Assembly (NCBI GenBank): GCA_900318375.1
Contig: ONKG01000013.1
Span: forward strand, 1 to 44,355
Reading direction: 5' to 3'
Length of the DNA: 44,355 bases
Origin: an uncultured Lachnospiraceae bacterium
GTDB taxonomy: Bacteria; Bacillota; Clostridia; Lachnospirales; Lachnospiraceae
The first letter of the stretch is position 1; each line of letters starts with the position of its first letter. Both the position numbers and the translations under genes were made by a program. Under the pieces are notes generated by a model that was given only the letters and a program-made list of their open reading frames with translations, searched no databases and had not been told where the DNA came from. This document shows, piece by piece, positions 1-44,355 of this stretch.

Positions 1-1
1 A

Positions 2-30
2 AGTCGAAAAAATAACTCATTTTTTCGACT
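2..30. terminator. Perfect hairpin past the defence operon, possible terminator
   Basis: An 11-bp perfect inverted repeat (AGTCGAAAAAA / TTTTTTCGACT) with a 7-nt loop lies about 65 nt beyond the stop codon of the last defence gene. Its position suits the end of the operon. The stem is AT-rich and the window ends before any U-tract could be seen, so termination is only a guess. A smaller hairpin (CCGGA/TCCGG, 49-63) lies between it and the gene. Confidence 0.35.
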
Positions 31-95
31 CGGACTCATAGATTTTTGCCGGAGTTGTTCCGGTATCTTTCGGAAAAACACGTAACATTTGACGC

Positions 96-1814
96 TTACC
101 ATATACCGATATAGGCAGTAACAATCATTTTCTGGCGTATGTCCTCTATTGCCTTATCATAGAAAAAGTACAGGTTAGTCCGTGCTCTGGATACAGCAAC
201 ATAATGCAAAAGACGGGAGAAAGAATCATCCATTCTGTCAACGTCCGCTAACAGAATAACTTTTGCTTCCAGGCCTTTGAAAGCGGCAATTGTAGCGAAC
301 TGGACTTCATCAGCATTTCTCGTCCATATATCTCCGTATGTCTTAAGCTTATACGGCCTGTAAATTGATTTTCCATAAAGGAAGTTGAGAGGGTTGTCTG
401 GTTTATATCTTGACAAAATTACTATTTCGTTCCCGCGAATTCCTTCATTGGAAAGCTCCTGAAGCGTCTTGGTGATTAACTGGAATTCATCATCTTTTGA
501 AGAGTATGGAATATATGCTGCTTCATCACCGTCTGCCCTTGATTTTCCACTGGTCCTGATATTGGAGATCATATTATTAGCCCGGACAATCTGGCTGGTA
601 TTACGGCAATTGACCGTAAGTTCATAACTTACAGCATATTTCTTTTTCATTATTGAGATACACTCATCCAGTTCTCTGTTATCCTGAAAGATGTTCTGAT
701 TGGCGTCATAATATAATCCCCAACAGCCGCGATCCAGCCCTCCTTTCACCAACCGGTCAATACATGATATATATTTAAGACTCAACAGATCCTGTGCCTC
801 ATCAACGATCACAAGATCGTAGTCCGATACGACAGGAAGATGCAAGAACGCCTCTGGAAGCACTTCTCTGAAATACTCGGAAGAGTAATCGCCCGTTGGC
901 TCTGTTCCACACTCATTCTGCATGAGAGCATGGATTGTAGAAACTGTTATATCTACTGTCTCGTAATCAAACTTATATTTGACAAATCTTGCAATAGCAC
1001 TGTTATAGCACAGAAACAGGACACTTTTTCCCTCCCAATATGCTCGTCTTGCCTGTTCCATGGCTAAAAGCGTTTTACCGGAACCTGCCATGCCACGAAT
1101 CATAAGTCTGTCATTATCAGAGAGACTGCTCAGAATATCATATTGTTCTTCTGTCATGACACAGAGTTCTTCATTAATCTGATCTATTTTTGAGCGCATG
1201 AGAGGAACAAGCCTGAAATCCCCTCTGAGAAGATCCGCAACTCTTTTTATTTCAGAAGGTTCAAGATCGCCCCCGCCAAATCCATGTTTATCAACCATCT
1301 GGTCATGCCAGTAGGTGAAACTCTTATTGATTATCTTCTGCAGATCCCACTGAAAACTTTTATCAAAAAGGATATCCCGAATAATATCTGCACCTGTAAG
1401 GCTAAAGGTCATATCGGGCATTATGACAGCGGATGCATATTGGCATCGATATATGGGATCATCCGTGCCCAGTCTTTTTTTCAGGTAATCTCTTAAGGAA
1501 TGCATATTCCCCTGCACTTGCTGGAACGGCCCTTCCACTTTCTCACCCACAGCTCCGTACCTGTTGGTAAACCTCCATTTTCCGCCGATTCGTTCTACCT
1601 GTCCTCCTTTAACCTCCAGACAGAGAATGCCTTCTTTGCAAATGACGACAAAGTCAATCTCCCCAAAAATTTTGTTCACATGCTCTGCAATACCCAGTGA
1701 GTGGAGGATGATGATCTCATCATCCGTTTTAAATTTTCGAAAATCCCTGAAGAGCTTTTTCTCTGCGCCACTCTTGATTTCCGGGTCAATGTAATCTGGA
1801 AGCATTGTCACCAT
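96..1814 (-). CDS. NERD nuclease-UvrD/Rep-like helicase fusion, last gene of the defence operon
   Basis: This 572-residue protein joins a nuclease-related NERD domain to a superfamily 1 helicase. Residues about 10-120 carry the NERD core, with GEIDFVV followed by LEVKGG, the D...ExK pattern of restriction-like nucleases. The helicase begins with a Walker A motif (GMAGSGKT, about residue 245), has a Walker B motif VDEAQD near 338, and ends with the VAVSRA motif VI near 538. It probably unwinds and cuts DNA, but nuclease activity is inferred from the motifs only. The ATG at 1814 follows GGGGAGG at good spacing, and the gene overlaps the drmB-like stop by 7 nt, so the two are translationally coupled. 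It may supply the nuclease that DISARM systems usually get from DrmC, which is not seen here. No other product fits better. Confidence 0.85.
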   Translation of the reverse strand: MVTMLPDYIDPEIKSGAEKKLFRDFRKFKTDDEIIILHSLGIAEHVNKIFGEIDFVVICKEGILCLEVKGGQVERIGGKWRFTNRYGAVGEKVEGPFQQVQGNMHSLRDYLKKRLGTDDPIYRCQYASAVIMPDMTFSLTGADIIRDILFDKSFQWDLQKIINKSFTYWHDQMVDKHGFGGGDLEPSEIKRVADLLRGDFRLVPLMRSKIDQINEELCVMTEEQYDILSSLSDNDRLMIRGMAGSGKTLLAMEQARRAYWEGKSVLFLCYNSAIARFVKYKFDYETVDITVSTIHALMQNECGTEPTGDYSSEYFREVLPEAFLHLPVVSDYDLVIVDEAQDLLSLKYISCIDRLVKGGLDRGCWGLYYDANQNIFQDNRELDECISIMKKKYAVSYELTVNCRNTSQIVRANNMISNIRTSGKSRADGDEAAYIPYSSKDDEFQLITKTLQELSNEGIRGNEIVILSRYKPDNPLNFLYGKSIYRPYKLKTYGDIWTRNADEVQFATIAAFKGLEAKVILLADVDRMDDSFSRLLHYVAVSRARTNLYFFYDKAIEDIRQKMIVTAYIGIW

Positions 1815-3667
1815 TTTTGTTCCTCCCCGTATAAGAGATTACTGAAGAAGCCGATTTCTTTGTTGTTAAATGTTCCGACTATCGAGGCTCTGTCAAGAAG
1901 ACAGTTTCTCATTTCACAACAGGTTTCTGGCAAAAGTGTACAGGCGTGGCATGCCGCATAATTCAGCCCATCGACGCCCTGAGCCAGAGATTCTATACAT
2001 ATAGGATCTGAAGAACACCAGGAAGCAGCCTGCAGCATGTTCCGAAAGACTTTTTCCAGGTTTTCTGCTAAACCATTCCTGACCAGTCCTCCCAGGCTTC
2101 CATCTGAATCCGAAGTGGATGTATATAGCAAAATCCCAGCCATTTTTAAATCCGATCCCGGATAGGTACTGTAAATCCGTTCCTTAATCGCAGCGCCAGA
2201 ATATCCGCACTCGATGGAAAGCTGTCTGATCAAAAGGTGAGACAGTGTATGTAACAGCACATATCTTGGAGAGAATTTCTCACAATTCATGTAACTGGCA
2301 TCGAGTCTTTTCTTCATTTCATCATATCTGGAACTGTTTGATCTCTCCCATTCTTCAAGCAACGCTTCATTTAGTCTGATAAACAGGCCTTCTCCACGCA
2401 TTTCTATAGCAGGAAGCCAGGACAAGTCAGTATCGGCCAGTGGAACGTATCCATCCTTCTGGGAAAAGCCTTCGAAGCGATCATCATCGGCGCTGTTTTT
2501 TCCATATGCAATTCGCCTGAAACCATACACTGCGAGAACTTCTCTGAGACGTTTTGCCAGGACAACATCATCAATCAAACCATTCAAAACATCAGGAATT
2601 TCTGTCCGCACTATTCTGAAATCCAGATCATCGGGTTTATTATAGTTGCCCTTTAAAAAGACACGATATTCATCTTCTATGAGATCTTTTTTACTATAAT
2701 TATTTGTTTTTTCACCAGAAAAAGTCTTGCGCACTTCTCTTACAATATCGTCAACTGTAAACATTTTTGTCTCAAGAAGACGCATGAACATCGTCTGCAA
2801 AACTACTTTCAATACTTCATCTGCAGGATTTGAACTCATTAATGATTTTAGTTCTGCATAGTGCTTATTTATATTTTCCTGAAGCTTTCCGCTGTAGGGG
2901 GGTATCGTAAGGGCACTTTCAGTTTCAGGGAAGTAAACATTTGAAGCTCCTCTCTGCAATGTCCTCATTACAGCTCGGCATTCATTTTTGTCCCAGTACT
3001 CCTTTTTCATTCCTATCCAAGGCCGTTTTCCAACGCATGAATATCCCCTGAGAGAATCTTTATTCATGCATCCTGCCATGCTTCTCCTGGCACCACAGCT
3101 TTTACAGTGAATGATAATGCTGTCCAGGCCACCTGTCTCATCTGAAAACAGTATTTCAAGGCGATCTTCTTTTCTGTTATAGGGACATTTTGAGAAATCA
3201 CCTCTGTGAACCCACCACTGGTAAGGGAAGTCCTCTATATGCCCATTTATACATGCGGCTACGAATCTGGAAGGAACAATTTTCTTTTTGCACCCTCTGT
3301 TTCCACAGGTAACTCCTTTTTCCGCGTCTTTTCCAAAATTCCAGAAAGGTTCCAGACGGTGGCAATTTGGGCAGAAATGCATGTAGGGAAATCTGAAAGC
3401 GGGAATATCCGGGTGCACTTCATCATTCCACTCAGATGTGTAGCAATAAGGGCTGTAAAAGCAGGAGACCTTCAAAAGATCTTCTAGATGCCTTTCACGC
3501 AGTTCGCATCCCTCTGTTTTCCAGTACTGAGGAGATGCCATTATCACAGAATGGTCAGGAAGATCTGCTATTGACCCTGGGCCATAGGATGTTATCAGCT
3601 GTGCTCTTCGTATTTTTCCTACAACGGATCTCTTTTTCATGTGCTGTGCACCGGCATCAATAGGCAT
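1808..3667 (-). CDS. drmB: DrmB-like DUF1998 protein
   Basis: This 619-residue protein resembles DISARM DrmB, the DUF1998 partner of the DrmA helicase. In known DISARM the two form a DNA-binding complex that loads on foreign DNA. The N-terminal segment has zinc-ligand-like pairs (FCPNCH, CGNRGC, then CKSCGARR). The C-terminus has the diagnostic cysteine cluster ACHACTLLPETCCEMRNC followed by LDR, near residue 575. The open frame could start at 3697, but the ATG at 3667 is preceded by GAGGAGG six bases upstream and lies 2 nt past the upstream stop, so I use it. It sits between the DrmA-like helicase and the NERD-helicase, which it overlaps. The family assignment is strong; its exact role here is inferred from DISARM. 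Confidence 0.85.
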   Translation of the reverse strand: MPIDAGAQHMKKRSVVGKIRRAQLITSYGPGSIADLPDHSVIMASPQYWKTEGCELRERHLEDLLKVSCFYSPYCYTSEWNDEVHPDIPAFRFPYMHFCPNCHRLEPFWNFGKDAEKGVTCGNRGCKKKIVPSRFVAACINGHIEDFPYQWWVHRGDFSKCPYNRKEDRLEILFSDETGGLDSIIIHCKSCGARRSMAGCMNKDSLRGYSCVGKRPWIGMKKEYWDKNECRAVMRTLQRGASNVYFPETESALTIPPYSGKLQENINKHYAELKSLMSSNPADEVLKVVLQTMFMRLLETKMFTVDDIVREVRKTFSGEKTNNYSKKDLIEDEYRVFLKGNYNKPDDLDFRIVRTEIPDVLNGLIDDVVLAKRLREVLAVYGFRRIAYGKNSADDDRFEGFSQKDGYVPLADTDLSWLPAIEMRGEGLFIRLNEALLEEWERSNSSRYDEMKKRLDASYMNCEKFSPRYVLLHTLSHLLIRQLSIECGYSGAAIKERIYSTYPGSDLKMAGILLYTSTSDSDGSLGGLVRNGLAENLEKVFRNMLQAASWCSSDPICIESLAQGVDGLNYAACHACTLLPETCCEMRNCLLDRASIVGTFNNKEIGFFSNLLYGEEQKW

Positions 3668-3669
3668 GA

Positions 3670-6600
3670 TTACCTCCTCATAAGATATATTCCGCACTCT
3701 CTGTCGACATTCCTCATACTGTTCATTGTGCGGAATCTGCTGTCTGCATCATCACTCTTCAACAGATCTCTGTTCCCACCATAGCTTTTATATTCAAGTG
3801 AACCTGCGGCTTCGATGTCCCATTCCATTTTAATATCTCTAAGTTCGTCTTCCGCCGCTGTCAGCTCATCGGCATCTACAACACGAATATAATCCCTGAT
3901 ATACTCTTCAACTTTCCTGACTTCAGGATCCTCAGGATTATAATTGATTGCATCCGCATTTCCCCGGAGGCTACTTACGAGATATCTGCATAATGAAACA
4001 TACAGAGCGTGAAGTCCCCTGTCTCTCGCCCTGTCAGAGAAAGGTGTAAGGCTTGTCGCTTCCACATATCTGTATAAAGCTGAATGATATTTCTGAAACT
4101 GTTCGTAGTGCGACCTGTCCCGCGATTTTGAGGCATTGTACACAGTTACTACAAGCCCTGGATTGCTCCGACCAACACGACTGGTTGCCTGTATATATTC
4201 CGCATTGGCCTTGGGCTGTCCGGCTACTACCATAACTCCCAACCGGCTGACATCAACGCCTACGGAGATCATGTTTGATGCAAGCAGGAAATCATAGACA
4301 CCGATATGATTGTCCCGTGTATATGCATTATTAAGCCTGACCTGGATAACATCAGTGATCTTATTGTTATCCATACGGCTTGTCAGTTCTTCTACCTGAT
4401 CATAAGCGGCGGCTGGGTCTGTACCCGGATATAAGTGAGCAAACTTTGACTTTGCCAGATAACCGAACCTGCTCTGGACGTCATCGAGGATCTGAGTTGC
4501 AGCCCCCCCGAGTTCACGGAGTGAATTGAAATATCCGGTAATCGTCCAGAAATTATCGATTACCTTTTCTGAAAACCCGTTCTTTTCAAGTTCAATATAT
4601 CTGGAGGCAAAGAGGATTGCAGCATTAACTCTGATCAGTGTTGTTGTTGCTGTTGCACCGATTCCCATTAGCCCAAGATATCTTCTTGCAGGTCTATCCT
4701 CAGGAGATGACTGTTCAGCAAAAAATGAATTCTTTGCGGTGATTCCCTGTGGCGGAAACTGTGTGTGTTTCCTTCCGTAAAGAGCTTTTATCTGACTGGC
4801 AGCATTCCTGATAGTGGCTGTTGAGGCAATAATCTTGGCATTAATACCGTCAGACTGGCACAGTCTGGTGATAGCTGCTTCATAGATTCCTGTCATAGTT
4901 CCAAGAGGGCCGGAAATCAGATGCAACTCGTCCTGGATGATCAGTTCAGGCGGCTTTTTTCCGGATGTGATTCCAAACAGACTTGCCGGTTTATCATCGA
5001 GAGGTATCCGGGCGAATTTATCAACTGTTGCGACAATAAATGTCGGAAGGTGCCTGTAAATAGCTCCGTCAATGATGTGAAGAGGCATCCCCTCAGGCAG
5101 AGAATGGATATCACAGGACGGGTTAGAGCATTTGATGTACATCCGCTCACGTTTTACATCCACTGAATAATCTCTGGGAAGAATTGCTCCTCCACACCAT
5201 GGACACTTCTTTATCTGGCATGGATCGGATTTATCTCCGCTTATATCAGCGCCTCCCTGCTTCTTCCTGACACCTGTCCTTGCTTCTTCGATACTGTTCG
5301 GGGTAAGTTTGCTTCCAACCCACAGACCTATGGAGATTTCCGTACCTCCAAGTCTGTATTTCCTTCGGAGCAGTTCACAGGCAAAGATCAGCATGCTGGC
5401 ACGTTCAAACTGCTGCAGGGTGAGCAATCTGAGCGTATATCGCATCATAACAGTCACTCCGTCAGCATTTGGATCGCGCAGTCTCCTCAGAAAAATTGTA
5501 AAAGCGGTTATACCAAGATAGGCTTCTGTTTTTCCTCCACCTGTCGGGAACCACAACAAATCAACGGTATTCCGTTCAGGCAACGACGGGTCGATCATAC
5601 CGCCAATTTCATGAAGAATAAAGGCAATCTGGAATGGATACCAGGTAACAGTCGTTTTATCAAAATGTCTCCCCTCCTTCAACATCGTTCTTTCACGCTG
5701 AAGAAGCATGGCTTCATTGGCATACTGAAATGCCCTGTAGGCCAGTCCGTCTCCGGAAATACTCTCCCGAAGCAGTCTGATAGTAGTCCTTATCCGCTTC
5801 TGAGCGTCAAGGCACTTTCCTATATTTTCGTCTGCCGTCCTGAGCCTGTAATCAGGAAAAGCCCTGGATACTTCCCTTATGTCTTCAATCCATTTTCCAT
5901 ATTCATCGGTTAGTCTGGAAAGACCGTCAAGGACATTTCGGGGGTCGGCTGTTGCCAGATAATCCATGGAGAATATCTCCGGGTCACCATGAGAAGCTGC
6001 TTTCATCTGAAGCAGCTCATGTTGAGGGAGAAATTCAGTCTGAACCCACAAAGGGGTATCATTATCCAGATCCCAGGATACAGCGCATCCATGTCCCTGT
6101 GCATAACAGATGACATCAGAATACAACATTTCAAGCTCCAGAATCTCTGGATCTTCGCTCATTCGGACTTCTCTGGTGGCTTCAGTAAAAATGGATTCTT
6201 TGCCGCAAGAGGAGATTCTTACACGTGGCTGAAAGGCTGTATTCAGAGATGTAGCTGTAAGATCGGGCGATGAATTATTTTTATTGACAAGAACAACAGT
6301 TATTACCCGTTCTCCGCTGGAATAAACAGCATGAGTATATATATGGATTTCCATGCCATGCCCGACAGAAACCTTTTGGGGATTTTTATCGTCAAAAAGG
6401 ATATGTTCTGAAAATTCTGTCTTTTCTCTGATCCATAGAAGGCCACCATCCTGCTGATTTCCCTGCCTTCCTGCTCTGTCAAGGATATCAGAATCCGCTT
6501 CTGCCGTCGGCATTGGTGAATAAAATGAATATTCTCCTGACACAAGGATTTCTCTGGTCCCGGGGATGAGGGTACATGTGATTCCCATTGAAGACGGGTT

Positions 6601-6840
6601 TAACTGATTTGTCAAAGAGATTGAAGCATCGTAACTTTCAGTTCCGGTCTCAAGGAAGGGATTTCGTGCCATATCCTCAGCTTCAGTCTCATTTTTTGGC
6701 GGATACAGCTTACCCATAACATAATATGAAACAGGTATTTCAGACAGTACCTCATCTTCATATACCGGACCTATAAGGTCCTTTTCCAGTATTTCGGTTA
6801 TAATATCTCTTGCTTTGTAGAATTCAGAAAAATCAGCCAT
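3670..6840 (-). CDS. drmA: DrmA-like superfamily 2 helicase
   Basis: This 1056-residue protein matches the DISARM helicase DrmA. Its N-terminus holds the family-like segment DLIGP...DEVL...P..YY.MGKLYP. The ATPase begins with Walker A FPTGGGKTEAYLG near residue 432. A four-cysteine zinc insert (CPWCGG...CSNPSC) lies near 547-580, the DEAH-type box is QDELHLISGPLG near 637, and the C-terminal helicase lobe has QATSRVGR near 890. In characterised DISARM, DrmA with DrmB binds DNA with single-stranded ends and acts against incoming phage DNA. The start at 6840 has AGGAG seven bases upstream and lies 19 nt past the previous stop. No frameshift or missing motif is apparent, so it should be active. 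Confidence 0.87.
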   Translation of the reverse strand: MADFSEFYKARDIITEILEKDLIGPVYEDEVLSEIPVSYYVMGKLYPPKNETEAEDMARNPFLETGTESYDASISLTNQLNPSSMGITCTLIPGTREILVSGEYSFYSPMPTAEADSDILDRAGRQGNQQDGGLLWIREKTEFSEHILFDDKNPQKVSVGHGMEIHIYTHAVYSSGERVITVVLVNKNNSSPDLTATSLNTAFQPRVRISSCGKESIFTEATREVRMSEDPEILELEMLYSDVICYAQGHGCAVSWDLDNDTPLWVQTEFLPQHELLQMKAASHGDPEIFSMDYLATADPRNVLDGLSRLTDEYGKWIEDIREVSRAFPDYRLRTADENIGKCLDAQKRIRTTIRLLRESISGDGLAYRAFQYANEAMLLQRERTMLKEGRHFDKTTVTWYPFQIAFILHEIGGMIDPSLPERNTVDLLWFPTGGGKTEAYLGITAFTIFLRRLRDPNADGVTVMMRYTLRLLTLQQFERASMLIFACELLRRKYRLGGTEISIGLWVGSKLTPNSIEEARTGVRKKQGGADISGDKSDPCQIKKCPWCGGAILPRDYSVDVKRERMYIKCSNPSCDIHSLPEGMPLHIIDGAIYRHLPTFIVATVDKFARIPLDDKPASLFGITSGKKPPELIIQDELHLISGPLGTMTGIYEAAITRLCQSDGINAKIIASTATIRNAASQIKALYGRKHTQFPPQGITAKNSFFAEQSSPEDRPARRYLGLMGIGATATTTLIRVNAAILFASRYIELEKNGFSEKVIDNFWTITGYFNSLRELGGAATQILDDVQSRFGYLAKSKFAHLYPGTDPAAAYDQVEELTSRMDNNKITDVIQVRLNNAYTRDNHIGVYDFLLASNMISVGVDVSRLGVMVVAGQPKANAEYIQATSRVGRSNPGLVVTVYNASKSRDRSHYEQFQKYHSALYRYVEATSLTPFSDRARDRGLHALYVSLCRYLVSSLRGNADAINYNPEDPEVRKVEEYIRDYIRVVDADELTAAEDELRDIKMEWDIEAAGSLEYKSYGGNRDLLKSDDADSRFRTMNSMRNVDRECGIYLMRR

Positions 6841-6859
6841 ATCCGACTCCTGTCATTTA

Positions 6860-9484
6860 TCATCCCAGTGTATTGTTTGCTCTGTGTGCCAGTCCTGTAA
6901 GAGAAATCCCGGTCCATATGGACATACTTCCGAAGATCTTAGCCCCAGGGCAGTCGCCATTATTAACGGAAATACAGGATGTAAGCCTCTCTACATAGAC
7001 GTCTGTGAAAATATCAGGATAGTAACTGAAAGCAATTGAGGCTTTATTATTAAAAATTCTCTGCCATGCATTAGCAATCCCCCATCTGAAACCCTGACTC
7101 GTATAGCCGAGTATAACGGAAGGGTTATCATCAAGATGAATGGAATAAGACATGGTGCCGTTCATGATTTCATTTTCAGGCATCTTTTTCAGTAGAATCC
7201 CCATGTCTGGGCGAATGTTATTTCTGATATACTCCTGTCTTTCAGTACTGGCAGCAAAAGAAGATTCAAGTAAATCTCTGCTTTTTCCGATTTCGATATG
7301 GGAAAGATATCCCGTCTTTTTCCCAGGTCTCTTATTTGATTTAAAGCATCTTCCCTCATCATTCGGGAGAGTATAAAAAAAGTTGTTCTTTCCAGAAAGA
7401 CTGAACCGGTTGATCGTCTTTCTGGGCCTGGTTACAGCCACATAGCAGACTTTGTGTTCATTAATATCATCCTTTTCAGGATCCTGCATTTGTTGCAGAA
7501 CATCATCAAGTACCAGGACACTGTCAAACTCCCGGCCTTTTGCTCTGTGGATATTACTGACGGTGATTGACGTCGGTTCTTCTTCGACATTTTGGAACAG
7601 CAGGGGATCCTTTGGACTGTACAATACTCCCTTCAGGATGTCCTCAACATCATACCAGGTCTGATTCTGGTCTCTCTGTGTACTGATAAGAGCATCCCAG
7701 TAAGGATAAGCGTCCATGTCAGAATAAATATTACAGAAAGCTTTTTCAAATTCTGTTTCGTTTATCTCTGCATAATCATAGTCCATGAGCACTGCCGCAA
7801 TCCACGCACCATATAATCTTCTCGTAAGCGAGTGTTGTAGCCTGTGAGGAATATCGTTATTCCTGAGCCATGTTGAAATCTGTAGTGCCTGTCCATTATT
7901 CCTTGTCAGAATCCCCAATGATCCCCTGGCAATCAGTGATTTTGCCTCTTCTTCTGTCATATTTCTGATGTTGACTGACGAATCAGAAATACCTGCGGCA
8001 AGGACCTTTGCAGCGTCTGTTCTGCTCAGTGCATCTCCACTCAGAATGGCAGTTCTGTATGGCCGTGTAAATTTCTCGTATTCATCTCCTTGTCTGAAGT
8101 TCTTTTCAAGTGCAAGATAATGCGCGTTCCGGTACTTTGAAAAAACTTCATTATAGAATTCGGCAGATGACATCTGACCACTATCACTGTCGGAAAGGTA
8201 ATCATAAAGAGCCTGACATGCATCTCCGAGAATTGTAAAACCGCATTGTTCGGGAACTGACTGAAGAATTGTCAGTACCAGCTTTGCTCTGCTCCCCACA
8301 AGATCCTGTACCTCGTCCACGATAACATGGTCATAGTCGAGAAGAGTCGGGTTTTCAGAGATAAGATTTATTCCTGTAAGGATACGCTCATCATAATTTT
8401 GTTTTTCAAGTCTGTATCCGGGGGGGAGAAGCGAAGGATTAACATCTGCTATAAGAGCTATCATATAGGTTATATATGAATCGAAGGTTCTGATATCTAT
8501 CCTTTGCCATATATGGCCAACTCTGTCATCCTCGACAGCCTGTTCCATCCTTTCTTTTATCACTTCTACTGCAGCCCTTGAGAAACACAGAATCAGAATT
8601 CTTTCCGGTTCAATATCAAGGTCGTTTATCATGTAGATGATTTTTTCAATAAGCGTAAATGTCTTACCTGTCCCAGGCCCTGCGTTTACAACAGTTCTCG
8701 CTTCGGGAGCAGAACGTATTATGGTTTCCTGATCTGAACTTTCAAAAGACCCAAACCCTCTGACGGGTTCCTGGTCAACAGGTTTTTTTTCTTTTTTCGA
8801 AATATCATCTGTTTCACGATGCCGGGATGTTGTATCTGTAGCATAAGATATTTCTGGCTTTGTATCGTCAATCCCGCTCCCGGGTTCTAATGCGTGTGTT
8901 GAACTTCCATTCAAATGATCAGTGGCATTTTCAATCGTTTCTTCAGGCCTGCCTGTGACAGTTTCTTCCGAATTATCCTTTTTTCCTTTATTCAGACCGG
9001 GCTCTTTCTCTGTTACGACAGAAGAACCTGTCAGTGTGTTCATCTGAGTTTTAGACTCTGAAGATTTCTCATCAGGAACAGGATTGAGAACGATCACAGT
9101 CCCCAGTAAAGAATCCCGGATCCTTTCTGTCTCTGCCTGATTTTCAGCAAGAACATACAACTCTTTTTCATCAAAGTCAGGGCGGCATCTGTGGAAATTA
9201 CCGCATGATGTCTGCAGACATGTACATGTAACCTTTTCCTTCCCGGATTCATCACGTTTTATGCCCCAACAGTATTCATCTTTCGGGGAAAGAGAACACT
9301 TCATGCCATATTCAAGCTCATCCTGTTGTATCCGCGAAAACTTGTACCTGCCACCTGTTCGTGCTTCAAGCTTTTTCAAAGCAAAATAGTCTCTGATCTT
9401 TGAAAGGAATTTTTTGTCCTCTGATAAAACAACATCGGCAGGTTCGATGTTGCTGCTATACTTAACATTACTATTATTTGCCAT
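6860..9484 (-). CDS. UvrD/Rep-like helicase with N-terminal Cys cluster and linker
   Basis: This 874-residue protein has a superfamily 1 helicase core in its C-terminal two thirds. Visible motifs are Walker A NAGPGTGKT (about 265), VDEVQDL (about 391), NFRQGDEYEKF, IHRAKGREFDSV (motif V) and YVAVTRPRK (motif VI). Residues 1-110 hold an unusual cysteine/histidine cluster (CTCLQTSCGNFHRC) that could bind zinc or an iron-sulphur centre. Residues about 140-240 are a polar, charged, low-complexity linker. It starts one base after the Hsp70 stop, with GGAGAG upstream, so it is tightly coupled to the chaperone. SF1 helicases of this kind unwind 3'-5'; the polarity and partner here are inferred. The N-terminal cluster is not something I can place in a named family. 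Confidence 0.8.
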   Translation of the reverse strand: MANNSNVKYSSNIEPADVVLSEDKKFLSKIRDYFALKKLEARTGGRYKFSRIQQDELEYGMKCSLSPKDEYCWGIKRDESGKEKVTCTCLQTSCGNFHRCRPDFDEKELYVLAENQAETERIRDSLLGTVIVLNPVPDEKSSESKTQMNTLTGSSVVTEKEPGLNKGKKDNSEETVTGRPEETIENATDHLNGSSTHALEPGSGIDDTKPEISYATDTTSRHRETDDISKKEKKPVDQEPVRGFGSFESSDQETIIRSAPEARTVVNAGPGTGKTFTLIEKIIYMINDLDIEPERILILCFSRAAVEVIKERMEQAVEDDRVGHIWQRIDIRTFDSYITYMIALIADVNPSLLPPGYRLEKQNYDERILTGINLISENPTLLDYDHVIVDEVQDLVGSRAKLVLTILQSVPEQCGFTILGDACQALYDYLSDSDSGQMSSAEFYNEVFSKYRNAHYLALEKNFRQGDEYEKFTRPYRTAILSGDALSRTDAAKVLAAGISDSSVNIRNMTEEEAKSLIARGSLGILTRNNGQALQISTWLRNNDIPHRLQHSLTRRLYGAWIAAVLMDYDYAEINETEFEKAFCNIYSDMDAYPYWDALISTQRDQNQTWYDVEDILKGVLYSPKDPLLFQNVEEEPTSITVSNIHRAKGREFDSVLVLDDVLQQMQDPEKDDINEHKVCYVAVTRPRKTINRFSLSGKNNFFYTLPNDEGRCFKSNKRPGKKTGYLSHIEIGKSRDLLESSFAASTERQEYIRNNIRPDMGILLKKMPENEIMNGTMSYSIHLDDNPSVILGYTSQGFRWGIANAWQRIFNNKASIAFSYYPDIFTDVYVERLTSCISVNNGDCPGAKIFGSMSIWTGISLTGLAHRANNTLG

Positions 9485-9485
9485 T

Positions 9486-11021
9486 TCAGTAGCTCTCCGG
9501 AAGCCTGTAATAACATTTGAGTCTTGGATATTCCCACATTCTCTGGAACTCCTCAGGATGCATCCGGCTCCTGATGAAAGCTCTGAAGACCATATCCTTA
9601 TCTATAGTAACTGTCATATGCATGGATTCCTGTAAAAATCCATGAGCAGGGACAGAGCAGAACCTTTCATCGGATTTCACAATATCCTCAGAACCTCCGA
9701 ACAGAAATCTTGCCTGCCTGCTGTCATCAACCACACTGAAATTGAACTCCGCTTTATATCCTGCAACGGGCTTATCTTTTGAAAGAACAGGAAAGAAGGA
9801 CCCGTCGCTGAGTTCAATCCCTACTGACTGGTTAGAATAATAACCTCCCGGTAACATATTCAGTTTTGCTGCACCTTTAGCGACATTCCACGCAGTTTCA
9901 TCAGGAAAGAAAAGTTTGTCGCCAAAAATTTCCTCCATTCTTTCAATCAGAGGCCGAAGATTACTGCTTCCGCCAACCATAAGGACACTGTCAATATTGG
10001 CAATACCAAGCCCTGACTGTCTTATCGCTTCATGGAGGCAGTCTATTGCACTGCTGACTTCAGGTTCAATAATATCGACAAACCAGTCATAATCTATAGT
10101 TTCACGGCACACCCCATATTCACCATAATCGTTAATCTGAACAGTAGCTGTGTCATCTTCACTGAGCATGCATTTCGCCCTTTCAGAGCGCACCCGAAGC
10201 ATATCCTTTGCAGTGGCAGGCATGTCCTGATAAGAAATGTTCTTCCCTTTTTTTCGGGCGATTTTTGCGTGTAACCGTTCAGCAATTTTTCTGTCTATAG
10301 CATCGCCTGCAACATTCATTCCGGCAGTTGCCATTTCAGATATCTTTCCATTTGCATTAGCAATTATACAGACATCAAGAGTTCCGCCCCCCCAGTCAAA
10401 GACTGCAATATTGGAAGCGCCTCTCAATTCATCATAATTGGCATAAAATGCAGCAGTCGGCTCACTGACAAAAGAAGTAATCTTAATTCCCGCTTTTCCT
10501 GCCGCTTCCCTGATTTTCCTTCGTTTTTCAGGGGCCAGTCCGACCGGAATAGCGACCGTAGCCTCAGACAGTATTACATTGTGCTGCTCCATGGCCTTCT
10601 CCCGCAGACCAAGGAATACTCTGCTTGCGATATCAGTGGTAGTCCATTCTTTTCCGGCAATATGAAATACTTCGTCTTTTTCAATAATCGTTTTTATAGA
10701 TGAAATATATTCACAGGATTCACTGAGTTCCAGCTTTTTATCCCAGGCATCTCTCCCGGTATACACTTGTCCGCTTTTTTTATCAATTGCCACTACGGAA
10801 GGGACAGGTCTACCCATTGCGTCGCCGAATGTGACTTCCCTGGCCTCGATACCTGCTGTTCCTTTTATATAGGCTACAGTAGCGCTGTTTGTTGTTCCAA
10901 AATCTATACCAAAATGATATGTCAGGTCTGTCCTGTGATCTGATGTTGAAGACTCTGCTGACATATTCAGCATTCTGTCTTTTTCTATAAACTCTGAGTA
11001 TCGGTTCCGTTCTCTATACAT
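9486..11021 (-). CDS. Hsp70/DnaK-like ATPase of the defence operon
   Basis: This 511-residue protein has a complete Hsp70-type actin-fold ATPase at residues about 35-390: phosphate 1 motif GIDFGTTNS, phosphate 2 motif FDWGGGTLDVCI, and adenosine motif VLMVGGSSNL. The segment AIPVGLAP...REAAGKAG and VSEPTAAF are also typical. After the ATPase only about 110 residues remain, too short for a full substrate-binding domain plus helical lid (DnaK is about 630 residues). It is therefore a divergent Hsp70 with a reduced or replaced C-terminal half, unlike housekeeping DnaK. It lies 45 nt after the coiled-coil gene and 1 nt before the UvrD-like helicase. The likely role is ATP-driven assembly or switching of the defence complex, which is inference. 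GGAG precedes the chosen ATG by about ten bases. Confidence 0.83.
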   Translation of the reverse strand: MYRERNRYSEFIEKDRMLNMSAESSTSDHRTDLTYHFGIDFGTTNSATVAYIKGTAGIEAREVTFGDAMGRPVPSVVAIDKKSGQVYTGRDAWDKKLELSESCEYISSIKTIIEKDEVFHIAGKEWTTTDIASRVFLGLREKAMEQHNVILSEATVAIPVGLAPEKRRKIREAAGKAGIKITSFVSEPTAAFYANYDELRGASNIAVFDWGGGTLDVCIIANANGKISEMATAGMNVAGDAIDRKIAERLHAKIARKKGKNISYQDMPATAKDMLRVRSERAKCMLSEDDTATVQINDYGEYGVCRETIDYDWFVDIIEPEVSSAIDCLHEAIRQSGLGIANIDSVLMVGGSSNLRPLIERMEEIFGDKLFFPDETAWNVAKGAAKLNMLPGGYYSNQSVGIELSDGSFFPVLSKDKPVAGYKAEFNFSVVDDSRQARFLFGGSEDIVKSDERFCSVPAHGFLQESMHMTVTIDKDMVFRAFIRSRMHPEEFQRMWEYPRLKCYYRLPESY

Positions 11022-11066
11022 TTTTGATAATCTCCAACCTGTCTGACCTGGGCTTCACTATAAAAT

Positions 11067-12407
11067 CTAACTGTCTATTTCTAATCCGGATTTCTTCAGA
11101 ATGGCAAAAACATCTCCCAACTGTCCCCTCATATTCTCACCAAGTTCCACACTCATTGGAATGCTTTTAGCTGATATATAGTCCTGATATTCAAATCGAA
11201 GTTTTTCGGTTAGTTTCAGGATTTCTCCCCGGAATTTCCGGTCTCCTTCTTTCGAAGAAACTTCCAGCAATGCGTTCAGACTTCTTGCTTCTTCTTCTTT
11301 TTCAACAAGTTGCTTTCGGAGCACTTCAACCTCTTTCTGAAGATTCCTGACCTCTTCTGAAAGTTCAAGATTACGATGTCTGATATGTCCGCTGTTTTCT
11401 TTTTCCATTAGAACAGAACTCTTCAGATCGTCTATGTATGCCTGTTGCGATCTTATTAGTGAGGACGTATTGCCATTTGATTTCTCAAAAGCCGTATCCA
11501 GTCGGTCAATCCTGTTAATAAGCTGCTCAAGTACAGATGCAATATGTTTGACATTAAAAGCATTCTCTTCTGACTGAGCGTCACTGGTATTATTGCGTCG
11601 CCCCTCTTTGTCTGATCTTTCAGTGTCAGAAGCGGCTTCATCTTTTATAACAGGTTTCTCCTGACTCGATGAGATGACGGTTGTAACCGGATTTGCATGA
11701 GATGATTTTTCTGATTCTAATGTAATAGTGTTGTATGGATTGCTTTCAGCGGATTTCAGCTGAATTTCCATTTTCCCTTTTTGTGCAAGAGACTTTGGTT
11801 CGGAAATCCATTCCCTGACCATTTCAACAGCATTTTTCTGCTGTGTTGTTGGTTTTCTGACAGATGACGCATAAGCAATGGATTCAGTCAGCAATGTCTC
11901 AAACAGAGATCTGTCCCTTTCATTGTCAAACAACTTCTCAAAAACGAAATTAGCTGGGATAACCGTCAGTTCTGAATAAAAGTTGTTCATCATTGCCCCA
12001 TTGGCAGTTCCAAGTACCTTTCCCTCTTTGTTATAGTAGTAATTGGGCAGTTCTTTCATCACCATCTTACAGTATCGGTAGTCAACTTTACCGCTTATAA
12101 ATAGTGCAAGAAGATTGACAAGACTGTTAAATGCTCTGGCATTATCTTTCCGCAAAAAATTACTTATAAATAACTCATTGAGAAGCTTTTCTTTATCAGG
12201 ATCATCTTGCCGCACGAAATATGCCTTAAATGGTCCCATTTTTACGAACCTGAATCCCTTACTCATATAATCCTGAACACTCTCAGTGAATCCCTCTTCA
12301 GTGAGCATCTGATAAATCGCCCTATAATATAACTTTTTTTTATCCTGGTTTGGCTCTTTTCCACCTTCACTTAATAATTGTTTCATTACTTTAATATTTT
12401 CTTCCAT
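11067..12407 (-). CDS. Coiled-coil protein of unknown family, possible Hsp70 partner
   Basis: I do not recognise this 446-residue protein. Residues about 1-200 look like a compact, mostly helical domain rich in aromatic residues. Residues about 205-285 are a polar, low-complexity linker. Residues about 285-395 form a strong predicted coiled coil with repeated hydrophobic spacing and many Glu/Lys/Arg. A short C-terminal segment (about 395-446) follows. A coiled coil ending in a small domain next to an Hsp70 gene recalls nucleotide-exchange factors such as GrpE, but no convincing GrpE signature is visible, so this is only a structural analogy. GGGGG lies seven bases before the ATG. It lies 26 nt after vsr and 45 nt before the Hsp70 gene, so it is part of the same transcript. 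Confidence 0.72.
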   Translation of the reverse strand: MEENIKVMKQLLSEGGKEPNQDKKKLYYRAIYQMLTEEGFTESVQDYMSKGFRFVKMGPFKAYFVRQDDPDKEKLLNELFISNFLRKDNARAFNSLVNLLALFISGKVDYRYCKMVMKELPNYYYNKEGKVLGTANGAMMNNFYSELTVIPANFVFEKLFDNERDRSLFETLLTESIAYASSVRKPTTQQKNAVEMVREWISEPKSLAQKGKMEIQLKSAESNPYNTITLESEKSSHANPVTTVISSSQEKPVIKDEAASDTERSDKEGRRNNTSDAQSEENAFNVKHIASVLEQLINRIDRLDTAFEKSNGNTSSLIRSQQAYIDDLKSSVLMEKENSGHIRHRNLELSEEVRNLQKEVEVLRKQLVEKEEEARSLNALLEVSSKEGDRKFRGEILKLTEKLRFEYQDYISAKSIPMSVELGENMRGQLGDVFAILKKSGLEIDS

Positions 12408-12433
12408 TGTTTTCCCCCAGTAATATTTTCCTG

Positions 12434-12901
12434 CTAAAATTCTATATAGGAAGCATCATTGTTTAGAAATTTTACTACAGCCTCTACAGTTTCATCTCTC
12501 AGATTGAGATTTTTCTTCATTTTTTTTATCGTGCACTCCCAGATGACAAGCTGCCTGATTCCTGCATTAGCCAGTGCTTCACGCACGTTGTCATCTCGTA
12601 TTCTGTTTTTTTCGAATTTATTTTCCCAAAAATCCAGTCTGCTCTTGGGCATATATGCATACTTGCATCCCGAATGTCGATGCCAGAAGCACCCGTTCAC
12701 GAATATCGCAGTGTTATATTTTTTTAAATACAGATCCGGATGCCCAGGTACATAAGAGACATTTTTTCTGTATCGGATACCTTTTGCAAAAAGTAGTTTT
12801 CTGAAATAAACTTCGGGTCCTGTATCTTTGGAATGAATAGCAGACATATTTCTGCTTCTTTCTTCCCTCGTTTTAATATCGGCCATAATTATTATATTCA
12901 C
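12434..12901 (-). CDS. vsr: Very short patch repair endonuclease Vsr
   Basis: Vsr nicks next to T:G mismatches that arise when 5-methylcytosine deaminates, preserving the methylated motif (CCWGG in the Dcm/EcoRII case). This 155-residue protein has the full family pattern: TREERSRNMSAI near the N-terminus, VPGHPDLYL with the catalytic Asp, VNGCFWHRH with zinc/metal ligands, and RRDD-like ENKFEKNRIRDDNV followed by VIWECTI. The GTG at 12901 overlaps the endonuclease stop by 4 nt (GTGA), preceded by GGAAA. An ATG five codons downstream (12886) has no ribosome site, so I prefer the GTG. Its place inside the operon directly behind the restriction enzyme supports a role in repairing deaminated sites made by the linked methyltransferase. 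Confidence 0.93.
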   Translation of the reverse strand: MNIIIMADIKTREERSRNMSAIHSKDTGPEVYFRKLLFAKGIRYRKNVSYVPGHPDLYLKKYNTAIFVNGCFWHRHSGCKYAYMPKSRLDFWENKFEKNRIRDDNVREALANAGIRQLVIWECTIKKMKKNLNLRDETVEAVVKFLNNDASYIEF

Positions 12902-14145
12902 GCTTTCCAGGAATCATCAAATGCCTGTCGTTCTCGCACTTCCTGAAGGAAATCAGATACGGAATACAACCATTTTTTCTGTCGTTCTGAATAAGTTTCC
13001 TGAATTTCCTTTGGTATAACAAGCTGAAGATTTCTGCTGATCATTTCATTAGTCTGATATTCACTGATTGCACCCTCAAGAGTTATCAAGTGTTTTCTTT
13101 CAATACGATCTGCTTCTTCAAGCACTTGCCGCCAGCGATCTTTTGCAGTAGTTTTGGCTCCCAGCATTGTCAGATTTGTCGAAGGATAAGACATATCTTT
13201 ATATCTCTCAATCGAAGGAAACAGGAAATCAGGCTTTGACCTATTCTCCGTAATTGGGGTGTGTGAATAGCGAATGTTCTGAACTGTAAAAAGGGCTTCC
13301 AGATGGTTTTCGAGAGAGAATCCGGCACGTGACTTTCGACGGTTATTCACAGATAACGAGAAGCGAATAAACGCATCCACGTCTACTGCATCCTGATCAG
13401 TAAATCCTTCACGGAGACGTTCCTGAATCAAATGACGTTCCATGCACATAAACATTTTTTCTTCACGCTCATACCATCTCAGAAGAGCATCATCAGGATT
13501 CCTGATGGGATCAACTTCGACTGTAGACCTTGCAAATGCAGAAAACTCCTTCGTCGTTGGAAAGGAGTTTCCAAATCTGTCGACAAGAATCTCAGTGTAA
13601 TCATCTTCTGTATCACTGACGACTTCAATCCCAATCTGTAATAACAACATCCTGGCTGTAAATCTGACGCGGTCAGAAGGTTGTTCTTTGATTTCTGTTT
13701 TTGCGACAAACTTTCCGGAATCTTCTCCAGGCCTCACATCAAAAAGCCAAAATAGCTGATTCTCGATATTAGTTTCTTTTCTGGCGATGATTTCAAGGAC
13801 ACTGCCATCCTTTTTCTGGCATATAAACAGAGCATCTCCTGCTGAAGCGCTGGTGGTGACTTCATTTGTGGGATAATATAACCTCCATTCTGTTCTGGTC
13901 GCATGTCTGAATCTGGCATCGTACCATGTCAGTTCACCTTTTGCCTCTATCGGATCATCTTCATCTGCCATATACAGAAACTGGGTTGGAAGTACAAGCT
14001 TTTCCTGCCTAGTTCCGAACATTTTTTTTAATGCTGAGACACCATTATATTCGTGTTGGTTACTCACAGCCAAATCAGCTTCGACCGCCGATAGTCTCTT
14101 CACTGCAACTGCCGAAAAATAATCCCTCAGATACCCCGCCTCCAT
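12898..14145 (-). CDS. EcoRII-type restriction endonuclease
   Basis: This 415-residue protein resembles EcoRII (about 404 residues), a type IIE enzyme that cuts CCWGG and needs a second site bound by an effector domain. Residues about 40-150 look like the N-terminal B3-like effector domain (RTEWRLYYPTNEV...). The C-terminal catalytic domain shows RAGFSLENHLEALF, then SKPDFLFPS (about 307) and GAKTTAKDRWRQV (about 332), fitting the PD...xK nuclease core, then HLITLEGAISEYQ. The open frame extends to 14175, but ATG 14145 has GGAGG eight bases upstream and is a better start. It lies between the methyltransferase and vsr, as expected of a restriction-modification-Vsr set. CCWGG recognition is inferred from family and context. 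Confidence 0.87.
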   Translation of the reverse strand: MEAGYLRDYFSAVAVKRLSAVEADLAVSNQHEYNGVSALKKMFGTRQEKLVLPTQFLYMADEDDPIEAKGELTWYDARFRHATRTEWRLYYPTNEVTTSASAGDALFICQKKDGSVLEIIARKETNIENQLFWLFDVRPGEDSGKFVAKTEIKEQPSDRVRFTARMLLLQIGIEVVSDTEDDYTEILVDRFGNSFPTTKEFSAFARSTVEVDPIRNPDDALLRWYEREEKMFMCMERHLIQERLREGFTDQDAVDVDAFIRFSLSVNNRRKSRAGFSLENHLEALFTVQNIRYSHTPITENRSKPDFLFPSIERYKDMSYPSTNLTMLGAKTTAKDRWRQVLEEADRIERKHLITLEGAISEYQTNEMISRNLQLVIPKEIQETYSERQKKWLYSVSDFLQEVRERQAFDDSWKA

Positions 14146-14268
14146 TTTCTGTCCTCCAAAGTGTTTTCCTGCCATGAAACAGTGTTGTCTGTTAAATAAT
14201 TATACACATCAGCTGAATATGTCATATCAATGTATTGAGCTTTTCGGCGGATACATAAAACACAAGCA

Positions 14269-15429
14269 CTACTGCATTACCTCAGTATCGCCATTTTCGG
14301 GGACAGAGATATTCTTGGCATCCAGTTCCTGCATCTTATAAACCACGAGATGTGCTACATTTGCCATTAATGGGACAACAACAGAATTTCCAAACTGCCT
14401 GTATGCCTGTGTATCGGAAACAGGAATTTTAAAATCATCCGGGAATCCCTGCAGACGAGCACATTCCCGGGGGGTAAGTCTCCTCGGATTTTTTCCTTCC
14501 TGAGCAATCAATATTTCAGATCCGTCCTTATAATACCTTGCAGATAGTGTTCTTGAAATGCCATTAGGATCGGCGATTCCATAACCGAATCCATTTCCGG
14601 CAGCCTTATGTTTGGCTGCATAATTCTGCAGGTATGACCACAGCTTATCGGACAAAGTGTATCTTTCATCTACATCTTTTTCCAGTATATCACGCATTAC
14701 CGGCTTAGGGTCTGTTGGTGTAATATCAAAGGAGAACTTCACATCCTGTCCATATCTGTTTCGGTCAAAACCAATAATTAAAATACGCTCTCTGTGCTGC
14801 GGAACAAATCCCTGTCCGTCAAGAATCGCATGGAATACTTCGTAATTCAGCTCATCAAGTGATTCTGTTATTACTTTAAATGTTCTTCCACGGTCATGGC
14901 TTTTGAGATTTTTGACATTTTCCAGCATAAAAGCCTTGGGCCTTTTGGCTTTCAGGATTCGACACACATCAAAAAAGAGCGTTCCCTGAGTTTTATCCTC
15001 GAAGCCTGTCGCACGTCCCAGACTCTGCTTTTTTGACACACCTGCGATTGAAAATGGCTGGCATGGAAATCCTGCAACAAGGACATCATGGTCTGGGATT
15101 TCTTCTGCATCGACCTTTGTGATATCGCCATCCGGTTGTTCACCAAAATTAGCAAAATAAGTCTGTTGACTGTATTTATTCCATTCATTGGAATAAACAC
15201 AGTGTCCCCCAGCCTGCTCATATGCTATCCGCATACCGCCTATACCGGCAAACAAGTCAATAAAAGTAAATCCAGCTGTCGCCGGCACATCTTCTCGCAT
15301 CTCTCTTGTAAGAAACTGCATGACGGCATTACAGACAGAGTCCTGAACCGAAATATGATGTTTATCTGTGTACATGGAAAGCGCATCGAAAACCGCATCA
15401 TCCAGGCGAATGTGTATTTGCTTTGGCAT
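14269..15429 (-). CDS. DNA cytosine-5 methyltransferase with ribbon-helix-helix-like N-terminus
   Basis: This 386-residue enzyme transfers a methyl group to C5 of cytosine. It shows the motif order of the family: FIDLFAGIGG (SAM binding), GFPCQPFS with the catalytic Cys near residue 120, ENVKNL, and QHRERILIIG. After the recognition region come RRLTPRECARLQGFPD and QFGNSVVVPL. It corresponds in kind to DISARM class 2 DrmMII and to M.EcoRII/Dcm. The neighbours (EcoRII-like nuclease and Vsr) predict CCWGG methylation. The first 45 residues (KQIHIRLDDAVFDALSMY...) resemble a ribbon-helix-helix DNA-binding segment, which could let it act on its own promoter. The ATG at 15429 has GGGAG six bases upstream. 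It is first in the operon, so host DNA can be protected before the nucleases are made. Confidence 0.92.
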   Translation of the reverse strand: MPKQIHIRLDDAVFDALSMYTDKHHISVQDSVCNAVMQFLTREMREDVPATAGFTFIDLFAGIGGMRIAYEQAGGHCVYSNEWNKYSQQTYFANFGEQPDGDITKVDAEEIPDHDVLVAGFPCQPFSIAGVSKKQSLGRATGFEDKTQGTLFFDVCRILKAKRPKAFMLENVKNLKSHDRGRTFKVITESLDELNYEVFHAILDGQGFVPQHRERILIIGFDRNRYGQDVKFSFDITPTDPKPVMRDILEKDVDERYTLSDKLWSYLQNYAAKHKAAGNGFGYGIADPNGISRTLSARYYKDGSEILIAQEGKNPRRLTPRECARLQGFPDDFKIPVSDTQAYRQFGNSVVVPLMANVAHLVVYKMQELDAKNISVPENGDTEVMQ

Positions 15430-15549
15430 AAAAATCTCCCTGTGGTAGGTTGTAAATTAAGGATTATGAAATGGAATTGCTACAAGGGAAAAATAAGTTT
15501 AATAAATATACGGGCTCTAATCTATACCCGTTATTTCCCTTTCTGTAGT

Positions 15550-15578
15550 ATTTTACCACTAATGAATCCCTCTCACAA
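15550..15578 (-). promoter_or_regulatory. Candidate promoter of the defence operon
   Basis: Reading leftward, TTGTGA (15573-15578) and TAAAAT (15550-15555) are separated by 17 bp. This is a plausible housekeeping promoter about 120 nt before the methyltransferase start. The leader contains a small hairpin (ACGGG/CCCGT, 15510-15531). It is a pattern match only, in AT-rich DNA where such matches occur by chance. Confidence 0.4.
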
Positions 15579-15967
15579 TAGATGGAAAGATGGTTAGGAG
15601 AGGCCTCGACAGTGACTGGTATGGTATTGTCTTTTTGATTATATCAATTCTATGGACCCTGTATTCCCACCAAACTGGTGGAAATGCAGAGCCCATAGAA
15701 GCAATTTATATATTATGTATGCACTATTTGATCAATTCTCAGATCACTCCGCCTGAAAGAGAAATCTTTGCTTTCGTTCTTTGTTATCTGTATTATTTCA
15801 TCTGAGGTGTCCTTAAAAACGGACAATGGAAATAACAGACTATAACAGACTATATGGTAAAAGGAACTTGTAATGGCAGATAATTGAACCGAACTGATGG
15901 TGACACTCATAACCAGAGAGATTGTAAAGTTCAAGATATTTTTCTAGATGAATTAGGTTTATGAAGA
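15579..15967. other. Non-coding AT-rich gap between defence operon and element backbone
   Basis: I see no convincing gene here. A 71-codon plus-strand open frame (15590-15805) has no ribosome site and no recognisable composition. There is a tandem 10-bp repeat (ATAACAGACT twice, 15832-15851) and a small hairpin TGTCC/GGACA (15809-15826). This gap separates the defence cargo from the RepA-ParB backbone. Confidence 0.5.
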
Positions 15968-16015
15968 ACAAAAGCAACAGCAGTCTGGAACTCTTCAGTC
16001 CGAACTGCTGTTGCT
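15968..16015 (-). terminator. Terminator after the RepA/CD1845 operon
   Basis: A 12-bp perfect stem (AGCAACAGCAGT / ACTGCTGTTGCT, 15973-15984 and 16004-16015) is followed leftward by TTTTGTTCTT. This is a good intrinsic terminator for the leftward par-rep operon and would insulate the defence operon from it. Confidence 0.65.
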
Positions 16016-16016
16016 G

Positions 16017-16151
16017 TCACATAAAGGTTATAATTCTTAATGGCTTCTTGATTTCAATCACGTCAGGACTTCTACCCAGATCTTTAATGTCTTGTCCCCG
16101 CAGAAGAGCAATAGTGAATTTACTACTTTGGGTTTCCGGAAGAGTATGCTC
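16017..16151 (-). pseudogene. Possible 44-codon remnant of a backbone gene
   Basis: Directly downstream of the CD1845-like gene, a 44-codon frame with no start codon reads from just after a TAA to a TGA at 16017. The peptide, including TLPETQSSKFTIALLRGQDI and PDVIEIKKPLRIITFM, has protein-like composition and looks like the C-terminal end of a larger protein. I cannot name the family. It lies where the conjugation module would be expected to continue, so it may be what remained after the defence cargo displaced backbone genes. Confidence 0.35.
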
Positions 16152-16161
16152 TTAAGATTGT

Positions 16162-16494
16162 TCAGGTGAGCATCCATCGTTTTGCAAGGAGCGTCAGGTA
16201 TGTAAGCTGTATTGTTAGCCACTCGCCAACCATAGGAATCAGGCACATAACTGTTCCGGCAATGACCATTTTCCACATCTCTGCCACCGGGTACAGTCCC
16301 ATCAGGAAGATCAGGAAACCGCAGATGATAAGGATACCTCCGAACAGAGTGAAGAGTGCGGTGGCAAAGCTGACTGCAAGCATGCAGGTATACTGGATCA
16401 AAGTGAGAGCGATAATAACCAGGAGCAGTACTGCCTTGATGAGCAGCCTGAGCGGCCAGAGGATCATATTTAACATTGTCCGAAGGATTTTCAT
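16162..16494 (-). CDS. CD1845-like small membrane protein of Tn1549-type elements
   Basis: This 110-residue protein is almost entirely hydrophobic, with about three membrane segments (roughly residues 15-38, 40-65 and 70-95). It begins MKILRTMLNMILWPLRLL, resembling the CD1845 family of short membrane proteins found next to repA in Tn1549-like conjugative elements. Its function is unknown. An open frame reaches 16575, but the ATG at 16494 has AAAGAGG six bases upstream and matches the usual family start. It lies downstream of repA in the same direction, the normal order in these elements. The family assignment rests on length, start motif and context. Confidence 0.65.
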   Translation of the reverse strand: MKILRTMLNMILWPLRLLIKAVLLLVIIALTLIQYTCMLAVSFATALFTLFGGILIICGFLIFLMGLYPVAEMWKMVIAGTVMCLIPMVGEWLTIQLTYLTLLAKRWMLT

Positions 16495-16639
16495 AGTACA
16501 CCTCTTTCTTTCGCGCATGGACGATGGGAAGCAGGATTTTCGAGGTATTATCCAGTCAGAAGACGCTGGTTTCATATCTTAAGACGACCAGAGCCAACTT
16601 GTGCGAGAATGGGACTGGATTCATTAGTAGGCTGATTTG

Positions 16640-17671
16640 TTATCGCGCTGCCCGAATTTCCCGCGTATCGTAATTGGCCTCCGCCGTATAGTAGCTGTTG
16701 ATCGTGGCGGGCGCATTAAACAGCGCTGCAAGCAGGTACTTCTTGATGTTTCTGATCTTTGTTGTATTCTCACGCAGACAGCTGATCACATACTCGATAT
16801 GCCAGTAGCCCAGCTTCAGGAACTTGCCCTTTACCACCTCCGAGGGGTAACTGTTGCTCGCTATGAGGATGTGATCTGTGCGGCACAGCACAGTTTCCAG
16901 AATCAGATCCTCAATGCCGTCGATGAGATCCTGATCCAAGGGATGTGCTCTGAGAAGGGCGTCATACTCGATGTTGTCGTGGATCAGCTGTCTGTATTCC
17001 TCTGCAAGACCGATAGTGGAGGAGAAATTCACATCATATCGCATCGCATCACCGCCTGCTGTGTTGTCGGATGGTGATTCTTGAGCGGGAAGCCAGATAT
17101 GATTCGATTCGATATGATTCTTCTCAGTCTGGCTATTATCAGTCTTACTCTTAAGAGGTTCAGATTTCTGCACCTCTAAGGTGCGGAAACCAGCACTTCT
17201 TAAAGGTGCAGAATCTGCACTTCTGGAATCGGTGCTTTTAAGGGCAGAAGTGCAGATTTGTGTACTTCTGGAAGTCTTTTCAGGCTGTCCGGAAGCTCCT
17301 GTCAAATCGTTTCCGGGGCTCAGACCGCTCATGAAGCTCTTCACATACAGGATATTGGGAAGGCCGTGCCCCCGGCGCTTTTTCTCCAGAAGTCCAAATT
17401 TCTCCAGTTCTGTCAGCAGATCCATGGCTTTCCGCTTCGTAAATCCGAGATCCTCCTGGATCTCTCCGATCTGATAGATGATAAATACTCTGTTTTCTTC
17501 ATCAAACCAACCGTTCTTGCGGGAAAGCGTCATGCGGTCCAGAAGTACGGAATACAGCACCTTTGCCTGCAGGGAGAGATCTGAAAAGACAGCGTCAGTC
17601 AGCATGACTTTAGGGATACGTATGAAGTTGAACAGGTCTGCCTGATTGCCATAATAGTAATTGAAATCCAT
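16640..17671 (-). CDS. Replication initiator protein A (RepA N-terminal family)
   Basis: This 343-residue protein has the winged-helix RepA N-terminal domain of RepA-type plasmids and Tn1549-like elements at residues about 15-115 (FIRIPKVML...LSLQAKVLYSVLLDRM...). The middle, about residues 125-195, is repetitive and rich in Ser, Glu and Lys. A conserved C-terminal domain (RYDVNFSSTIGLAEEYRQLI... to KKYLLAALFNAP) is of the kind labelled DUF6017. It should bind an origin and start replication of the excised circle. It starts 6 nt after the stop of the ParB gene, forming a parA-parB-repA operon. The DNA of the middle region contains short direct and inverted repeats that may be the origin itself. 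Confidence 0.82.
   Translation of the reverse strand: MDFNYYYGNQADLFNFIRIPKVMLTDAVFSDLSLQAKVLYSVLLDRMTLSRKNGWFDEENRVFIIYQIGEIQEDLGFTKRKAMDLLTELEKFGLLEKKRRGHGLPNILYVKSFMSGLSPGNDLTGASGQPEKTSRSTQICTSALKSTDSRSADSAPLRSAGFRTLEVQKSEPLKSKTDNSQTEKNHIESNHIWLPAQESPSDNTAGGDAMRYDVNFSSTIGLAEEYRQLIHDNIEYDALLRAHPLDQDLIDGIEDLILETVLCRTDHILIASNSYPSEVVKGKFLKLGYWHIEYVISCLRENTTKIRNIKKYLLAALFNAPATINSYYTAEANYDTREIRAAR
17160..17290. repeat. Short repeats inside repA, candidate iterons/origin
   Basis: Within the repA linker the sequences GTGCAGA, TCTGCAC and AGAAGTGCAG recur in both orientations (for example 17195-17225 and 17250-17265), with GGTGC repeats between them. In RepA-type replicons the origin often lies inside the initiator gene, so these may be RepA binding sites. 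No copy number or spacing regularity strong enough to prove this was established. Confidence 0.4.
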
Positions 17672-17677
17672 GCCTAG

Positions 17678-18619
17678 TCACACCTCCTTGTTGAGTTCGT
17701 CAAAGACCTCCTCCTGATTCTGTTTCCAGTCGGACAGAAGAGCTTCAATCGTACTCCGCATCTGTGGAATTGTATAGTTGGCCGGAAAGTATTCACGCAA
17801 CTTCTTTTCCGTGAATGTCAGCTTGGAAGAAGGTGCTTTTCCGGGCTGGCTGTCATTCAGGAGAGAAATCATCCTAGCCTGTGTCATAGCGCCTGTCTGC
17901 AGTTGATCACGGAGCAGGGAAATCTGATTCAGCTTCACAGTGCCGTTATCCTTGATGTACTCCAGAAGCCACTTCTGGATCTCGGGATCGATGTAGGATA
18001 TCTCGACGGCTACAGTGAATTGGAGACGTTTTTGATCTACGTAGTCGAGGAGGGGAGGAATCAGTTCTGTGAGGCGGATGTAGCGGCGTATCTGATTTTT
18101 GCTTTCCCCCACTTCCTTTCCTATTAGCTCAGCTGTCTCTGACTTCCACCCGATTTGGGTGGAAGTTGAATTTCCATGAAGTTCTGTTCTGGAACCTTGC
18201 CTTCGCATCGCATCCATCTTCATCTTATAGGCAAACGCCTTCTCACTGGGCAGCAGCTCCTCTCGCTGGATGTTGGCATCCACCATTTTCACGATGGCTT
18301 CGTCATCGGTCATTTCACGGATGATGGCGGGGATGGATTCCATACCCAGGAGGGAGGCGGCGTGCATTCGGCGGTGGCCGGAGACCATCTCGTAAATGTC
18401 GTTGCCGATCGGGCGAACCAGGACGGGGGAGAGGATGCCGTTGGCCCGGATGCTCTCCACGAGGTCCTGCATCTTTTCATCATCGACTACTTTGAAGGGG
18501 TGATTCCGGAAGGAGCGGATCTTTTCGATCTCCAGATCCATGGCGGATTCTTCGTTGCTGACGCCGAGCAGTTCGTCCACGCTGGCCAGTCTGATCTTTT
18601 GTCCGGGTCTTACTTTCAT
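17678..18619 (-). CDS. ParB/RepB/Spo0J-family partition protein of the element
   Basis: This 313-residue ParB-type protein partitions the excised element with ParA. The N-terminal ParB nuclease/CTPase-like fold shows IRANGILSPVLVRPI, GHRRMHAASLLGM and ANIQREELLPSEKAFAYKMK (box II/III region). The middle DNA-binding helix-turn-helix has AELIGKEVGESKNQIRRYIRL. The C-terminal 60 residues are helical. Its ATG overlaps the parA stop by 4 nt (ATGA), so it was translated with ParA before the recombinase element split that gene. It shares organisation with a second ParB at 23624-24484 but is clearly divergent from it. Confidence 0.85.
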   Translation of the reverse strand: MKVRPGQKIRLASVDELLGVSNEESAMDLEIEKIRSFRNHPFKVVDDEKMQDLVESIRANGILSPVLVRPIGNDIYEMVSGHRRMHAASLLGMESIPAIIREMTDDEAIVKMVDANIQREELLPSEKAFAYKMKMDAMRRQGSRTELHGNSTSTQIGWKSETAELIGKEVGESKNQIRRYIRLTELIPPLLDYVDQKRLQFTVAVEISYIDPEIQKWLLEYIKDNGTVKLNQISLLRDQLQTGAMTQARMISLLNDSQPGKAPSSKLTFTEKKLREYFPANYTIPQMRSTIEALLSDWKQNQEEVFDELNKEV

Positions 18620-18939
18620 GATTCAAGGACCTCCTTTGTCAGTTTCATGAAGCTTTCTGCTGCTTTGCACCTGGGGGCGTATCGGTAGATGCTGATTCCC
18701 TCCGCGCTGGCTTCTGCGACTTTGACGGAAGAGGGGATGTAGGTGTCCATGACGCCGATGCTGCTTCCGTAGTTCTCGCGGATCATGGCTGTGATATCTT
18801 TCGCGTAGTTGGTTCTGTAATCCACCATGGAGATCAGGATCCCCTGGATCTCAAGGCCCTTGTTCAGCCTCTTTTTCACGACAGAGATTGTCTTGATCAG
18901 CATCTGCAGGCCGACGACTGGAAGGTATGCGGCAGGCAC
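18616..18939 (-). pseudogene. parA: C-terminal fragment of element parA
   Basis: This frame encodes the last 106-107 residues of a ParA ATPase (PAAYLPVVGLQMLIKTI, GILISMVDYRTNYAKDI, and a terminal KLTKEVLES). Its N-terminal partner lies at 23113-23570 on the far side of the recombinase element. A GTG at 18939 could start it but lacks a ribosome site. Joining the two halves gives an in-frame ParA of about 259 residues, the normal length for this family. It overlaps parB by 4 nt, as an intact parA would. Confidence 0.85.
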
Positions 18940-18940
18940 A

Positions 18941-18964
18941 GGTTATGCGAATATTCGCATAACC
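18941..18964. repeat. 24-bp perfect palindrome at the left element end
   Basis: A perfect palindrome with half-site GGTTATGCGAAT lies immediately inside the left junction, 4 bp before the left terminal repeat. The core TTATGCG also occurs in both terminal repeats and at 23029-23037. It has no equivalent outside the right repeat, so the two ends are not symmetric. It could be a recombinase binding or strand-exchange site. Confidence 0.7.
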
Positions 18965-18968
18965 CGTC

Positions 18969-18994
18969 TTATGTGAAACCTTTTGTTATGCGCA
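18969..18994 (+). repeat. Left terminal inverted repeat of the trio element
   Basis: These 26 bp begin TTATGTGAAACC and end TTATGCGCA. They are the exact reverse complement of 23086-23111. The match stops abruptly on both sides. Confidence 0.9.
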
Positions 18995-19054
18995 CCATTC
19001 TTCAGGACCAGGTATGTTTATCTGCCTTAACCCGAAAAACGATACACATAACGT

Positions 19055-20116
19055 TTATCTTAACCCACAGAGTTTTGCAAGCTCTTCATCATCAAGCCAA
19101 AGCGGTTCCTCTATTTCCTTGTCGTCGTCCTTTTTTTCTATTGCGTTCCGTAATTGATCAATGGAAGGGCGGACGTAGTGGTCTTTTGTAGTTTGAAGTA
19201 ATGAATGTCCCAGGAAAGTGGAAATCGCTTCGATTTCCACTCCATCCTGGTATAAACCTGTTGCACGTGTTCGACGCAGAAGATGCGGATAGACAGAGCT
19301 GGGAAGATCAGGATATTGCGGACGAATCTGATCGGCATACTTTTTTACAATTCTTTCTATATTCCGTCTCGACATATAACCTCGTTCGCCACGGATTTTA
19401 GAATAAAAAAACGGGTCATTTCTGTTTTTTTCATAATGGAATTCCTTGATGTACTGTTTTATTAGATCGAGAGTGTTTTCGCTGAAATATACCTTACGCT
19501 CTTTATTTCCTTTTCCATGTACATGTATATATGGATCAAAGACATACAGGTTTACATCTGAGAAATCCAGTCTCACCAATTCGTCAACCCTGATGGCTGT
19601 ATCAAAAAGTACAGAAAGAATAGTTTTATCCCGAAGTCCTGTCCGTGTATTCGGCGGGGCACTTAATAACGCAGTCAGGGTTTCTAACTGATCAATAACC
19701 GGGCCGATTTTTTTTGGCACACGATATGCCGGCACCTCTGATACACAGAAAGCAATCTGCTGCAGAGAAATATCCCTTGCTGAAACATAATTCATATACG
19801 ATCTGATAGCGGCAAGACGATTGTTCGTGGTGCTTTCCATATATCCTTTAGAATCATGCAGCCAGTTACGATAGTCAAGAAAGAGGTCATAGGTGCAATC
19901 AGAGAACTTAAATTTCCTAATAGATATTCCTTTTTGGTCCCGGACATACTCTCTGAACATAGACAGACCGGTTTTATATGATTTGATAGTGTTTTCGCTC
20001 CCATTGCTCTGCTTTGGGATGAACGTTTGAAAAAAATCTGTAGTCTTTGAAAAAAACAGACTGTCATCCAGACAAGGCGGCTGCCCTTTAACATATATAT
20101 TCTTTATTCGTTTCAT
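19055..20116 (-). CDS. Third tyrosine recombinase of the trio element
   Basis: This 353-residue site-specific recombinase has a SAM-like N-terminal domain (NGSENTIKSYKTGLSMFREY...) and a catalytic domain. Catalytic residues are visible: Arg in DTAIRVDELVRLD, Lys in GKGNKERKVYF, His/Arg in PHLLRRTRATGLY, His in TFLGHSLLQTT and the nucleophile Tyr in DHYVRPS. All six are present, so it should be active. The ATG at 20116 lies 2 nt after the stop of the second recombinase, so the genes are coupled. In trio elements the three enzymes are thought to act together on the inverted ends; the division of labour is unknown. Confidence 0.9.
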   Translation of the reverse strand: MKRIKNIYVKGQPPCLDDSLFFSKTTDFFQTFIPKQSNGSENTIKSYKTGLSMFREYVRDQKGISIRKFKFSDCTYDLFLDYRNWLHDSKGYMESTTNNRLAAIRSYMNYVSARDISLQQIAFCVSEVPAYRVPKKIGPVIDQLETLTALLSAPPNTRTGLRDKTILSVLFDTAIRVDELVRLDFSDVNLYVFDPYIHVHGKGNKERKVYFSENTLDLIKQYIKEFHYEKNRNDPFFYSKIRGERGYMSRRNIERIVKKYADQIRPQYPDLPSSVYPHLLRRTRATGLYQDGVEIEAISTFLGHSLLQTTKDHYVRPSIDQLRNAIEKKDDDKEIEEPLWLDDEELAKLCGLR

Positions 20117-20118
20117 AT

Positions 20119-21096
20119 CTATCGACGCCTCGCTTTCGGAATTGCTTTGCCAGCCACAGTATCTTTGTTCCGGATAATCTGGGCGGCTTCATGTACATAA
20201 TGATAGTAGTAATACGTCTCATCCATACTCTTGTGTCCGAGGTACTTGCTCAGATACGGGAGCATAACGTTCATATCAATCCCTTCTCTCATCCAAAGAT
20301 TTATCCTTTTTACAACAAATGTATGTCTCAGTGAATGTATGGTCGGATCAATGTCTGTGGTTCCATAGAACCTGGTCTTTCTCCAAAAACCGTTGAATAC
20401 CCTTCCTGCCGTTGCAGGTGCAAGGGGTTTATCTATGTCATTTCCGGGGAAAACCCACTCGGGTTCGCCTCCGCACTGTTCGCACATCATGGACAGATAG
20501 GCCTTGAACCGCTGACAAATATCGTCTGTAAGATAAACAAGCCGGTCCTTGTCTCCCTTTGCATTGATAATTGTTATAATTCCTTTTTCGAGATCCAGCC
20601 GGGAAAAAGGCAGCAGGCAGGCTTCTGACCGCCGGAGTCCACAGCAATAAATCAGCCTGAAAAGAAGAGGGTATTCCGAGGCCATCCGAATATGGGTGGC
20701 ATTCTTTTTGCCAGGGATATAATTGTCAATCTTTTCAAACAGGTCCGTTATTTCTTCATCACAAAGCACATGTACAAGCGGCTGGCTGCGAAGAACATTC
20801 GGCGGGATGTAGCTTATGATCCCTATCCCGTTAAGGTATTTTGAGAATTCCCTGATTACCGCTATGCGATTATGGAGATATCCTGCCTCTTCGGAATCCC
20901 GTTTCTTAATCCAGTCATCAAGGGATGCAGGTGTTAATCCTATGAAGGAATATCCGCGTTCTGCCCAGTAACTGTCGAAGTTTTTCATCAGGTACGCCTG
21001 CGAGTGATAGGCATATCCCTGTCCCTGTTTCTCTGCGATGAAATTTTCGATATGTGTTTTCAGAATACTCTTGTATGAATGGTTTAGTTTACTCAT
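20119..21096 (-). CDS. Second tyrosine recombinase of the trio element
   Basis: This 325-residue tyrosine recombinase shows the catalytic Arg in YCCGLRRSEACLL, Lys in NAKGDKDRLVYL, His/Arg in IHSLRHTFVVKR, His in YLGHKSMDET and Tyr in the YYYYHYV segment. The open frame extends upstream to 21219, but the ATG at 21096 has GGGAGG seven bases before it and overlaps the first recombinase stop by 8 nt, typical of this element class. The upstream extension would be entirely within the previous gene. It reads straight into the third recombinase. Confidence 0.9.
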   Translation of the reverse strand: MSKLNHSYKSILKTHIENFIAEKQGQGYAYHSQAYLMKNFDSYWAERGYSFIGLTPASLDDWIKKRDSEEAGYLHNRIAVIREFSKYLNGIGIISYIPPNVLRSQPLVHVLCDEEITDLFEKIDNYIPGKKNATHIRMASEYPLLFRLIYCCGLRRSEACLLPFSRLDLEKGIITIINAKGDKDRLVYLTDDICQRFKAYLSMMCEQCGGEPEWVFPGNDIDKPLAPATAGRVFNGFWRKTRFYGTTDIDPTIHSLRHTFVVKRINLWMREGIDMNVMLPYLSKYLGHKSMDETYYYYHYVHEAAQIIRNKDTVAGKAIPKARRR

Positions 21097-22987
21097 CATC
21101 CATCCTCCCTGATAAGCCGACTTCTTCAAGAGAAAGCGGGCACATACGCATCCTTGTTTCATCCAGCAGGAGATATTTATGCACTGTGCCAATGTCTGAA
21201 TGGCCCAATGCGTCTGCAATTAAGGATGTCTTTACACCTTTTTTAAGAAGGCCTGTCGCATATGTCCTTCGAGTGGCATGGAATTTAGAGCCGGGAATAT
21301 CCCGTTCAGGTAGTACTCGTTCAATGGAACGTTGACATGCAGTAACGCTGACCGGCCCATAAGGAGCTCGGGTTTTTAAAAAAACATACGGTAGTTCTAC
21401 GACGGAGGGTCTCCCCTCTTTAATGTAACGGTATATGGCGTTTCCAACACTGACATCCATAGGAAGCCATATCTCCTTGCTTGTCTTGCTCTGTATGAGA
21501 CGTATTGTACGGGATTTCCAATCGATATCTGAAAATCTGAGATTAACTATGTCTATCCCACGAAATCCCATTTTCAGTCCCAGTTCGATGATGGCAGCAT
21601 CCCTCAATTCAAGAGGTGATCTCCCCTCTTCTTTATGCCTCTGAACCTGTTGTTGTTCATTTTCCGTCAGTATGTCAACAATACGTTCTCTGGGAGCGGC
21701 ATTCCCTTGAATTGCCAGATGAAGGTTTGGCTGTGCGGTAAATTCGTTTCTGTATAGGAACGTAAGGAATCTTCTGATTACACCGTTGTATGTATTTTTT
21801 CCGCGGGGAGTTTTGTGGCAATCCTGGAGGTTGAATGCCTTAATAACAGCTGGCGTTAATGACGCAAAATCATCGTGGCCCTGCGTAATAAGATAATTAC
21901 AAAATCTGGCGCATGCTGCGCCATCATCAGATACGGTTTTAGGTTTTCTCCCTTCTTTAATCCTTTGCTTCATAAAACCATCAACTGCGATAAAACACCA
22001 TTCGGGGAGAAGATTAACCATCGAAGGATGACGCTTCCTGTAGGAAAAAGGATTGATCTTTCCGTCTTTGATCAATCCTGCGAATAGCTCAAGCCCCCTC
22101 CGGGCCATGCCAAAGCTTGATTTAAACAACCTGCGTCCTTCTGCTTCGATCCATGCGTCTGCCAAAGCAATGCTATATGGGACTCCTGACATATCCAATA
22201 GGATGAAGAGAAGCTTTAACGCTGATTCAGATGAGTCCAACACCGGTCTTGAATACTGATATTTTTTAAGTTCTTTTATAAGCAATGGGATGTTTTTCCG
22301 AACGTCCTCAGCACTTCCAAGGCTTTGTGCGCAATCAGTGGATATTTTATATGCTTCCTGCATGGTGAACTTTTCGCCAAAGGGTTCTTTTCCCGAGCGA
22401 TAGTAGAACATGTACCATCCAAGACCATAAGAACAAAGCCCCTGTTCAGCAAGAAAAAACAGGAAATCTTCAATGATATTTACCTGGACATTTGGTGTTT
22501 TATTTACTTGCATCAAATCCTGGTAATATAACGGCATTGTAGAGTAGCAAATCTCATTAACAGATTTGAATCCCCTTACATGCAAAAAACCGAGAAACCG
22601 GTTACAGGTATCGCTGATGTTTCGGAACTGCCTTTCAGGAACGGTCCCGTTAATAGATAACAAATATCTGTCTCTGAGTTCAGAAAAGTGTACAGAGAGA
22701 ATTCTGCTGTAAAAAACGATATGGGAACGCAAGATGTTCCCCGTGTCATACACATCTATAAGCCTTTGAATTGTAGATCTAAAAAAGGGCCTGTGTGATG
22801 CTAAAACATTTGCGCTGAATATCCAATCTCTTGCCTTTTGAGTATCAAAATCGGTTATTTCCTGTGATTCCATCCAGCTCTTTAGCTGACTAAAGCAATA
22901 TCTGCTTAAGTCAATCGAATGATCTGAATAGCCATAAATGCCAAGTGTTTGAATTACCGTATTGGTGTTTTTGACGTAGTGCTTCAT
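21089..22987 (-). CDS. First, large tyrosine recombinase of the trio element
   Basis: This 632-residue protein has an unusually long N-terminal region (about 380 residues) before a standard integrase domain. Catalytic residues are Arg in LKMGFRGIDIVNL, Lys in QSKTSKEIWLP, His/Arg in KFHATRRTYATG, His in DALGHSDIGTV and Tyr in HKYLLLDE. The length resembles Tn554 TnpB rather than a typical 350-residue integrase. The open frame runs up to 23107, but that part translates the terminal repeat. The ATG at 22987 with AAGGAGG eight bases upstream is the likely start. That ribosome site lies within a hairpin (22991-23018), suggesting controlled translation. Confidence 0.88.
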   Translation of the reverse strand: MKHYVKNTNTVIQTLGIYGYSDHSIDLSRYCFSQLKSWMESQEITDFDTQKARDWIFSANVLASHRPFFRSTIQRLIDVYDTGNILRSHIVFYSRILSVHFSELRDRYLLSINGTVPERQFRNISDTCNRFLGFLHVRGFKSVNEICYSTMPLYYQDLMQVNKTPNVQVNIIEDFLFFLAEQGLCSYGLGWYMFYYRSGKEPFGEKFTMQEAYKISTDCAQSLGSAEDVRKNIPLLIKELKKYQYSRPVLDSSESALKLLFILLDMSGVPYSIALADAWIEAEGRRLFKSSFGMARRGLELFAGLIKDGKINPFSYRKRHPSMVNLLPEWCFIAVDGFMKQRIKEGRKPKTVSDDGAACARFCNYLITQGHDDFASLTPAVIKAFNLQDCHKTPRGKNTYNGVIRRFLTFLYRNEFTAQPNLHLAIQGNAAPRERIVDILTENEQQQVQRHKEEGRSPLELRDAAIIELGLKMGFRGIDIVNLRFSDIDWKSRTIRLIQSKTSKEIWLPMDVSVGNAIYRYIKEGRPSVVELPYVFLKTRAPYGPVSVTACQRSIERVLPERDIPGSKFHATRRTYATGLLKKGVKTSLIADALGHSDIGTVHKYLLLDETRMRMCPLSLEEVGLSGRMDDE

Positions 22988-22990
22988 CTC

Positions 22991-23018
22991 AGTATCCTCC
23001 TTGTAAAAAGAGGATACT
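22991..23018 (-). promoter_or_regulatory. Hairpin covering the ribosome site of the first recombinase
   Basis: A 9-bp perfect inverted repeat (AGTATCCTC / GAGGATACT) with a 10-nt loop places the Shine-Dalgarno GGAGG inside the 3' arm, four bases before the start codon. In mRNA this stem would hide the ribosome site and keep recombinase expression low, especially when transcription reads through from the host gene. Confidence 0.6.
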
Positions 23019-23085
23019 TCATAAGATGTTATGCGAACAATCTTGCTTGTAACAATAAAGAGATAAATGGATCGATGGGAAAACA

Positions 23086-23111
23086 TGCGCATAACAAAAG
23101 GTTTCACATAA
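23086..23111 (-). repeat. Right terminal inverted repeat of the trio element
   Basis: Exact reverse complement of 18969-18994. Here the repeat ends within 1-3 bp of the parA junction, while the left copy is 29 bp inside. Confidence 0.9.
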
Positions 23112-23112
23112 A

Positions 23113-23570
23113 ACTGGGATCAGGACTCTGTCGGCGGCGACCAAGGCGTTGATGGTCATCACGCCGAGCGAGGGCATGCAGTCGATGAGGATATAGTCGA
23201 AGGAGTCCCGGATCATGTCGATATATTCCTTCAGGATCATCTCGCGGCTCATCACGTTGGAGAGGGAGACTTCCAGGCCGGAGAGTTCCATGTTGGCCGG
23301 GACCAGATCAATGCCTTCTTCATGGTGAAGCAGGATTTCCGCAGGCGCAAAGTCGACTTCATTGATGATGTCCATCATGATCGTTGCCAGGGTGCTGCTG
23401 ATGTTATCGGGATTCGGATATCCGAGGCTGACTGTAAGACTTCCCTGCGGGTCTGCATCAATCAGGCAGACCTTTTTCCCTGACATGGCCAGGCCGATGC
23501 CCAGATTTGCGGTAACAGAGGTCTTGGAACAGCCTCCTTTTTGGTTTGCGACGGCGATAACGATTGCCAT
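23113..23570 (-). pseudogene. parA: N-terminal fragment of element parA
   Basis: This is the first 152-153 residues of a ParA-type partition ATPase. It has the deviant Walker A motif NQKGGCSKTS with the signature lysines, DADPQGSLT (Walker A') and YILIDCMPSLG (Walker B). Homology ends at ADRVLIPV, where the reading frame enters the recombinase element and adds about 30 unrelated residues to a stop at 23019. The start ATG at 23570 has AGGAGG seven bases upstream. The C-terminal half is at 18616-18939. While the element is inserted, no complete ParA is made from this locus. Confidence 0.87.
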
Positions 23571-23623
23571 TTTCTTGTCCTCCTGTGGTTTTTTTGATTT
23601 GATGTTTTCAGGTGAGAGTAGGC

Positions 23624-24484
23624 TCAGTGTTGTTTTGTTCGGTTCTGCAGGAGATCCAGGATCGCCTGCTTGATCTGGTCGTTGGTGTAGTTTCTGGGAA
23701 AGAAGCGGCGCAACTGTTCGTTTTTGAAGGTGACGCGTGTGATGTCGCCCTTCTTCACTTCACAGAGGATGCTTTTGATCTCTTCCAGAGTCAGGCCGTG
23801 GTCCTGGCTGATCTTCTTCATTCTCTGGGCCTGGGAGACAGAAGGGGATGACTGGGTGAAATCGATTGCTTTTGCCAGATCCCTTTGCTGGTCCGGGGTG
23901 AGGAATGCGGCTTCGTAGGCGGGATTGAAGGAGAGCCTGCCTTCATCCAGCATCTCCAGGAGCTCCGGGATCAGTTCCGCGATCTTGAGGTAGCGCTGTA
24001 GCTGTCTGGAGCTCTCGACCACTTCTCCGGCCATGACGTCTACGGTTTTCTTTGTCCGGTTATGGACTCCGGTCCGGCTCCCTTTTCGCCGGCCGCTTTT
24101 GCGCTTGATGGCGTTGTATTTCATTTTGTAGGCCAGGGCCTTCTCACTGATCGGGATCATTTCGCGGTAGACATTGGAATCCACCAGGCTGATGATGGCG
24201 TCTTCTTCTTTGAGGTTCCGGATGATGACGGGAAGCTTCCTGTAGCCAAGTTTCTCAGCTGCATATTTCCGCCGGTGTCCGGAGATGATCTCATATACTC
24301 CCTCGGGGAGGGGGCGGACGATCAGAGGATTGAGGATCCCGTGCCTGGAGATGCTGTCGATCAGGTTGTCCATCTGGGCATCTTTCCTGATCTTGAAGGG
24401 CTGGTCTTTGAAATCCCGGAGCCGCTCAGGCGCGATCTCTACGATTCTTTCATCGGGTTCGATTTCCATTAAATGATCCGGCAT
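23624..24484 (-). CDS. Second ParB-family protein of the element
   Basis: This 286-residue ParB/Spo0J-family protein precedes parA in the operon. It shows ISRHGILNPLIVRPL, SGHRRKYAAEKLG and SNVYREMIPISEKALAYKMK, then a helix-turn-helix region (VMAGEVVESSRQLQRYLKI) and a C-terminal domain resembling that of the other ParB (FKNEQLRRFFPRNYTNDQIKQ). The upstream open frame to 24625 runs through a hairpin; the ATG at 24484 with AAGGAAGG upstream is the likely start. Having ParB genes on both sides of parA is unusual. The two may have different centromere sites or one may act as a regulator. Confidence 0.83.
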   Translation of the reverse strand: MPDHLMEIEPDERIVEIAPERLRDFKDQPFKIRKDAQMDNLIDSISRHGILNPLIVRPLPEGVYEIISGHRRKYAAEKLGYRKLPVIIRNLKEEDAIISLVDSNVYREMIPISEKALAYKMKYNAIKRKSGRRKGSRTGVHNRTKKTVDVMAGEVVESSRQLQRYLKIAELIPELLEMLDEGRLSFNPAYEAAFLTPDQQRDLAKAIDFTQSSPSVSQAQRMKKISQDHGLTLEEIKSILCEVKKGDITRVTFKNEQLRRFFPRNYTNDQIKQAILDLLQNRTKQH

Positions 24485-24574
24485 AGTACACCTTCCTTTC
24501 GCAGGGGCTGAGCAGGCGGGCGATCGAGCGACAGATCTTTCTTTGCGTGCGGGACTGCAGCAGATCCGGGATAC

Positions 24575-24626
24575 AAAAAATGCCCGCTCAGACCAGATTG
24601 ATTTTTCTCTGATCCAAACGGGCATT
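24575..24626 (-). terminator. Hairpin with U-tract in the par leader
   Basis: AATGCCCG (24579-24586) pairs with CGGGCATT (24619-24626), with further pairing possible inside. Read leftward it is followed directly by a T-tract. It lies about 90 nt before the first ParB gene, so it could end an upstream transcript or attenuate the par-rep operon. Confidence 0.5.
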
Positions 24627-24633
24627 CCGTCTG

Positions 24634-25003
24634 ATTAGCAGGGCGGCGCGAGGCCTTGCTAATAATCAAATATTGTCTATCAGGAGCCCTGGAATAAGGG
24701 CATTGTGTTCCACAGGCTGTGCCGCAGGGCGGGGCCGGCCGGAGAGGGCGGCAGGAGAGGAGCCAAAGGCGTGTCAGGAGGATGTCCTTCCCGCAGGACC
24801 ACTTCTTTAACCACACTTGGAGCCATCCTTTTGAAGGCCTTTTCGCCGCCGATTAGCTTTCTTACAGGCAGAGCGATTTGCAAAAATCACCGTTTTATTA
24901 GCAGGTTTTGCGAAGGCCTGCTAAGCGATTAGCAAACGCCGCTGGTCCCCGGCGGGCACTGGAACCCGCAAAAAAACAGGGTGAAAAGATTAGCCTGCTA
25001 ATC
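24634..25003. repeat. TTAGC iteron-like repeats next to tRNA-Arg
   Basis: The motif GATTAGC(A) or its complement occurs at 24634-24640, 24657-24663, 24851-24857, 24897-24903, 24919-24925 (one mismatch), 24927-24934 and 24988-25003. The last is a double site, GATTAGC-CT-GCTAATC, nested inside a CAGGGTG/CACCCTG inverted repeat (24977-25015). No gene is present between 24485 and 25022. This could be a replication origin, ParB centromere or recombinase accessory-site array at the end of the element. Confidence 0.55.
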
Positions 25004-25022
25004 AATTCCACCCTGAATTGGC

Positions 25023-25096
25023 CGTCCGCGAGGTGACTCGAACACCCGACCTACCGCTTAGGAGGCGGTCGCTCTATCCAACTGAGCTACGCAGAC
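25023..25096 (-). tRNA. tRNA-Arg, anticodon CCT
   Basis: The 74-nt gene folds as a complete cloverleaf. The acceptor stem pairs GTCTGCG with CGCGGAC (one G-T pair), the D-arm contains AGCTCAGTTGGATAGAGC, and the anticodon loop CTCCTAA presents CCT. The T-arm holds the GTTCGAG loop. CCA is not encoded. It directly abuts the RepA/ParB element side (left). The region to its right contains a truncated copy of its own 5' half, so this copy may have been reconstituted by integration. tRNA-Arg genes are common attachment sites for clostridial integrative elements. Confidence 0.93.
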
Positions 25097-25104
25097 ATGT
25101 CCGG

Positions 25105-25130
25105 AAACCCGCATAAATACTGGGTTTTTT
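25105..25130 (+). terminator. Hairpin with T-tract between the two tRNA-Arg copies
   Basis: AAACCC / GGGTTT with the loop GCATAAATACT is followed by TTT on the plus strand. A similar hairpin with the same GCATAAATAC loop occurs at 44281-44296. No plus-strand gene leads into it, so its role is unclear. Confidence 0.4.
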
Positions 25131-25334
25131 GCCTTTTTGAGGCCCGGTAAATGATTTATGATCTCGGCTGATTGCTAATTCAGCCGGAGACTTTTGAGAT
25201 GTTTTTTTCGATTCGGTTGCAAGAGGGTGAAACTCTTTTTAAAAGTAACTCTTTCGCAACCAGCGTCGATTTTTTGACTCGAATCGAACTCCAAGTACAC
25301 AACTTTTTCTTGCTGCGTTTCACCACCCTGATTT

Positions 25335-25376
25335 CTTAGGAGGCGGTCACTCTATCCAACTGAGCTACGCAGACAT
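25335..25376 (-). pseudogene. Truncated 5' half of tRNA-Arg(CCT), attachment-site scar
   Basis: These 42 nt match the 5' half of the neighbouring tRNA-Arg (acceptor 5' strand, D-arm and anticodon arm through CCTAAG) with one substitution, then diverge completely. The 3' half is replaced by unrelated sequence. The two copies form direct repeats 280 bp apart. This is what site-specific integration in the anticodon region would leave. Confidence 0.8.
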
Positions 25377-25410
25377 AGTATAATAAGCTCTGCAAACACA
25401 GAACATAGAT

Positions 25411-25438
25411 ATTATACACGATTTAAGTTGTTTTGCAA
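25411..25438 (-). promoter_or_regulatory. Promoter of the original tRNA-Arg locus
   Basis: Leftward TTGCAA (25433-25438) and a perfect TATAAT (25411-25416) are 16 bp apart, placing the start of transcription about 30 nt before the truncated tRNA half. This strong promoter now drives the tRNA fragment and may read through to the intact tRNA. Confidence 0.6.
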
Positions 25439-25643
25439 GCCTTTTGTTTCATTCCGAACGGAGACCTCACGCACCCTCTCGCACTTCAAGCACCGCCGAT
25501 TGTACGCCAGCAGACCGCCTCAGCAGACCGCATGGGCAGATCGCCAATAAGTAACTCAATGAGCACTCGCCTCAGTCACAGGCCTCAGCTGCCTCTTACT
25601 GCCCCTGCTGCCCTTGCGGCGTATGACAAAGCTCTGCTATGCA

Positions 25644-27479
25644 TCATCCGGTTGCTTCATCATCCTGCACATTATTGACATCATTTTCAGTATTTCCATC
25701 GCCCCTGCAGGGACCCTTGTAGCTCAGGCAGAGCATAGTCAGGTCATCAAACTGTTCTGCGTCCTTGACGAAATCGTTGACAGCTGCTGTCATGGTGCGG
25801 AGGATCTGCTCCGGGTTCTGGTCGGGGTTTTTATTCAGCACTGTCAGAATGCGGTCAATGCCGAACATGCATTTTTCGGCATCGGTTGCCTCGGGCAGGC
25901 CGTCCGTATAGAGGAAGATCGTTGAGCCGGGATCGATCCGGAGTTCGTAGCTGCGGTATTTCAGACCTTCCATGCCGCCAATGACAAAGCCGTGGCGGTC
26001 TTTCAGCAATTCAAACTTTCCGTCCGGCTTTTTCAGGATAGGATACTCGTGGCCAGCGTTGGATGCCGTCAGTATGCCTGTGGAAAGTTCAAGGATGCCC
26101 ATCCATACTGTTACAAACATCTCCTCCCTGTTATTGGGACAGATGGCAGTATTGGCGTTTTCCAGGGTTTCCGCGGGAGACTTGCCCAGGATCGCTGTGT
26201 TTGCCAGAATAATCTTGGAGATCGTCATGAACATCGCGGCGGGAACGCCTTTTCCGGACACATCCGCAATGACCAGACACAGGTGGTCGTCATCGATGAA
26301 GAAAAAGTCGTAGAAGTCTCCGCCGACCTCTTTGGCCGGATCCATGCTGGCATAGATTTCAAATTCCTCCCGGTCCGGGAAGGGCGGGAAGGTCATAGGA
26401 AGCATAGCCTCCTGGATGCGTGCAGCCAGTGCGAGCTCAGTACCGATTCTTTCCTCCTCTGCGGAAATCACCGCAATTTGCCTGGTATAATCGTCCATTT
26501 CCCTGGTCAGATCTATGACATCCTCTGCCAGCTGCCCGATTTCATTGCGGGACTGTATTTTCGAGAGGCTCTCGATAACATCTTTGCTCCTTTTGGTATC
26601 CTTGTAAAAACGGATATCCTTCTGGACTTCCTTGAGCGGCCGGAGGATAAAATACGCGATCAAAGCCAGACAGATGACAGACAGGAAGAACTGATAGAAG
26701 ACTGCATAAAATGTCCTGCTGATCGTCTGGGAACGAATATTCTGCTTCAGAACCGTCAGGTCATAGGTCATGCCGATAAAAAGATGCCGGCCGTCTTCGG
26801 TTGTCAGGTAGGAATAATAATCGACATATTGCCCGGCGTCTGCCAGATAGTCATATGCCTGTTTTGCGTTGCGCATGGCATCCTGCTGACTTTTTTCTAC
26901 CGTGACCTGTGTGCCGAGCGTATATGCCTCTTCATAGTTTGTTCCCCGCACCGCACCTTTTTCTGCGGCACTGAAGAGGAAAAACTGTTCCCTGTAGGTA
27001 TTATCTGTCGATACGCAGAACAGGTAGTCAACATCTTGAGACCTTTTGATCTGATTAATGCGTGTGATCAGCCAGGAATATGTGATTTCAGCATAAAGTT
27101 TTTGATCCTCCGGCGAGAGCGCCTCGATCTGATCCTGAGCCGCATATTTAAAAAGCAGAGTGGGACAATGGAGATGCAGCTGTTCACATTTTTCCCTGGT
27201 CACAGTGCTCTGTTCATAATCGGTATCGTATTCTATTTCCAGTTCATCAAAGTGCTCATACCAGTAGCGCAGAAGCCAGTCATGCGCCGGATATTCCATG
27301 ACGGATAAACGCACTTCATCAGCCGCCTGGTCAGCAAGGTTTTCTGTCCGGCTTTTGACAAAAGCATCAGAGACTACATGTTGTGTATAAAAAGTTAAAA
27401 AACCACTCGCCAGAATACTGATCACAAACAATATTGCGACCTGTCCGATAATACCGATTTTCTTCTTTTTCTTTATCAT
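25644..27479 (-). CDS. Membrane-bound SpoIIE/RsbU-type (PP2C) phosphatase
   Basis: This 611-residue protein is a signalling phosphatase. It has an N-terminal membrane segment (residues about 10-32), an external sensor region of roughly 220 residues, a second membrane segment near 245-268, a HAMP-like linker (LRPLKEVQKDI) and a short coiled coil. The C-terminal PP2C-SIG domain shows DPAKEVGGDFYDFFF, VIADVSGKGVPAAMFM, LYTDGLPEATDAE and DDLTMLCL, giving the metal-binding aspartates. Such enzymes dephosphorylate anti-anti-sigma proteins or similar targets; the target here is not encoded nearby. GGAGGAG lies upstream of the ATG. It is the first chromosomal gene beyond the tRNA scar. Confidence 0.88.
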   Translation of the reverse strand: MIKKKKKIGIIGQVAILFVISILASGFLTFYTQHVVSDAFVKSRTENLADQAADEVRLSVMEYPAHDWLLRYWYEHFDELEIEYDTDYEQSTVTREKCEQLHLHCPTLLFKYAAQDQIEALSPEDQKLYAEITYSWLITRINQIKRSQDVDYLFCVSTDNTYREQFFLFSAAEKGAVRGTNYEEAYTLGTQVTVEKSQQDAMRNAKQAYDYLADAGQYVDYYSYLTTEDGRHLFIGMTYDLTVLKQNIRSQTISRTFYAVFYQFFLSVICLALIAYFILRPLKEVQKDIRFYKDTKRSKDVIESLSKIQSRNEIGQLAEDVIDLTREMDDYTRQIAVISAEEERIGTELALAARIQEAMLPMTFPPFPDREEFEIYASMDPAKEVGGDFYDFFFIDDDHLCLVIADVSGKGVPAAMFMTISKIILANTAILGKSPAETLENANTAICPNNREEMFVTVWMGILELSTGILTASNAGHEYPILKKPDGKFELLKDRHGFVIGGMEGLKYRSYELRIDPGSTIFLYTDGLPEATDAEKCMFGIDRILTVLNKNPDQNPEQILRTMTAAVNDFVKDAEQFDDLTMLCLSYKGPCRGDGNTENDVNNVQDDEATG

Positions 27480-27607
27480 AAGGGATCTGTCTCCTCCTGA
27501 CGCCGGTTCAAGAATGTCTTCACAGATAATTTCATTATAGCATTTTGCCCGCTCCGGTGTCGAAGAGTCTGGAATTGGACGCGGAAGTGAAACGATGGGC
27601 TGCGGTA

Positions 27608-27900
27608 CAGAGAAGAGATGCTAGACTGGATGCAGAGGCAAAGCACGGGGCTGCGGCTCAGAGAAGAGATGCGGAACTGGACAGAGATAAGAGATTCCGG
27701 GCTGGATGCATAGGCAAAACACGGGGCCGCAGCTCAGAGAAGAGATTCCGGGCTGGATACAGAGGCGAATCACGGGGCCGCGGCTCAGAGAAGAGATTCC
27801 GGGCTGGATACAGAGGCGAATCACGGGGCCGCGGCTCAGAGAAGAGATTCCGGGCTGGATGCAGAGGCAAAACACGGGGCTGCGGCTCAGAGAAGAAATG
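27608..27900. repeat. 51-bp minisatellite (about six units)
   Basis: Units beginning CAGAGAAGAGAT start at 27608, 27659, 27735, 27786, 27837 and 27888 (last one partial). Spacing is 51 bp except the 76-bp step between the second and third, which contains a partial internal duplication from about 27682. Because 51 is a multiple of three, open frames run through on both strands. Neither has a convincing ribosome site, so I treat the tract as non-coding. It occupies the gap between the MFS terminator and the phosphatase start. Confidence 0.85.
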
Positions 27901-27960
27901 AGAAACTGTGGGAAAGAAGCAGAACGCGGAGCCGGACACCGAAGATAAACCGAAGATAAA

Positions 27961-27989
27961 AAAAGAGTCTCACTTTGCGAGACTCTTTT
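27961..27989. terminator. Bidirectional-looking terminator after the MFS gene
   Basis: An 11-bp perfect stem (AAAAGAGTCTC / GAGACTCTTTT) with a 7-nt loop lies 16 nt beyond the MFS stop and has U-tracts in both directions. Confidence 0.8.
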
Positions 27990-28004
27990 CTGCCTTCGAT
28001 GGAA

Positions 28005-29207
28005 TCAATTTAATTCTGCCTGTTCCTGTTTTTTCCTTTCTGCGCCCTTATTGAAGATTGCCATGATCAGAAGGACAAGAGCGGGAGCCAGGAGGACCCG
28101 CATGCTGACGCGGATACCGATGTATTCGGCGATTGTTCCGATGATAGAGGGGGTGATGATAGAGCCAAAGCCGGACAGGGTGACGAAAATGCCCATAGCC
28201 AGGGGATAGCGTCCGAAGACATCTCCTGCGTTTGAAACGGTCGTTCCGTACATGCCGGACAGGGAGAGGCCGAGTCCGATGGTTCCCAGAAGCATCAGAG
28301 GCAGACGGCCGGCCATCAGTACAAGGCAGAGGAAAAGAAGGATTCCGGCGGTCAGAGCACGGATGATCTTCACGGAGGAGGTTCTTCCTCCAATAGCACT
28401 GCATCCGAAGCGGCCGAGCAGAATGGTGACCCACAAAAGGGAGGTGAGGAGCTGTGAAGCGCCGGATGCCAGAATGCCGCTCTCTTCATAGTATGTAACC
28501 ATCCATCCCATGACGGAGGCCTCAATGCATTGGTAGAGGAACATGATGCCGATGGAATACCAGTAAGGACCTTCCTTGAGGAATCCGAAGGCGTTCTGCT
28601 GTGACTCGGAGCGGCTGTAGGTAACGCTGTCCATCTTCATAAAGGAAGAGGTGACGATTGAAATAACTCCCAGTCCGAGAATGATGTAAACCGTAATCCG
28701 CCATCCTGCATTCCCATTTCGCGTACAGGCAAGGGCAATCAGGGGTGCAGTGACCGCGCCAATGGCAAAAAAGCCGTGCAGGGCATTAAGCGGAGAGGAA
28801 TTGCCGCCGGATAAAGTGCTGACAGCCTGGTTGTTGTAATTGCTGATCGAACCCCTGCCCAGGCCGGTCAGAAGAAAAGCAAAAATCAGAAGAAGAGGAT
28901 TGCCGGTCACCAGGGCGATGATAAAGCCGATATAAGGCAGCAGGTTCAGGATCATCAGGGAATTTTTGATACCGATCATCAGCGGAATCAGGCCGGCAAA
29001 GAGGCCTGCCACGATATTTCCGGTGGCATGCGCCGAAATCAGATATCCTCCAATCTGATAGGTCAGTCCGTATTCTTCCTTGATCATGGGCAGGATAGAT
29101 CCAATCAGGATCACATAGATTCCCTGGATCAGATAAAGGAAAAACAGATTTCCGATCATATAGCGGTCGTTGTGATTCAGTGAGCCGAAGAAGGATTTCT
29201 TTTCCAT
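28005..29207 (-). CDS. Major facilitator superfamily transporter
   Basis: This 400-residue protein has about twelve hydrophobic membrane segments and the MFS length and layout. It includes a short cytoplasmic start, LTGLGRGSISNYNNQA near residue 120, and a central hydrophilic loop near 195-210 before the second six-helix half. The N-terminal FLYLIQGIYVILIGSILP and the segment near 120 recall sugar/fucose-type MFS permeases, but the substrate cannot be read from sequence. It has GGGGGAG before its ATG, a perfect inverted repeat (29248-29270) upstream and its own terminator. It is next to the trehalose genes but separated by terminators, so I would not assume it carries trehalose. Confidence 0.8.
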   Translation of the reverse strand: MEKKSFFGSLNHNDRYMIGNLFFLYLIQGIYVILIGSILPMIKEEYGLTYQIGGYLISAHATGNIVAGLFAGLIPLMIGIKNSLMILNLLPYIGFIIALVTGNPLLLIFAFLLTGLGRGSISNYNNQAVSTLSGGNSSPLNALHGFFAIGAVTAPLIALACTRNGNAGWRITVYIILGLGVISIVTSSFMKMDSVTYSRSESQQNAFGFLKEGPYWYSIGIMFLYQCIEASVMGWMVTYYEESGILASGASQLLTSLLWVTILLGRFGCSAIGGRTSSVKIIRALTAGILLFLCLVLMAGRLPLMLLGTIGLGLSLSGMYGTTVSNAGDVFGRYPLAMGIFVTLSGFGSIITPSIIGTIAEYIGIRVSMRVLLAPALVLLIMAIFNKGAERKKQEQAELN

Positions 29208-29247
29208 GATTGATTACTCCCCCTTTATACGAGAAATATTGTCTCCC

Positions 29248-29270
29248 CGATATGCACACCCTGCATATCG
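29248..29270. promoter_or_regulatory. Inverted repeat upstream of the MFS gene, possible operator
   Basis: CGATATGCA and TGCATATCG are perfect 9-bp inverted repeats with a 5-bp spacer, 41 bp before the MFS start codon. The geometry fits a dimeric repressor site or an mRNA leader hairpin. No regulator gene is adjacent. Confidence 0.45.
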
Positions 29271-29410
29271 ATTATTCTCCTCTTTCTGACCATAATCATA
29301 ACACAGGCCTTCGGCTTCTTTTATTGATAAAACAGACACATTATATAAAAATAACGACACAAAAATGACCATTTAATATTCTTCTGCGAGCTCTGATAAT
29401 TCGGGCACCG

Positions 29411-29441
29411 TGTAGAGGGCAGCATGTCTGCCCTCTACACC
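29411..29441. repeat. Perfect 13-bp hairpin in the MFS/treC gap
   Basis: GTGTAGAGGGCAG and CTGCCCTCTACAC pair perfectly around a 5-nt loop. There is no T-tract on either side. It overlaps the start of the dispersed repeat at 29430-29482. The 350-bp gap between treC and the MFS gene holds this hairpin, the repeat and the treC terminator. Confidence 0.6.
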
Positions 29442-29482
29442 CCCGACCGGCCCGTGTCTGCTGTAAGGCGGAAATATACATA
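29430..29482 (+). repeat. Dispersed repeat, copy 1
   Basis: About 53 bp beginning TGCCCTCTAC and ending with GCGGAAATATACAT. A second, imperfect copy in the same orientation lies at 38380-38430. Both copies lie in intergenic DNA beyond a gene end. Confidence 0.6.
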
Positions 29483-29501
29483 AAAGGGCGGCCCTGCAAT
29501 A

Positions 29502-29537
29502 AAAAAGCTGTGCCGCATTGAAAAATGCGGCACAGCG
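29502..29537 (-). terminator. Terminator of treC
   Basis: A 13-bp perfect stem (GCTGTGCCGCATT / AATGCGGCACAGC) is followed leftward by TTTTTTATT, 22 nt past the treC stop. Confidence 0.85.
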
Positions 29538-29559
29538 GAGCTGGCTTTTTATGGATGTA

Positions 29560-31209
29560 TCACCGCAGAACTGCAGCAACCTCAAAAGGTCTGAGCGTTT
29601 TGATCTCAATATCCTTTTCAGCGCCGTCGTCTTCATAATTGCCGATGAGGATCTTTCCGCCGGGAGCTTTAAATGTTTCTCCCAGAGACTGCTCTGTCCC
29701 GCGCAGGTTGCAGAAGACACTGAGGGTCTGGCCGTTCAGGGTGCGCACGTAGGAAATAATGTTGTCATTTCCGGCATCGGTGAAGCGAATCTGGCCGTCC
29801 GCAATGATCTCATTTTCTTTGCGGAGGGCGACCAGCTTTTTGTAGAAGGCGAGGACGGAATCGGGATCCTTTGACTCATCTTCCACATTGATGTAACTGT
29901 GGTTGGCAGGGATGCCCAGCCAGGGGGTTCCTGTTGTAAAGCCGGCCTTTTCGCTGCCGTCCCACTGCATGGGGGTGCGGCCGTTGTCGCGGCTGCGGGC
30001 GCCGATGATCTCGAGGGCTTCTTCTCTGGTCTTGCCTTCCTCCTCCATGAGGATGCGGTAATAGTTGGTGCTCTCGACATCCTGGTACTGGGAAATGTCG
30101 GTGTAGCCGGGGTTGGTAAGGCCTATTTCCTCGCCCTCATAGATGTAGGGTGTGCCGCGCATGAGATGGATGAGGGCACCCAGCATCTTGGCGGATTCCT
30201 TCCAGTATTTCTTGTCGTCGCCGAAGCGGGAGACGGCGCGGGGCTGGTCGTGGTTGCACCAGAACACAGCGTTCCAGGCACTGCCGTCCTGCATACCCTC
30301 CTGCCATTTGATGAAGAGGCGGCGCAGCTCATTGAAATCGGGATCCATCAGAGCCCATTTCTGGCCGTCTTTGTAGTCCACCTTGAGGTGGTGGAAGCTG
30401 AAGACCATCTTGAGTTCTTTTTCGTCCGGATTTGCATAGCGCAGGCAGTTGTCAAGGGAGGTGGAGGACATCTCGCCGACTGTCATATAGTCCGCAATGC
30501 CCGTGTCGCCCACAAGCTCCTTGAGGTACTGGTGGATGCGGGGGCCGTCGGTGTAGAAGCGTCTGCCGTCACCCTGGAAATCATCCTCCAGAACATCCGG
30601 TTTGGAGATCAGATTGACCACATCGAAGCGGAAGCCGGAGACACCTTTTGCCTTCCAGAAGCGGATGACATTTTTGAGTTCTTCGCGGACTTCCGGGTTT
30701 TCCCAGTTGAGGTCCGCCTGGGACACATCGAAGAGATGCAGGTAATATTTGCCCAGTGAGGGCACATACTCCCAGGCATTTCCGCCGAATTTGGAGACCC
30801 AGTTTGTAGGTGCATGGCTGTCCACGGGATCCCGGAAAATATAATAATCCATATATTTGGGATCTCCGGTCAGGGCCTTCTGGAACCATTCGTGGCTGGT
30901 GGAGGTGTGGTTGAATACCATGTCGAACATGAGATGGATGTTGTGCTCTTTGGCTTCTTTGATCAGGGCGTCGACATCCTCCATTGTGCCGAACATAGGA
31001 TTGATGGCGAGATAATCCGCGATGTCATATCCGTTGTCGTTCATCGGGGATCTGAAAAAGGGTGTGATCCAGAGGTAATCAACTCCCAGATCCTGCAGAT
31101 AATCCAGCTTCTGCCGGATTCCGTTGATATCTCCGATCCCGTCCCCGTTTGAATCACAGAAGGATTTAATATAAATCTGATAGACGGTACTATTTCTGAA
31201 ACCACTCAT
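29560..31209 (-). CDS. treC: Trehalose-6-phosphate hydrolase (GH13)
   Basis: This 549-residue GH13 enzyme should split trehalose 6-phosphate into glucose and glucose 6-phosphate in the cytoplasm. The (beta/alpha)8 fold shows VYQIYIKSF..SNGDGIGD, MVFNHTS, GFRFDVVN with the nucleophile Asp, VGEMS with the acid Glu and CNHDQPR with the third carboxylate. The family also contains oligo-1,6-glucosidases. The adjacent PTS permease of trehalose type and GntR-type regulator argue for the phosphotrehalase, though treC/oligoglucosidase cannot be separated with certainty by eye. GGGG lies upstream of the ATG. A terminator separates it from treP, so it may need readthrough or its own promoter. Confidence 0.82.
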   Translation of the reverse strand: MSGFRNSTVYQIYIKSFCDSNGDGIGDINGIRQKLDYLQDLGVDYLWITPFFRSPMNDNGYDIADYLAINPMFGTMEDVDALIKEAKEHNIHLMFDMVFNHTSTSHEWFQKALTGDPKYMDYYIFRDPVDSHAPTNWVSKFGGNAWEYVPSLGKYYLHLFDVSQADLNWENPEVREELKNVIRFWKAKGVSGFRFDVVNLISKPDVLEDDFQGDGRRFYTDGPRIHQYLKELVGDTGIADYMTVGEMSSTSLDNCLRYANPDEKELKMVFSFHHLKVDYKDGQKWALMDPDFNELRRLFIKWQEGMQDGSAWNAVFWCNHDQPRAVSRFGDDKKYWKESAKMLGALIHLMRGTPYIYEGEEIGLTNPGYTDISQYQDVESTNYYRILMEEEGKTREEALEIIGARSRDNGRTPMQWDGSEKAGFTTGTPWLGIPANHSYINVEDESKDPDSVLAFYKKLVALRKENEIIADGQIRFTDAGNDNIISYVRTLNGQTLSVFCNLRGTEQSLGETFKAPGGKILIGNYEDDGAEKDIEIKTLRPFEVAAVLR

Positions 31210-31416
31210 TTTTTTCCCCTTTTGTATTCAATACTGAGTACACGTTTTCTTTCTTCCATACATGCCGCTCCAGGGAGCGGCAGCGCAATGCGATCACAGG
31301 ATGTTTGCAGCCGCCTCGCGGCAAAATCATCCGGAGCGAAAAAACTCGTATCGACAAGAATCTTGTTTCGACAGGATTTACACTCTTTTTAACGGGTTGA
31401 CCTGCATAAATTATGG

Positions 31417-31466
31417 TAAAAGGCGGCGCCTGCCTGTAAGGGAAAACTTCAGGCCGGCACCGCCCT
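31417..31466 (-). terminator. Terminator between treP and treC
   Basis: A long GC-rich hairpin (GGCGGCGCC at 31422-31430 with GGCACCGCC at 31456-31464, one G-T pair, plus inner pairing) is followed leftward by TTTT, starting about 10 nt past the treP stop. It may reduce treC expression relative to treP. Confidence 0.65.
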
Positions 31467-31475
31467 TTTTAACTT

Positions 31476-33431
31476 TTAGCCGATCGTGGCAATCTTTGTA
31501 ACTCCTGCAGTCACGTCGATGCCGTTTTCAAAGGCAAGCTTTTCGTTTCCGTTGTCTTCTGTGACGACCATCATGGTGACCACGGGATGGCCGGCTGCTT
31601 TGATTTTCTGTCTGCTGAAGGAGATCAGCTTCTCACCCTTGCGGACGAGCTGCCCCTCTCTCACGTGGCAGGTGAAGCCGTCGCCGTTCATGCTGACGGT
31701 GTCAAGACCGATGTGGAGCAGGATCTCTGCGCCGTTGGCGATGCGCATGCCGACTGCGTGGTTGGAGCCGGGCATGGTAGTTGTGATGATCGCATCCGCA
31801 GGAGCGACAAGCACATTATCGGTAGGTTCAATGGCAATTCCTTCGCCGAGAGCGCCGGAAGCAAAGACCTGATCGGGAACTTCGTGAATATCTACGGTTT
31901 TGCCGGAGAGGAAAGCGCCCATCTCGACGGGGCCGCTGACAGTCTCAAGTTCTGCTTCGGGCATATCTTCCGCTGCCTCTGGAGCCGCAGCCTCTGCCGC
32001 CAGGGCAGCTGCCTCTTTATCAATGCCGCGTGCCTTGCCCAGGACTGTGGTCAGGATGAAAGGAACACCTACGGCGATCAGCATAGCGATCGCGTAGAAT
32101 GCCCAGAACTGAGGCTTGATGGACAGGATGCCGGGCAGGCCGCCGACACCGATACTGGAGGACATGCAGCCGGTCAGTACAGAGAACATGCCCGCGAGTG
32201 CGGAACCTGTCATACCGCAGACGAAGGGGAACATGTACTTGAGGTTGATACCGAAGATGGCGGGCTCTGTGACACCCAGGTAACAGGAAATGCAGGAGGG
32301 AACGTTGACTTCCTGCATCTCTGCGTTCTTCTTCTGCAGGAAGATCATGCCCAGAACAGCACTGCCCTGTGCGATATTGGAAAGGGCGATCATGGGCCAC
32401 AGCATGGTGCCGCCGAAGTCAGCAATGAGCTGCAGATCGATGGCGTTGGTCATGTGATGGAGACCAGTGATTACCAGCGGAGCATAGACGAAACCGAAAA
32501 TTGCGGCAAAGAGAACCTTGGCGGGTCCTGTGATTCCTGCGTAGACAACGGAGGAGATGACGGAACCGATCTTCCAGCCGATGGGGCCCAGGATGAAATG
32601 TGCCGCCATGACGGAGAGAGTCAGGCTGAAGAAAGGCACAAAGATCATCGAGACCACCGAAGGTATAATCTTACGGAAGAATTTCTCCAGATAAACCAGG
32701 GTGAAGGCTGCCAGCATGGCGGGGATGACCTGTGCCTGGTAACCGATCATGTTGACCTGGGCGAAACCGAAGTTCCACTTGGGGATGTCTGCTGCAGCAG
32801 TTGTCGCCACTGCGTAGGCATTCAGGAGCTGGCCGGAAACAAGGGTGAGACCCAGGATCAGGCCCAGCATTTCGGTCGTGCCCATCTTCTTGGTGATGGA
32901 CCAGCAGATACCGACCGGAATACCGACATGGAAGACGGCTTCACCGATCAGCCACAGGAAGTGGTCAACGCCTGCCCAGAACTGGGAGAGCTCGACCAGG
33001 GTGTGACCGCCCTGGAAGACATAGAGACTGTCGATACAGTTTCTGAAACCGAGGATCAGACCGCCGGTGATGATGGCCGGCAGGAGGGGTGTGAAGATTT
33101 CCGCCAGCACTGTAGCCAGACGCTGCAGCGGATTCTGGTTCTGTTTGGAAGCCTGCTTGACTGCGTCCTTGGAGACGCCGGAAATGCCGGAGACTTCTGT
33201 AAAGTCATTATAAAACTCATTGACCGTATTTCCAATGATGACCTGGAACTGTCCGGACTGTGTGAACGTTCCCTTGACCACCTTCATGGCTTCGATCTTT
33301 TTGATGTCCGCTTTGCCCGGGTCATTCAAGACAAAGCGCATTCTGGTCATACAGTGGGCTACGGCCGCGACATTCGACTTGCCGCCCACATATTCCAGAA
33401 GTTCTTTACAATCATTTGTATACTTTCCCAT
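31476..33431 (-). CDS. treP: Trehalose-type PTS permease, fused IIB-IIC-IIA
   Basis: This 651-residue membrane protein imports and phosphorylates a glucoside. The order is EIIB (residues 1-85, phospho-acceptor Cys in AHCMTRMRF), EIIC (about 105-470, about ten membrane segments, with LVITGLHHMTNAID and GVTEPAIFG), an Ala/Glu-rich linker (about 475-505), and EIIA (about 510-651, active His in LLHIGLDTV). It thus needs only HPr as donor. The trehalose assignment comes from the neighbouring GH13 enzyme and GntR regulator, and from the family; beta-glucoside or sucrose permeases share this layout. GGAGG precedes the ATG. Its promoter carries three palindromic operator copies. Confidence 0.85.
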   Translation of the reverse strand: MGKYTNDCKELLEYVGGKSNVAAVAHCMTRMRFVLNDPGKADIKKIEAMKVVKGTFTQSGQFQVIIGNTVNEFYNDFTEVSGISGVSKDAVKQASKQNQNPLQRLATVLAEIFTPLLPAIITGGLILGFRNCIDSLYVFQGGHTLVELSQFWAGVDHFLWLIGEAVFHVGIPVGICWSITKKMGTTEMLGLILGLTLVSGQLLNAYAVATTAAADIPKWNFGFAQVNMIGYQAQVIPAMLAAFTLVYLEKFFRKIIPSVVSMIFVPFFSLTLSVMAAHFILGPIGWKIGSVISSVVYAGITGPAKVLFAAIFGFVYAPLVITGLHHMTNAIDLQLIADFGGTMLWPMIALSNIAQGSAVLGMIFLQKKNAEMQEVNVPSCISCYLGVTEPAIFGINLKYMFPFVCGMTGSALAGMFSVLTGCMSSSIGVGGLPGILSIKPQFWAFYAIAMLIAVGVPFILTTVLGKARGIDKEAAALAAEAAAPEAAEDMPEAELETVSGPVEMGAFLSGKTVDIHEVPDQVFASGALGEGIAIEPTDNVLVAPADAIITTTMPGSNHAVGMRIANGAEILLHIGLDTVSMNGDGFTCHVREGQLVRKGEKLISFSRQKIKAAGHPVVTMMVVTEDNGNEKLAFENGIDVTAGVTKIATIG

Positions 33432-33557
33432 TACAACCTCCGCACTAAATTAGTCCGTCAATCCGCCTCGAAAAGGTGCCGTTTCCATGATGAATCCGGA
33501 TTGGTTTTCCATACACTATTCCCTTTACAAACTGTTCCGTATTTCCGATGCATCGAT

Positions 33558-33627
33558 TTGTTTGAACAACTTTGTATGTTTGTATTTTATCTTGTTTAAA
33601 CAACATTGTCAAGGGATGTTTGAACAA
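33558..33627 (-). promoter_or_regulatory. treP promoter with three palindromic operators
   Basis: Leftward -35 TTGACA (33607-33612) and -10 TAAAAT (33584-33589) are 17 bp apart. Three near-identical 12-bp palindromes lie across it: TTGTTTGAACAA at 33558-33569, TTGTTTAAACAA at 33592-33603 (in the spacer between -35 and -10), and ATGTTTGAACAA at 33616-33627. The nearby GntR-family gene is the likely repressor. Site position predicts direct steric repression relieved by trehalose 6-phosphate, as known for TreR. Confidence 0.8.
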
Positions 33628-33825
33628 TATTTAACAATTCAATACGATTCTGCTGCTTTTTTTCGTCTGCTTTATGACGATGGTTAAGGGTGCCGCGCAG
33701 CCGGGGATCATGACAGTAGTGCAGAGGCGGAAAAAAGAACTGCTGTCCGGTTCATATGCGACTTCTATCCTCTCACGGGCTGCCGTCAGCCGTCAGGCGA
33801 AAGATACCTTACTACAGCCCTGCAA

Positions 33826-33869
33826 TAAAAAAGCAGGAGGCTGCATAATGATGTTCTGCGCTTCCTGCT
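33826..33869 (-). terminator. Terminator of treR
   Basis: AGCAGGA and TCCTGCT pair around a 24-nt loop with some inner pairing, followed leftward by TTTTTTA. It lies about 150 nt past the treR stop. The 590-bp gap between treP and treR otherwise holds the treP promoter and a small hairpin CAAGAC/GTCTTG near 33966-33987; I see no gene in it. Confidence 0.6.
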
Positions 33870-34020
33870 GTTTCAATCTTGAGTTTTACCTTGCGCAAGT
33901 ATCGGGGTCAATACCTGAAGGTGTCTCGATCTTGTTTTATTGTTTATTCTTTTATTATTTTCTCACAAGACTCGCGGGCGGGTCTTGAAGTAATGGCCGA
34001 AAATAACAGTTTTGACTATT

Positions 34021-34746
34021 TCAGCTTTTTCGTCTTGTCGCCATAGTGGAGAATACGAAGCGGTCCGGCCTGTGCCGGGACTCCGTAAACTCAAACATGA
34101 TTCCCTTTGCGTTGAATGTATGGGAGGAGACAACCGCAAGGCAGTCATAGTCTCCCAGGTCGAGGTATTTGCAGTCTATTTCCGTCGCCTTCTCTACAGT
34201 CATGACCCGCTTGGCGGTCACAATGGATTCTCCCAAAACATTTTCCATATAGGCGTAGACAGAATCCGCAGCGATCTTCTCCGTGAGACCGGGGACAACG
34301 GATTTGAGAAACCAGTTGTTATCCAGGATCACCGGTGTGTTGTCAAAATAGCGTACGCGCTGCAGGTAATAGACCTCCTCTCCTACATCAAATCCCAGAC
34401 GTTCATGCAGCCGCTCGTCGACCACAAACTCCGCAAATACCAGAACACGGGTATGATATTCCTTTTTGTTCCGCGCAGCCGCTTCCTTTAGACTTTCGAT
34501 CACACCGATGGAAAAATCTGACCATCCGACCGGCCGATAAATCACTACAACGCCTTTGCCGTGTATGCTCTGCACATATCCGATCTCGGAGAGTTCCTTC
34601 ACCGCCCTCCGGATCGTATTTCTGGAACATCCGTACTTCTCTACCATCGCATATTCCGTCGGCAGACAGGACTGCGGCTTATAGACGCCTTTTTCAATTT
34701 TTCTCTTCAAGTCTTTATAAATAGTGCTGTATTTCTTTGCCGGCAC
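34021..34746 (-). CDS. treR: GntR/HutC-family regulator, probably the trehalose repressor
   Basis: This 241-residue protein has a GntR winged helix at residues 1-70 (IYKDLKRKIEKGVYKP...LPTEYAMVEKYGCSRNTIRRAV..L) and a UTRA ligand domain at about 90-235 (VVDERLHERLGFDVGEEVYYLQRVRYFDNTPVILDNNWF). TreR proteins of this family repress trehalose genes and respond to trehalose 6-phosphate. It is transcribed in the same direction as treP but upstream of it and separately terminated. The three palindromes at the treP promoter are its probable targets. It could instead regulate another sugar, but context favours trehalose. Confidence 0.8.
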   Translation of the reverse strand: MPAKKYSTIYKDLKRKIEKGVYKPQSCLPTEYAMVEKYGCSRNTIRRAVKELSEIGYVQSIHGKGVVVIYRPVGWSDFSIGVIESLKEAAARNKKEYHTRVLVFAEFVVDERLHERLGFDVGEEVYYLQRVRYFDNTPVILDNNWFLKSVVPGLTEKIAADSVYAYMENVLGESIVTAKRVMTVEKATEIDCKYLDLGDYDCLAVVSSHTFNAKGIMFEFTESRHRPDRFVFSTMATRRKS

Positions 34747-34949
34747 GGCGTCCTCCTAAATATGCAGCCCGGGACAGGCCTGCATCTTCTTTCTTCTACC
34801 CACTATCCTGCAGCTTCTATCCGCTATCCTGCAGCCCAATCCCATCAACTGCTGCATCGGTAACTAATCTTTCACAATCATTATTATACCGTTTCACAGC
34901 AATAAAGGAAACTGTAAATACAATTGAATTGCGGGAGTCTCATTCCCGC

Positions 34950-35339
34950 TTATGCCGGGCCCGGATCTTTGATCACAGCATATCCTGTTAAAGTATAAGA
35001 CGAGTCCTGTAAAGCATAGGCAAAACTTTCTTCACTGACAGACTGTTTGGAAAGGACCTCCGCTTCTTTTTTTCCCAGATTTACTTTTCCCCAGACGCCG
35101 TTCATATTATTCAGCGTGTTTTCTACATTTTTTGCGCAATTACTGCACATCATACCGTCTATAGATAAGCGGTATCGATAAGGGTAATGTGAAACATCCG
35201 TATCCTCCACCTTTTTAGCGGATACAGCCTCAGCCGTCCCGCAGCAGCTGCTCTTCGCCTTGCCGCGCGCTTTTTGAACTGTCTGCCAGAGTGCAAAGAC
35301 AATCAACAGTAAACCAACAGCAATAATCAATTTATCCAT
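34950..35339 (-). CDS. Membrane-anchored heavy-metal-associated (HMA) domain protein
   Basis: This 129-residue protein starts with one membrane helix (IIAVGLLLIVFALWQ), then a short segment with CCGT, and ends in an HMA fold (YRYRLSIDGMMCSNCAKNVENTLN) whose CxxC pair binds metal ions. It lies downstream of the feo operon but beyond a terminator hairpin. It may shuttle or sense copper or iron-related metal at the membrane. I know similar small proteins beside feoB in Clostridia but cannot assign a substrate. A weak hairpin (GCGGGA/TCCCGC, 34931-34949) follows its stop. Confidence 0.7.
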   Translation of the reverse strand: MDKLIIAVGLLLIVFALWQTVQKARGKAKSSCCGTAEAVSAKKVEDTDVSHYPYRYRLSIDGMMCSNCAKNVENTLNNMNGVWGKVNLGKKEAEVLSKQSVSEESFAYALQDSSYTLTGYAVIKDPGPA

Positions 35340-35450
35340 TTTTAAAAACCTTTCACTGTCTTTTTAATCAGGGAACCAATATAACATAAAAAACACTTCT
35401 GTTATTCAAGTTTCCCCTGTTTCTGTTTTTTTTTTCCGCAAAATCAACAA

Positions 35451-35472
35451 AAGAGGCGGAAACCCGCCTCTT
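35451..35472 (-). terminator. Terminator of the feo operon
   Basis: A 9-bp perfect stem (AAGAGGCGG / CCGCCTCTT) with a 4-nt loop is followed leftward by TTGTTGATTTT. It lies 13 nt beyond the stop of the small Cys-rich gene. Confidence 0.7.
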
Positions 35473-35484
35473 CTGAATAAATGC

Positions 35485-35658
35485 TTAATGATTGCAGCTA
35501 TGTGAAGCACTTTGTTTTTTGCCGTACTTCTGGCAGAATCCGGCATTGGGGCAGCCGATACAGACGGTGCCTCTCTTTTTTTCACGGATAATATACCGGA
35601 TGGCAAGAGAGACGATGAGTACCAGAACTACAACTGAAATGAATGTAGCCAGATTCAC
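35485..35658 (-). CDS. FeoB-associated Cys-rich membrane protein
   Basis: This 57-residue protein has one N-terminal membrane helix (FISVVVLVLIVSLAIRYII) followed by a short cytoplasmic tail with four cysteines (CIGCPNAGFC...C) and a His-rich end. It matches the small FeoB-associated Cys-rich proteins that often follow feoB in Firmicutes and are thought to help iron transport, perhaps in place of FeoC. It starts with GTG at 35658, preceded by AAAGGAGAG. It lies 73 nt past feoB and before the operon terminator. Confidence 0.85.
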   Translation of the reverse strand: MNLATFISVVVLVLIVSLAIRYIIREKKRGTVCIGCPNAGFCQKYGKKQSASHSCNH

Positions 35659-35731
35659 TATGATTCTCTCCTTTCAATAAACGTTACGAAAAACAAACAT
35701 TACAAAACATTGTCGCTTTTATCACAAATCA

Positions 35732-37744
35732 TTACGCTTTGGCACCCTGTCTGATTGCCTGATGGAGAGCATACTCCTCATCGAAGTGAGACCTGACTCT
35801 CTTTCCGACCAGAACGACTGCGGCAGCCATGCACAGAACCGCGATCAGTCCGGGAATAAATCCTACACCCAGGTGACCTTCAGTAATAAGGGTACCAAAC
35901 TGATAGATGATAAATGCAACCGTGTAACCGGTTCCAAGCTGCAGGCCGATCGCGCCCCACAGCCAGCCTCTGCTCTTCATCTCGGAATTCATGGCACCGA
36001 TCGCTGCGAAGCAGGGAGGGGTGTAGAGGTTAAAGAACAGATAAGCCAGAGCAGTAACCGAGGTAAGTCCCATGGTAAGAGCTACTTCATTGGCACCGCC
36101 GGTAAGCGCAAGCTCATCCACATCGATGAATGCAGTAAGACCGTAAACGACTGCCAGTGTACCGACGACGTTCTCTTTTGCGATGAAGCCGGTGATCGCT
36201 GCCGCTGCCAGCTGCCAGACGCCGAATCCCAGCGGGATCAGGAGGATTGCAAAAGGATTTGCAATGGTGGCAAGGATGGAAGTGTTTTCCATACCCTCTT
36301 CCACGACCTGGAACTGCCAGTTGAATGTCTGCATGACCTGAACGACCGTGTTGCAGATCAGGATGATAGTGGCCGCCTTGATGATGTATGCCTTGGCGCG
36401 CTCCATCATGGACTTGAAAGCAAACTTGAGGCTGGGCACCTTGAACTTGGGGAGCTCCATGATAAAGAAGGATCTTCTGTACTTATAACCGGTGATGCCC
36501 TTGATGAGCAGTGCGCCCAGGAAGATCAGGACCAGTCCGAAGAAATAGCTGAGTGTGCTGACCCAGCCGGCACCGTTGAAAAATGCGCCTGCAAAGAGGG
36601 CGATGACCGGGATCTTGGCGCCGCAGGGAATAAAGGTGGCGAGCATGGAGGTCGCTCTTCTCTCTCTCTCATCACGGATGGTACGGCAGGCCATGATGGC
36701 GGGAATACCGCAGCCTGTTCCGATTACGACCGGGATGACAGATTTTCCGGACAGACCGACTCTCTTGAAAATGGGATCCATAACAGCACTGACACGTGCC
36801 ATATATCCGCAATCCTCAAGCAGGGCGATCAGGAAGTACATGACCATGACCAGAGGCAGGAAACCGACTACCGCGCCGACACCGCCGACGATACCGTCGG
36901 CCAGAAGTGCGGACAGGATCGCGGGACTGTTCTCAAGCTGACCTGCCACCCATTCCTGGAACATCTCGATATATCCGACCAGCCAGTCAGCGACCAGAGG
37001 TCCGAGCCAGGCCTGGGACACCCAGAAGACAAACCACATGACCACTGCGAAGATCACAATACCGAAAATCGGATTGAGCAGGATCTGATCCAGAGAATCC
37101 TGTTTGTTGATCTCAGCGGACTTGACTGCTCTCTGTTCTACTTTGGCAACAATGTCATTTACAAATTTATAGCGCTTGCGGTCTTCCGCGTCAACGGCAT
37201 TCTTGTCATGAAGATCGATATCTGCCTGCACATAGGGTGCTTTCTGTGTCTGACCGTTCAGGGCAACTGCCTTTTCGACGACTTCTGCAAGACCCTTGCC
37301 TTCGGTTGCGGTCGTGTTGACGACCGGGCAGCCCAGCATCTTCTCAAGAGCGGCGACATCGATGGTGGTCTTTTCCTTCTCGTTGATATCCGCCTTGTTC
37401 AGAGCGACAACAACGGGAATGCCCAGTTCCAGCAGCTGTGTCGTAAAGAAGAGGCTGCGGCTCAGGTTTGTCGCGTCGACAATGTTGATAATGGCATCCG
37501 GATGCTCATCGCGGACAAACTTACTTGTGATACTTTCCTCCGGTGTAAAAGGAGACATGGAGTAAGCACCGGGAAGGTCGACGGCGATTGCCTCGACGCC
37601 TTTTGTGTATTCACTCTTGATGGGGTATTCCTTGCGGCCGACTGTTACGCCGCCCCAGTTACCTACTTTTTCACTTCTGCCCGTCAGATCATTATACATA
37701 GTAGTCTTGCCGCTGTTCGGGTTGCCGGCAAAAGCAATTCTCAT
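35732..37744 (-). CDS. feoB: Ferrous iron transporter FeoB
   Basis: This 670-residue protein imports Fe(II). The N-terminal GTPase shows all G motifs: GNPNSGKTT (G1), VTVGRKE (G2 region), DLPGAYS (G3), NKAD (G4) and NTTATEGKGL (G5 region). A helical guanine-dissociation-inhibitor segment follows near 165-215. Two Gate domains and about ten membrane helices follow (first Gate near IPVVIGTGCGIPAIM; CFAAIGAMNSE in the C-terminal part). Length is at the short end for FeoB. It sits about 240 nt downstream of feoA in one operon with the Cys-rich protein. AGGAGG lies upstream of the ATG. The very long plus-strand open frame opposite it is a shadow. Confidence 0.95.
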   Translation of the reverse strand: MRIAFAGNPNSGKTTMYNDLTGRSEKVGNWGGVTVGRKEYPIKSEYTKGVEAIAVDLPGAYSMSPFTPEESITSKFVRDEHPDAIINIVDATNLSRSLFFTTQLLELGIPVVVALNKADINEKEKTTIDVAALEKMLGCPVVNTTATEGKGLAEVVEKAVALNGQTQKAPYVQADIDLHDKNAVDAEDRKRYKFVNDIVAKVEQRAVKSAEINKQDSLDQILLNPIFGIVIFAVVMWFVFWVSQAWLGPLVADWLVGYIEMFQEWVAGQLENSPAILSALLADGIVGGVGAVVGFLPLVMVMYFLIALLEDCGYMARVSAVMDPIFKRVGLSGKSVIPVVIGTGCGIPAIMACRTIRDERERRATSMLATFIPCGAKIPVIALFAGAFFNGAGWVSTLSYFFGLVLIFLGALLIKGITGYKYRRSFFIMELPKFKVPSLKFAFKSMMERAKAYIIKAATIILICNTVVQVMQTFNWQFQVVEEGMENTSILATIANPFAILLIPLGFGVWQLAAAAITGFIAKENVVGTLAVVYGLTAFIDVDELALTGGANEVALTMGLTSVTALAYLFFNLYTPPCFAAIGAMNSEMKSRGWLWGAIGLQLGTGYTVAFIIYQFGTLITEGHLGVGFIPGLIAVLCMAAAVVLVGKRVRSHFDEEYALHQAIRQGAKA

Positions 37745-37985
37745 ACAAAACCTCCTTTATAGTAACATAATATAATTACTAATTCCCGGGATCTTTTTCC
37801 CATAAACCACTGATAATATCACAGGAAAAGCTTTCATTACTGTTTCCTTCCGCTTGAAAGTACAGCTAAAATTCCTCTGCAAATCCTCGACGGATACAAA
37901 CTGTTTCCGCCTGCCCGAGGGAACAATAACTGAATCAATACAGGACGCTCCAAATCTTCTCGAGCGTTCGTTCTGACAGCAGCGT

Positions 37986-38198
37986 TCAGATAATCACCGC
38001 TTCTGAAAGGAGCTGGTCAAGATTGTACCGGCCGTCCTTAATGACAGCCACACAGCTTTTCTTCTTTTTGGAAACGACAGTGATTGGCTCTCCGCTGTAA
38101 CATCCCAGACGGAAAAGGAACGAATTCATCTCATCATCATCGGTATTGATTTCCTTTATGATATAAGTCTTTCCAACTTCAGCTTCCAGTAAAGTCAT
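37986..38198 (-). CDS. feoA: FeoA-domain protein
   Basis: This 70-residue SH3-like FeoA protein (YIIKEINTDDDEMNSFLFRLGCYSGEPITVVSKKKKSCVAVIKDGRYNLD) supports FeoB. It is the first gene of the feo operon. An inverted-repeat operator lies upstream at 38302-38340. Confidence 0.88.
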   Translation of the reverse strand: MTLLEAEVGKTYIIKEINTDDDEMNSFLFRLGCYSGEPITVVSKKKKSCVAVIKDGRYNLDQLLSEAVII

Positions 38199-38301
38199 GA
38201 TGATTTTTCCTCTTCTCTCTTATTTATTGAATGTAAATATAGCAATACTACTTATAAATTAGAAAAAGCTAACTATCTAATCAGATGGATTTTAGCACAC
38301 G

Positions 38302-38340
38302 AAGTTAGTCAAGTCAACCTAAATTTGTAATGACTAACTT
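38302..38340. promoter_or_regulatory. Inverted-repeat operator upstream of feoA
   Basis: AAGTTAGTCA (38302-38311) and TGACTAACTT (38331-38340) are perfect 10-bp inverted repeats 19 bp apart. Between them lies AGTCAACCTAA, another partial copy, and GCTAAC recurs at 38269-38274. The GTTAG/CTAAC core resembles sites of DtxR/IdeR-type metal repressors, so iron-dependent repression of feo is likely. The regulator itself is not in the window. Confidence 0.6.
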
Positions 38341-38379
38341 TTCTTCTATTAGAAGATAAATTACTGGTTATCGAGCTGC

Positions 38380-38430
38380 TGCCCTCTACCTCCGACCAGC
38401 CAGTGTCCGCTGTAAAGCGGAAAAATACAT
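38380..38430 (+). repeat. Dispersed repeat, copy 2
   Basis: About 51 bp beginning TGCCCTCTAC and ending AGCGGAAAAATACAT, an imperfect copy of 29430-29482. It lies in the gap between feoA and the DUF3881 terminator. Confidence 0.6.
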
Positions 38431-38454
38431 TACTCTGTCCGCGTCATATAAAAA

Positions 38455-38492
38455 ATCGGAATTAATGACTTTTTACTGTCAATAATTCCGAT
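38455..38492 (-). terminator. Terminator of the DUF3881 gene
   Basis: A 15-bp stem with one mismatch (ATCGGAATTAATGAC / GTCAATAATTCCGAT) and an 8-nt loop is followed leftward by TTTTTATATG. It lies about 100 nt past the DUF3881 stop. Confidence 0.75.
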
Positions 38493-38590
38493 CTTTGAAT
38501 CTGTCTTATATCTTGATTCTATAAAAGAAAATAATTGAAATGAATATTATCTCCGGGACTTCTCAAAATGAGTCCGTGTTCATGTGATCA

Positions 38591-39484
38591 TCACACAGCT
38601 CCCGGGAAACGGATGATCCCCTGCAGCCATATGACTCCCTTGAAGCGCCTGCCGGGCTGGGGATGTCCGTACAGGTCCTTGTCATTGATGGCAATCGGGA
38701 ATTCGATACCGCTGCATTGCACAGTCAGGATATGGATCCTGTCAAGTGTGTAGGGATTGCGTGCCTGCCTGCATGCCAGGATCTCTCCCATAATGTAATA
38801 GACATCACATTCCGCGCCCGTAGGCATAAAGAAGGAATCCACCAGGGTGAGGATATCGCTGTCCTGGATCTTTCCGAGCAGGTCTCCATAGGTATCCATG
38901 TCTTCCATGGTAATGGTCTGCATGGCCTGTTCGTCACCGTCTCTTGCAGCTTCCATCAGCTTTCTGCGCCGGTCCGCGCGCTGTTGGATCACCTGCTGCT
39001 CATAAGGAGATTTTTCCAAAGGAAGTACAACCGTTCCCTCAACAGAAAGGGCGGAAAGGCACACAGCAGTACCCGGACAGGGAAGTTCCTGAAAAGAGGA
39101 AAACCTGAGGTAATCAATGGGATTGAGCAGACGGAAAATCAAAGTTGTTCCGATCCGCATATCATCACAGATTCCGGCAAAGGACCGGTTGTCGATCCTC
39201 TCCTCCACAAAGACTTCCTCCATGGTCGTGATCGTTTCAGGTGTCAGATAAGGTTCAATCTGTCCCCCCAGAAAATCATTCTCATCTTCAAAAGTGCCTG
39301 TCATGGTCAGACCGCATCCTCCGGTCAGATCCATCTTGTACTCTGTCAGCATTTCCTCAGGATAGTCGAGAATTGCAGCCTGCATATGATATGAAGATTT
39401 GGTTTTTATATCGTCGATCAGGTTCAGCCGGTCATAGGAATTCATCAGCTCGGAAAAACCCACCGCTCTTAAAAATTTATGCAA
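38591..39484 (-). CDS. DUF3881 family protein
   Basis: This 297-residue protein begins MHKFLRAVGFSEL and ends with RRFKGVIWLQGIIRFP, both hallmarks of DUF3881, a family I associate with Lachnospiraceae and relatives. It also has SFAGICDDMRIGTTLIFRL and EDMDTYGDL segments. No enzyme motifs, signal peptide or membrane helix are visible; the function is unknown. It lies 29 nt downstream of serS and may be co-transcribed with it. It is a useful taxonomic marker. Confidence 0.82.
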   Translation of the reverse strand: MHKFLRAVGFSELMNSYDRLNLIDDIKTKSSYHMQAAILDYPEEMLTEYKMDLTGGCGLTMTGTFEDENDFLGGQIEPYLTPETITTMEEVFVEERIDNRSFAGICDDMRIGTTLIFRLLNPIDYLRFSSFQELPCPGTAVCLSALSVEGTVVLPLEKSPYEQQVIQQRADRRRKLMEAARDGDEQAMQTITMEDMDTYGDLLGKIQDSDILTLVDSFFMPTGAECDVYYIMGEILACRQARNPYTLDRIHILTVQCSGIEFPIAINDKDLYGHPQPGRRFKGVIWLQGIIRFPGAV

Positions 39485-39513
39485 GGATACAATCTCCTGT
39501 ACAGATTAAGATA

Positions 39514-40800
39514 TCAGCACTCGGGAACGAGCTCGGTCATGCCGCCCATGTAGGGACGAAGGACTTCGGGGATAGCTACGGAGCCATCGGCACGAAGGTT
39601 GTTCTCAAGGAAAGCGATCAGCATGCGGGGCGGAGCCACAACGGTGTTGTTGAGGGTGTGGGCAAGATATTTTTTACCCTTCTCGCCGCTGACACGGATC
39701 TGCAGACGGCGTGCCTGTGCGTCGCCGAGGTTGGAGCAGCTGCCCACCTCGAAGTACTTTTTCTGACGGGGAGACCAGGCTTCGACATCACAGGATTTGA
39801 CCTTGAGGTCAGCCAGATCGCCGGAGCAGCACTCGAGTGTGCGGACAGGGATATCCAGGCTGCGGAAAAGCTCTACTGTGTAGGACCACATCTTGTTGTA
39901 CCAGTCCATGGATTCCTCGGGCTTGCAGACAACGATCATTTCCTGCTTCTCGAACTGATGGATTCTGTAGACACCGCGCTCCTCGATGCCGTGCGCGCCC
40001 TTTTCCTTGCGGAAGCAGGGAGAATAGCTGGTCAGTGTCTGGGGAAGCTTCTCCTCGGGGATGATCTGGTCGATGAACTTACCGATCATGGAGTGCTCGG
40101 AGGTGCCGATCAGGTACAGGTCCTCGCCCTCGATCTTATACATCATGGCATCCATCTCGGCGAAACTCATAACGCCGGTGACAACACGGCTGCGGATCAT
40201 GAAAGGAGGCACACAGTAGGTGAAGCCCTTGTTGATCATGAAGTCTCTGGCATAGGAGATCACTGCGGAGTGAAGTCTTGCGATATTGCCCATCAGATAA
40301 TAGAAACCGTTGCCGGCGACATCGCCTGCGGCGTCGAGATCGATGCCGTTGAAACGCTTCATAATATCTGTGTGATAGGGAACTTCGAAATCCGGAACGA
40401 CCGGCTCGCCGAACTTCTCGATCTCCACGTTGCAGCTGTCATCGGGACCGAGGGGAACAGAAGGATCGATGATCTGGGGAATCAGCATCATATCTTTTCT
40501 GACGATCTCATCCGCTTCCTTTTTGATCTTGTCAAGCTCATCGAGACGGCTGTTATCAGCGACCTGATCCTTGATGGCCTGTGCCTCTTCCTTCTTGCCC
40601 TGTTTCATCAGAGCGCCGATCTGCTTGGAGATTTTCTTTTTATCAGCACGGATCTGGTCTGCTTCCTGCTGGGCGGCGCGGCTCTTGGCGTCATATTCGA
40701 TTACCTCGTCCACGAGCGGAAGTTTGGCGTCCTGAAATTTCTTTTTAATATTCTCTCTGACTGCGTCGGGGTTTTCTCTCAGAAATTTAATGTCAATCAT
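39514..40800 (-). CDS. serS: Seryl-tRNA synthetase
   Basis: This 428-residue class II synthetase charges tRNA-Ser. The N-terminal long coiled-coil arm (about 30-105, rich in Ala/Lys/Glu) reaches tRNA-Ser. The core shows motif 2 CFRKEKGAHGIEERGVYRIHQFEK and motif 3 NNTVVAPPRMLIAFLENN. Full length and intact. GGGAG precedes the ATG. No T-box is seen in its leader. Its place beside the spo0J/soj cluster is common in Clostridia. Confidence 0.96.
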   Translation of the reverse strand: MIDIKFLRENPDAVRENIKKKFQDAKLPLVDEVIEYDAKSRAAQQEADQIRADKKKISKQIGALMKQGKKEEAQAIKDQVADNSRLDELDKIKKEADEIVRKDMMLIPQIIDPSVPLGPDDSCNVEIEKFGEPVVPDFEVPYHTDIMKRFNGIDLDAAGDVAGNGFYYLMGNIARLHSAVISYARDFMINKGFTYCVPPFMIRSRVVTGVMSFAEMDAMMYKIEGEDLYLIGTSEHSMIGKFIDQIIPEEKLPQTLTSYSPCFRKEKGAHGIEERGVYRIHQFEKQEMIVVCKPEESMDWYNKMWSYTVELFRSLDIPVRTLECCSGDLADLKVKSCDVEAWSPRQKKYFEVGSCSNLGDAQARRLQIRVSGEKGKKYLAHTLNNTVVAPPRMLIAFLENNLRADGSVAIPEVLRPYMGGMTELVPEC

Positions 40801-40863
40801 TTTTGCTCTCCCTGTTTTTTCTATATTGTATGGCAGCTTCCATTGTTCTGCCCTTGCAGGTTT

Positions 40864-40991
40864 CCCCTGATCTTTCGAAATCAGGGGTATTGCGCGATAA
40901 AGACTAAGAACTAAATCGCCTTAAAAAATAAAGTCTCATTGTCATTACTCTGTCTGAACTATGACAATAAATCCTGCAAGCTGATATTATA
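40864..40991 (-). promoter_or_regulatory. serS leader: candidate -10 and a perfect hairpin
   Basis: A leftward TATAAT (40986-40991), with a weak -35-like CTGACG 18 bp before it inside the end of parB, could start serS transcription. The leader contains an 8-bp perfect hairpin (CCCCTGAT / ATCAGGGG, 40864-40887). The T-box motifs expected of a tRNA-sensing leader are absent, and the leader is short for one. Confidence 0.4.
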
Positions 40992-41006
40992 CCACGCTTT
41001 TGCCGG

Positions 41007-42146
41007 TTACGTCAGCATATCTACAATCTTTTCCAGATCTTCGTGACTGTAAAATTCAATCTCCAGCTTTCCGCTGCCGTCACCGCTGTGACGGATCGTT
41101 GTTTTTGTTCCCAGAGACTGTTTGAGACGTTCCTCGATTTCCTTATAGGCAAGTTCCAGAGCCGGATCTGTTTTCTCTGCCGCGTCTTTCTTTGTATCTT
41201 TCTTTTTCTTTTTGCCGGACAATCTGGACTTGATCAGTTTTTCCACATCGCGGACACTCAGATGCCTGTCTGCAATCTCCCGGGCGATCAGGTACTGTTC
41301 CTCCGCAATTTCCAGAGGGATCAATGCTCTGGCATGTCCCATGGAAAGCTGTCCCTGCTCAAGCATATCCTGCACACGTTCATCGAGCTTGAGGAGACGT
41401 ACGGAATTGGTAATCGCGGTCCTGGATTTGGAAACTCTGGCGGCCAGATCCTCCTGCCGCAGATGGAACTCCTCCAAAAGCCTCTGGAAAGCCTTCGCCT
41501 CTTCGATAGGATTCAAATCCTCACGCTGGATATTCTCGATAAGAGAAAGCTCCAGTGTTTCCTGATCTGAATACTCACGGACAATGGCCGGTATTTCTGT
41601 CAGTCCCGCCTTCCTGGATGCGCGCCAGCGGCGTTCGCCGGCGATGATCTCAAAGCGATTTCCTTTTTTCTGTACAAGAATGGGCTGCAGCACTCCGAAC
41701 TGCCTGATCGAATCTGCCAGTTCGTCCAGAGACTCATCCTCAAATTTCTGACGGGGCTGACTGCGGTTCGGATCGATCTGGGAAAGCCGCAGTGTCATCA
41801 CCGCTCCCGTCCCGCCTGCCTCTGCTTCTTCCTGCATCACGGAGCCTGATCCGGACCGGGTTCCTGACTGTGAGACAGACTGAGGATCCTGCTGTATCCC
41901 CTGGCCGGATTGCGTTGCCGCTCCGCTTGAATCCGATCCTGAACCTTCTGAAGACAACGCAGAGTCCGCATTACCGGCAGCATTACCGGCATCTGTACCC
42001 GCATTCTGTGCAGCGGGAGCCCCTGCAGACTGTCCGCCGCCCGGCCTTTCTTTATTGCTTTCTTCCCTTGTCGGTTCTTGCGGACGTGCCTGAGGAATCA
42101 ATGCATCCAGGCCCCGTCCCAGACCGCCATGTCTTTTCTTCGCCAA
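41007..42146 (-). CDS. parB: Chromosome partitioning protein ParB (Spo0J)
   Basis: This 379-residue protein binds centromere-like parS sites near the origin. Residues about 120-300 are the conserved region: IRQFGVLQPILVQK, IIAGERRWRASRKAGL, LIENIQREDLNPIEEAKAF, then the helix-turn-helix DLAARVSKSRTAITNSVRLLKL and ALIPLE. The C-terminal dimerisation segment ends IEFYSHEDLEKIVDML. Residues about 25-110 are an Ala/Gly/Ser/Gln-rich low-complexity insertion that most Spo0J proteins lack. It follows soj with a gap of about 280 bp rather than the usual tight coupling. Good confidence in identity; the insertion's role is unknown. Confidence 0.93.
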   Translation of the reverse strand: MAKKRHGGLGRGLDALIPQARPQEPTREESNKERPGGGQSAGAPAAQNAGTDAGNAAGNADSALSSEGSGSDSSGAATQSGQGIQQDPQSVSQSGTRSGSGSVMQEEAEAGGTGAVMTLRLSQIDPNRSQPRQKFEDESLDELADSIRQFGVLQPILVQKKGNRFEIIAGERRWRASRKAGLTEIPAIVREYSDQETLELSLIENIQREDLNPIEEAKAFQRLLEEFHLRQEDLAARVSKSRTAITNSVRLLKLDERVQDMLEQGQLSMGHARALIPLEIAEEQYLIAREIADRHLSVRDVEKLIKSRLSGKKKKKDTKKDAAEKTDPALELAYKEIEERLKQSLGTKTTIRHSGDGSGKLEIEFYSHEDLEKIVDMLT

Positions 42147-42427
42147 TTTTCTCCCCTTTTTCTTTTTGCAGTCTTCTTATTATGTCCTTTATATTTTGTT
42201 CCTGTTTCTATTGCTTTGCTGTTTTTTATTTTGTCTTTACTATTTTCTTCTTTACTATTTTCTTTGATTTCCTTAAAACTATACCTTTTAAAAACTATAC
42301 TTTTTGTTTTTCTTTTACATGTACTTTTTACCAGTACTTTTTTCTTTTATCCGGTTTCTTATATCAGGTATCAGGCTGTCGATCATTTTCATAGAATCAT
42401 TTAATAATTATCTGATCCGGCCGGTGC
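42147..42427. other. Pyrimidine-rich gap between parB and soj
   Basis: About 280 bp, extremely T/C-rich on the plus strand through about 42340, so the transcript read leftward would be A/G-rich. No gene or strong hairpin is seen. The parB ribosome site lies at the left edge. Confidence 0.5.
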
Positions 42428-43186
42428 TTATTTTCCAAGCATTTCCTTTGCCAGCTTTTTATAGGCTTCGGCGCCTGCGGATTTTGGCTCGTAAATAGTG
42501 ATCGGTTCACCGTAACTCGGTGCCTCGGCAAGACGGATATTACGGGGAATCAGCGTGTTGTAAATCCGCTGTTCCACATGTGTGCGCACGTTTTCGACTA
42601 CCTGCGCGGAAAGATTTGTTCTGGCATCATACATGGTGAATACAATGCCCTCGATATCCAGTCCGGGATTGAGACGTTCACGGACCAGGTTAATGGTATG
42701 GATCAGCTGACTCAGACCCTCCAGGGCATAATACTCACATTGAATGGGTACCAGAACGGAATCGGACGCCGTCATCGCATTGACTGTCAATACACTCAGT
42801 GAAGGCGGGCAGTCCAGGAAAATATAGTCATAATCATCCCGTATAAAATCCAGCGCATCCCGCAGAATGTATTCTTTCCGGGGGATTCCGATCAGTTCAA
42901 TTTCCGCCGCTGCAAGATTCACATTTGACGCGATCAGATCAAGATTCGGAACAACACCGGGGATGATCGTCTCATTGACCGAGCAGTCATCCAGGAGAAG
43001 TTCATAAATTGTATTTTCCTGATTGTTTTTATCCACACCGAATCCGCTCGTCGTATTTCCCTGCGGATCTACATCTATGACCAGAATTTTCTGATCGAGC
43101 TCGGCAAGAGACGCTGCAAGATTGATCGTCGTTGTAGTCTTGCCGACCCCGCCTTTCTGATTAGCAACTGCAATTATTTTTCCCAT
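42428..43186 (-). CDS. soj: Chromosome partitioning ATPase ParA (Soj)
   Basis: This 252-residue ParA-family ATPase partners with ParB in origin segregation and influences DnaA in relatives. It has the deviant Walker A NQKGGVGKTTT, DVDPQGNTTSG (A'), and FLDCPPSLSVLT (Walker B), then MYDARTNLSAQVV and the C-terminal EAPSYGEPITIYEP. Length is standard. It is upstream of parB and downstream of rsmG, as in most Firmicutes. It is clearly distinct from the interrupted element-borne parA. Confidence 0.95.
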   Translation of the reverse strand: MGKIIAVANQKGGVGKTTTTINLAASLAELDQKILVIDVDPQGNTTSGFGVDKNNQENTIYELLLDDCSVNETIIPGVVPNLDLIASNVNLAAAEIELIGIPRKEYILRDALDFIRDDYDYIFLDCPPSLSVLTVNAMTASDSVLVPIQCEYYALEGLSQLIHTINLVRERLNPGLDIEGIVFTMYDARTNLSAQVVENVRTHVEQRIYNTLIPRNIRLAEAPSYGEPITIYEPKSAGAEAYKKLAKEMLGK

Positions 43187-43333
43187 GTATAACTCTTTCC
43201 CCGGAATCTCTACAGGCTGCCCATCTATACAGGTTACCCATCTTTACAGGTTAACCCATGTATTTATCAGACCTGTCCTATATGGATACCTGTCATGCAC
43301 TTCCTGTATGATTCCAAAATAATAGATTTTTGT

Positions 43334-43451
43334 TTTTCGAACTGTTGTGGATTTGGTCGGGCTGCAATGATCCATGCAGACAGGTTCGAAATCGCAGGGC
43401 GTTTTCGAACTGTTGTGGATTTGATCGAACTGCTATGATCCATGTCGACAG
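43334..43451 (+). repeat. Two 50-bp direct repeats with a hairpin between rsmG and soj
   Basis: Units at 43334-43383 and 43402-43451 share TTTTCGAACTGTTGTGGATT and TGATCCATG with a handful of substitutions. GTTCGAAATCGC and GCGTTTTCGAAC (43384-43410) form an inverted repeat with one mismatch at the second unit's start. Each unit contains TGTGGATTT, close to the complement of a DnaA box. Confidence 0.7.
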
Positions 43452-43463
43452 CCTCTCAAACGG

Positions 43464-44198
43464 TCACTTCAAGGGATCCTTTGAAGGAGTTCCTGCTTTT
43501 CTGGGATATTTCCCTGAAGTATGTTTTTCCTTGACCACCTGTACGAGCGTCCGGTTATACTCTGTTTCCGGAAGCCGGAAGGAAATCACCTGATCCATCC
43601 TTCCTCCCAGAATCGCGACTGCCTTTTTTCCTTCGTCCATTTCCTCTTTCAGGCGCTCTGCCTTATAGGCAATGAAATAGCCGCCCTTCTTCACAAACGG
43701 AAGACAATATTCAGCAAGGATATTCAGTCTTGCCACAGCTCTGGAACAAGCGATGTCATATCTTTCACGCTGGAATTCGATTCTGGCAAACTCCTCAGCT
43801 CTTGCATGATGAACATCTACATTTTTCAAACCTAGAAGCTGTATTGTTTCTTCGAGAAATTTCACTCTCTTCTGAAGGGAGTCTACAAGTGTCACCCTGG
43901 TCTCCGGAAACGCAATTGCGATCGGAAGTCCCGGAAAACCGGCTCCTGTTCCTATGTCTATCAAAGAAATATTGTTTCTAAAACTCTGCCGATCCAGCAT
44001 GCCGACAATAGACAGACTATCAAGGAAATGTTTGCTGTATACTTCCGACTCTTCTGTTATTGCAGTCAGATTCATCACTTCATTCCACTTAATCAGGTTT
44101 TCATAAAACATCCTGAACTGCCTCAGCTGCTCCTCTGTAAGCTGCAGCTGAAACATAGATAACTGCCTGATAAATTTCTGCTCTGCACTCTCTGTCAT
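43464..44198 (-). CDS. rsmG: 16S rRNA (guanine-N7) methyltransferase RsmG
   Basis: This 244-residue enzyme (formerly GidB) methylates G527 of 16S rRNA. It shows YENLIKWNEVMNLTAI, HFLDSL, the SAM site DIGTGAGFPGLPIAI, VTLVDSLQKRVKFL and ACSRAVARLNILAEYCLPF. Full length. In most Firmicutes it follows mnmG, which would lie just outside the window to the right. Downstream soj and parB read the same way. Confidence 0.95.
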   Translation of the reverse strand: MTESAEQKFIRQLSMFQLQLTEEQLRQFRMFYENLIKWNEVMNLTAITEESEVYSKHFLDSLSIVGMLDRQSFRNNISLIDIGTGAGFPGLPIAIAFPETRVTLVDSLQKRVKFLEETIQLLGLKNVDVHHARAEEFARIEFQRERYDIACSRAVARLNILAEYCLPFVKKGGYFIAYKAERLKEEMDEGKKAVAILGGRMDQVISFRLPETEYNRTLVQVVKEKHTSGKYPRKAGTPSKDPLK

Positions 44199-44259
44199 TT
44201 TCTTCCTGTATGAAGCCGTGAAACGGCCCCATATTTCCTTTCTTCTATATCTTAATTTA

Positions 44260-44354
44260 GGCGTTTGCGAAACGCCAGAAGCCGCATAAATACGGCATTC
44301 TTTTGGTTACAATATAAAACAACTCCTCACTGGTTCATGGTAAAATTGAGTTGT
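44260..44354. other. Series of hairpins upstream of rsmG
   Basis: Three inverted repeats follow each other: GGCGTTT/AAACGCC (44260-44276), GCCG/CGGC with loop CATAAATA followed by ATTCTTTT (44281-44304), and ACAACTC/GAGTTGT near the window end. The second resembles the hairpin at 25105-25130. They may end the upstream operon, but the neighbouring gene is outside the window. Confidence 0.4.
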
Positions 44355-44355
44355 C

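Follow-up and report, generated by a model that had tools for sequence, protein, structure and literature searches.

A DISARM-type operon with an Hsp70 module and an exchangeable restriction-modification cassette in an uncultured Lachnospiraceae bacterium

We describe an operon in which the DISARM proteins DrmA and DrmB are accompanied by an Hsp70 module (an Hsp70, a neighboring coiled-coil protein [CC], and an adaptor domain on a UvrD-like helicase) and by a type II restriction-modification (R-M) cassette that changes among relatives. Sequence comparisons show the parts and the order in which they stand, that they are inherited together, that Hsp70 is paired with the adaptor in our sample, and that the cassette is exchanged. 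Since the same combination occurs in distant bacteria despite changing restriction enzymes, it looks like a real DISARM branch carrying a novel type of control component; the full reading, that of a distinct branch of the family with a shared CCWGG mark and an Hsp70 switch, has in our estimate about an even chance of being correct.

Organization of the operon

The window, i.e., the whole stretch of DNA analyzed, is the complete contig ONKG01000013.1 (44,355 nt; assembly GCA_900318375.1) of an uncultured Lachnospiraceae bacterium whose genome is fragmented (193 contigs; completeness, 82.28). A preliminary description of this DNA had placed nine tightly spaced genes at positions 96 to 15429 and had recognized in them a DISARM core, an EcoRII-type R-M-Vsr module, and an Hsp70. 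The open reading frames and spacings confirm the former, including the junctions, and the profile matches and the cut-offs for DrmA and DrmB confirm the latter. All nine are minus-strand reading frames without internal stops; in operon order, they are as follows.

14269..15429, minus strand: C5 cytosine methyltransferase, Dcm/M.EcoRII-like (PF00145, TIGR00675, PADLOC DrmMII)
12898..14175, minus strand: EcoRII-type restriction endonuclease, 425 aa (PF09019, EcoRII structures)
12434..12901, minus strand: Vsr very-short-patch-repair endonuclease (TIGR00632, PF03852)
11067..12407, minus strand: CC, 446 aa (same place in relatives, C-terminal conservation)
9486..11021, minus strand: Hsp70 (DnaK-like) ATPase (PF00012, ATPase motifs)
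6860..9484, minus strand: UvrD-like SF1 helicase with an extra N-terminal domain (PF00580, PF13361)
8750..9484, minus strand: UvrD residues 1-245, the region with the Hsp70-linked adaptor domain (alignment, profile)
3670..6840, minus strand: DrmA, SF2 (YprA-family) helicase of DISARM (NF038325, PADLOC DrmA)
1808..3697, minus strand: DrmB, DUF1998/MZB protein of DISARM (NF038324, PF09369)
96..1814, minus strand: NERD nuclease-domain and SF1 helicase protein (PF08378, PADLOC RTasNERD-Hel)

From the methyltransferase to the NERD-helicase, the junctions measure 93, -4, 26, 45, 1, 19, -28, and -7 nt (minus denotes overlap), and none of the five terminator-like sites listed for the coding strand falls inside them.

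The DISARM core and its helicases

DrmA and DrmB both score above curated cut-offs, DrmA with 961.7 bits against NF038325 (DISARM_DrmAS; cut-off, 950) and DrmB with 507.9 bits against NF038324 (cut-off, 240), in addition to a match to PF09369 (1.7e-8). A check with defense-system HMMs (PADLOC), as had been proposed, recovered DrmA (1.1e-232), DrmMII (6.4e-150), and RTasNERD-Hel (3.5e-51), the last with a protein that combines a NERD domain (PF08378, 8.7e-11) with SF1 helicase motifs. The UvrD-like protein matches PF00580 (1.7e-22) and PF13361 (6.5e-10) and has the Walker A motif AGPGTGKT. The two helicases that had been regarded as extras are indeed present, but a UvrD-like gene before DrmA is not unusual: it is the direct upstream neighbor of DrmA in 44 of 78 DISARM loci, and a relative of the NERD-helicase follows DrmB in 14 of the 78.

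DISARM class 2 comprises DrmMII, DrmA, DrmB, DrmC, and DrmE. The operon resembles it in DrmA, DrmB, and a C5 methyltransferase that best matches DrmMII and differs from it in adding Hsp70, CC, the adaptor-bearing UvrD, the NERD-helicase, and EcoRII-Vsr. None of the nine genes is DrmC; the contig stops 95 nt past the last gene, so that the sequence beyond position 1 is out of view. Among relatives, a crude HxK(x4)D scan detected no PLD gene, and Pfam searches of two genes located downstream, in L052 and L057, likewise gave none. In the available portion of PMC9142583, DrmC is described as often missing from DISARM.

The Hsp70, its coiled-coil neighbor, and the adaptor domain

The Hsp70 matches PF00012 (1.3e-34), and its ATPase residues D40, K110, E187, D209, T214, and D216 are invariant in 10 aligned rows and matched to DnaK, where we take them to correspond to the named residues of that protein. 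It is colinear with DnaK to residue 491 and ends at residue 511, before the helical lid, which is absent. Its beta part is aligned within a full-length profile match (100%), although alone it yields a probability of just 3.2%; the protein has a nucleotide-binding domain, a probable beta substrate-binding domain, and no lid. The subfamily forms a separate group (support, 98/98).

CC immediately precedes Hsp70 in every CC-Hsp70 clade locus read. It consists of an N-terminal part, a coiled coil, and a conserved C-terminal segment of ~50 aa, in which L403, Y407, F434, L437, and G441 are invariant in 11 rows; homologs at the same position in relatives show 13-22% identity. Searches with CC recovered no Pfam or NCBIfam family, and PADLOC gave only a weak LmuB match (0.0053). 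By eye, the C-terminal motif resembled the GrpE helix pair, but a profile comparison with 19 GrpE sequences yielded a probability of 0.5-2.8%, and we discarded homology of CC to this exchange factor; GrpE is also absent from the Pfam table for CC and from the 25 families shown for 10 members.

The adaptor domain of UvrD features an SN..SN motif and, in the window copy, the pattern C-x-C-x4-C-x5-C, the strict four-cysteine form of which is found in 5 of 9 Hsp70-positive loci. A profile of the domain matched all 9 Hsp70-positive loci and none of the 34 assessable Hsp70-negative UvrD-DrmA loci (Fisher, 1.8e-9; for the 4 loci outside profile building, 1.4e-5; kinship uncorrected). One locus without Hsp70 (L130) matches the loose SN..SN pattern and not the profile. 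On these comparisons, the distinctive parts of the operon are the Hsp70, its CC neighbor, and the N-terminal domain of UvrD, the presence of a UvrD before DrmA being itself ordinary.

Recurrence across genomes

Our locus sample consisted of the best 80 by DrmA of at least 586 confirmed relatives. The preliminary description had made its case depend on recurrence of the Hsp70, coiled-coil, and UvrD-like genes with drmA-drmB, and this recurrence held: ten other genomes have CC, Hsp70, UvrD, and DrmA arranged in the same way (the CC of L061 being assigned from its place and an alignment), which indicates that the arrangement exceeds chance. The tandem is present in 9 of the 80 best DrmA loci, all within the nearest 13, and in none of the 67 beyond these; two more tandem loci (L038 and L042) were found among 14 same-phylum regions read, and L039 is the same contig as L057. 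The order from CC to DrmB is present also in Eubacterium coprostanoligenes ATCC 51222 (L054) and Anaerosalibacter bizertensis (L058).

In a DrmA tree of 91 rows, the 11 Hsp70-positive rows, L056, and the truncated L093 form a single clade (SH-aLRT, 100), so that the tandem is present in 11 of its 13 rows. Identities of Hsp70 follow those of DrmA (r = 0.92, 55 pairs) much as those of DrmA follow DrmB (0.88, 36 pairs). Inside the clade, L056 has Zorya-like genes (resembling ZorA/ZorB/ZorC) at the position of CC-Hsp70. Outside it, L042 has the same order with a distant Hsp70 (23% identity), a UvrD that by eye is without the adaptor, and a CC assigned by place and coiled coil alone.

A search independent of DrmA recovered the Hsp70 subfamily in 8 of 398 genomes, 3 of which have a DrmA match (2 excluding the window). 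With the window excluded, Hsp70 and DrmA share a genome in 2 of 397 cases versus 0.30 expected, a modest excess (P = 0.03). Among the other carriers, G262 and G207 have no DrmA match; in G175, the contig ends inside UvrD, and the genome, 97% complete, has no DrmA match; and G408 and G451 have degenerate Hsp70 copies, the neighbors of which bear no resemblance to defense genes. Narrower searches returned their own queries: CC in 99 near relatives and the Hsp70 profile in 391 same-class genomes recovered the window only, the profile run on 63 genomes from the order to which G262 belongs recovered G262 only, and for the classes that contain G131 and G207 it recovered these two genomes themselves (1/3 and 1/4). 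Searches for Hsp70 in viral contigs and for CC on plasmids produced no new relative, and our search of the open literature found no paper treating DrmB together with Hsp70.

Several candidates were set aside. The Hsp70 triads of Paenarthrobacter/Micromonospora (L004 and L112) have a distant Hsp70; L004 has no DrmAB annotated nearby, and in L112 the Hsp70 is on the opposite strand, ~3 kb past the DrmAB genes. The match in L007 (Aliarcobacter) is annotated as a RecQ-family helicase. L005 (Tsukamurella) has a UvrD gene and, by the queries used, no DrmA or DrmB match.

The exchangeable R-M cassette

The methyltransferase matches PF00145 (2.3e-94) and TIGR00675 (above cut-off), and its best PADLOC model is DrmMII (PDLC02653), with a generic type II methyltransferase model close (7.6e-148). 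It aligns with a cytosine-specific methyltransferase structure (PDB code 3lx6; 6.4e-102), with which it shares the stretch RTLSARYYKDG(S/A)EILI; this would be the target reader, and CCWGG is the predicted specificity. The EcoRII nuclease matches PF09019 (EcoRII-C; 2.5e-66) and the EcoRII structure (PDB code 1na6; 3.6e-40) and is aligned to 1na6/3hqg over residues 195-413, with KPDFLFP and KTTxKDRWRQ conserved, which presumably contain the catalytic residues. Vsr matches TIGR00632 (126 bits; cut-off, 97.85) and PF03852 (2e-29). The recognition site of EcoRII is CCWGG. Methylation of CCWGG has been reported for DISARM (PMC5957327, citing Ofir, in the portion available).

Within the DrmA clade, EcoRII is found only in the window; in relatives, the EcoRII-Vsr position is taken by HpaII or LlaJI nucleases or an uncharacterized protein. 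On this sequence comparison, EcoRII-Vsr is an exchangeable cassette before the DISARM core. The NERD-helicase likewise varies in presence among clade relatives, and the nine genes therefore do not have the status of a fixed set: of the nine-gene composite described initially, CC-Hsp70-UvrD-DrmA recurs, but EcoRII-Vsr is exchangeable and the NERD-helicase inconstant. In L038/L057, we also observed a ~1,040-aa protein without assigned identity.

The Hsp70 module outside DISARM

Two loci (L161 and L162), nested at two separate places in the Hsp70 tree, keep CC, Hsp70, and the adaptor without DrmA and without the helicase motor. In L161, these adjoin phosphorothioation-type genes, including a PLD nuclease; in the other locus, they stand alone on a short contig. 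Their occurrence without DrmA suggests that the three parts are a module. We tentatively propose, at somewhat below an even chance, that this is a portable chaperone-based control module serving defense systems with chemically different self-marks (5-methylcytosine in DISARM and a phosphorothioation-type mark in L161), whose DnaK-like ATPase would time helicase release and which a Zorya-like membrane motor would replace in L056.

Proposed function and alternatives

In the available text of PMC9142583, methylated DNA slows the DrmAB ATPase, DrmAB senses DNA through a 5' overhang and methylation, phages without the DISARM methylation site are still restricted, and trigger and self-avoidance are partly known. 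In the operon, the Dcm-like enzyme would mark CCWGG, a single mark that may both shield the host from EcoRII and damp DrmAB. EcoRII would form a first layer, cleaving unmarked DNA, while Vsr would mend T:G mismatches arising from deamination of 5mC. DrmAB could then attack ends and single-stranded DNA of replicating phage together with both SF1 helicases, one of which has a NERD nuclease domain. Hsp70 and CC may work as a switch powered by ATP, holding or loading the adaptor-bearing UvrD, which would be released once infection alters the Hsp70 client or the nucleotide pool. This switch appears the likeliest use of the Hsp70, yet it is the least certain step. If true, DNA-targeting immunity would here, unusually, be controlled by a chaperone, and an Hsp70 with a dedicated adaptor domain, an ATPase and a domain that can be removed separately, offers a handle on the triggering of DISARM. 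The change of EcoRII, HpaII, and LlaJI before one core suggests that DISARM-type systems can borrow their self-mark from entire R-M systems, and it opens their modular logic to testing.

The conserved ATPase motifs, the probable beta substrate-binding domain, the 1-nt spacing from Hsp70 to UvrD, and the fused TPR repeats in L055, which suit protein binding, would also fit Hsp70 and CC as a chaperone that helps a very large complex of DrmAB and two SF1 helicases to fold and assemble, with a role in expression rather than in sensing or switching. We consider this unlikely: DISARM manages without Hsp70 (no tandem in the 67 loci past the nearest 13), and the module remains where the helicase motor is lost and less is left to fold.

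The two halves of the operon might instead be separate systems, an EcoRII R-M-Vsr cassette adjacent to an Hsp70-DISARM operon with no common mark or function. Plasmids commonly carry EcoRII-type genes (2594 records; 45-49% identity over 96-97% among the 15 matches listed), and EcoRII is missing from every other clade locus read. DISARM, however, is thought to require a methyltransferase against self-attack, and the visible operon minus the cassette has none; the gap from Vsr to CC is 26 nt, and EcoRII-type genes are found within 10 kb of DrmA in other loci among the 80 too (L090 and L108, with a fragment in L123). We therefore give this arrangement a low probability. An EcoRII match at 1e-10 is present in 5 of 397 other same-phylum genomes, of which only G459 has DrmA, on a separate contig.

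Hsp70 and CC could also be an infection sensor for phage or misfolded proteins that triggers the helicases, with the R-M genes as an independent neighbor. This would accord with the possible swap for Zor-like genes in L056 and with the pairing of the module with other effectors in L161, but no phage trigger is known, and DrmAB itself senses DNA (PMC9142583, available portion); we regard such a sensor as improbable. Despite the 193 contigs and the completeness of 82%, an assembly chimera or chance neighborhood is extremely improbable, the named strains L054 and L058 ruling out a chimera for the CC-to-DrmB part.

Relationship to known systems

As in CoCoNuT Type III, where the Hsp70-like protein is CnuD, an Hsp70-like protein and coiled coils occur together in a defense operon (PMC11090510, available portion). 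In contrast to CoCoNuT, none of the nine proteins has an McrB-like GTPase (CnuB) or an McrC-like domain, and the DnaK motifs are conserved in the window Hsp70, whereas the same text describes the Walker-A-like motifs of CnuD as degenerate. A YprA-family helicase is shared with ARMADA, Druantia, and Dpd, and ARMADA II has a GajB-like SF1 helicase (PMC12458937, available portion); unlike in those systems, DrmA and DrmB are split in the window and DrmA scores as the DISARM protein, and no PglX-like or BrxHII-like gene is among the nine. The three genes of an EcoRII/Dcm R-M system with Vsr are present with long matches and motifs kept, differing in that a DISARM-type operon follows on the same strand. 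We dropped the PADLOC label VSPR for the Vsr-containing set, whose status as a defense system is denied in published accounts, as far as their available text extends.

An McrBC-linked DISARM-like cassette has been noted (PMC11090510 and PMC12458937, available portions), and we take L006 (Rhizobium rhizogenes) to be such a cassette. There, the positions of EcoRII, CC, and Hsp70 in the window are taken by a protein with weak AAA similarity (PADLOC PDC-M26A) and by a DUF2357/PD-(D/E)XK protein, and the UvrD is by eye without the adaptor domain; a methyltransferase, followed further on by Vsr, UvrD, DrmA, DrmB, and NERD, is an order common to both.

Organization of the operon

The operon and its upstream surroundings in the window comprise the following features.

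15429 to 96, minus strand: methyltransferase, EcoRII-type nuclease, Vsr, coiled-coil protein (CC; 446 aa), Hsp70, UvrD-like helicase, DrmA, DrmB, and NERD-helicase genes, in this order
15295-15429, minus strand: first ~45 residues of the methyltransferase, resembling a ribbon-helix-helix repressor by eye, without a family match
16640-24625, minus strand, upstream of the operon: RepA_N/DUF6017, ParB, three tandem tyrosine recombinases, and a second ParB_N protein
25019-25097: tRNA-Arg(cct), after the second ParB_N protein

As the preliminary description had held, the nine minus-strand genes are tightly spaced, with successive junctions of 93, -4, 26, 45, 1, 19, -28, and -7 nt (negative values being overlaps); those from vsr onward bear out the overlapping or 1- to 45-nt junctions given there. 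None of the five listed coding-strand terminator-like sites lies inside an operon junction. The DISARM core claimed in the same description was recovered, with both DrmA (an SF2 helicase) and DrmB (DUF1998) passing the NCBI curated DISARM cut-offs. The methyltransferase has as its nearest PDB entries the cytosine-specific methyltransferases 3lx6 and 3me5, is matched below cut-off by the NCBI model PRK10458 (DNA cytosine methylase), and has DrmMII as its top PADLOC model. EcoRII itself aligns with the operon nuclease, the motifs KPDFLFP and KTTxKDRWRQ being conserved in both. The window is an entire contig (C117) of a fragmented genome and ends beyond the NERD-helicase, whose best PADLOC model carries the name RTasNERD-Hel.

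The stretch from RepA_N to tRNA-Arg resembles an integrated plasmid-like element, which may have brought the operon in. GC content is 0.39 to 0.47 over the operon versus ~0.50 past 23 kb of the window. In L006, a locus from another genome, a separate CopG gene immediately precedes the methyltransferase.

Recurrence of the CC-Hsp70-UvrD-DrmA set

A DrmA search of 398 same-phylum genomes gave a match in 18, counting the window's own. Fourteen regions were read, from 13 of the 17 other matching genomes, and a tandem of coiled-coil, Hsp70, UvrD, and DrmA genes occurs in three of these (L038, L039, and L042). For L042, place and coiled coil alone identify the coiled-coil gene, and the Hsp70 shares 23% identity with that of the window. 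A second survey, of one genome per species, was queried with a DrmA alignment from Hsp70-bearing types and confirmed at least 586 relatives, the best 80 of which were kept. The CC-Hsp70-UvrD-DrmA tandem occurs in 9 of these 80 (L052, L054, L055, L057, L058, L060, L061, L062, and L064), a count that shows recurrence and not prevalence, since the query tilts the sample toward Hsp70-bearing types. L057 and L039 are one contig. CC was identified in L061 from its place and an alignment; the CC match scores in L060 (9e-5) and L064 (3e-4) are weak. All nine loci rank within the top 13 of the 80 nearest DrmA loci; the rest of these 13 comprise L053, truncated where its contig begins; L056, with Zorya-like genes at this place; and L059 and L063, with different genes. 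The tandem is absent from the remaining 67 of the best 80, among which L112 encodes a distant Hsp70 elsewhere and on the opposite strand. The recurrence of Hsp70, coiled-coil, and UvrD genes with drmA, which the preliminary description proposed to check, was thus found in this order in eleven genomes of the window's DrmA clade (the window included) plus L042. The named carriers span Bacillota, one member of Synergistota (L064), and one of Melainabacteria (L055).

A UvrD-like helicase immediately upstream of DrmA is a common arrangement (44 of 78 loci). The NERD-helicase is less constant than the four-gene set: the window, L052, L054, L055, and L057 have it after DrmB, and L058, L061, and L062 do not; in L038, L060, and L064, the sequence ends before that position. 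In L058 (Anaerosalibacter bizertensis), a 703-aa reverse-transcriptase gene (15014-17125) follows DrmB at the place taken by the NERD-helicase in other clade members.

In a quick DrmA tree without bootstrap, which combined the window with 77 of the 80 loci and 13 other rows (91 in all), the window falls in a clade of 13 rows (SH-aLRT 100), of which 11 have Hsp70, the others being L056 and the truncated L093. L042 lies outside it, among loci of the Rhizobium and Paracoccus types. Across the entire tree, the well-supported branches require the Hsp70 label to change at least four times, which a single gain or loss cannot explain. Within the set, the genes are inherited together: pairwise identities correlate at 0.92 between Hsp70 and DrmA (55 pairs) and at 0.88 between DrmA and DrmB (36 pairs).

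Hsp70 and its probable partner domain in UvrD

The ATPase motifs of the window Hsp70, largely invariant among its own relatives, agree with those of DnaK from the same genome; it differs in this from the Hsp70-like CnuD of CoCoNuT systems, described as degenerate (PMC11090510). When the full profile is aligned with DnaK, the match takes in the beta substrate-binding domain and breaks off after it, so that the helical lid is absent; the beta part compared alone with DnaK reaches a probability of 3.2%, which is not significant. The Hsp70 of L055 (1830-4175; Gastranaerophilales) bears an N-terminal array of TPR repeats. A different, actinobacterial Hsp70 in L004 (10781-15166; Paenarthrobacter plasmids) and L112 (17814-22212; Micromonospora) is accompanied by two uncharacterised proteins, around or after it.

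Hsp70-adjacent UvrD proteins carry an extra N-terminal domain (within residues 1-245 of the window UvrD; alignment A8), here termed the adaptor. Its profile matches 9 of 9 Hsp70-positive and 0 of 34 assessable Hsp70-negative UvrDs in our sample (Fisher 1.8e-9, or 1.4e-5 with only the four positives outside profile building, kinship being ignored in both). A strict cysteine pattern, satisfied in five of the nine, suggests that the adaptor may bind zinc. The Hsp70-negative locus L130 matches a loose SN..SN pattern and not the adaptor profile.

A search with an Hsp70 profile, independent of DrmA, recovered 8 of 398 genomes at 1e-75, three of which, counting the window's, have a DrmA match; with the window excluded, both occur in 2 of 397 genomes versus 0.30 expected (P=0.03). 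In G175 (L160), a homologue of an ~1,040-aa protein described below precedes CC-Hsp70-UvrD, which runs to the contig end, and the same-phylum DrmA search gave no match in this 97% complete genome. G207 (L162) has, on a 5.7-kb contig, a motor-less trio of CC, Hsp70, and adaptor protein without DrmA. In G262 (L161, L165), CC and Hsp70 precede a 558-aa protein that combines the adaptor with the UvrD C-terminal part and lacks the motor; a PLD nuclease (weak DrmC matches), a 1019-aa uncharacterised protein, and a UvrD-family helicase follow, and then a protein of the PAPS-reductase family (matched by BrxP and DndC models), SspB, a 1191-aa uncharacterised protein, and a class-V aminotransferase, possibly a cysteine desulfurase. 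This neighbourhood is a phosphorothioation-type set; it spans 485-18562 of L165, L161 being the first 15 kb of that region, and is possibly undescribed.

G408 and G451 encode a degenerate Hsp70 with the adaptor domain alone and without CC, among genes not resembling defence. These pairs, with adaptor-only proteins of 224-233 aa (L163, 9470-11698; L164, 9295-11448), lie amid pilin-like and amino-acid-oxidase-like genes (named by eye), with a uracil-DNA-glycosylase gene in L163, and are possibly a version co-opted outside defence.

The clade Hsp70s and those of L160-L164 form one group (98/98) separate from seven DnaKs, with L161 and L162 nested at separate places. Taken together, the adaptor pairing, the DrmA-less occurrences, and the separate nesting make it likely that Hsp70, CC, and adaptor form a module, with the adaptor as its likely contact to the helicase. 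Such a module may be of wider interest.

Cassette exchange and a possible shared mark

The contents upstream of CC differ among clade loci, which shows that type II R-M cassettes have been exchanged.

Genes encoded upstream of CC in loci of the window's DrmA clade
Window: EcoRII with Dcm-like methyltransferase and Vsr
L052: LlaJI-type nuclease genes (the contig starts at this point, leaving any methyltransferase out of view)
L054: divergent HpaII system, two C5 methyltransferases, and Vsr
L038 and L057: C5 methyltransferase and ~1,040-aa uncharacterised protein (homologues of the latter also in L058 and L160)
L060, L061, and L062: no R-M gene recognised
L055 and L064: too little sequence to score

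L090 and L108 also have EcoRII-type genes no more than 10 kb from DrmA, and L123 has a fragment of one; by comparison, any EcoRII-type match was found in 5 of the 397 remaining same-phylum genomes, one of which (G459) also has DrmA, on a different contig. This comparison is a hint, because the two sets of genomes are not of the same taxa and defence genes tend to cluster in any case.

The recognition site of EcoRII is CCWGG. Methylation of CCWGG has been reported for DISARM (PMC5957327). In a Serratia system, methylated DNA reduces the DrmAB ATPase rate, and DrmAB binds single-stranded DNA and 5' overhangs, being otherwise autoinhibited (PMC9142583). A single mark common to the EcoRII and DrmAB layers is the simplest reading. 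The sequences themselves establish the components, their arrangement, their joint inheritance, the exchange of cassettes, and, within our sample, the pairing of Hsp70 with the adaptor. We propose that the methyltransferase would mark CCWGG, EcoRII would form a first layer, and DrmAB, UvrD, and the NERD-helicase would form a second, acting on replicating DNA, with the adaptor-bearing UvrD switched by Hsp70 and CC in an ATP-driven manner. Alternatively to such switching, Hsp70 and CC could be purely an assembly chaperone or else a protein sensor of infection; in a further alternative, the EcoRII cassette and the Hsp70-DISARM operon would be two unrelated neighbours.

Relationship to known systems and related loci

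Among 5.39 million open papers, supplements excluded, we found none with both DrmB and Hsp70, and wider open-literature searches gave no recognised description of the Hsp70-DISARM gene set. A preprint on the YprA family mentions a DISARM-like cassette alongside McrBC operons, and we take L006 to be such a cassette; Hsp70 and EcoRII are both absent from its main text. As far as these searches reach, the Hsp70-bearing operon is a new form of DISARM.

In L056 (3613-14869; Acetatifactor sp. Tb.RUG.447), the place of CC-Hsp70 is taken by Zorya-like genes (ZorA models, OmpA/MotB domains, and a ZorC-like gene), the ZorA-, ZorB-, and ZorC-like genes lying immediately upstream of UvrD-DrmA-DrmB; this is an apparent Zorya-DISARM hybrid inside the window's DrmA clade. 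In actinobacteria, L066 (2995-13219) has an ~1,600-aa protein immediately upstream of UvrD-DrmA-DrmB, with TmtA (weakly sacsin-like) matches at its front and an SF2 helicase at its end, in a domain scan that covered L066 and the similar L059 (Dehalococcoidia) only. Many of L065-L104 are similar to L066 by length and order.
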